From Hirudinaria manillensis (Eukaryota; Annelida; Clitellata; Hirudinida; Hirudinidae), in NCBI GenBank assembly GCA_034509925.1, contig CM067528.1, positions 953,501 to 1,017,500 on the forward strand: a DNA stretch of 64,000 nt, given 5' to 3'. Within the stretch, counting starts at the first letter, position 1, and every line of letters begins with the position of its first letter. The translations under genes and the position numbers were made by a program. The notes under the pieces were generated by a model. That model was not told the DNA's origin and made no database searches. It worked only from the letters and a program-made list of their open reading frames with translations. This document shows, one piece after another, positions 1 to 64,000 of this stretch.

Positions 1-869
1 GGCCACTCCGGGACACCAATCGGCTTCGCACGCCTTTGCAAATGCGTCTGCAAATCTCGCGGGCTCTGAGATCAATTTCATGTTTCGGACCAAGTGAAAA
101 GATTGCTTGCTTCCTTTTTGTTTTTTTCCATCCTTCCGAAGTCATTCATTTCGTCATCGATGCTTGTGGAAATCTCCCGGGACAACAACAAATATAAAAA
201 TAATAATAATAATAATAATAACTAGTTTTATTTTGTAACTCTATTCGTAGAATAACATCACTTTAAACTATTAAACAATAAACTATTTTTCAGTGCAAGA
301 AGAAATTTTCTATTGAATGTATTTCATAATATTTCATAAACAGAAAAGCTGTTTCTATGCAAGGATTTACAGTTTTACTTAAAATTCGTAAGTATTAAAT
401 AATTCTAATGATAGCCCAGACCAATTTTTTTAAGTCTCAAGCCTTAAAAGCAGGTTGTACGTTCAAGCACAGGGCATTTATTTTCATTAAAATATCCCTT
501 TAAAGTAAAAAAATTTGAAGAAAAAAACTACCTCTACTTAAAAATTCTTTTATAACGTCTTCGCGTCTTCACCTATGAACCCCATCCATGACCTCCAGAT
601 GAACCTTTGAACTGAGGCGCTAAGACGACGCCCGCCTTGTTTTGACCTTTGGAGGCAATCAATTAAGCTGCATTTTTGAAAATGGTGCAGTAATCGAATT
701 AAATTATTTAGAACAATTTTATAATAAATTATTTCTAAAAAGAACCATTTTCAGGCCCTATAAGGGATGTCAAGCGAAATAATGTTTTTAAAAATCTTAG
801 TTTTTCAAATATTCAAGTACTTTTATGAGCAAGCAATAACATCAAATCTAAGCGAATCAAGCGTCGTCG

Positions 870-901
<32 letters not shown>

Positions 902-1267
902 TTCTTCTTCTTCTTCTTCTTCTTCTTCTTCTTCTTCTTCTTCTTCTTCTTCTTCTTCTTCTTCTTCTTCTTCTTCTTCTTCATCGTCACCATCAACATC
1001 ATCAGCGTTGTGGATGGGGTGACCGTGAAAGGTCGTTTTCCAATTTATATTTCCATTACCAGTTTCTTCCTCCGCTCCTCGCCTGCGAAATCATTTCCTT
1101 CAGCCTCTTTTTCCATTTTTCCATGCAGTAAGAAGACCGGTGATCGAGTGGACGATTCATCCGTCATGCGACCGATCCATCCATCGATCAATGGACCGAT
1201 AAGTCTTTAATTCTCGAGGCACAGACAGTTGAAGATGAAACACTATCGTCATTAAGACCACTTCGTT
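1..1267. other. Upstream flank of the GPCR, no gene seen
   Basis: AT-rich DNA with no splice-compatible coding exon that I could recognise. It holds a short (AAT)n run near 200-222 and the large ATC/TTC tract at 863-982. The final 250 bases before the receptor ATG presumably carry its 5' UTR and promoter, but no TATA box or initiator stands out. Confidence 0.5.
863..982. repeat. (ATC)n then (TTC)n compound microsatellite
   Basis: About ten ATC units run directly into about twenty-seven TTC units and end with a few TCA/TCG units. The strand is almost pure pyrimidine over the TTC part, so it could form triplex or slipped structures. The poly-Ile/poly-Phe reading frame through it is an artefact of the repeat. 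Confidence 0.95.
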
Positions 1268-3192
1268 ATGTCGCATGAAGGCTCCCCAACTAACCAGCAC
1301 GGCTCGTTCAACACCACCTCGGCGGACCACTATGGGCCCGCCACTCAGAGGCCGTTGGTGCCGTTCCTGGTTCCCAGTGGTGCCGTATTCGTGCCGATAA
1401 ACGCCTACTTCGTGCCGGCTCTGATCTGCTGTACATTCGCGGTCAACGTCATGGTCTGTTTGGTCCTTCTGAAGCCTCACATCAGATCTACTACCAACAC
1501 GATCCTCACGGCAATGGCCATTGCAGACACGCTGACCGGTCTCTGTCCTCTCCCGTGCTACCTGTACTTCTACACTGCGGGCCACCATAAAGAGTTCGTC
1601 TCCTACGACTGGTGTTACTGTTACTTCTGTCTCACGGACTTCCTTCCCAGCATCTTCCATACGGCATCGGTCTGGTTGACACTAGTACTGGCCATTCAGC
1701 GCTACCTGAGCGTCTGCCATGCTCAGGCTTCGCGCTGGCTTTGCACCATCAGGAATGCCACGATAACGGCCGGGTGTGTCCTGGTGGTTGCCGTGTTGTC
1801 CCAAATCGGTCGTTTCGTGGAAATGGACTATTTCCCCGTCGCACTAAAGTCGAACTTGCTGAGGGATTCGATCGTAACGGCGGATGCCAGAGAGAGCGAT
1901 ATCCTGATCTCCGGACCGACATTTGCCAGCGAAATCAATGACCTGTCAGCCTCTCAAGGTCTCTACGGTTCTAGTAAAGGTTTCTCGAAATTAGACTGTA
2001 AATATTTTAAGAATAAACTATAAATTTACTCATAATTTCTTAAATTAATGTTCACAATTTTAAAAATAACAAAGTCACCATACTTTTATCTTTTAAGCAT
2101 TGCATTGCTTATTGAAAGCCACGATCGGTCGATGATTGTTGAAAAGAAATATCTTGCCATTTGCAATTCACATCGCAGCGAGGTTATTAATCACGGCATT
2201 ATTAAAATAATATCCAAAGAAAATAGCTACAAATCAACAATAGCAATCCTTAGTCTACCAACAACAACAATAACAACAACAACATCAACAAGAATAATAA
2301 TAACAACAATAACGCTTTAGGTATTCGGTGGTCCCGCCGCTTGAAATTTATTGGTTTTCCGAGAAAGACGTTTCCGTGAAACATTAATAACCTTCAGTCA
2401 TCCTTCTGAAGAGACATTTTTTCACAATTATTTTTAGAGGTCGTCTCGGTCGCAATAAAATCCCAGCTGCCGACTTCGGCTCTTCCCGGCTACAGTGACT
2501 ACGTTGTCGGCTGCAGTTACGCCATGAAGAAAGCTCTGGAGCCGATTCAGCATTTGTACTTCAACGCCTACTATCTCTTTCGCATCTTCTTCATCCACTT
2601 CATTCCTTGCATGACCTTGATAGTCATCAACGGCATTCTCCTGAAGACGATGCGCGAGGGACAGACCAGAAGGACTCGACTGCTGAAGATGAACCGGCTG
2701 AGCGAATCGCGCCGGCTAGCCGAAATCAATCGGACGACGCTCATGTTGGTCATAGTGGTGGCTCTGTTCCTAGTCGTGGAGGTACCCAGTGCCATCATAT
2801 TCATCCTTCACGTCCTTCAAAACAGCTTCGGCTTGGTGCCGCTAATAAGCTACACTAACGCCGAATGCGTCACCACGATCGTCAACTTGATCATCCTACT
2901 CAGTTACCCCATGAATTTTTTCATCTACTGCGCCATGAGTACCCAGTTCAGGGCCGGTTTCGTCCAGCTCTTCAGGAGAAGTCCAGTCTCCTCTGAGGAC
3001 GTCAAGGCGAGGAACGGCCGCTGTCCGGAAGCACCGGCCAAGGGCCGTAGCCGGAGTTGCACCGAAAATGCTCTCGTCGAGACTATGGGAAATTCCAGCA
3101 AGAAATCGAGAGTGGAAATCTCCAAACGGGGTATCAAGAGAGCCACCGTTTCGGCTCATACAGTCGTAGGCAGTCAATCATTGGTCGTATAA
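1268..3192 (+). CDS. Rhodopsin-family peptide GPCR, sex peptide / myoinhibitory peptide receptor type
   Basis: Two coding exons, 1268-1958 and 2438-3192, joined in phase 1, give 481 aa ending at TAA. The extracellular N-terminus has an NTT glycosylation site. TM1 begins near residue 45 (FVPALICCTFAVNVMVCLVL). TM2 carries the conserved Asp in MAIADTLTG. TM3 ends in QRYLSVCHA where most family A receptors have DRY; Q-R-Y-x-x-V-C-H-A is typical of the insect sex peptide receptor/MIP receptor group. TM5 has HFIPCMTLIVIN, and TM7 ends NFFIYCAMSTQFR in place of NPxxY. The second extracellular loop is long with a Cys for the TM3 disulphide. The 3' part is a Ser/Lys/Arg-rich cytoplasmic tail. It is an integral plasma-membrane receptor, probably Gi/o coupled by family analogy. 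An upstream non-coding exon is possible. Group assignment is firm; the ligand is inferred. Confidence 0.88.
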
Positions 3193-4821
3193 TTAAGAAT
3201 TATTGTTTTCCAGTCCTTGCAAAGAAGTATTATCGTCTGAGTATAATGGTATTTTTTTTCCTTCTTCTGGAAAGCTAATATTTCTAAATTTCCAGAATAG
3301 CAGGGTGTGGTTTCGGAGAATTTATCAAACATCCATCACTGACCGGGGGTTTTTGAGAGTGAATAATGTCTTTAATTTTTGTGTTTCCGAAAGGAAGGGC
3401 TACTCCAGTGTGCTTTTCACGTGTTCAAAAAGTGGCAAAAGTTTAAAAAATGTCGAATTACTTCCCTAAAACTAAAAACTAAATTAATCCAATTTTTGTT
3501 TAATGAATGTTTAATGGAGTATTTTCGAATATTAAAAATATGTATAATATTTATAATAATCGTCCCAATCTGGCTACTCCTCTTCGTTATTCCAGTTTGC
3601 CGCTTTTAAATGATTCGCTTGAACAAACTTATATCAAATTATCACCGACGAAATTGCAAAACATTTCATTGGCAATAAATTGGAAATATTTTTAACATTT
3701 TCTCGAAAAAAAAATAAATTTTCAAAGCGATTTCTTTTGGTCGAAATTTTAGGAAATGCGATTTTCAAGAAAACAGTAATGGAGGTGTTTTTCTTTGAAA
3801 GCAATTTTTATTTCAATTTCAATGGAACCATCCAATCCCTCCGGCTTTAGACCCAGGTAGGTTGAATAGGCCGGAGACTAGGGCCGAATTAGAGCGTGTC
3901 CAATGGACATTCAATTAGCAATGAATAATTAATGAGACGTTAATGAGATGCTAATGAGCTTTTGACGAGTTGCAGATAAGATGTTAATGAGCTTGTTAGC
4001 GTCTTAGATAGGCAACGAAAAGCCGTTTACGGAAGATGGTGTGAGAAAAATTATAATTCAAATAATATTATGAAATAATAATAATTATTAAATCATAGTT
4101 AAAAATAATTTTAAAAATATTACGACAAAACATTTGTGGAATGATGAAAACTGAAAATTATTTCCAACAATTATTTTGAAATAATTGTTCAAAAAGAAGG
4201 AAAATACATTTGTCAGGACTTTTACGTACATCGACGTTAACTTTGGAATCTTTTGATCATTTTAAAATTTTTATCGTTTCGAAATTTTGCCTTGAAAATG
4301 TCGATTTTAAAAAAGATATTAGCTTTTATATTTGAAAATTAATTAAAATTTTTAATTCTATACAAAATAATTTGTCAATAATAGTAATAATAATAATTTA
4401 ATTATCAACACTAACATACCTCATCATCATCATCATTATCGTCATCGTTTCACTAATGGAATGATATTATACAAAATTATCACATAAACATCGCTTATCG
4501 TAATCATACCAGAAAGTCCCAATTTGTTGCAAAAAACAAAAATTTATTTATTGAGAAGGGTTGGTGTTGGTGTTGGCACTTTTTGGCTCGTAAATCGCAG
4601 TCCGTAGTCCCCTGTGATAACCTTTTTTGTCTCCGATTCTCATGGCCCGCTGTCCACAGGTTGGATAGTTCAGTACTGGGATGACACGATAAGGTCTTTA
4701 CTCCATTCCAGGCATGTTTATGTCTCTTTCGGTTTTAATTAAGTGCAATTTTAGGCGATAAAATGTATCGTTTAAAATTATAGTTGAAAGTATTTTCATT
4801 TTTTAATATTATTATTAATAC

Positions 4822-5053
<232 letters not shown>

Positions 5054-6872
5054 GCCCAGTGACAGTCATATTTCTCTGCGTTTCCAGCTTTTAAAGAGCC
5101 AATAATTTGTGACGAAAGTCGCATTTAAAATCCCGCCATTTTTACTGCTTCGTTAAGTTCGTCTGCTTCCTCGGGCGCCATGATCGCCTGCGTTTAGAAA
5201 ATAATTTCAGGGCAATTTATATTTTACGAATTAATTTTAAATATTATTTTATGTCGGCAAGAGAAACGCAAAACAAGGGAAAAGGTACCATTTTTAAGAG
5301 TGATTTTGTGAATAATAATTTTTATTATGAATTATTCAAGCAACAATATATTATCAAGTCTTAAGTGGATGTTGATTTACACACAACAACAAGAGACTTC
5401 TCTTCGCAATTAACATTGCAGACTTTTGCATTGCGTTGAATAAAAAGGATTTACAATTGTTAGTCACGTTTGCCTTTTTCAACACAGTGAATGCAACTTT
5501 TTAACTTCACAACAATAACAACAACAATTCTCAACAATGAAAATAACAACAATAACAATGACAACAATAATAACAATAATAATAATAATAAATTAAATAG
5601 TAAAATTCCATAGAAGAACCCACAATGATGCCTCTGTACGACTGAGCCCATAAAGAAGACTTTGTTTCTGAATTGGAGACCCTGGGTCCTTGATTTAGGG
5701 AACTGCAGCACAGGAAGATAAGAAGACCGACGGACAGACTTATACGACAACAACGGATACCGGTGCATGGTTGGTTACGAAATGGGTATTGATGGACGGA
5801 TATGAAATGGATAATGATGGATGGATACGTCGCGAAAAAGAGATTGATGCACGGATCGGTGTGCCATGGGTATTGATATGGGTACGAATTGAGTCCGACC
5901 GACTCGGACTGCCAAGGATTATATACCTTTGGGTATCGGGTGTCAACCAAGATGGCAGAATGTGGAGACAGAATATCGTATTCGTTGGCAAGAAGTTCCT
6001 GCAACTCTTCAACGTTGAGCAGTTATAAAATACATTGGAAGATAATAATAATAATAATATTTTCTTTCAGTTTAAACGACTTCAAATTAAACGATGTACA
6101 AAGAAAAGTTTCTCATTTTTTTCTCATCTATTTTGCTATTATTCATTATTTTCAATACAACTTGAAAGTGAATCTTTAACAATTATACTTATCAATAATT
6201 AGCCTAGTAATATTTTCTGACAAGTGCCTCATAATCAATGATTCGTTAATTAATATTATAATTATCATTTTATCAATTAATAATTCCAGTCAATAAAGGT
6301 AGAGGTCATCGGCTCCACCTTTTTTTATATACAGCGAGACGAGGCAGCAGAAACATTTTATGAAAAATACAAAAAAAAAACTGAAAAGAAATAATTGATC
6401 ATTATGGCGCTTCCACATCAAAAGATTATTCTATGAAGTTAGCGCCACGTCGTTAGGAATTTTCCATTTTGGGTAACGTTTTCTTTAATCCTTAGAAGTC
6501 CAAGAGTATCCAAAAATGGATGGCGTATCGGTTTGAAGGTCAGCCATCGTCATCGTCATCTCCATCATCAAGTTATCATCACATTTCTCTTGATGGTTTG
6601 TTTTTTAACCAATTTTAAAACATTTATATTTTTTTTAATTTTGAAACTAGTAAATCGTAACAAAAATTAAAATCGCCAGGTTTTGAATTCTCAGAAAACT
6701 TCTGATATCCACATTTTGAAACAAAAATCCGTGAATCATTTGTTGCCGAATTACATTTATTTCAGGCATTTTTTGTGCGAAAAGACAGCAAATAATTAAG
6801 AATACATACGATGAGAAATGCAAAATAATTTTTAAAAAAATGGACTCTTATAATGGTTGTTAATTGTTCACA

Positions 6873-7119
6873 GTCCATCGGTCACCTGCCATCATCGTCC
6901 GTGCAGACGACATCGGTCTGTCATGACGAGTGTCATGAAAGAGTCATCCGTGACATGAACCTCCGTGATGACAAGCATCACGGAAGGAATGAGTCCGAAC
7001 ATTTACATCACGCCATGCAGTGCAAAACGTACCGCGACATGCAACATCAACAAAGTCGTCCCAAATTCAATTCTTCCGGCGTTGAATATAAACTAAAAAA
7101 AACTCATTCTTTCGGTTAA
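6873..7119 (+). other. Possible terminal exon of an unrecognised gene
   Basis: A 3' splice-site-like sequence (tgttcacag) precedes 82 open codons to a TAA. The segment is His/Asp/Arg/Ser-rich, begins SIGHLPSSSVQTTSVCHDEC and has base composition clearly less AT-rich than its surroundings. It includes a perfect 9-bp inverted repeat with a 5-nt loop (6962-6984, tccgtgatg / catcacgga). I recognise no domain and find no matching upstream exon, so it could equally be a structured non-coding element or a relic. Confidence 0.25.
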
Positions 7120-7554
7120 TTTCTGACAGTCCTAGGGTCAGTAGTTTGTGTTGTTGGTCAGCAAAATATTTTCAAACAACGACGACGACGTCAAGAGAAG
7201 TTAATGATTTTTCTTTTTTTCAATAATAATTTTACTGAATTCAATCTCAAAAAAAAATGAAAGAAAAATAAAATAAAATAAAACAGAAAATAGGAAAATA
7301 ATCAAAGGAAGTCAACGTTGAGAGAAATCATCTCAACACTTGGTTGCAATTAATGAACATCATCTTCAAAGAGAAATTTTAAATTAAACGATTCAAGAAT
7401 ATTTTACATTTGTTGACAAATATATAAAAAAAAAATTCAGTTTTAAATTTCACACCAAAAAAGTTAATTTAAAATGAAATGAATAAATAAATACATAAAT
7501 AGATAAATAAATAAACGAAATATGAAAAAAAAAAGACAATTAACAACAATAATT

Positions 7555-7588
<34 letters not shown>

Positions 7589-7611
7589 CGATAATAATAA
7601 TAATAAAACAT

Positions 7612-10600
7612 TTAAAAATCCAGGAATTCATCTCCGTACAGAAATTCTTCTGACTTTTCCAGCTCCTCTTCATCGTAATTATCAAAGTTACAGCTGTCAG
7701 TTTCACTTGTCATGTTAGGAACGTAGGGAGCATCGACCTAGGTTAACGTTATCAATTATGATTATTATTTTCCAAATTATCTATGTTTTCCGTTGTTATC
7801 ATTCTTGTTGTTATTAATATTATTATTATTATTATTATTATTATTTAATTATGATAGAGTAGTAATAGTAATTATAATAACGTAATATACAAGTGTTATG
7901 TCATGATTGAGTTTTATTTTAAATTATTAATAATAAGAAGAAGAATAAAAATAACAATAATATTAATCATAAAACATTCCCTCACCTTCCTGTAAAATAG
8001 GGCCGCCCAATCAGTGCCGTTGAACCATGGATGACCTTTAACCTCGTTGGCTCCGCCCCTCGAGCAGCCACACCTCTGGGTCACGTCAACCCGCAGAAGG
8101 CGTCTGACGAGGTCATTGAGTTCTTCGCTGAAGGAGCCTGGCACCCATAACTGGGTTCATTGGAAAAAAAAAATGGAGGGAATCGTTTAGTCAAGTCAAG
8201 TTAAGATATTTATTATCGCTCATGATTTCGTTCGCAATTTTTATTTTTTATTTTTGTTTTAAACCAAAATGAATCCGCAATTATATTGTTTATTATTGTA
8301 ATGTTTTTTTTAATAATTTAATGTAATTTAATTGCTTTAAATTCAATAGTTTTAAAATTTTGATTGTTAAGCGCTATATGATGCACGATATTATGTTATG
8401 TACCAAGAGAGAATATAATTGCAGATCTAATCGAAAATCTTTTTTTTTTAAATAATTTAAATATATTAAGAATTCATTATTATTGCAGAAATAATGACAA
8501 AAACATCAAAAATCAAAAAGAAAAATTAAAATTAAGACATCAAAAATTCTGCCTCGTTTAGAAAAAAAGACATTGAAGAGACAACCAAATTCTAAGAAAA
8601 TGAACAGCAATTTCCCGGATGAATTGGGAAAAATTTCCCTTTCAGAATGTCTCTCGAAAAGAGCTTCCCCTTCTGGAGAGTCGCTCCAAAGGTCAGGGTT
8701 AGGTTTAGGGTTAGGTCACCTCACGCATAGAGTAGTTCACCCCCATCCATAAGGTCACCCATGCCCTCCTACCCTAAATGAACTCGTCATTTCCAACTCA
8801 CCCTTCCGCTGACAATATTCTCGAATCTTTCCATGGATTCTTCGGCCGCAAACGGAGCGTAACCGGCCGCCATTTCGTATATGAGGACGCCCAGTGACCA
8901 CCAATCAACCGATTTGCCGTAACCCTGAAAATGCTTTTAAACGTTGCAATTTCGTTCAGGCTCAGGGTTAGGATTAGGGTTATGGTTATGGTTAGGGTTA
9001 GGGCTAGGATTAGGATTAGGGTTAGGATTAGGGTTAGGGTTAGGGTTAGGGTTAGGATTAGGGTTAGGGCTAGGGTTAGGATTAGGGTTAGGATTGGGGC
9101 TAAAGCTAGATCTAGTGTATCTCGATAACACTTATTTGTTATTTCGTAACGATTGAAGATTTAATTCCATGGATAAATAAATAAAGGATTGCTACATTTA
9201 TTTATTTCATTTTATTAAATTAATTAAATTATTTATTTATTTTTAATTTTCTGGTTATTGGTATCTATAAAATTATTTAAAGTCGCCCATAACATACTTT
9301 GTTCATAATCATTTCAGGTGCCAGATAATCCGGTGTACCACAGAGGGTGTAGGTGTGTCTGGTCGCTTTCTTGGCAAATCCAAAATCGGCGACCTAAATG
9401 TCATTAAATTGGTGTCATTTTTAAAAAAAATTATTCTACTAATTACTTTATTAATAATAGGAATCCATGTTTACTTCGCCTCATAAGTTACGCACACAAA
9501 ACTTTACAACAAAACAAATGCCAATTATTTTACACGAATGAAATCATATTGTAATAATTAAATTTAAATTTATTACACTTTAAACTACAATTTATTACAA
9601 TTTTAATTGCAATTTATTACAATTTAAATTACAATTTTCATTATATTTTAAATTACTGGTATATAATAATCACCATATATTATAATCACGATACCTTGAT
9701 GTAACCCCTATGATCAAGGAGAATATTTTCTGGCTTCAAGTCTCTGTAAAGGACATCGACGCTGTGTAGAAATTCCAGCACCATCACCACTTGGGCGGCA
9801 TAAAAGGCACTCATCTTTTCACTGGAAAAACATATTCGACGTCAACATTTGCTCAAAAATTGGTCGATCGATCAACCAATCAATCATTTTACCATTCATT
9901 TTCTTATGTTTTATTAAAAATCACGTCATTATAATTATTATTATTATTTTTATTATTATTATTTCAAGGAACGAATTTTTGCATCTGTCTGGAGAGATTT
10001 TTCTAAAATTTTTTCTGATGTTAAATAATTCCGCCATTTTCTTCCTCAATCGAATAATATCTTTTCAGGACAATTTTATTCGGAATTAAAGGCTTTAGGT
10101 GCCAACTCTGATCATTCAATCCAACGATTCAAAGTCGATCCAACATAAAAAAATATATTTTTCAAAATCTATGGATTTCCCGGTCTAATCCCATAGTGGC
10201 TGGTTTTTCCAGATGTCAGGGTGCATAATGGGCCTCAGAACCTTAAGCCGCAACTTGCCAACCGAGATTAGTTGGAATAAATCCGAAAAAAAAATTATTA
10301 TATTTATATATATTTTTTTTTGTTTCTGCTTCCTAATTCTTAATATCAATGAGTCACCATTGGGAACCCCATTAATCCCGTGTGCCGAGCAGAAGAAGAA
10401 AAAGATTAAAGTAAAGAATGAGGAAGTGAAAGAACGAATGCTAAGAGGATAGACTGTGGAGACTGACCCCGGTTGAGTGTAGAATGACGGGAGATGGGTT
10501 GGGGGGTTAGGGATAAATTGTGGTTAGGGGTTGGGGTGGTTTGAGGGGTGGAGTAGAAAAAGTACTCACGTGAATTTCCTTCTACTCCTGAGCAGGGTGA

Positions 10601-11076
10601 AGAGCTCTCCTCCGCAGCAATATTCCATGGCCATGTACAGGTTGGTGTTGTCCTGTTTAAAAGAAATATTATTCATGATGATGATGACGATGACTATAAT
10701 GATGATGACGAGAAGGATGATGCTGATGATAATGGAAACAATGATGACGACAAGGATGATGGCAATGATGACTTACTATGACTTACCATGAAATGATGTT
10801 CCAATTTGACTATGAACGGGAAATCGATGGAACTGAGAATTCTCTTTTCGTTCAGCGTGTGTTCGACTTGATTGGTTTTCACGACCTGTTAATTAGTGCA
10901 CATTATCATCATCATCATCATCAAGTTATTATTAAATTATAAAAATTATTGTGAATTAATGTTCATATGTACTGTTTACGTTGTCGGTTCTATTCAGTTC
11001 TCATCGAACCATTTGTTTAAATCAATATCAGCCATTTAAATGTATAAAGAACTTTTTTCTCAAAAATCAAGCTAAA

Positions 11077-11121
<45 letters not shown>

Positions 11122-13159
11122 ACTCTTGGTGTTATTGTTAAACTCTTAAATTAAGTTATTAATTGAAGTAATTTAATAAACTAAATTCAATAAATTTAAA
11201 TTTCGTTCCAGAGATGCCAGGCCAAATTATTACCCTCTCCTTGCTGAGTATCTTCACAGCAAAGACCTCCCTCGTGTCTCTGTACTTGGTGACCCCTACC
11301 CTGCCAAAGGATCCTGTGCCCACCGTCTTGAGCCAATCAAAGTCTTCTATGGACATCTCCAAAGACTGACGATGACGTACGAAATTAATTATTAATTTAT
11401 TTATTTATTTATTTATGAATTTATTTACTTATTTATTTATTTATTTATTCATTTATTAATTTATTTATTTATAAATGATGACATTAATATTAATAAGATG
11501 GCAGGTGACATTAAGAATTGATAAGATGATGAAGAATTGTATTTTGTAGTTTGTTTTAAATATAGATTTCTATTCACGACACATTATTTATAAAATGTTC
11601 TTTGGTAATGTTGGAAAATCCCAGGAGATGCTAATGAATATGTAATGAGGTTAAATTAATGAATAATTAATTGTTCTCTCAATCAACATATCCAATAAAA
11701 CGCTGAATGAATATTTTTCATGTGTGTGTGGTTTTTGCATCACCTTTGAATTTGCACCGTATTTCTGGTGGAATTCTTCTTTAAGACGGGCAAGGGAAGA
11801 TTTGTCTGCAAATAAAATTTATTTAAATAAATTATTTGATAAAATTTAATTAATAAATTATTTAAAATATATCCCCGAAATTAATTTCAAATATAACAAA
11901 ATTATCAAAAAACAAAGATGGTCGCACTGCCAGCAAGAACATCAAAAAATATTTTTGTACGATCAAATGAATTAAAGTAAAATAATTTGATGTTAAAATA
12001 CAGATGTAATGCTTAACTAAAGTAACCGATTGTAACTTCTCCTAATCACTAACATACAATTACGTGTAACTTTGTTTATTCGGGCCCAGCTGTCATTACC
12101 CAGACAGATGAGCCTTTCATGAATGAATTGAAATGCAGTCAAGTTGTCAACAATCTCAAGCAAGTCATTGTCGTCTAAGAGTTTCATCTGTTCAAGCGCT
12201 AGATAAATGGCTGTTCATCTTTTGCAAACTTCTGAACATGACTCCACAGAAATGAACATTAAAAAAGAAAAAGTCGAATGTTAAGACCGTGGTGACGATG
12301 ACTTTAAAAAGATTTAATCCTACTATTATTTCAGGTGCACTAAAGCTTGAAATTAAAAATAAATTAAATGGTATTTGAGTCATTTAATAACAAGAAAAAA
12401 CGTAATCAGTTTTCGTAGTAGCTCAGCGAGTGATATTCTCGCTTCCTCGTTTGTGACTGTTCAGTGTCAGAATTTAGAACTCACTTGAAGTGCTTTGGGC
12501 AGGGCATTAGCCTCGTATTCATGAAAAATGCTTTTTCTACCAACAGCTATGCTAAGAATTGCAAAGACAATAACAACAATATCAACGGCAACGACTACAC
12601 TAACAATGGCCACCGATAATAATCGAGACTGCTGCAACAACAATGATAATAGCTGGCAGTCCAGCATATCTGAGATACTATCCTTAGAGTACTGAGCGAT
12701 TTGTATCCAGTATCGAATATCGAATTGTCAAACATTAAGGTATCGACTTGATAAGCCATTAGCAATGTACTTCAGTCGATCTGTTGTAAACTCAAGTGCC
12801 TGTCCTAATGAAACCAACGAGAGCCAGATATCGGCAGCCTTTGGGGTCTATATGTGGGGCATTTCTATGACTTTACTGCAGTCAATGAATAGCCATCCAT
12901 CCATCAACTGCCATCAAAGGGACGATTATTGTCCTTTATCTCTAGCGCATCCATCGAAATTCTACACCTCTATCTGCCCAAATTTCAACAATAATCCGTC
13001 CACCACCCCATGGAAGTACCACCCACTCACATGCATTCTCCTGGTCTCTGTTGATTGAACTGAGTCTTCTTAGTTTGGCTCTGATGCCGTCAAAGAAGGA
13101 TACACTTGATTTTCTCACGGACATGTTCTCATCGCCAGACTTGTGAGATATGAACACCT
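7612..13159 (-). CDS. Kinase A: cAMP-dependent protein kinase catalytic-subunit-like Ser/Thr kinase
   Basis: Ten exons on the minus strand: 13159-13031, 11805-11744, 11365-11234, 10885-10787, 10652-10570, 9821-9695, 9393-9298, 8924-8802, 8150-7986 and 7737-7612; all phases agree. The likely start is the Met of [11 protein letters not shown] inside the first listed exon, though an exon farther upstream is not excluded. Motifs in order: A-helix exon, glycine loop [13 protein letters not shown], Glu of [24 protein letters not shown], activation loop [24 protein letters not shown], and C-tail ending EFLDF (FxxF hydrophobic motif). It keeps every catalytic residue, the activation-loop Thr and the three acidic residues that read P-2/P-3 Arg, so it is the closest to canonical PKA-C here. 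Oddities: Tyr replaces the regulatory-subunit-docking Trp, there is no Gly2 for myristoylation, and the N-terminus carries RKSS and RRLSS motifs that could themselves be PKA sites. Its introns hold a TTAGGG tract and a SINE-like segment. Confidence 0.9.
8964..9099. repeat. Interstitial telomere-like TTAGGG tract
   Basis: About 20 units of GGTTAG/GGATTA/GGGCTA variants, dominated by TTAGGG, lie inside an intron of kinase A (between 8924 and 9298). Smaller TTAGGG-like patches occur at 8693-8716 and, as CCCTAA, near 13480-13490. TTAGGG is the ancestral animal telomere repeat. The degeneracy indicates an old interstitial insertion and not a chromosome end. Confidence 0.9.
11078..11120. repeat. 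(AAT)n microsatellite
   Basis: About fourteen AAT units in a kinase A intron. A (TTTA)n/(ATTT)n patch of similar size follows at about 11395-11472 in the next intron. Confidence 0.9.
12419..12480 (+). mobile_element. Possible tRNA-derived SINE head
   Basis: The sequence TAGCTCAGCGAG at 12419-12430 matches 11 of 12 positions of the RNA polymerase III A-box consensus. It is followed by a stem-like region (GCGAGtgatattCTCGC, 12426-12441) as in tRNA-derived SINEs. A convincing B box is not visible and no target-site duplication was identified. It lies in the first intron of kinase A, on the opposite strand. Low certainty. Confidence 0.25.
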
Positions 13160-15746
13160 CTGAAATTAATAAATAAATAAATTAATTAATTTAATTGTCA
13201 ATTGGTTAAGTGTCTTAGGTTAAAGCCAATTTATAACAATTATTCTCGAATAAAGATTAATGTTATGATAAAAAGTTTTCAAGATCAAGTGGAGATACCA
13301 ATAGGAATCAATCAATCAATCAATCAATCAATCAACCAACAAAGTGAAATATAAATTTAAAGTAGAAAAGTCCAAATTACTGGGAAACGTCTTCCTAATT
13401 CTGTCCTTCAGAGTAACCATCTTTGTTGGCTTCGTTGATGTTAACTTTTTTTTATTGTTTTGTAACGACCCGACCACAACCCTAACCCTAAGTCCGAGCC
13501 AACTAGAACTGTTAAGAGACCGGCCCTATGATTTCACAATCCTCTCTACCGCTTAGTACTGTTCTTCCATCACAGAGTTCACTGGTGATGAACAACAGTT
13601 TAACAATATCTCATAACCTTCAAACTTCGTCTTAGACAAATATCTCTCCAGGAAACACTGAAACCGTTAGTTAGTAGTGCTGTGTTTGCAGGAGTCAAAC
13701 GATAAGAATCTTCTAGACAAGTATAGGCAATATATGATCGAGCTTCTAGACTAAATGAAGTTTAGCGTACTTTAGGACTCAGTAAAACTACGATAGTCGG
13801 TTAAAACTACTTCCTCTTCTTATTCCTCTTCCTCTGTTTTTCTGAGCGTCACTTACACAACTATGGTCAACTATGACGAGAACAACAACAGCGTTGTCTC
13901 CTAAAGTCGCAAACTTAAAGAGTCATCACTCGCACCACAAACGCCCTGTCAGGAAAACGAAAGACGGACCGATCGACTTGCTTTTATATATATATATATA
14001 TGAGTGTGTGTGTGAAGCGCTAGATCAGTCTTTGGATGATCACGTGGTACCAGATAATGGCTAATCACCTGAGCGCTTAGGTATGCTCTCGGCAGGCCAA
14101 ACTTCACCTGCCTTAATCCTCCTCTCTCCAAAGGATATGCGGCTGTTTGTTTGTGGTCACTGCAAGCATTTCTTACTTCTTAAGAATCGGACATCGATGA
14201 TTAATGATGTAATAAATTACCGACGACTTGTTGACAAATTATGCAATGTATTTGTTGCCCTGAATTTGTTGATCCGGTTCTGTATTGTTTGTTTATTCAT
14301 CTTTGTTTCAGAAGTTTATGTTTTTCGTACAAAAGCTTTGCCTGACTTGAAACTATGCCCTTTCAATGTTATTCAACCTTCGATATCTGATTTGGTGTTG
14401 TTGCTGTTACTACTATTATGATTGTTACCGTTATTATTGTTGTTGCTATTACTAATATTATGATTATTACTGTCAATATTAATATTATGCCATACTATAA
14501 ACGGTTTTTTATCGCTTCAAATCAACTTTGTAGGTATTGTTGTTGTTGTTGTGAAAAGCGAAACTCAGTCGTTTAGGAGGACTGCATAATTTATTTTCGG
14601 TCTCATAACCTAGTGTTACCTGTTATCATTCTTTCTGTCATTGATGTTATTATTTTTATATTCTGTTTATTATATTAATATGCAATATTTCGTGAACATA
14701 GAACCTAATACGGCTAATAGCAATAATAGCAAGTTATATTATCAACAGGTTATGATGATGGTTGATAAGAACATCAGCATCAATCGTTCCAACCACTTTA
14801 CCAACACCTTTTCTACCCACGTTGTTGATACAAAAAAGTCCACAACAACAACAACAACAACCACAACAACAGAATGCAAAACGTATTCATTATTTTTTTT
14901 TTGCGGCGATCCACAAACTTGAAAAGTTAATTTAAACGGGACACGACTTGTTAATCAGATGTTGCTGTCAAATAATTCCATTTGTTAATCACATTGTTGC
15001 ATTAAGTACCAACAACGAGATTATGGCTTTGTCTGTGTAGTTGTAAATAGTTTTGGGAACGACGTAGTTAAACATCTTCTTAGATATTTCGTGTTAGAAT
15101 TATTCTTATTAATAAATTATAAATAAATTAATAAATTATAAATATTGTTATTATTGTTGTTTATTATTTACAACTTTTATTTTAAAATTAATCACAATTA
15201 CTGTGTCAACAGCAACAACAACAATAACAACAAGTTTACTTTGGCTTGTGTTTTACAAACCAAAGTCCTGTAAATTTGTGACGTAAGCGGCGCTGGAGGT
15301 GTTAAAAATAAAGTACACTTTTCTTTTCAAAGAGATGTACACGACCCAATTAAAGCGATTTAATAAAATTAAATCATAAATGGAACAAAGTCACAAAAAT
15401 TATTACATATTATTCACATATTATTGTTGCAACGTCTGTAAACACCACAAAGTGTTTTCATCCCTTTTATTTAATTACGTTTTTTTTTAATTTTTATTCC
15501 ATTTATTCAAGAATTATTTTAATAATTGATTTTAAAATTATTCTTCAAGTAATTAGCTAGAATATAATTATCTACTTAATTAGCTCCATAGCTTTAATTC
15601 ATCTAAGGTTCTGTGGAAGTTATCAAATTATTTTATAAAAACAAATCTTTGAAGTCTTTAAAAATACATTTTCGTGATTTTTTTAAAATTAAACAATTAA
15701 AAGAATTACTTTATTATTATTGTTGTTGTTCTTCTTCTTCTTCTTC

Positions 15747-15750
<4 letters not shown>

Positions 15751-15783
<33 letters not shown>
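15751..15783. repeat. (TTC)n/(ATT)n microsatellite
   Basis: A short TTC run (from about 15730) passes directly into (ATT)n, ending at about 15783. It belongs to the same class of compound trinucleotide tract as at 863-982. Confidence 0.85.
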
Positions 15784-15784
<1 letters not shown>

Positions 15785-18361
15785 ATGGAAATGATGACAT
15801 CACTTGACGTGTTAAGTTATGAAAATGTTTTCAAAATGTCAAACTACGTCATACTGTATGACTTCAATCTTGTTGACATTGAAAATCTTACTGAAACCAG
15901 AATACCTGTTCAGGAGAAAGATAGTAGCAATAATTAATGAATAATAATAATAATAATATCAATAATAACAATTATAATAATAATAATAAATGATTTTAAT
16001 ATTAATTATGCTCCGTGCTTCTCCATATGAACTTAGAGTCCTAGATAATTCCTTACAGGTGGCGCTATCGTCTTACACGCACTCAACACGAGCCTAAATT
16101 GACGAGAGCACGTGGCCGCACCTTTATTATCTGAAACAGGTGAGTCAGCCAGGTGCGTTCGGAGTTGATTGTAATTAACCTCTGAACTGATGAAGCAAAT
16201 TTTGACCTTTTATCGTGCACTTAATGGCACCAAAGTCTAGCAATTATTCTTAAAGTTATTCTGATTGTTCTGTTTTGATATAATCTGGTGTTATTATTAT
16301 TATTGTAGGATTTATAGGGAGACTGGGTCGGATATCCCAACCATGCTGGCCTCAGTCTTTCACCCTTGGGTTAAAAGTGAATTAATGGAAAAGTTTGGTT
16401 GCTAAGGGCACATTTATGTCAAGGGCGCCGGTGTAGTTGTTGTTGTTAAAGTTTGGATAAAAATTTGATCTCATGGCCAGTAGTTAGACTAACGGCGTCA
16501 CCTGTTTTTTTTAAATTTATATTTTGGCTCTTTTCTGTTTTAATTACAAAAATAATATGAAAACAAAATATTTCCATTAGATTCAATTCAGTGAGCAATC
16601 ATTCAAAACAATTTTTTTTATATTTGATCTTTTTTGCCCATAATTATCGAGCATTTATCCTCCGTTTTTAACCAACTCTCAAAAGCTACTTAGATTAAGA
16701 CGGCTTATGAAGACAAACAAATTGATCCCAAATTTATTTTGTTGTTGTTGTTAGAAGCACTTTCAATTCACTTCGAATGAGTGGTTTATTACACAGACTT
16801 TAGTCTCCTTAAACCATTATAAATTTAAGTTACGTTAAATTAAATAATAATTAAGTTAACTTAGTACTTAACCGTCAATAGTACTTAACCGTAACTTATA
16901 AACAAGTTTTTTTTTGTCAAAAGACGTATTTTCTAGTTGTAAATCACTTTTTCTGAGATTCTGACTTGAAACATTTAAAAGAAGCAGCGATAATAAAGAC
17001 AACAACAACAACAACAGCCTACATCTAAAGTTACCAAGTCTTGCAATATTACAAACATTACAATATTACAAACATTACATTACGAGTCGATTTACGTAAT
17101 AATTTAAAATTACAGATATACAAAACTTTTACGACTAAGAAATATTACATAAATTATGAAATTCCGAATCCCGCAATATAGGAAACCATACAATCCATCC
17201 GCAAACATATTTTTAGTTGCAAACATAAACATGCTTTTGATACAAATGAGGCAGCGGCAAATCTTTTGATTGGTAAACATAAAATCTAATTCATTCCAAA
17301 CATATTTTTCGATCACGAAGTCAATATTTGAGAACACAAATTCAAGTCTAAAATTGAAAAAAAGAAACAAATTATAAAAAAATTAATTCTTTATTAAAAA
17401 AAAATGTGTTTCAAGTCAATCCATAAAGCATGGTTATTATATACAGGCACACATATGTGGTTGCGAACAAAGTGAAACAACATCTTTCTCTTAAAAGCTG
17501 CACTTATTTATAGCTTTGAACCTTCAGAAAATTTGACCCAAATAGGGCAAAGTTCAAGCTCTGTTCAAAGTCTTCTATGCAAAGTTTTTGTTATTATTTT
17601 GCGACCCCAGCAAATAATTCGACAGTACTTTGACTTCTCAAATACTATAAGCTAATAAGCATTACTCAATTATCCTTTGCTTTTGATTATGCAGGACATT
17701 AGCCCAATTATGTAGCGCAATCTTGATCCAATCGAGTCAATCCGTTGAAATGCACGTCCAATTATATAGCGCCTTTGTATTCTGCATGTGAGCTGATCTG
17801 GCCATTTTTCGCTAGTTAGCTTAAACCAGTATTTTAGCAAAATCTCTTCGTATTGGGTAATATTTTAAATGTACTATTCCATCACATACTAACACAATGA
17901 CTTGATTCTAATGGCATTTTAATATTAATTACATTTCTATTGAATTGTCAACATCATATGCAGTGACCTACTATTTGAGAGGATATTAATAGAGATTTAT
18001 TGAATAATATTGAAATTACCTGATGACATTATTCTCACTAATGCATTAAAAATAGCAAGCACGGATTTTCAAAATGGAACCACACCTATACATTACATGA
18101 GGCAAATTATTAAACCTTATTTTCAGGTGCAACTTTTAAAATGTAATGCATTCAAGTGTAAATGTAAAGTAGGAAGATTACATTAAATTGCCAAACTACA
18201 CAAAACCATTGCATAATAAAAGCACGATTTTTCTAGGATTTCAAAAATAAAGACGATGTTTAGAATTCGTGATGATCCATCCCTAAATCCATCTCCTTTC
18301 AAGATCCTAAGGTCTTGTACAACCACGTTTCTTTATAAGTGTCTTGACACAGTTTCGATGT

Positions 18362-18387
18362 GGTCTCGAGGTCAAGAGTTCGAGACC
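18362..18387. other. Inverted repeat with B-box-like half
   Basis: GGTCTCGA and TCGAGACC form an exact 8-bp stem with a 10-nt loop. The right half, GTTCGAGACC, resembles an RNA polymerase III B box. A partially repeated GAGTCTCGA follows. No A box or tRNA fold is apparent upstream, so I do not call a tRNA. It may be a relic of a tRNA-derived repeat. Confidence 0.3.
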
Positions 18388-21012
18388 AGTCGAGTCTCGA
18401 ATCGTTACAAAAGTTAAAATTCTTGACTAGCACGAGGAAAGCGAGCCGCAACAGACAAAGAATCCACGTGATGGTGGACGACCACCAATCAAGGTAAGCC
18501 TAGGAATTCTAGCACAGGTGAGTCGTTGGAATGCTTAGAAACTATAACCAAGCGTAAATCTGTCTCTTTGAAAATTGTTTAACGATATTAATTCTACTTA
18601 TTAATACTAGTTGTTTATCTTAATAATAGAAAATGATGAAGAAAATCATTGTGAATTTATTTTCTACTTTGCAGACGGTTGAAGTAATCTTAAATAGCAA
18701 ATTCATGTGATGTAATTGACTTTAAATTTGGTTAAAGATTGTGTTAAATGTAAACAATATATTTATTTACCATCTACTGGCTTTATGTAATTTATTTCTA
18801 TTTCACACTCTAGAATCTATAATCAGAAAGGTAACGCTGAGATTACAACTTAACCATAATTAATTTTATAAATAGATAAAACTTATCATAAAATTATTAT
18901 TATTATTATTATTATTGCTATTAATAATATTACTTTAACATGGCCTTGTAATAGACAATATCAACCAATAGCTATTAAAGCCATCCTTTCCTTAAGGTCA
19001 ACAAACTGTGCAGACTTGGTGTCTGCAAAGTTTGTCTCAAGGACTTTAAGAATTCTTAATCTCATTTCGTTCATTTAAGACCCCAAGGCTTTGAAATAAT
19101 AATAATAAATTGTAACAATAGCAAAAGCCACTATGAAAATCCTGTCATTGTGGGTGATTAATACTTAAATAAAAGAGTCGATGATCTCATTTAAAGGATG
19201 AAAAATGATGCATTTATTCTAGTTGGCACAAGACGTTGCTTTTCAAGTCAAGTTGTGTTTTCAAAATAAATCAAAGAGTTTTTTTCTGAAAGTTACTCGA
19301 CAATCGTCGCGTTTTTGACTTCAAAGGTGTCAAAAAAGATGAATTATTGACTCGTTTCCAATGTTTTATTTTGTTTTTGAAACAAAATTCTCTTTAATCT
19401 TTTTTATTCGCACATCACATGTCCTACTGAGTGGATGTAAAATTCGTAAAAACATATTGAAAAATAATTTTTTTCCTTACCCAAAACTCACTTCTATCGT
19501 AAACTAGTCAAACGACTGATAGCCAAATACGGTGTAACGAAATTAACAATACATAATAATAGCAATAATTTTATATTTATAATAATAATAATTTTACGTA
19601 CACAATATTAATTAATATTGCCGGTTTTTGAGGTAGAGGAATTTTCTCCTAGCTCGAAGGAATTTGAGGCAGTACAAGCTGGGTTTCTAACGTAACATAT
19701 TCGTTATTGTTTTCATTGCCGTCGTATGCAGAAATGTGACCATTCCTTCTTACTTGTGCCACATTAATTAAGATTAAATTAATGTTTTTATATTAAATTA
19801 TTTTAAGTGACAAACGGAAATCTATTTCAGTCACTTCGCAAAAGTACATGAATGACCAAAATAAACAAAAAATGATAAAGATGGATAAAGGTCAAAGACT
19901 AAGTCTTGCAGTTTAGACTAATATATTCTAATATTACAAAGTACATTGGAACAACCATGTTGTAGATAAACAACCATAGCTCTTTCTTAGGCAGCATAGA
20001 ATTAGAAGCGCTACATCAATGCTTTCAAAGTCAACTCAAAACTTGCACAAAACTGGTTCGCAGTGGCCAAAACCAATTTCGAGTTTCTTATTCTCTTTGA
20101 CTCGAAAGTTATCTTCAGTTGACTAAATATTTGTAACAAACATTTATTGAATTATATATTTATTTATTTATTTATTACTATTATTATCATGAAATTATTC
20201 CAAAAGTTTCTCTTTCGATATAAAATTATGCTCGGAATGTGCGCCGTTAGAATGTCTCTCGCTTGAAAATAGGTTCAACCAGGAACAATTTCCTGTTGAT
20301 TTAAAAACTGATTTATAATTAAAAAAATTGTTTCTAAGAAATCGATTCCTAATTTATGATATTTAATTCTAACCATAATTTATTACATTTAAGCGAGCAA
20401 AATCAGCCATTTTGATTTTAATTCGCCTTGTCAGTTTGTCAAGCGCTACACAAATGATGAAGAAAAGAAAAACATCTAAAGATACAAAAACAAGATGCTC
20501 TAAATATAAATATAAAATATTATCAGTTAAAATCTCCATGTTACATCCTTCGAGCCAAAAACAGAGCATAAACCATTCTGACCACTTGGATAATGCCTTC
20601 AGATAACTCAGGAAGCAATAGAAGCCATTTGCAATCGAAAAAGACACGTGAATTTTTCAAAATTTATATAAATGCATAACATAAATTTGGTATTTTTGCT
20701 TAAATTTGAAATTTTTACATTATTTGCACGCTGTTAACTCTCAGTTCAAAATAGTTTTGACCGAAGCTGAAAAGGAGACGCTTAACTGTTGGAAACCCAA
20801 ATGTTTTCCATTCATCTGAACTCATCAGCATATCTTTGAGCCCATTTTTGGTGCATTTGAGTAATCCAAATCATCAAATTCCCTCTTACTAAATCTCAAA
20901 AGGTACGTTTATAATACGATAAACTTGCTTTGTTTTTCTTATTTATTTCAAATTCATGTTTTTGTAGTTGGCTTTAACGCAAGGCCACGACACCATATTG
21001 ACTCAAATGTTC

Positions 21013-21991
21013 TCAAAAGATGACAACAGATAAGGCAATGTCGGAATGGGTAATGCATTTGTCATTCACAGTTGATGACATTTTTCTTGTCTTTGATTTA
21101 TGATAGTGTTTGATGACTGATGGGTCGAACACAATTGATAACAATTGTCTCTTGCTGTTCAGTGATGACACAAATAATCCTTTGTAGAATGCCTTCGATC
21201 TCATGACTTTGAGCAAACCAAAAATAATCTTGGACAAAAATTGATGATGGAATTCATCTAGACCTAAATTGTAGAATTAAAGGCAATTAAAAACATTTGA
21301 TTTATGTGGCGCCATGTCGGTGTACGGCTTGAACCAACCGTGACACTATGAGATAATACTCCAACATAATTCTTTTAACATTCATATTGCACTCACAATT
21401 CATAATGATATTAGCTTTTATTAAATGGGGCTGCTAGCCATATAAACTTTTCGCTTCAATTCAAGTTTTAATGTTGAACATTCATGTTCAACATCAAGGA
21501 CATCTGTGCAACAACCAAATGCGACTTTGGAGGCTGCAATTCTGATCTCGTTGAAGATATTCTTTGCAAATGCGGTGGTCCCTCGAGTTCTACCAACCTT
21601 TTTTATTTTAAATGTAATTCTACGCAACTTTCCAACAATTTAATAATAATTTTATAATCAGCAAAAAGTTGCCTTTCACTCAACATGTACCGAAGACAAT
21701 ACTTTTCGACAGAGTTTTTAGCAATTTACCGAAATATAAAAAAAAAGTTAAAGTTTCAAATGAATTTAAAATATTTTCAAACTTTATTATCTCTATTCCT
21801 AATAATGAGTTAATTAATTAAAAAGAAACCATAGAAACAAAATTAAACAACTCATTTACACTCACGAATATTTATTCGTCAAAGGGGATAGAAATGCTTC
21901 AATTTCTGGAAAGGGCAGGCCTCTCGGTGAAATGGCGGACAATTTGATGTCAAAGTCATCAATTATTGGAATGTTGTGCCGATCTATCGAT
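21013..21991 (-). other. Candidate exons of an unrecognised gene or pseudogene
   Basis: Three minus-strand open segments in order. 21991-21866 encodes IIDDFDIKLSAISPRGLPF and more, ending at a good GTGAGT donor in phase 2. About 21620-21421 encodes ITFKIKK then GRTRGTTAFAKNIFNEIR, continues KVAFGCCTDVLDVEHE and LKLELKRK, and ends at a stop. 21263-21013 follows a TTTAG acceptor and includes LLKVMRSKAFYKGLF before its stop. The GTT motif, the CC pair and the LKLELKRK stretch loosely recall the PSMB7 gene 5 kb away (KTGTTSVG, CCCAGMAADN, LKLLQLEMKRK). That resemblance is weak and the rest does not align. A decayed proteasome-beta duplicate or an independent novel gene are both possible. Confidence 0.25.
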
Positions 21992-24286
21992 CTTCAAGAC
22001 CAATTGATCAGTCGATTGAGTCGATTACGATGTGAGGTTTGCAGAATCTGGAAATAAATTTTATTTTTCTTTTATAAAAACAGATTATATTATAAATTTA
22101 ATAATTTGACTTAAATTAAACTAGTAAAAGATTAATCGTCCACATTAATACCCAATGTAACATGAAGTTAAGTGATCAAACGAATAATAATAAACTCCGC
22201 ATAAAAAATAAAATCCGCAAATCGTCAAAAAAAAGAATGGCTTGCAACAACTCAAAATAGTAAATCTAGCAACGAAAACTGATAACAAAAAATATCTCTC
22301 CATCGAAATCATAATTTACCTTACAAATATTTATTTCCAGCTTTCCAATACCCGCCAAAATACCCAACGATACGTCGACGATACGACAGAGTTCGATACC
22401 TAGCGTATATCGGCCGATAGATACCTAAGAACAGCCACACGTGTGTCTCACTTCGAAACGAAAAGACACACCTCCTCAAATGAGGCCTTTTAAACCTTCA
22501 TTCAGAAATAAGTTATTACCGGTCTCACCTTAACAATGAGACTGAATTTGCATTTTTGAGCATTCTGGACGACGATTCTGGAAATTATTTTGCGTTTTTT
22601 AATTCACCTAATTCTCAGCATGTTTACTAGAGATTTAATAGCGAATAATACTCGATTTTTGATTATTTTATTGTTAAAAAAGTTTTATTTACAACTATTG
22701 GTACAAGGAATTGTAAAAAGAATCACGTGCGGTCTTTAATACATTATGAGGTTAGCACGCACTACAAATTGTGTCTAATACAATTGTCATAATTAAACAT
22801 AACAATTTGTACAACCTTTATTATTAGCTCTATTTGTTATACCCTTATTATTATTGTAACAAGGCAATATTTGATCAGAACGAGTTTGCCACCAAAAGTG
22901 AATTCCATTATCATACATTAAAACTTTTCATAACAAGGCAATTGTTGACCTTTAACTCGAAGCAAAACAACTCTTTTTGTAAACATGACGGTGACCATGA
23001 ATTATTAAAAATTAATATTTCAAGTGAAACTATATCTGGAAGACATTTATTTGCATTTTGCAGGTCTTATGCTGTACCGAGTCTCCAACAAGAACGTTAA
23101 CTGTCGGCCATTTTGATATCACAAAGATAACATTTAAGAATTATTTATGTTACTACCAGCTAAATCTGCTATCCTCATAAAAATAATATATTACTTTATT
23201 TTATTACCTAATAACCTAATAGATATAGTTATTAAGAAATAATATAACGTATATATATGTATATATCACATAACATCAATCTTTATACATAGAAATGATT
23301 AAAATGGACCAATTTCAAGTGCAAAAGAGAAATTAAGAAAAACTTTGACGAACCTCTCGATGTTTCTGACAGTAAATCGTCTGCTGACAATTGGCGCCAG
23401 TCACCGTTGGTGCCCACCCCTGCGTACGTGTAGCGGAAAGTTTTTACAATTTCATAAATAAACAGACAAAAGGAAATATGTTTACGACGATTATCGAGGT
23501 TAGTGAGTGCTATTGTTCAATAGTTTATTGAGAATTGTTAGTTGTTAAGAGAAAAAAATACTTCTTGGATGGTTATACCGATGGGTTAAAGGTTAAAGGT
23601 TAAACTGAAGTCTTGAAGGATCAAACCAATCGTTGAAAATGGGTCCTATAATCCCAATTTATATTTGCATGCATTTAAACAACAACAACAATATCAGCAA
23701 CAACAAAGTTGAAAACCCACTCTTGCAACTAGTTCTCGTCACCATCAGAGCAGTGATTCTTAGTCTAAAACAGTAACTAGTCCAAAGTCGAAAACTACTT
23801 CGGCATATAGACCTGGCGCATAGGAAAACGCTTCACTTTATATTTTTGTTGGCAGGCAGTTTCAGGTTTGAGTGAGCACTTTGATGCGGCCCAGACCGGT
23901 TAATTTTGGTTTAAAATGCCAATTATTTCAGCCTCGTGCCTTTCAGATGCCTTTGGCGCAAAGATGGCTTTGGTCGTCCGTTTGTTACGGGCTAGGGCCG
24001 ATAAATATGTAGACAAATTTAGTTGCAAAGGTTTATCGCCTTTATTATCCTTTAATTTCATTTGATCATTATTTTAAAATGTATTGTATTAAAAATACAT
24101 TGAAGAGAATAACTTTTTTCAAAATCCAATCATTAGTTATAATCTTTTATGACTTGCGTGGTATTACCTACAAATCACGTGAAGGGGCTTATCAACAAGG
24201 TGTATAGAAACGGTTTAAGACTTGAGCAAAAAAATAATCTTTGGTTATCGGTTTTATTTCAACCTACGAAATAAAAAACCCACAAT

Positions 24287-25680
24287 ATGATGTTCATGAC
24301 TTGCGGAGATATTTGTGCTGTTTCTGTATGTCTTTGTAGATCCAGACGGATTGCAGGCGCAAAATTACGGAAAGCTTTGAGTTGCTGCACCAGAAAATTG
24401 ATATCTTCAGTCGACCACGTTAGGTACAAGATTGCAGAGGTTCACTCTAGGAATACTTTTGCCAGCATGTATGAGTCCAACCCTACAGCAGAAGACATGT
24501 CCATAAGCGAATACAAACACATAAAGACCATAGAAAAGGGTACGTTTGGCACTGTCAAACTGGCAAAGCACAAGGGCAGTGGAGAATTCAGTGCCATCAA
24601 GATCGCTAGAAAATCAGTGGTTGAGAAACACATGAGAAACTTTAAGAGGGAAAAGAGGATATCCAAATCCTTGGATCATCCATTCATTTCCAGAATGCGT
24701 CATCACTTCATAGACGATAGTTTCGTCTACTTTGTCATGGATTATTACCCTGCAGGAGACTTTTCTGGCTACCTGAACGAATACTTCCTGTTGAGCCTTC
24801 CAGAGATCAAATTTTACGGAGCTCAGATAGCCATGGCCATAAAATTCCTCCACAGTTTGGGAGTCATTCATAGGGACATAAAAATAGAGAACATCTTCAT
24901 CGACGGAGATGGTTACGTAAAACTCGGAGACTTTGGTATGGCCAGGACGCTTAAGAAGAACGAAAGAGCAAAAAGCATCTGCGGATCTATGGTCTATATG
25001 GCGCCTGAAATGCTCAAGACGAAAGAAGACAATAAATTGGTAAATCATCCACTGCTATTATCGATTATAATATTTTAGAAAAATTAAAATATCTTCTCGT
25101 TGTCCATTTTCAGGGATACGGGCTATCGGCGGATTGGTGGTCCTATGGAGTCCTCATGTACATTTTCGCCTCGGGTGTGATGCCCTTTGCAAATTGCAGC
25201 TTGTCAAACTATAAGGACATCCTAGAAGCAAATGTAATTGATAATTATAAATGTTTTTTTAAAGATTGTTCATCCTCTATTCCCTTAATGAATGGTCATT
25301 GACCATGCTGTGCAATGTTTCTCTAACACCAGTGCACTTTCTCGTGTCAGATCATTATTTCTTAATTTCTAGACTCACTTTCGATTCTTTTTTAATAGCT
25401 CGAATATCCTGATGACTTGGATACAGTTGTGGTGGATTTCCTGCGCAAGTTAATAACACCAGACATCGACAAGAGACTGGGATGTGGAACGGGCAAACAC
25501 CAGAAAGTACTGAAGCACCAGCTGTTCGCAGACTTAGACTTGACGGCCCTCTACTTGAAGAAGGTCCCATCTCCGTTGATACCGACTTTCCTATCGCCCC
25601 ATCAGGTGATACCCACGGGGCATTTCGGTGCGCCCATACCTAGGGAAAAACCAAAGACCGATGACTTTGTAGATTTTTGA
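24287..25680 (+). CDS. Kinase B: divergent PKA-like AGC kinase, intron-poor
   Basis: Exons 24287-25039, 25114-25233 and 25399-25680 give 384 aa. The N-terminus is Cys/Arg-rich (MTCGDICAVSVCLCRSRR, then a CC pair), which would suit palmitoylation, and is unlike the other copies. Kinase motifs: IEKGTFGTV (first Gly of the glycine loop is Glu), AIKIA, EKRIS, HRDIKIEN (Pro of KPEN is Ile), DFGMAR, SICGSMVYMAPE (activation-loop Thr is Ser), DWWSYGVLMY, and C-tail ending TDDFVDF (FxxF kept). The segments that kinases A and C-G split over five to eight exons are one 753-nt exon here, yet the last two introns remain, which points to partial intron loss. Asp replaces the Glu127-type residue and Ile the Glu230-type residue, so substrate preference should differ from PKA. 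An AATAAA polyadenylation signal lies at 25863-25868. The closest sibling in the array by N-terminal junction sequence appears to be kinase D. Confidence 0.9.
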
Positions 25681-26390
25681 AACCTTCTGGGGAAATGCCT
25701 CACATGTGATTTTGCGGTTTCATCTGACTACGTTGGTTCTGATGACAGGTTAAGGTTTTTCTTTGATTAATCCTGATGTTTACATATATCTAAATTTAGT
25801 TTACTGGTCAGGGTAGCTTTTGTTTGATTTCTGCTATCGACCCACATCCCTTAAATATATTAAATAAAATTCAAGTTTGCCTAACCCGAATTAACTTTGA
25901 AACGTGATTCGTAAGAACAGAATTTACTCTCAAGTAAATGTTGTCTTTTAAACAATTAATTTTATTAATCTATAAATAAAACCAGAAATTAATGCAGCTA
26001 AACGAGAGCACCAACATGGCCATTTGCCAAGCAAGATTGTATATCATAGTTCCGAATGCATGAAAATCGTTCTTTAAGCTCATCACATTGAGTACATTCA
26101 AGGATCATCTCAATAGTTTCTCACTTGTAGTTATTAAATCGTACCTTTTTATTTCCGTATTAGCAACACTGAAGTCTTTAACGATGACTGATTGCTGGCT
26201 GAAATTATATTTCGTAATTATGTTTCGCTTCAATTTCTTATTCAAAATGTCCCTTTAAGTTCGATTTAGCTGATTCCAATCGATATTTTCATTATGTAAA
26301 CAAAGTCTTATAAAAAAAAATGATATTTTCCTTTTTATAAAATAAATCCATTCTTGGAAGTATGAATATAATAAGTATTGAAGCAATAAA
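25681..26390. other. Convergent 3' flanks of kinase B and PSMB7
   Basis: Non-coding spacer between two convergent genes. It contains the AATAAA of kinase B at 25863-25868. No open segment with splice signals or a domain was found. Confidence 0.6.
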
Positions 26391-27866
26391 TTAATGACTT
26401 ATCCACCTCTGAGATTTTTCTTCCACTTGGAATATTTTTTGGGAAAAACCTTCCTTAGTTATGATCACAGCATTTATGGAGGTACCGCTGTTCAGGTCAT
26501 TGTAGATGCCAGCCGATATGCTATCCACTAACAACTCCAACGCTTCTTTTTCCTTCAAGTGCATCAATTCAATGATTTCTTAAGTTAGGAAATGATTAAC
26601 GATAGTGTAAAACTAGTATTAGCAGGCTATTATGTAACAAAAAAGTAAGGAAGACATTTCAAACAAATCATTTTAGCAAGGTAATTTCCTCTCTAAAGAA
26701 ATCATGATTCATGTTCATTGTGGAGGGAAATCAACTTGTCATCAGAAATTTATTAAGGTTATTAATCTTATTAAAACGATATCGTAAAGTTTTATTATTA
26801 AGAAAAGATTTGTAAGAAAAGGGTTACTAACTCCCAATCCAATTTTATACCTATTTTCTATGACAGACATTGACGGCATAGACCCAGAGCCTGAAAAGTA
26901 GTACATACTTACAAAGAAACTAAAATTAAATTCTAATAAACACTTTAGACATCAAAAATTTAAAGAAAAATAAGTAAAAATATTCAAAAAGTTACCAATT
27001 CCAGAGTAAAACAGTTTATCAGAAGAACCATGAGGATAGACTGTCACCAAATGTGATCCATTTATGTCCACTCCGCCAATAATAAAGTTAACATCCAGAA
27101 AACCCTGGTACCTTAGAAAGATTTTATTTTCACAAGAATGTGATGATAATCCATGATTAAAATCATTAATTAGCATAAATAATTTAAAAATAAAATAAAA
27201 AAAGTATTGATGCTTTAAGAAAACTCTCACTGGAATAAAATCTGTTTGGCAATCCTAACAGCTGTGACGACTCTGCACTTTCTTTTCATTTCAAGTTGGA
27301 GCAGTTTGAGATCAGATGATATGAGCCTACTGACCCAATAGTTGTCAGCAGCCATGCCGGCACAACAGCAGCTGCAAAAAAAACAAATTAAAAAATTAAT
27401 CTTCATGAACAAAGCAGCACAAAAAAAAATAACAACAATAAAAGCGTTTTCTAAAAACAAAGCTCCAACTCACAAAATATTGTCGGAGAGATAAAAGAGT
27501 TTTTCCGCGTTACTTTCTCTTAGAGAATTGTTGATGTTCTGATAGTCTGAACCCAAAATGACTCCATTCTGGATTTAAAAATTTATAAAAAGAGGTAGAA
27601 TAATTGAGACCGTAACTCAATCACAAAACAGTCGTACCGAAAATATAATTCCCACTGACGTTGTCCCAGTTTTTGTTGGCGTGGGCAGAATTTCTGGCGA
27701 GTATTTTCTTAATATTTCATTTCTTGAAAAAGAAATCGGTTTAAAATAAGATGATAATAATAATTATTGCTGTGTAAAAATTATGAATAGAACACCTCTC
27801 GCAATAATTAAAACAAAATCCCGGCAACTTCGCCTTCCTAAAGTCGTCTGCTGCCCTGAAATCCAT
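26391..27866 (-). CDS. PSMB7: 20S proteasome subunit beta type-7 (beta-2, trypsin-like site)
   Basis: Seven minus-strand exons: 27866-27796, 27722-27638, 27568-27474, 27371-27231, 27111-26996, 26890-26828 and 26578-26391; 252 aa. A short propeptide (GFCFNYCERN corresponds to the family's GFSFDNCRRN) is followed by TKTGTTSVG. Autocleavage before the first Thr of TTSVG would expose the catalytic Thr1. Asp17 (VILGSDYQ), Lys33 (NAEKLFYL), the GGVD strand, YPHGSSDK, the SGSMPSM turn and the AGIYNDLNSGTSI block bearing the Asp166/Ser169 positions are all present. The product is a threonine protease subunit of the 20S core in nucleus and cytosol. The C-terminal extension that wraps beta-3 is shorter than usual. 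The last intron uses GTAACC, a weaker donor chosen because it restores frame. It is unrelated to the kinases around it. PSMB10-like paralogues cannot be separated from PSMB7 by eye, but invertebrates normally have only the beta-7 type. Confidence 0.92.
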
Positions 27867-28205
27867 TTGAAAAACAAAATGGAAGGGGCGCGTTTCCTGT
27901 TATCGATTGAAATGAATGTCAAATATTTTGTAAATTTTATTTTTAAAATAGCAATTTATAATTTAAATATAATAATAATAAATATAATTTGCCATTGTAT
28001 TTATTAAAATTGCATTTCATCGCATTTCATGGTAACTGAATCGTTAATATTCTCATTTAAAAAATCAATGACCCAGCATGGCAGGGAGATGCTTGAAAAT
28101 GTCACGGATTGAAATTATTAATGGTTAAATATTTAAAATCGATTTAATTTAAATGAGTTTATGCCTTTGAAATGGACAATTTCGTGGGATTTTGATGACA
28201 AAACT
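27867..28205. other. Divergent intergenic spacer PSMB7 / M13-like gene
   Basis: About 340 bp of AT-rich DNA between two divergently transcribed start codons. It presumably holds both promoters. No TATA-like box is distinctive against the AT-rich background. Confidence 0.5.
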
Positions 28206-36120
<7,915 letters not shown>

Positions 36121-36504
36121 TCTGTTTCAGTGGCTTTGATTAGTCACGACAGAAGACTTACAAGAAGATTTTAAGTGCCCAAATAAATTATAAATTTATT
36201 AATATTATCTCCATTTACATTTAAATTTCCAATTTCGGACTTTTAATTATAAGCAAAATAATTGATAATTTGCAGTGAAAGTTTCCTTGCCTTATAATTA
36301 TCTTTTTAAGAGTGAAATTTTTTTTTATTTTTTAATAATTTAATATTATGTCTTAATTACAATTCTAATTTCATTCTGGTAAAATATCGAACGATTTGAT
36401 ATCAATTTCGTTCTAATTACCCAAAAAAAAGATGATAAATAAAAACATTATTTGTAATAAATAAATTTTTACAAAAAGCGTCAAATGCAATAAAATTGCG
36501 GTCG
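36121..36504. other. Spacer between the M13-like gene and kinase C
   Basis: AT-rich 3' UTR/promoter interval with an AATAAA at 36182-36187 suitable for the M13-like transcript. The kinase C 5' UTR must lie here. Nothing else is recognisable. Confidence 0.5.
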
Positions 36505-38234
36505 ATGATTTGTTTTTGGAATAATGCAGGTAAATGTTTGGAACTTGCGAATTTTTTCTGCCGATTAGTCATCAAAACAATCTAATTAGTTTATGATCTG
36601 GTTAAATAATATTCAAACAATCAAATTGTTATGATGAAAATGTCTCCAAGTTGCTACGCGTTTACCAGGAGAGGTTGAAATTGATTTCCTATTTTTTATT
36701 TTAAATATTATTTCATTGTAAACTATTTCTGATTTCATTGAGACTTTTTAATAAGTTAATTAATTAACTTTTAAACTATTAACAAGGTCTTAATTTTCCA
36801 GAGAGCAAACTAAACTTTCCAGACAGACTGAGACGGAGATACAAGGAATGGAAGAATCAGAGAAAGAGTAAGACTGGCTTGTTTATAACAGCTGATTGTT
36901 TATAATAATTGAAAACGTTCAAGTGAAATATATTAATACATGGAAAATGTCATTTGCTTTTATAATATTTTTAATGCTATTTAAAATATATTTAATGCTA
37001 TTTATATAATATAATTTAATAATTTAATATTTAAAACTATTCACAAATGCCTGATATTTAACCTTCATGCATTTTCAGATGACCACTCTGTTGCCGAGTT
37101 GAAGAAAGCATTTAAGGTGACTTACGAAGCTGATGTTAAGGTAAAAATTAATTTCAATTTCAATTCCACTTCCTGGTTGAGCCGCTTTTTTGGTCCCTCA
37201 TTCCATTCCTGATGACTTAATCTTTGATCAAATAATGTTCTTATTGCTAGCATTTCAATAGCTGTAATTGTGCTGATAATGATGCTTTGCGATGGAGCTT
37301 TGATGTTTAATGATGCCTTGTGGATTATTAATTAAATTATTAATAATAAATTAATAATAATTATCTAATAATAAATTATTAATATTAATTTCCGTTTTAC
37401 AGGCCAGCGATTATTCCATTACGGACTTCGAGAGATTGTCAAACATCGGCAAAGGATCTTTTGGAAAAGTTGAATTGGTGAGGAACAAAAAGACTTCACA
37501 ACTCAGTGCCCTCAAGATTATTAACATGAAATCAGTAAGTCGCTGTTATTATTCCAGTTATTATTACTGTTATTATTACTTAACAATTATTATTATTATT
37601 ATTAATTTATTAAATTATATTATATTATATTATATTATATTATATTATATTATATTATATTATATTATATTATATTATATTATATTATATTATATTATAT
37701 TATATTATATTATATTATATTATATTATATTATATTATATTATATTATATTATATTATATTATATTATATTATATTATATATTAACTTATAAATAATAGT
37801 TAATTGATATATTAATATTTATTTAATTACGCAACAGATTGAAGACGACACGGCACATGATCATCTGATAAGAGAAAAAAGAATTCTGAGTTCAATTCGC
37901 CACCCTTTCATTGTGACCTTGAGAAGTCATTTCAAGGTTATTACCTTCATTTTTGATGATTTTTATTTTTAAAATGATTTAATGTTTTTGACAAAATTAA
38001 TATTTTACTATTTAATTCCCATTCAACGCTCATTCTCGGTGGCTGTTCACAAGAATTACAAATAATTCTTTTATTTTCATTAATAATATCTTTTTTTTGT
38101 TATATTAATTAATTTTTAATTTATTTAACACAGGACGAATCGCGTCTTTATTTTGAAATGGAATATTATCCAGGCGGCGACCTCTTCACGTACGTTCAAA
38201 AGAAGGGCAAGTGTTCGTAAGTGGACCATATCCA

Positions 38235-38284
<50 letters not shown>

Positions 38285-39232
38285 CATTATTATTATTATC
38301 ACTATTCCATTGCTTCAATTTCCATTACCTCAATTGTTATTCGCAGGGGCAACCAAGCCCGCTTCTATGGCGCCCAAATCTTGATGGCCATCGAATTCAT
38401 GCACAGCATCGGAATCGTCCACAGGGACTTGAAGCCCGACAACATCATGCTGAACCACGACGGGTACCTGAAGATCGTGGACTTTGGCTTCGCCACGAAG
38501 GTCACCAAGGACGGAATGTCCACCCTTTGTGGGACGCCACGGTACATGGCACCAGAGTTGTATTTGATCAACGCTTCCTCTAACAATGACCAGGTATGTT
38601 TTGAGAATATATATATTTATTTATTTATTTATTTATTATTTATTTGATTAATTAATTATTATTTTATTTAATAGCCGAAATATTACGATACAGTAGAATG
38701 GTGGACTTACGGTGTGATCATGTACACCCTGATAACTGGAAAGGAACCTTTCCGTGAAAATTCCTTCAGAAATTCAGTCAAGATCATTGCAGGAGTGGTG
38801 AGTCATCCAAATCTTCTCCTTTAATTACATTCAAATAATTCATTAATTAATATTCATGTCTTAATGCTAATGATATTAATAATTAATATCCATGTCGTGA
38901 TACAAATTATAATTATTCGGGCCTGAATTACAACTATTTCTCCATTTTTTTAGGTTTTCTATCCGCTTAACTTACCCAGCGTTGTTAAAAGATTCCTAGA
39001 GGGTTTACTCCAGCCCGCGGTCCACGAGAGACTGGGGTGTGGAAAGAAGGGATCAAAGGAGATCCGGAACCACGAATGGTTTGCCGGGACGGATTGGGTG
39101 GCCATCTTCAAGAAGGAGGTGGAAGCGCCCTACGTTCCAAAATGCCCTGTAATTGAAAATTTGACCAGAAAAGATTCCAAATCTGGGGACATATCTGCCT
39201 ATCGTGGGGACTATGTATTTGCTCTGTTTTAA
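36505..39232 (+). CDS. Kinase C: PKA-like AGC kinase
   Basis: Exons 36505-36529, 36802-36867, 37079-37140, 37403-37534, 37838-37936, 38134-38216, 38347-38593, 38675-38797 and 38954-39232 give 371 aa. The start in the 25-nt first exon (MICFWNNA) is chosen because it splices in phase to the next exon, and is the least certain part. An Arg/Lys-rich segment ([14 protein letters not shown]) and the A-helix exon precede the glycine loop GKGSFGKV (intact), [43 protein letters not shown] with the activation Thr, [19 protein letters not shown], and a C-tail ending YVFALF (FxxF). The catalytic-loop and activation-loop segments, separate in kinase A, are one 247-nt exon here. Asp replaces Glu at the 127 and 170 positions and Thr at 230, so the acidic pocket for basic substrates is weakened. 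It is the first of five head-to-tail copies. Confidence 0.87.
37613..37780. repeat. (ATTAT)n pentanucleotide microsatellite
   Basis: About 33 TATAT/ATTAT units in the kinase C intron that starts at 37535, preceded by a short (ATT)n run. The pure AT pentamer is distinct from the trinucleotide class that dominates elsewhere in the window. Confidence 0.95.
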
Positions 39233-39874
39233 TATGTTTTTATGTGTCTGGGGTTTTTTTGGCTTTGTTTGGTTTTAAATACAATTCGGATGATTATTGT
39301 ATGACGTATTAATTTCTTTAATTTGGTCTCTGAAATAGAATTATTTGTTCACAATCGTCATCTTCAACGCGAATGTTTATAGGTTCTTAAGACATATTAT
39401 TTCTGATAATACTTCAAATAAGATCCGACACAATTTGTTTATATTGTAATGTAAACATACATTAAAGTCCGGTGTCCACAAATGTACTGTTATCGATTCT
39501 TTGTTGATATGTTTAAGAAATTTTGCCTATCACGATTCTTAATTTATTTTAAAGTCACTCTAAAATTAATATATTGCATTATATTACATTGTCCTTTAAT
39601 AATAATAATAATTATTATTATTCTATATTTATTTAAATTAATTTAAACATGTATTCATTGTCTTTCACACCTGTACGATAGCGTACTAGATAGGACAATC
39701 ACGCATATTTTCTTTTCAGTAATCGTAGGTCTATGAATAATTTTGAGGACATTCAAAAAGTCATGTTCTACAGTTTTCCAGCCATCCACGGATTTTATCA
39801 TCCGATTACAATTTGAGTGACCGAAGAATTTGACGATTTCATTTTAACAAGAGGATTGTTTTTGGCAAAGAAAT
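39233..39874. other. Spacer between kinases C and D
   Basis: Non-coding AT-rich interval holding the 3' end of C and the 5' region of D. No additional exon was recognised. Confidence 0.6.
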
Positions 39875-42435
39875 ATGGAGACATTAGAAGACAAGAGACA
39901 GAAGAAGAGCATCATAAAAAGGACTTTGGATTGGTTTAAAAAGAAAGAAACAAAGAAACAAGAATTGAAGGATTGTCAGTTCAACGTTTTCTTTCTTCTT
40001 GTAGTTGCTTTGTTGCATTGTTTACCGTGATAAACTCTTACCTGTATTAGCTGCTATTTGTTTTTTAATTGCAAGGAATTCGAAAGAAATATTGTTAAAC
40101 TTACTGTGGCAATCAATATTTATTTACTTAATACTTAACTGAATATTAACACGTAACTCGTGCAATCAAACTTTGAATTATTCGTTAATAAAAAAATTAA
40201 ATGCGTTGCATAAATTCAGGTGGAACTTTTTACTATTTTCTTACCACATTTCAACTCATCCATCGTGATCCATTTTCTCCTCAGACAAAATCAAGGTCAG
40301 CTATCTGGAAACAATGTTCGCCCACTCCTACGGGGTCAATCCGAGGGCGGACCAAGGATTATCCATAGGGGAGTACGATTGTATCCGAACCCTTGACAAG
40401 GGCACCTATGGTAGCGTGGATCTGGCCCTTCAATCCAGCACTGGAAAGATGTTTGCCATCAAGAGCATCAAGAAGGAACTTGTAAGTTAGATATCTTAAA
40501 TTCCAAATTTTTGGCTCAGCATTTTAAAGTTTGGATTACTGTTGTGAGATATTGAAATTATGTTGTTTGCTGTATTTAAGAGCCAAAATCCCAAGATTCT
40601 TAGCAGTAGGTCACTTGTTTTAAACCCAGAAATGGCTCTTTTTAAGTCCATGATTATAAAAAAAGGTCCCTGTTTAATAATTTAATATGCTTACGTAACG
40701 TTACTTATCACTGATTTACATAATTTATGCCCGTATTCTTATCTGCGACTAGTTGAAATAAAAAACATTGAAGACCACGTTGCAATTCCCAGGTGGTTTT
40801 CCAAACAATGAAGCACTGCCTTTACAGCGAGAAGAGAATTCTGAGATCAATCAATCATCCGTTCATAGCACGGCTGAATCATCACTTTGTCGTGAGTTTA
40901 TTCCTACCAATTAAGAGTATTAAACGTCTTAAATCGATTTAAAATAAATCAGTCGATTTTAACATTTGAAAATTTATATGGCAATTTATTTCAAACAATA
41001 CAGGATGAGGCACAATTGTACTTAGCCATGGATTATTATCCAGGCGGTGACTTGCATTCACTGTTAAGGAAAATGACCTTTTTAACGTAAGTTAAAAATA
41101 ATATTAACATTGTTATTGTTGTTATCAATGTTCTATTTATAATAATAGATACTAATGTATTATTAGTTGATATACTGCAAGATTACCTGGAACGCTGTCA
41201 TCATCACCTTAACCTGTTAATATTATAAATATTAATTAACTAGTTGTTGTAAATTATTATAATTTATTATAAATTAATTTTGATCAGGGAGGATTTGGCC
41301 CGCTTCTATGGGGCCCAGATTGCGATGGCGCTCGACTTTCTTCACAACATTGGTGTGGTTCACAGGGATCTCAAGCTGGAGAATGTGCTCCTGGATGGGA
41401 GCGGATACGTCAGGTTGGGGGACTTTGGATTTGCCGAAATGTTGGCCGGCGGGAGTTCCAGGGAGCTGGTTGGCACCACGGATTACTTGGCTCCTGAAAT
41501 GGTCGTCAGCTATGTCTGCTTTGAGAGTGTAAGATCGTTTTGTACCCGTTTTGTTTGGCATAAACGTTATTATTATTATTAATATTTAATGCTAATTTAT
41601 GGTTTATTTATATTGATATGGAAATTTATAACAAGTCTCACTATTTTGGTTAATCTGATAATCTTTAGATACCATTTATAAATAATTCTTAACAGAATTC
41701 TTTATGCTCATTTAATTCATATTATAAAATTACATTCTCAGACTTTTAATCTTGCTTCTAGCATTTGCATCGGAGAATTTATAACAAAACAATTTCCATT
41801 TTTAATTCCAGAGATACTCCTATTCTGTAGACTGGTGGTCTTTCGGTGTTTTCCTGTACCTCTTGACCACTGGAGAGTTTCCATACGATGCAGCCAATCC
41901 GGCTGACGTGTGCAAGGTCATCAGAGCCAAGGTGGAATCTTCAAGAGCATTAACTAGTTTTCGTTTTCATGATTTATTTTAACAATTCCATTTAAAGTGA
42001 TGTTAATTCATCATCAACATCATCGTTCTTCCTTCACCACCATCTTCATCGTTATTGCCAGCTTAAAACCCATTTTTAAAATTTTATTTCTACTCTCATC
42101 CTAAACAATGAAACAAAAAAAAACCATTCAATGCTTAATCGATTTATCCATCGCAGATAAAATACCCGAAATCAATGAGCAAAAACCTCAGGAAACTCCT
42201 CAAAGGGCTGTTCATCAAGGACCCTCTCAAAAGACTCGGCTGCAACTCGAGGGGCATCAAAGGCTTACGCGACCATCCGTGGTTCACCCCTCTCAGTTGG
42301 CCGGCTCTGTTCAAGAAGGAGATACGAGCTCCCTACGTGCCACATTGTCCTGAGATTGATACCAGCATGAAGAGAAAGTTTACCTGCCAAGAGACGCCGA
42401 AAAATCCGTGTCCCTTTGATTTTGAAGACTTCTAA
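39875..42435 (+). CDS. Kinase D: PKA-like AGC kinase with Glu at the activation-loop Thr position
   Basis: Exons 39875-39974, 40285-40481, 40793-40891, 41004-41086, 41288-41528, 41812-41931 and 42157-42435 give 372 aa. The N-terminus is strongly basic (KRTLDWFKKKETKKQELK). Motifs: LDKGTYGSV (first glycine-loop Gly is Asp), AIKSI, EKRIL, YPGGDLH, HRDLKLEN (Pro is Leu), DFGFAE, RELVGTTDYLAPE, DWWSFGVFLY, KRLGCN, DHPWF, and a C-tail ending FDFEDF (FxxF). In the activation segment the residue aligned with PKA Thr197 is Glu, which could imitate phosphorylation and make the enzyme independent of a loop kinase. Asp replaces Glu127 and Leu replaces Glu230. An AATAAA lies directly after the stop at 42441-42446, giving a very short 3' UTR. 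The model is firm; the consequence of the Glu is inference. Confidence 0.9.
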
Positions 42436-43633
42436 ATTGGAATAAATGGGTTTTTTTTAATTAGTCGTGAAATGTTTCGTAATTTGTTCCGTGAATTGTT
42501 AGGTTTTGAAAATTATATGTCTGAGAGTTTTTGTCTGATTACATCGTCTTCTGTTTAAACTGGCTTGAATCGAAATTTTCATCGATATCGATTTCATCGA
42601 AAAAACGCTTTTAAAAATATGTTTCCATATAAAAACATTTGTCTACTTTTATAAAATTACCTTGAATTTATAACAGAATAATTTTTGTAAATTGATTTCA
42701 TAAAAATGTTTCAAGTATCTGTAGAATCTTTAACGAATAAGTATCAAATACATAATCTTTTTAAAAAGTGACTCCATGTTAAAGTCATGTGGTTTACAAA
42801 ATCATTTCATCATTCTTAAAGTGTTTATAACCTAAATACAAAATTTGAAATTAATTCATTGTATGAAATTATAAATAACAATAATAATATTAATAATATT
42901 ACATAAAGATACAAACTCGTACGAAATAGATTTTTAAAAACGTAAAATCAATTCAGAATTGGTTAATGTTAATATACAATGTTCAACCATTTTTCAAGCA
43001 CCTGCGACTAAGTCATTAAAGTTAGTATTTAAGTTATTATTTATTTCTAGATATTAATTTTTATTTTTTTCGGACGATAAAGATTTATTTTAAAGAAAGA
43101 AACATTTTACAGGATATCGGCGACCTTAAATGACCTTAATCGCTATAATAAAATCAAACATTTATTAAAATATTGTAAAAATTAAAATTTTATTCTAAAA
43201 TCTTTATTTACCGATGATCTTTTGTTTATTAAATTTAAGCAGTTATCGCAAAAGTACGTTGTACGTTTACGATGTACTAGCATTTCTCGAGAAAGCTCCA
43301 TTTTGTTATCCAAATTTAAAAACAAAACTGCATTTTGAAAGGCTAAGAAATTTCGGGTACGAATTGAGTTTCATTCAAAAACAAAAAACAATTTTAAAGC
43401 GCTAGTGTCATGTACTCGACCGAACATATGCACATGGGTCTTAAATTATCGCGCAGTAAAAAGGTAAATATTTACATCGATGAAAGTAAACAAAGATCAA
43501 AATAACGATCGCATTTATTTAAATTCTAATCAATCGCGAATTAGTCATCGAATATATCTCTAAATTGGCAAATAATTCCACTAATAATGATAATTATTAA
43601 TAAATTTTAATATTTCAGCGTAGTTCTGTAAAC
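42436..43633. other. Spacer between kinases D and E
   Basis: AT-rich interval of 1.2 kb without recognised exons. It carries the D polyadenylation signal and, close to the E start, an AG that could be the acceptor of a 5' UTR intron (tttcag at 43614-43619, just before the E start codon). Confidence 0.55.
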
Positions 43634-46452
<2,819 letters not shown>

Positions 46453-47671
46453 GGAAATCGTCTCCTACCTCGTTTTGTATGAATTTCGGTGAAAAAAAGT
46501 TTGTTTGGTTTTTTAATCCAATTCATGGCTTTTAGGATCGTAAGAATTAAATGTAATTCAATCAGTTATTGTACAAATTATTTGTCCTAATAAAATTCTT
46601 TGTCGTCTTTTTAAAGTTACTGCGATTAATTTTTCTTTCTTTTTTTAAATTTGCAACCAAATTTAATAATAAACATTTAATAAATAAATAAAATAATATT
46701 CACTAATAAGCTTTGGAAAGGAAAAAGTCTGGAGTTACTTGTAAAAGTAAGGTTTCGCGGTAAAAGTTGCTTTGGAAAAATTTTGATTTTACTTAATTTT
46801 TATTATTTCTGTTTAAATTAGAACTTTAATTAAATGTCGAGAATATAATTTATATTTTGGAAATTTTAGTTTTTCGACTTTTACTCTGTTAAATGAATAA
46901 TATTTATTTCGTTTAAAATACGTTAAAATGATTTTATTACGTAATCAGTTATCTTGCCGATCTAATGAAGTCTCTTTAATTCAAATATTTAATTACAAAA
47001 TCCTTTAAAACCTGAAATGATTTTTACATTTAAAATTCAATAAATTTTTAATTATATACAAGCAAATAAATTTCATTTACAATTTTATACCAAACACTTG
47101 TTTCTTTGTAAACACTGGGGACACTGAAATGACTCCAATACATCGTCCAAACACATCTTTAGACTTGACCAATACAGTTTCATACATTGGAGAGAACATT
47201 AGTGAAAGGTAGAATCACATGGCATTAAGACATCGCGAAATTCAGACATTTTCAGCATTTAATTATGCGATTTTTGACGAGAATATTTTAAAAAATGCCT
47301 TTAAGATTTCAATCAACTTTCGTCAATAAGCTCTTTGTTGACCTGTCAATGCCAAATCTCACGCTTTTCGCCTGCAAATAATTCTTAATAAAGTATAGAT
47401 TTTAATTATTTCAAAATAATAACAAATCGCTATAAAGTTTCACTCGATGCTAACATATCGACAATGTCTTTGTATCGTATTTGGTAATCAAAGTCACTAA
47501 CCTTTGGGCTGTAAGCTTGTCTGAGTTGGTCAATTGATTCGAGTGAGCGCTAGATAATGCAGTCGTGTTTTTACCTAACCGCTTGTAGGAAAGCATTCCT
47601 GATGGAGTTTTTAATCGAATGCTGGCTTTTATTGTAGCAGGGGAACGTGATAAACGTTATTGAGAATTGAT
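46453..47671. other. Spacer between kinases E and F
   Basis: AT-rich 1.2 kb with the E polyadenylation signal at 46589-46594. No recognised exon or repeat of note. Confidence 0.6.
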
Positions 47672-50592
47672 ATGCCTTTTCGAGTACAATCGTTGGTTGA
47701 TTTGTTTAGTAAACTCAGAGGCAAGGAGAAGAAATATAAGTGTGAGTCAACTGTTTTTGTAATTCATGATAAAAGAAAAATAAATTATTAATAATTCATT
47801 CAATGATCAGTGAGTTGATTTTTTTTATTTCCAGACGAAGATGAATTGGAACAAGCAAAGCTCAACTTCGTTAGGAATTTCAGCGAAAGACCAAAGGTGA
47901 AAAGCTTTCTTTATTATTTATTGTTATTTTTATTATTATTATTATTATTATAAGAAATATTTGAATATTAAAATTAGCATAAACTAATTTGCATTGAGAG
48001 CGACAGAAAATTGGCTAGTTATAGCCAGGCCATTGCGAGATGAAACTTTAGGCTAATTAGATGTCTCATGAATAAATAAATATATTCAGGCCACAATAAA
48101 AATACTTTTAATAATTTATTCACAAAATCCATGACAACCTCTAGCAACTGGTAATGCAGTCGGCTGACTTCAGATGGATTGAAAAGCTGGGTACGGGAGG
48201 GTACAGTAAGGTCTTTTTGGCGAGACACTTGGGCATGAAACAGTACTGGGCAATCAAGGTCATAAAGAAGAGCGATGTATGCTTGTGCAGTTATTTAAAT
48301 TATTTTACTTTAATTTGCAATTAAATAATTAATATTATTATTATTATTAATTAGTTAATAAGAATGATCAAGTCATTAAAAATAAATTATTACTTGTTGC
48401 GTAATCGTTGTCGAAAATAGCTGAAGGCAAATGTGGCACGTTTTCACAATGCTGTTTTTTGGCGCTAAGGTGTTATAATTTCAAAATTTAAAAGCGTAAT
48501 TTAAAAAAACTATAATTAATTTTAATTAATTTAATTTTGAATTAATTCTGCAATTTCATTGGAGATTACAAACTACAAACATTTGGAACACATGAAGAAC
48601 GAAATTAAAATCCACCAACCAATTGAATTTCCATTCATAGTTGGGTTCAGAGGACATTTCGAGGCAAGAGCATCATTGTCATCGGCATACTGCTTTACTA
48701 TTTCGTTATTATGTGCAAAAACAAATTATCATAATTTATGCTAATTAATTAATTAATTGTTATTACATACATCACAGGGTAACTTCAACCATTACTTTAT
48801 TCTCGACTATTGCGGTGGAGGTTCGTTGGAAAAACAATTCCAAGTTTCTGCGCGTTTTCCGTGAGTCAATAGTTTTTTTTTAAATATATCTAATTTTACT
48901 AATTTATGCAAATTTATACATGAAAGTAGGATCTTGATTACACATTATTTGCTCATTTTTTGCATCATATATCATTCATTTTAAATGAAATTTAAGAAAA
49001 AAGCATTAAAAGATAATTTATTAAGTCGTAATTGAAAATAATTCAAAAACCTTCTTTCTAAACCAACAAATTCTTCCAGCGAAGAGCACGTGAAATTCTA
49101 CGCTTCCAATGTATTCCTGGCTCTGGAGTTTCTCCACGGCATCGACATCGTGTACAGAGACTTGAAACCGGAAAATCTGCTCATCGGTGAAGATGGATAC
49201 ATCAAGGTTGGTTGAATGTCAAGAAATTAGGTTGATTCCTAAATGCTGATTGATCAATCACACTCGAATCTGGTTGACATTTGGTTGATTTTGTGGGTTA
49301 AATGTAACTATAGCGGCTCTTGCCCATCCCACTAAGCTAGCTATTCCTATGGTTGCCCGAGAATTTATTAAAACCATTAAATAATAGTAGTAATCATCAA
49401 CGTTGGCTAATGTCTATCTGAATTTATGTATTTTATTTTAATATTTCGCTTATATAATTATGTTATTATAAAATAAATTTTAATTATCGGAAATTCCAAA
49501 TTAAAATCTCAATTTTCACAGCTCTCGGACTTGGGATTTGCCAAGATGATCAAACTCAGAACGACGACATTTTGTGGCACCAACGAATATTATGCCCCTG
49601 AAATGTTCAACGATAGTAGCAAAGGATCGGGAAAAGTAATTTTATCCACTATTATTAAATTAAATTTATTAATCATTTATTTAATTATTAAATTTTATTA
49701 AGTACATTATTTCCATCAATTAACTGGTTATTACATCCAGGGCTACGGCAAAGAAGTGGATTGGTGGACGTTCGGTATTCTCCTCTACGAGTTGGCCACT
49801 GGGCAGGTGCCTTTTCCGGCACGAGACCAGGGAACTTATAAGACGGCCGTGACCTCTGAGGTGGGGTCAACTTATATCAAAACGATATCTTTATTTGTTT
49901 CTATCTTAAATATTAAGACGCTTATCTGACTATAGAATCATCTAATGTATCCGTATTCATTCTAAGTCCTAATATCTCATAGTTTTAAAATATTTTGATG
50001 CTAAAATGATTTTTATTAATATTACATTATCATTTTATTAAATCCATTTTAGCTTCATTTCGAGCTTCCAGATTACTTGAGCGATAACTTCAGAGACCTA
50101 CTTGGTCATCTGATAACACCACCGAAGTATAGATACGGTGGCCCAAATAAAAGTTACAAACTTATCCAAGAACATCCGTGGTTTCAGGACCTCAATTGGG
50201 ATGACGTGTACGAGAAGAGGGTGATTAGTTTGGTTGTCGTTTTTGGTTTCACATGGGATAATTAGAGATGTTTATAATTTTTAAATTTAAGAAACATTAC
50301 TGTGAAGTAATACCTTAAAATACATTATGAGAAATAATGATAGGATATGAAATGTTTAATGAAATATGTCTTTTAATTCATTTATATTTAAAAATATTCT
50401 CGTGGAATTGGAATAATTTTGGATCAAAAATTTTATAAATAACATCAGGCAGGTGATGTATGTATCCAATCTCGGAATGTTACAGATAAATTAAATGTGT
50501 TACAGGTAAAAGCACCTGCAATCACGTGGAGGTCGCCTGAATCTTTGGACAATTATACGACGCGGTACAAAGCAAGAACACACGGGACCTAG
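47672..50592 (+). CDS. Kinase F: PKA-like kinase with DLG and without the FxxF tail
   Basis: Exons 47672-47741, 47835-47896, 48145-48276, 48565-48663, 48778-48860, 49080-49206, 49522-49635, 49741-49860, 50053-50220 and 50506-50592 give 353 aa. Motifs: LGTGGYSKV (third glycine-loop Gly is Ser), [46 protein letters not shown] (loop Thr kept), [12 protein letters not shown], and EHPWF. The last exon gives [19 protein letters not shown] and stops 11 codons later, with no terminal F-x-x-F, so docking to the PDK1-type pocket should be absent. The intron after 48663 starts GC (GAG|GCAAGA), a plausible GC-AG intron that yields the conserved 99-nt exon exactly. Ser replaces the Glu127-type residue; Glu170 and Glu230 types remain. 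AATAAA lies at 50891-50896. Confidence 0.9.
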
Positions 50593-51314
50593 ATCATTAT
50601 AATAATGATTATTATTGTTATTATAATATCAATTATGGCAGCATTTTGTAGGAGTAAATTATAATTTAAGAGGCCACTTTGACCAGTTACGAGGATATGA
50701 ATTCGCGAATCTTCGTTCCATGTCTAAAGTCGACTTTAAAAAATTGAAATCCATATTTAATAAAATAAATGACAACAACAATAATAATAATAATAATATC
50801 GAAATAGGAATGCTTTGAATACGTTTATGCCTGCAGATTTGAGACTAAATTTGTCCGAAGCAGCGCAAATGACTCGTTTTAAAGTGCAAAAATAAAGTTT
50901 TATATTTTTTTTTGTTTTTGAATTGTAAATATTTATTCGTTTAATAATTTATTTTGAAATAAAACATCGTCTTTAAATCAACATTATTTTCTTCTTTTGT
51001 ATCTTTTGAGTGGGAAATTTGAATTTTAAAATGTTTTCAATTATTAACAGTAACCGGTCACGAATAACAGATGATGTACATGCCAGGAATTGTTATAAAA
51101 ATATCACGAACTACCAAAATAAATTAAAAATTTAAAAATAATTCCCTTAAAAATTTATTTTTATTACCTTTTGATTAATATCTTTTCGTTTAGAAATAAA
51201 ATCGATGTGTTTACAATACCAATTGTCGTTCAGAACTTGTTACAACCAAACAGCAACAAGTCTTAAGTTAACAATTGGACTAAACTATCTGTTTACATAT
51301 CAATTCATCAAGTC
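50593..51314. other. Spacer between kinases F and G
   Basis: AT-rich interval with the F polyadenylation signal (50891-50896) and the G promoter region. No exon recognised. Confidence 0.6.
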
Positions 51315-53920
51315 ATGGATTCTGGTAATTTTTTAAATAATTCTTAATAAAAAAAATGTTTAATTCATTTCGTAAGGTTCAGCAAATCTTGTAAACGTTA
51401 CGACATCATTAACTTTCAATACGTACCGAAGTGACCTAGGGTTACGCTTTGACCTAGGGTTACGAGTTGGCACCTTAACTCGTATGACCCAAAACAAAAT
51501 AACAATTTGATTGAATATAGTTCATTAAATCCCACGGTTTTTTTTTCTTTAAGATTTCTCTCGCTTGGCCTGCAGTTGCATTGCATGTCCTTTCATTACT
51601 TTGGGTTTGATAGCAGATGGAGTTATCAAGTGTCTGAAACGTGCTGCATATGTTGAGGAAGAGAAAGAGGATGACATGGAACTATATAGAAGATCGAAGC
51701 ATTTCAATTGTAAGTTACTTGATTTTTATTTCGATCAAATATATATTTAATGCTATTTAATAATGCCATGATACCGCTTAATTTGTTGCTGTTTTGTTTA
51801 CATTTACAAGTTTATGCTTCTAATGAACAACAGTAATAATTAAAGAAATAATAATTAAATAAAGTAATAATTAATGAAATAATTAAAATATTAATTGATT
51901 GCTAATTACTTCTATGATGGCAGACGAGGAACAAATGTCGCGTTTGAAGATGGAATTCGAGAAAAAATACTCCTCATGCGAAACTGTAAGACGAATTGTT
52001 ATAAAATTATTTTCAATCTTATATTTGATATTCTTAAATCTCTCAAAAGTATTCATTGTTGGTTTATTATTTTTAATTTGCTTACTTATCCCTGACATTC
52101 ATTTAAAATACGATCTCCTTAATTTAATTCATAATTTATTATAATTTTTATGGACAGAAAACAAGCCTCAAACCAGCTGATTTTGATTGGTTGAAAGAAC
52201 TTGGCAAAGGAACCTTCGGCGAAGTGTACCTTGCCAAACACAAGACAACAAAATGTCTACACGCCGTCAAAGTTTTCGGCAAAGAAAAGGTAAAAGACCT
52301 TCACCCCATAATTATCTTAAATATTATTTGTAATTATCTCAGCGTTGCTCATAAGCATAATAATATCAAGTCTCGATATATTTTATCCCTCCTAGTAATT
52401 TAGATGTTGCTAGATGATTACACATCTGATATGACCATCAAAAAATTATGCTTGACCTAACTACATAATACTATCACCCGGCCATTACTGAATTACCGAT
52501 CAAAAATGTTATCGTATTTTCAACTTTTCCAGGTAAGAAAACTGATGAGGACTTGCAATTTAGAGAGAGAAAGGATGATCCAGAACTCCGTTGATTTTCC
52601 CTTCATAGTCAAATTGACGGCCACATTCAACGTTGGTTTTACTTAGAATAATTTAAGCAAATTAAATATTATAATTATTACTACTACATATGCTCATTTT
52701 TAATTTCAGACACGTGACCGCCTGTTCATGGTGATGGATTATTGTAAAGGCGGACATCTTTTGGAGTTGGTGAAGATGAAGAATCAATTGACGTTGGTTT
52801 CGTTATATTATTTAATATATATTCTATTTTGGATTATATTGAATTCATTATAGTACGTTATTAATTAATATTAGATGCTGGATATTATATATATAGAGAG
52901 ACTTCTTTTAACAAAATTAATGAGAATCTCAGATAATAACCCTATAATGATATAAAAGAATATCAATAATTAATAATAATAATACTAACGAATATATATC
53001 ATAATTTTACAGCGAAGAAAGCGTGAAGTTCTACGCAGCCCAAATATTTCTCGCTATCGAATATCTCCATAACAGCAACATCATTCACAGAGACATTAAG
53101 TTGGATAACGTAGTATTGTGCGACGATGGCTACGTTAAGGTATGTAATACTTTTTTTAAAATTATCATAATTTATTATAAAGGGGTCTGCACAGACATTT
53201 CTGTTGCTTCAAAATACCTAATTACCCTGCGCATTATTCAGATATTAATAACTAATTTTTTTTACAAATCTCCTTCCAGTTGACAGATTTTGGCTTCGCC
53301 AAAGTTATACAAGACAGAACGATGACCCTTTGTGGCTCAAAAGGGTACATACCCCCAGAGATATTAACGCAATTTCTCGGTCTCAGAATAGGGGTAAGTA
53401 TCTGGTTGACTAAAAAAATCTTTTAATAAGCACAGAATTTGATTACATCCTGGCACAATTCTTCGCAGGAATACGGATTAGAGGTAGATTGGTGGTCTTT
53501 TGGTATATCCCTATATTTCATGGCAGTGGGGTGCGTACCTTACCCCGGAGATTCACTATCAGAAGTCCACGAAAATATTAAAAATAATAACGTGAGTGAA
53601 AAATTAAGCTGACCTATAATTTTATAACGAAATGTAATTACATTATATTCGACCTTCAGGTTTCTTATCCGAGCAGTCTAAGTAGCGAATTCATTCAACT
53701 TACCAAAGAACTATTGGTGGCAGATCCAAAGGCCAGACTCGGAAGCAAAGGTGCCAAAGAGATCAAGGACTGTGATTGGTTCAAAGATACCAATTGGTCC
53801 AGCATCATCAACAAGCAAACAATGGCACCTCACATCCCTTTTAAGCTGTCGTTTCACGAACCCAAAATCGACATAAATCTTGAGGATGAGGAGCCGGTTG
53901 ATGAGTTCATCAACTTTTGA
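51315..53920 (+). CDS. Kinase G: PKA-like AGC kinase with a Cys-rich hydrophobic N-terminus
   Basis: Exons 51315-51324 (10-nt microexon), 51554-51709, 51924-51985, 52158-52289, 52533-52631, 52710-52792, 53013-53139, 53280-53393, 53469-53591 and 53660-53920 give 388 aa. Exon 2 encodes LACSCIACPFITLGLIADG, a Cys-containing hydrophobic stretch suited to palmitoylation or membrane association. Motifs: LGKGTFGEV (intact), AVKVF, ERERMI, CKGGHLL, HRDIKLDN, DFGFAK, TMTLCGSKGYIPPE (APE is PPE), DWWSFGISLY, KARLGSK, and a C-tail ending EFINF (FxxF). Loop Thr and catalytic residues are kept. His at the 127 position, Asp at 170 and Phe at 230 predict loss of PKA-like Arg selection. AATAAA lies at 54032-54037. 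The microexon start is supported by phase only; an in-exon Met could be used instead. Confidence 0.88.
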
Positions 53921-54282
53921 TTGATTGATCAATCAATCGATTGTAAAGAATTAAATGCCCGTTACCAAGCCACCCGACATCTCGAGTATTAGCCTATATT
54001 TTTAAAAGTACCGTATCCGTTGCACAAATACAATAAAATAGCTTTATAAAATTTGTCTTCAAAATGTCACAAATAATCTTAATATATTAGAGTACTTGGA
54101 TACCAAAGAGTGCCTTACCAACAAACATTGTTGATTGGTACGTTTTAAATTCGTACTTTATCTTCAACTATTACTATTACCACTACTTCTTGAATTAACT
54201 CCTGAATTACAACGAATTAAGCACTTTTAATGATAATCAAATATTAAACTTCCTGCAAAACAATCAAACTTCGGTCTTCTGA
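53921..54282. other. Convergent 3' flanks of kinase G and FIGNL1
   Basis: Short AT-rich spacer between two convergent genes, including the kinase G AATAAA at 54032-54037. Nothing else is visible. Confidence 0.65.
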
Positions 54283-57200
54283 TCAAATTCCCCAGCTGCC
54301 AAAGCGTTGGTTCCAATCCAAGTATAAATCGAGGTCTTTGTCAGAGACGCTGGCCTTGACCTGCCTGAGAGCAGTCATGAAGTCCTGTGCATCTATATCT
54401 TGGACCTAAGGAGTGCAATATTATTTAATTGGTTTTTAAATAAAGTAGTTATCTGATAAAACACTCTGAAATGCATTGTTGGCTAGAATGAATCAATCAA
54501 TTTTTATGCACCTGATCTGCGCTGATGCTTTCAATGTCAGAGAAATCGAGTCTCCTGATAGGCCCGAGTGCCGCCTCTTTGCATAGATTGGCCATGTCGG
54601 CCCCCGAATAACCTGTAATAAATAATTATTTATTACCATAATGAGGCCAATTTATTATTATTGATATCATTGTTCATCAATTTTCATGAGACCTTCAGTC
54701 CTGAGACACACTTGCTCCATGTCATGCTCTGAGAGGCAGTGTTTCTGCTTCTTGAGAAGATTTCTGATGATCTGCTTCCTGGCCGACAGTTCCGGCAGAG
54801 GAATGTAGAGACGCTTCACAAACCTTCGTCTGGCTGCCTCATCTATCTCCTGAGGCCTGAGGAAATGGAATTTATGAAGGATCAAGCAAGAATAAAGAAC
54901 ATCACCATCTATGTATATTACTTATTACTATTGCAAAATGCCATGGACTGAGTGAACAGAGATATTTAGAAAGAATCAAAGCTACAAGCAACAACACTTC
55001 AACCTGTTGGTGGCTCCGACAACCAAAATCCTGTCCTCGTCTCCAGTACTCGTACCATCCTTTTATAAAAAAAACAAGACTTTCAATCATCCACGACCTC
55101 AACATAATAAAACCTTTTCTTTTAAGAACAAGCTCCGCCTTCTCAAAATCGACCGACCAATTGGACGAGGAACTCCGTCTTGATCCTCCTCGAAGATTCG
55201 TGCTCGGTGTCCGACCTCTGGGCGAGAAGGGAGTCTATCTCGTCTATGAAGATCACTGCCGGCTGGTGGACCTTGGCCACCCCAAAAAGGGCTCGAACCA
55301 TTTTCTCGCCTTCCCCCACCTAAGGACAAAATGTTGTGGTTTTCAAATGTCAAGAAGAATACTGTGTTGAACTAGTAATATACGTTATCTGATGTTAAAA
55401 TGATTCATTATTTACCCAGTAATATACGTTAGCAGATATTTAAATGATTTATTTTCTGTTATAAGCAAACCAACCCATTTGGAGGTCAAGGATGAGGCAG
55501 AGATGCTGAAGAAGGTGGACTGTGACTGGCTGGCAATGCACTTGCCTTGAAATTTATAACAATTTAAAAAAATGTTTTGAATGAGCTCTCATTAACTATT
55601 AAAATGGTTATTATTATTATTATTATTATAATTATTACTATAATTACTTTCATAGTTGATGTTATTATTATGGAATAATATTTTTGTTATTCAACGAAAT
55701 TATCATTAATAATTAATTTCAACCTATAAGGGTTTTTCCAGTGCCTGGTGGTCCAAAAAGAAGAAGACCTTTTGGGGGACCCCTCAGGCCTGTGAAGATG
55801 TCTCTGCAAGATAAGTTAGTAGGCTATAAATATCTTTAATCAATAAATCACAGGTTTATTAAATTAATAAGTTAATACTTTCCTTGAGTAAATTCTAGGT
55901 GAATCCTATTCACCAATCATATATTATGTTAATGTCACATATATTATGTTAATTAATGGAATACAAAGAAAGGTCTCCGACTCACGGTCTCAGCATCGGC
56001 CACACCACGATCTCCTTGATCGTCTTCTTGGCAAACTCCAGGCCTGCAATGTCTTCCCAGGACACGGGCGGCCCATGATCCATTATCTTGAAATAAATTA
56101 TGCTAATGATGACCTGTAGTATTAGTTTAAGCATTACGATTAGATCCGACGGTGACGTACCTCGTTAGATATTCGTTCGATCATGTTCGGATCGATATTT
56201 TGTAGCCTCGGATCCTTCGAGAGGTTCTCATTGGTTGAAAACGACGATGATTTTGATTCAAACGAGCCTTTGTTTCTAAACAATTCATTAGCAATTGTCA
56301 ACTCTCAGTAATCAATAATAATAATTAGCTGTGATTAACATCAACCAATACTAAACTGATAATCATTTTCCGACTCCTCCCTGTTCATCACCGGCGGCAC
56401 GAACTTCGATCCAGGACCTCTTCTCGTGCCGAGAGATTTCTTGGCAATGCCATAGGAGTGCTGATCTTGGATCGACGAAGTACCCTTGTTGTTCTTTTGA
56501 TCGGAGATCAGCTGTTGCTTGGCGGTCTTGAAGGACTGGTTATAGACCGACTCCTTCCTAATCTCTTGACTGCCGTCGTCGCAACTCTCGTCATCGTGAC
56601 GTTCGTATCTTCTGACGTTATGGTAACCGGCCTTTGCAAAGCTTCTGCCTGTAAAACCTCTGTTGTCCGATTCTAACTTTGACTTTTTTGCAACGGGTTC
56701 TGACAATGAATGGCCAATCTCTCTTCTATAATTATTGCTTGCAATGGTGCCTGAAGGATTAGCAGGAAATGCACTTTGAGGAGGTCTGGTGATTTCTTGA
56801 GTTGTGAGGGTTGAAGTGCCCTTGTATGATTCATCTGGGTCAGCTCTGGCTTGAGTGGGTGGATCGATGTCTTCAACCCATTTGATTTTGCGATGATGGA
56901 CTGATGATGAGTTTTCATCATTTATTGATAATTCCTGAAATGTTCAACTATAATTGCTACAAATGAACTAAACTGCATTTAGGAATTAGCACAATATGTG
57001 TTAAAATAATTGAAGGCAGACCTTCAGTTGATCGAAGAATTTTGAAACGCTTGGAATTTTCAAACATCTCTCCTCAGACAAGTCGGACTTCCAAAATCTA
57101 CTTCCTGATTTCAAATTTATACTTCAACTATCAAAGACATTTTATTTTTTGAATTGCCTTGGATATTTTAATAAAAAGAAATTGCTTCTAAGTTGTAACC

Positions 57201-57764
57201 ATTAAAATTTAAACTATATTATAAAATCAAGATGATTGTCATCATTGCGGTGAAAATTTAAAAGAAAGTAATAAGAAATAATAATTTACTCACTGTTCTG
57301 AGAAGTGTATGCATCAGCTAGAAGGGTATCCTTGTAACCATTTAAACCTGAAAAGCAAAAACTAGGCTTATGTAATTAAAATTAGCAATATATAGTGCTA
57401 TTATAAGATTTAAATAATAGCATATGTAACTTAAGTTAATGACATAAACCTTCTTCTGAATCAACAAGCTTGACATAATCATCACATAGCCTTGCAAACA
57501 TGTCTTGATATCTGAGGAAAATGTGGATTCCATTGATTTCAATCACATACAGTAAGTGGCCCAATGTGTAAATTTTTTAGATAGATAACATGATACAAAA
57601 TAAATGCGGATAAACACTAACGCGGCAGAATGAGGTTTATAAATATCTAAAAGAGATAAACGATTTCTGATAGCTTCTGCCTCTACGAATTTGTTTCCTT
57701 GGGAGTGGTAGGACAATTGGTATATCCTATGCCAATGTTTGGCAAACAGTTCATCTCTGTTCAT
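54283..57764 (-). CDS. FIGNL1: Fidgetin-like protein 1, AAA ATPase
   Basis: Fourteen minus-strand exons: 57764-57622, 57511-57450, 57347-57290, 57121-57022, 56934-56357, 56275-56161, 56086-55986, 55803-55724, 55545-55475, 55319-55158, 55059-55004, 54856-54693, 54612-54512 and 54405-54283; 637 aa. The disordered N-terminal half contains [13 protein letters not shown] and [17 protein letters not shown], the conserved RAD51-binding/KFVPP region of FIGNL1. The AAA domain has [18 protein letters not shown], Walker A GPPGTGKT, Walker [24 protein letters not shown], sensor VVGATNR, the arginine-finger segment [16 protein letters not shown], and the C-terminal [17 protein letters not shown]. The family acts as a hexameric ATPase that removes or limits RAD51 filaments in homologous recombination and is also implicated in microtubule and meiotic functions. 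It is divergently paired with the UBR gene. The donor at 57289 is chosen over a nearby GTGAGT because only it keeps frame. Confidence 0.93.
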
Positions 57765-58237
57765 TTTTGAAAATATATAAACCGGAATTAAATTTAGTGA
57801 TCAATCCAAAAATATGCTAAGATTTCAAGCTAAATTCAGCAGAGGCAGACGATAGATCGTCACTGTTATTATTGGAAACCCAATAGGTTTAAAATTAGCG
57901 GTACACTAAAATATCTACAATTTGAGTCAGAATAAATTGCGTAAAAAATAAAATAATTAAATCACACTTTTTTTGTAAAAAAAAAAGTAAAACTTTTTGG
58001 TTGTTCCAAAAGTTTTTGTCAAGTACGACTTCTCGACCTTAAGACAAGCACACCAAGCAAAATAAATATTTTAAATAACTTAATATTAATATTTCACAAT
58101 TTTTTTTTTACTAGTGGTATCGATTCATTATTCTACCGTATTATGCATTTGCAAAATTGTTTACTTGATGCAATCGAGTTCCATTTTTCGTAGATGCTTA
58201 CATTTTTTGCGAAAGTAACTGCTCTCAATTAAATGTC
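57765..58237. promoter_or_regulatory. Putative bidirectional promoter, FIGNL1 / UBR
   Basis: The two start codons are divergent and only 473 bp apart, so both promoters must overlap or abut here unless further 5' exons exist. The interval is AT-rich with T-tracts. No specific motif is claimed. Confidence 0.45.
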
Positions 58238-61200
58238 ATGGCCGAAGCAAGGGAGTCGCTAATTTTTATGGAGGAGTTTGATTTTCACAAGTGTTTAAAA
58301 GTACGTATTAACCTCTTTAGCGCACTTTAATTATCTCTATCTGCGCTTCTGGAAATCATTCCCTACCAGTACTGTGGAACAGCGCACTGGGTTATTCATT
58401 GACCTGCTGCTGATCATGATAGCGTTTCTATTGTTTGAAGTTTATTGTTCGAAAGAGAAATTTATCTGCTAGTCACTTCTAACGAAATGAATCTTGTCTT
58501 CTACAAAGTAAATCAGAAGCCTTTTCCTTGACGAACTTCTTACTGCGGCATATGCTTTCTTTTTTTTTTATTGTATTTCGTCATAGAATGATTGCGCATC
58601 GGTTTCGATTGTCATTTATTTTTTAAACTTACTTTTCTGTTAAATACTTTATAATTTTAATTCAGGAAATGAAAGTGAGATAATTTTTTGAAAAGCTTAA
58701 ATGAATAAATTTTGATTAACAGCTTCTGGTGGAAGGCCACAACTCGGGCCATTTTGGCACTGCCCTAAGGAGACACCTGAAAGATTTTGTCCCAGCTGTT
58801 TTCAAAAATCCTGGGGAACCAGATCCATTGGTTGAAAATCGATTGTCTCAGAAGCTAATTTTTAATCTCTTCAATCAATTCATTTGTGGAGATGGAGACC
58901 CAGACGAAGTATTTAAAGAACTCAAGAGACTCGAATCACCGGCTGCTCTTTGTGCCAAAGTCTTTAAGCTTGGAGAACCGACTTATTCTTGCAGGTGGAG
59001 CATTTCTTGTGAAGTGTTTGCAATTTATTTTTAAACTGGTATTTTTCTATTTGATGTTGTGGATGTATTTTCAGATGTTTAATGTTTAATCATGTTTAAT
59101 GTTTTGTGCATTCTTCAGTTAATACTTTAAGAAACTCCTTTAGAAGAACGTAAATATTTTCTTTTGTTTCAAATGAGGAGATGACTCGTCATTATCATCA
59201 TTGATGATGTCTGCTATGCCAATTAGACATCTTCTTTTTACCAATGCCTTGTCAACAGTTTATTTCTCATTAATCCAAATTATTGGATTGGATGATCACC
59301 TCATAAGTTTAAAATGTAAGTTTAATTCAAATCAATCTCAATTCCCTGCTGGGAGTTGAACCTCAAAGCCTTCCATTGCATTGATATTGAGAAGGATGAG
59401 CTGTTCAATATTTTCATCTGTTTTTCTTTGAAAACAATTAGTAAACTTCCGGCAATCGATTTCCAGGGATTGCGGCATGGATCCAACCTGCGTCCTGTGC
59501 GTGGAATGCTTCCAAAACAGTGCCCACAAGCACCACAAGTATAAGGTTAGCATTGGAATTTGTTTCAATCAATGTGATGTAAACATTCATCTATAGACAT
59601 ATTAACAATATTACATGATTGTAACATTGATTTATATCGACTTATACTTACTAATTAGTAGCGGGTGAGGTAGGAAACAAATATTGGTTATAGCCATATA
59701 CCTAACCCACATGTTGACCTACCTTTGACTTATGTCATCATCATCATCATCATCATCACCACCATTGCATTCAACCAGATGTCAACGTCTTCTGGTGGTG
59801 GTTACTGTGACTGCGGGGACTCTGAGGCCTGGAAGTCTGAGCCCTTCTGCGACATTCACAGACCCGGTCAGGCCCAAGGTGGCAACATGGTGAGCATTTC
59901 AGGGGATGGGTGGATGGATGGATGGATGGATGGATTTTTTAAAAATGATATTTATTGAATCATTATTTCAACATATGAAAGAAATTTATGATCCAACAAC
60001 AAAAAACTTAATCACAAAATAACAAGAAAATCAATCTATTTCATTGCAAAGAAATCGTCTGAACTTCTCAAGGCTAACATTCTCAAGATCTGACATTAAT
60101 TTCAATGAATATTAACATTATTGCTGTTATTTTCATCATTATTTAAGAATTAATTAAGAATAATTTGATGAAATGATTAAAATATTCAAAAGAAAACTGA
60201 TCCGCTTCTCTTCATCTTCAAAGGAATCACCATCTGGTCTTCTGAAATCTGACATGATCTCGCGTCTGGAAAGCCTCTTTGTCCACCTGACGGACTACAT
60301 CCTGGAGGTCATCCTGTGGCACGACCCCGTCGAACTCCCCCAAGACCTCCAGTGCCCCGTGGCGCCCAAGGGCTGGATGAGCGTCTTCATCACGATGCTC
60401 TTTAACGACGAAGTCCACTCATATGAACAGGTGATGATGATGATGACAAGAACAGCGACAATGGCACATATTGCAGAGCAGTTAGCAGTCACAACATCAT
60501 AATTAGTTAATTCAATGACATTGGTGATTGTGATGATGTTATCAATGATATAATTAGCAGATGATCTTTGGAATAAATTTGCATAGATTATAATAAATAG
60601 ATTATTGGTATCTGTTCAGGTGACATCAGCCCTCACAAAAGCCATAAACTGCTCCCAGACCACAGCCATTGATCTGGCAACAACAGTCGATAGAGAGGTA
60701 AGGTATTGTTTCCAACAACATCATCATCATCTTTATCATCATCATCTTCATCATCATCATCATCATCACTAATCAACCTCAGGGCAAGTCCATTGTCAAG
60801 ATTGGGAGCAAGAGTGAGTGCGAACACGTTAAAAGAGTCATCGAGGTTAGTTGTCCAGGAAGACGATGATGATGATGATGATGATGATGTTGATGATGAT
60901 GATGGTGATGATGAAGATGATGATGGTTGTGGTGGTGATGATGATGATGATGACAATTGACTTGACTCAATGGGCACAATTAACAAAATCAACACGCTTG
61001 ATATTGGCATTTGTTTGAAGTTGTTCATCATCATTATCATCATCGTCGTCATCATCAGCAACAACTTCAACATAAATCATTTGTTTGTTTGCAAACCAAT
61101 CGTGATGCATTTCTTAAAATACACCAACGCCTGATGACGTCAAAAGTTGCACCGAAATAACCCCGTCGAGTCAATATAACGATGGCACACATCTCGTCAT

Positions 61201-63574
61201 TTCCAGCAGGCGACCTCACGTCGAATCTACAACATGAGTTTGGAGGGCACGCCCCTGCTGGTCAAGGTCATGAGCCCCTTCGTGGTGGCTCACCATTCGT
61301 TTGCCATAAAGGCCATCCAGTGGTTGAGGCAGCTGCTCAACACATACGGTTGTTGTCCATCGATTGATTGATTGATTGATTGATTCATTCATTCATTCAT
61401 TCATTCATTCATTCATTCATTCATTCATTCATTCATTCATTCATTCATTCATTCATTCATTCATTCATTCATTCATTCATTCATTCATTAATTCATTGAT
61501 TCATTGATTGATCAATCGATTATAATTTTTAATTGTTACTGGTAGCAGCATTAATTTTTTTTATTTAAACAGTTACTATTAATATTATTATTGTTGTTAT
61601 TATTATTGTTATTGTTGTTGTTTTTGAAGGTGTCCTGAGGGAATTGTACTCGGAGGTGGCATTGAGGCCTCTCAGGGAGGACAGCTCGAGTTTCGTGGAG
61701 CTGTGCATGCTGAACGAGACCAAGATGTGGAAGAGTGAGATGTTATGATGATGATGGTGGTGGTGGCGATGATGATGATGATGATGGCGATGTTGATGTT
61801 GATGATGATGATGGTGGTTACAACGTCAGTGGTAACAGTTATTATGATGGTGATGATGATGATGATGACCTTTCAGGTGCAAGGATCCAAACGAGGCAGC
61901 TCTTTCTGACTGGCATCTTCATGAATCCGAGTCTTAAGAGAGAGTTTGCCATCACCTACACCAAGGTTTTTGGCTTTGATTGATTGATTGATCGATTGAT
62001 TGATTCACTTGTCATTGCTTAATGATGATTATCAACATTCCATAAAGTAACGATAGCATAATGAATACATTAATAAGATTAATTATTGACAATAATAATG
62101 AAGTGCATAGTAATATGTAAAGTCAGATATTTCTCAAATTGTTTTTATAATTTACATTATTTATTAAAATATTTACATTTAGTAATAATAATAACAATAA
62201 TAACAATAATTACTTTTTAATGATGTTGGCCACATCATCATCACCATCATTATCATTCATTCCACTCATTCTCATTCACTCTTGCCTTTCTACCTCCTTC
62301 TCCATAAATCGGTTCAACCAATCAACCAACCGACCAATCAACCAATCCATCAATCAATCAACCAACCGACCATTCAACCCACCGACCTTTCTTGACTTCT
62401 CCCCTCCTTCCCTCGACCCGTCCTTCAATCGATCACGGCAATCCAGGTGTACGACCAGGTGGTGGAGGCTTACATCAAGGATGACCACGATCACTCGTAC
62501 AGCGTCACCTCCGAGAGCGTCCAGATGTTCACAGTGCCATCCCTGGTAACCCCTTGTGACCTTTAACCTTTGAACTTTGCATTCCCTCTTGATGTCTTGA
62601 TACTCTGTATGGTATCCTAGAGACTTTTTGGGGTTTTTAATGCTTGCCGAATTATTGTTGTTGTTGTTGTTAATATTAGTATTACTGTCGTTAGTGGTAA
62701 TAATAATATTGCTGTTATTAATTCTTAATGTTATTATTATTATTTATTATTATTATTATTATTTATTATTATTATTATTATTATTAAAGTTTTTGTTGAA
62801 TCCTTAGTACCACTTTAGTTTGGTGTTAATGTAATTTATTGTCTTCTTATGTAATTAATTGCGTGCATTAACGAATTACAAGATTTAATTGATGATGAAG
62901 GAGAAGTAAATGCTGAGAGTAAAAGCATTCGGGCTATGATAATGATGATGATGGTGGTGGTGGTGGTGACGATGATGATGATGACGGGGGTCTTATCTTA
63001 GTCACCATTAGATGATCAGTAATAGTGATGATGATGAAGAATGATGTGTTGTGGTGTTAGTGTTGCGAGCAGTAAGTAGTCTGGCATCTCCCGTTAAAGG
63101 CAGCCTATAATTATTAATTATTAATTCTTGCAATTAGGAGATTATTAAATAAAAATTCTACAAGAAATAAATCGGCCCGAGATGGATTTCACGAGTGTCG
63201 AGCTGTAGTACAAAATGAGACTCGAATATTAATTAGCGGTCTCAAGAATCTCACATCTTTCAGCTTTTTCTTCCTGTCTTCTGATGGTCTTTTGCCAGTC
63301 ACCTTTAAGCCCTTAAGAATCATTCTGTTGTCCCATCTCTTGACAAAGCACTTCTTTGCAGCACCCTTCTTCATGTCTTTACTCACTCCATCCGTCCATC
63401 GATCCGATCACGTCCGTTGCTCGCCAATACCGCACGAGAGGCCAACTGTCCAATTAAGGATAACATTTGCAGCATTACCAGAGACTATTGAACACCTTTG
63501 CATCGGAGGACACGCACGATCGCAAGGTGTCCTACCTGCTGGCCTCCATCCAGATTTTCCCCGTCCACTCGCTG
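58238..63574 (+). CDS. UBR1/UBR2-type N-recognin E3 ubiquitin ligase, 5' part (gene continues past the window)
   Basis: Exons 58238-58300, 58723-58994, 59467-59545, 59779-59889, 60224-60430, 60620-60697, 60783-60845, 61207-61348, 61630-61734, 61877-61965 and 62447-62545, plus a duplicate exon at 63473-63574. The UBR box starts at [18 protein letters not shown] and continues [35 protein letters not shown], with the Cys/His zinc ligands and the Asp residues that bind basic N-degrons. Downstream blocks ([50 protein letters not shown]-like) follow UBR1/UBR2 order. The protein binds type 1 N-terminal residues and ubiquitinates N-end-rule substrates. The ClpS-like and RING parts lie beyond 64000, so the model is 3'-incomplete. 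UBR1 and UBR2 cannot be told apart here. Exons carry better codon-position GC than the kinases. Confidence 0.92.
60866..60955. repeat. (GAT)n/(GGT)n microsatellite
   Basis: A GAT-dominated imperfect trinucleotide tract in the UBR intron after 60845. Similar ATC tracts occur at 60718-60770 and 61020-61060 in the same gene, and GAT tracts at 61741-61870 and 62936-62990. Confidence 0.9.
61361..61515. repeat. (GATT)n then (ATTC)n microsatellite
   Basis: About five GATT units pass into about 28 ATTC units and then back to GATT-like units. The tract lies in the UBR intron between 61348 and 61630. Confidence 0.95.
62447..62545 (+). other. UBR exon, version 1 of a duplicated pair
   Basis: This 99-nt phase 0-0 exon encodes a segment opening [20 protein letters not shown] and closing QMFTVPSL, matching the [33 protein letters not shown] block of UBR1/UBR2. 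It is preceded by atccag and followed by GTAACC. It is the better match to the family of the two versions. Confidence 0.85.
62726..62787. repeat. (ATT)n microsatellite
   Basis: ATT-rich tract with interruptions in the intron between the two duplicated UBR exons. Confidence 0.85.
63473..63574 (+). other. UBR exon, version 2 of a duplicated pair
   Basis: This 102-nt phase 0-0 exon encodes a segment opening [20 protein letters not shown] and closing IQIFPVHSL. It aligns along its full length with version 1 (Tyr, Gln, acidic pair, His-Asp, Val-Ser, Ser-[VI]-Gln-[MI]-Phe, Ser-Leu). The acceptor is catttgcag and the donor GTAGGT. Length and phase allow either version to be used alone. Confidence 0.7.
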
Positions 63575-64000
63575 GTAGGTCCATGCGGGGTCGAATCCCT
63601 CGAGACGGATCCCGGGAATTTTTCGATTTCTCCGATTTTATTGCTTTCCGATTTCCTTATCGCTTTGCACTCAACGCTTTCACGATTTTCAATTCCTTCG
63701 AGGCGTTCGTTGCTGAGGCAAATCATGAGTAGTTCATGTGATGTCATTAATGTTTTATGTGCTACCAGTGCTTATGCTTGTTGGTCTTCCCTGAGTCTTG
63801 ATGAGTTGGTCTAATTGGTAATTTGGGTAGGGGGGAATGAGCTGGGATCTGGTTCGGAATCTGAAACGAATTAAAGTCGGACGGCAGATTTAGACGGATT
63901 TCAGCACTGAGCATTGCCAGTCTTTGTGCATTTATCTTGCAGCTGATGATGTGATGTGCATCGATGTTGCCAACACAAAATAATGTTTTTATTTTTTCAT

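Follow-up and report, generated by a model that had tools for sequence, protein, structure and literature searches.

A window of 64,000 nucleotides from the leech Hirudinaria manillensis (GenBank assembly GCA_034509925.1, contig CM067528.1, positions 953,501 to 1,017,500 of the forward strand), by which the whole stretch analysed is meant, contains seven kinase genes which almost certainly all descend from the PKA catalytic-subunit (PKA-C) gene, judging from their sequences and intron positions, and which are probably the product of an old local radiation of that gene in the leech lineage. Few known kinases are as conserved as PKA-C, which is also a structural prototype, and leeches serve for the study of cAMP- and serotonin-dependent behaviour. 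Seven natural derivatives of PKA-C, diverged and to all appearance intact, in a genome with at least four ordinary PKA-C genes would offer a direct test of the loss or replacement of R-subunit control and of arginine-directed specificity, and the leech may possess a set of PKA-derived kinases under altered control.

Spliced alignment with mouse PKA C-alpha as query, by which all gene models were guided, confirmed the seven kinase genes placed by the preliminary description, kinase A on the minus strand and kinases B to G on the plus strand, with identical ends for A and G (7612 and 53920). Kinase A (7612-12187; aligner span 7615-12103) is composed of 10 exons with a spliced-alignment score of 944; it had been drawn as far as 13159, for which no coding support was found, exon 1 being supported in our reading up to an ATG near 12187. 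Kinase B (24287-25680; aligner span 24446-25677) opens at the first ATG of its frame, 24287, in agreement with the start given before. Kinases C (37090-39232; aligner span 37090-39142; 7 exons in the model), D (39887-42435; aligner span 39887-42342; 7 exons), E (43213-46452; aligner span 43213-46449), F (47717-50592) and G (51926-53920; aligner span 51926-53914; 8 exons) are arranged head to tail over 16.8 kb. The array is not a clean tandem row: A is inverted, with some 12 kb between it and B, and a further 11 kb or so with other coding-like sequence separates B from C. For every kinase except F, the end given here was set by in-frame extension to the first stop. For kinase F the automatic model reached 51114 through two last small exons which were not believed, and the stop at 50592 belongs to the simplest model. 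The third intron predicted automatically for B and the tenth predicted for E were discarded, continuous frames to FxxF-stop being preferred, and three small exons that the automatic model places in E (43213-43253, 43624-43640 and 45635-45652) are doubtful. A candidate relic exon at 46913-46993 (tblastn, E 0.088) was dropped since its frames were not kinase-like, and the coding-like stretch at 29361-31190, considered as an M13 peptidase, gave no Pfam match. Genome searches with A, E and G as queries returned, among the best candidates, no further members beside the array on C3. An assembly artefact, with copies collapsed or misjoined, had nothing in its favour and is rejected as having practically no chance of being correct: the copies share 34-43% kinase-domain identity with one another and are too divergent for assembly error, the chromosome-scale assembly is built from HiFi and Hi-C data, and a comparable cluster has been published for another leech.

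The Pfam Pkinase domain was matched in all seven models (E 1.2e-58 to 5.9e-71), and Lys72, Glu91, Asp166, Lys168, Asn171, Asp184, Gly186, Glu208 and Arg280 are present in 7/7. The earlier claim of catalytic residues in every copy therefore stands for the core but not for positions around it, which are changed in some copies. Asp220 is retained in six of the seven (Glu in C), Gly50 of the glycine loop is missing in B, D and E (Glu in B, Asn in E) and Gly55 in F, a polar residue replaces Leu95 of the spine in B, F and G (Gln in G), and position 197 is occupied by Thr in A, C, F and G, by Ser in B and E and by Glu in D. Most copies are rather more apt to be active enzymes than inactive ones; the polar Leu95 of B, F and G, the lost Gly50 or Gly55 and a proline in place of Ala206 in G could make weak or dead kinases.

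Whether the copies are pseudogenes in decay, or pseudokinases with no enzymatic role, was weighed against the state of their reading frames. Accessory residues are gone in several copies and their branches are long, as such decay would have it. On the other hand, the seven models are stop-free, as described previously, their junctions are GT-AG with one GC-AG, their third-position GC is 0.50-0.61 in an AT-rich surrounding region, and the catalytic core is complete in each. When the coding sequence of one leech PKA-C was left to decay neutrally, no stop-free frame was left in 200 runs at 60% identity, where the minimum was 3 stops, or in 200 runs at 42% identity, where it was 5, so every one of the 400 runs carried at least three stops and seven open frames are not the outcome of chance. 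Decay is consequently rejected as improbable. Synonymous differences amount to 0.66-0.91 per site in 55/55 pairs, and synonymous sites at or near saturation imply that the array is old; the finite pairwise dN/dS ratios of 0.14-0.43 are to be read with this saturation and are not evidence for single copies.

The descent of the array is recorded in its introns. Between PKA positions 45 and 311, 35 of its 39 introns match the leech PKA-C gene exactly in residue and phase, compared with 1/42 in seven further AGC genes of this leech that were aligned by the same procedure (Fisher p 2.7e-17, for introns that are inherited and hence not independent). A tolerance of five residues narrows the contrast to 38/39 against 11/42, and the PKG introns at 183/0 lie one residue from the PKA-C intron at 182/0. 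The seven reference introns are present in all four ordinary leech PKA-C genes. Kinase A has introns at 15/1, 36/0, 79/0, 112/0, 139/2, 182/0, 214/0, 255/0 and 310/0, the same nine as L039, a PKA-C gene of this leech, and kinase F has nine of PKA-C type, the second at 35/0 instead of 36/0. Intron 310 is absent in B, C, D, E and G, intron 182 also in B, C and D, and introns 79, 112 and 139 also in B, which carries the region from N-lobe to activation segment in a single exon. PRKX and PRKY are AGC kinases adjoining PKA-C, and two PRKX-like genes of the same genome (L031 on C1 and L032 on C6) have 0/13 introns exactly as in PKA-C; the array thus follows the intron positions of PKA-C and not theirs.

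A terminal FxxF, which at the very C-terminus is a hallmark of PKA-C and likewise ends PRKX, was found directly before the stop in six of the seven kinases (A FLDF, B FVDF, C FALF, D FEDF, E FQDF, G FINF). The FxxF-stop ends of C, D and G came from plain frame extension, independently of the aligner; kinase F has a short C-tail without an in-frame FxxF in the simplest model, and the scan also returned five similar strings that are not joined to any kinase frame. Among solved structures PKA-C was the best match for 6/6 kinases tested (B-G), leading the next other family by 17-61 bits in the five tests where another family was listed: 143.5 bits against 126.1 for AKT with the single exon of B, 270.8 against 224.5 for AKT with C, 242.5 against 224.0 for PKC with D, 265.4 against 204.2 for RSK with E (yeast PKA 226.4), and 237.5 against 199.4 for PKC with G. 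Kinase F gave 245.1 bits to PKA-C.

Two trees gave a divided answer. Under a site-mixture model the seven kinases form one clade (84/95), and B-G another within it (94/95), adjoining PKA-C, with the array-plus-PKA-C grouping supported at only 61/50. Under a simple model with PKC and MRCK as outgroups, B-G group with these two families and the seven fail to form a single clade, a split which we read as long-branch attraction. The PKA-C type assigned to all seven at the outset is accordingly upheld by introns, by six C-termini, by the structure matches and by one of two trees.

The simple-model tree would also agree with a mixture of AGC families (PKC, GRK, SGK and PKA) adjoining by happenstance, as would the gene names in the related leech Whitmania pigra, in which contig23 holds seven kinase genes in 21.7 kb, four annotated as PRKACB or kin-1. 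Their publication (PMC10111769) presents these genes as a Wnt/signal-pathway cluster under a variety of kinase names (PRKACB, kin-1, PKC1, GRK-3, SGK-1) and predicts five kinase domains. As compared through its published description, that cluster is probably related to the array, at least to C-G; its gaps do not exceed 3979 bp (PMC10111769), so that A and B as spaced here would not fit. PKC, GRK and SGK were in no case the best match for B-G, and the introns held in common with PKA-C, the FxxF ends, the structure scores and the mixture-model tree all speak against a chance mixture, which is rejected as very improbable. The array also points to a probable correction of the published leech annotation. 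As for the lineage-specific radiation proposed earlier, its PKA-C origin is retained but it must be old, in view of the near-saturated synonymous sites and of the probably related Whitmania pigra cluster.

In the literature, invertebrates are described as having a single PKA-C gene, and published invertebrate PKA-C is more than 77% identical to human C-alpha/beta. The copy number singled out beforehand is indeed unusual beside that description, although four PKA-C isoforms are reported in decapods (PMC12608923). These are likewise lineage-specific paralogues in an invertebrate but, unlike the array, they have a conserved kinase core and are told apart chiefly by the N-terminus. Its kinase domains share 58% (A) and 37-43% (B-G) identity with mouse C-alpha and fall short of 77%, for which reason they are classed as divergent PKA-C-derived kinases and not as canonical PKA-C. 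With metazoan PKA-C (PRKACA/PRKACB, PKA-C1, kin-1) they have in common the core, the leech PKA-C intron plan (entire in A, and in F apart from a shift of one codon), the FxxF C-terminus in six and the activation-loop Thr in A, C, F and G, and they differ from it in their seven neighbouring copies, their low identity and the eroded R-subunit/PKI contacts of B-G. The survey of PMC12608923 sampled annelids through 2 PKA-C sequences from 3 species and applied a 60% identity cut-off, by which members of the array would be left out. Among the matches listed in a search on PKA or kinase expansion and leeches (titles and abstract openings, from open-licence full texts), the array was not described as a PKA-C radiation.

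Control by cAMP was considered at 27 PKI, R-subunit and substrate contact sites, taken from PKA structure work. Kept sites numbered 19/27 in A, 7/27 in B, 11/25 in C, 8/25 in D, 10/25 in E, 14/27 in F and 9/26 in G, compared with 25-27/27 in ordinary leech PKA-C, 23/27 in the PRKX-like genes and 17 and 18/27 in PKG, counts which low overall identity by itself depresses. Glu230 is absent in B, C, D and G (Phe in G), and Glu127 is replaced by Asp in B-E, by Ser in F and by His in G. As most of these contacts are lost in B-G, cAMP control would be weaker or absent there and the substrates different, and the chance that most of B-G have escaped R-subunit control comes somewhat short of even. Were the seven instead ordinary redundant paralogues, all R-regulated and differing only in place and time of expression, the shared core and the six FxxF ends would fit, as would the precedents of four decapod isoforms and several vertebrate genes; the 37-43% identity of B-G, set against the published figure of above 77%, and the changes at Glu230 and Glu127 make this account unlikely.

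For the favoured old radiation, an intron-bearing PKA-C copy would have been duplicated in place, with A staying nearest to PKA-C and B-G diverging with nested intron losses (310; also 182; also 79, 112 and 139). The ordinary PKA-C genes, of which at least four lie outside the array (on C2, C7 and C13 and elsewhere on C3), can handle canonical cAMP signalling, which would have left the array free to change. Kinase A retains Glu127, Glu170, Glu230, Tyr330, Thr197 and Lys213 and for this reason is most likely still basophilic, inhibited by the R subunit and released by cAMP. Kinases B-G would be active Ser/Thr kinases with altered inhibitor-docking and substrate pockets and other substrates. Their control would lie more with expression and phosphorylation of the activation loop, and less with R subunits and cAMP; in D the fixed Glu197 may take the place of loop phosphorylation. 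Only tentatively can all of this be joined into a leech PKA branch outside cAMP control, namely six active kinases with changed pockets, D having its acid built in, long kept at one locus and overlooked in earlier surveys owing to their identity cut-offs and to mixed annotation. The R subunits, on the other side of this control, look unexpanded, RIIa docking and cNMP domains having been found no more than 20 kb apart at one locus on C12 and another on C13.

The seven PKA-like kinase genes of the preliminary description (A-G) were borne out in position by spliced alignment of mouse PKA C-alpha to the window DNA with a purpose-written aligner; A lies on the minus strand, the other six on the plus strand. 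In all seven models the core exons are clear, and doubt attaches to three small exons of E, the tail of F and, in C-G, the N-terminal exons. All seven models match Pfam Pkinase, and their third-position GC is 0.50-0.61 against 20-38% GC in 2-kb bins over the array region. The seven copies have open frames and keep their core residues, Lys72, Glu91, Asp166, Lys168, Asn171, Asp184, Gly186, Glu208 and Arg280 (PKA-C numbering) being present in each. When a leech PKA-C sequence was left to decay neutrally to 60% or 42% identity (200 runs each), stops arose in 400 of 400 runs, the fewest being 3 and 5 respectively, and all seven key residues were retained in 4/200 and 1/200 runs. The claim that catalytic residues are kept in every copy holds for the core, but not for Gly50, lost from B, D and E, nor for the Leu95 site, polar in B, F and G; both changes may reduce activity. 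Telomere-like TTAGGG-type tandem repeats lie at window 8922-9130, nearly all within one kinase A intron.

At the level of sequence and gene structure, descent of the array kinases from PKA-C could be shown. Four ordinary PKA-C genes of the genome have in common introns at 79/0, 112/0, 139/2, 182/0, 214/0, 255/0 and 310/0 (residue/phase), with extra introns at 35 or 36/0 and 15/1 in those whose N-terminal exons were found. Between positions 45 and 311, 35 of the 39 array introns fall exactly at these seven sites, compared with 1 of 42 in seven other AGC genes of the same genome (two PRKX-like, two PKG, two PKC-type and one MRCK-type); the counts become 35/39 versus 3/42 with a tolerance of 1-2 residues and 38/39 versus 11/42 with 5 residues. 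Introns near 214 (one in C, one in G) and near 255 (one in E) are offset by 4-5 residues; local gaps in the alignment may be the reason, in which case they too are PKA-C introns. The literature describes a PKA-C plan of nine introns whose phases are the same across vertebrates, amphioxus, tunicates, sea urchin, a hemichordate and Daphnia (PMC3625193), and an intron at Val15, phase 1 (PMC5526564). The latter agrees with kinases A and F. Intron absences are nested, with 310 absent from B, C, D, E and G, 182 from B, C and D, and 79, 112 and 139 from B. The remaining positions of the nine-intron PKA-C plan presumably also agree.

Six of the seven kinases terminate in FxxF, reached in C, D and G through frame extension alone, and the same scan also picked up five strings of this kind that belong to no kinase frame. 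For the six copies searched against solved structures (B, one exon, and C, D, E, F, G) the best match was PKA-C. The kinase-domain phylogeny suggested earlier as a check on a lineage-specific radiation gave a divided answer: under a site-mixture model A-G form one group (84/95), in which A branches off before B-G (94/95) and, within B-G, only B+D is resolved (89/86), whereas a simpler model with distant outgroups did not unite the seven.

The genome searched comprises 148,429,096 bases in 23 contigs; the H. manillensis HiFi assembly is described as 22 scaffolds plus the mitochondrial genome (148.59 Mb, N50 11.46 Mb), its 13 chromosomes ranging from 14.76 down to 8.30 Mb (PMC10671345). The searched genome also carries the annelid-specific erythrocruorin-linker family, and the window is read as part of its contig C3. 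Twenty kinase-hit stretches were aligned to mouse PKA-C, their family names being our reading of the sequences. At least four are ordinary PKA-C genes, a minimum because only part of the kinase hits were fetched: L038 on contig C2, L037 on C13, L039 on C7 and L040 on C3 near 10.0 Mb, with 91%, 83%, 82% and 78% kinase-domain identity to mouse. Two are PRKX-like (57% and 56%), and the remainder resemble PKG, PKC, MRCK or unrelated kinases. Seven RIIa matches exceeded the cut-off, and two of these have cNMP-binding matches no more than 20 kb away (C12, C13); by this exon-wise search, which may miss some, R subunits do not seem expanded.

At least four ordinary genes in one annelid genome already exceed the single PKA-C gene described for invertebrates in PMC5526564. 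Invertebrate PKA-C is given as >77% identical to human, within a compact clade. In the survey of PMC12608923, decapods have four PKA-C isoforms and PKA-C sequences outnumber the species surveyed in molluscs and flatworms, while annelids, after a 60% identity filter, are represented by 2 PKA-C sequences for 3 species. Judged from synonymous differences of 0.66-0.91 per site in 55/55 pairs among eleven PKA-C-type genes, the array radiation is old. In PMC10111769, contig23 of Whitmania pigra carries seven kinase genes within 21.7 kb, termed a Wnt-pathway cluster and named PRKACB (two), kin-1 (two), PKC1, GRK-3 and SGK-1. By this description the cluster is probably related to the array, at least to C-G, and its mixed family names are a candidate for annotation correction. 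Its gaps of at most 3979 bp, whereas here A and B sit 11-12 kb from their neighbours, and its five predicted kinase domains argue against simple one-to-one correspondence. A search of leech papers for the word "kinase" gave 0 occurrences in PMC10087013, PMC7992859 and PMC10671345 and one, inside a histidine kinase term, in PMC8787918. The array is a diverged, clustered PKA-C family that has probably been noted in part already under other names.

Among 27 residues taken to contact PKI, R subunits or substrate in PKA, 25-27 are retained by the ordinary leech PKA-C genes, 19 by A, 14 by F and 7-11 of 25-27 scorable by the other five copies; two leech PKGs, at similar overall identity, keep 17 and 18. 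Kinase A retains Glu127, Glu170, Glu230, Tyr330, Thr197 and Lys213, with Trp196 replaced by Tyr and Arg194 by His. Kinases B, C, D and G lack Glu230. In place of Glu127 there is Asp in B-E, Ser in F and His in G, and residue 197 of D is Glu. Such contact-site and loop differences speak for, without proving, a changed specificity and weak control by R subunits; from sequence we infer that the array copies may be active kinases and that most of B-G may have lost cAMP control and gained new substrates.

Around the array, the window contains a rhodopsin-type GPCR gene (1256-3189), a fidgetin-like 1 (FIGNL1) AAA ATPase gene adjoining kinase G (54289-56092, minus) and a UBR-box gene (59734-60502, plus), whose zf-UBR match (59734-59934) is over its cut-off and ClpS-type match (60164-60502) under it. 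A set of coding-like exons at 29361-31190, in the interval separating kinase B from C, resembles an M13 peptidase by eye and gave no Pfam match; Rfam (gathering thresholds) and ARAGORN gave no hit anywhere within the 64-kb window.

Other kinase arrays were seen in the genome. At C8:3218643-3267020 (plus) lie twenty-six tandem 471-aa kinase ORFs with a spacing of ~1.9 kb and almost equal scores, and at C11:8124348-8140118 nine adjoining ORFs of 383-451 aa, eight minus and one plus. Tandem uninterrupted kinase ORFs extend over ~50 kb at C6:8645517-8695013 (minus), four of them (651-660 aa) with two kinase-domain matches apiece. One locus of this run, L017, looks like a pseudokinase fused to an active kinase, because its first domain has HRN and GGF instead of the HRD and DFG of active kinases.
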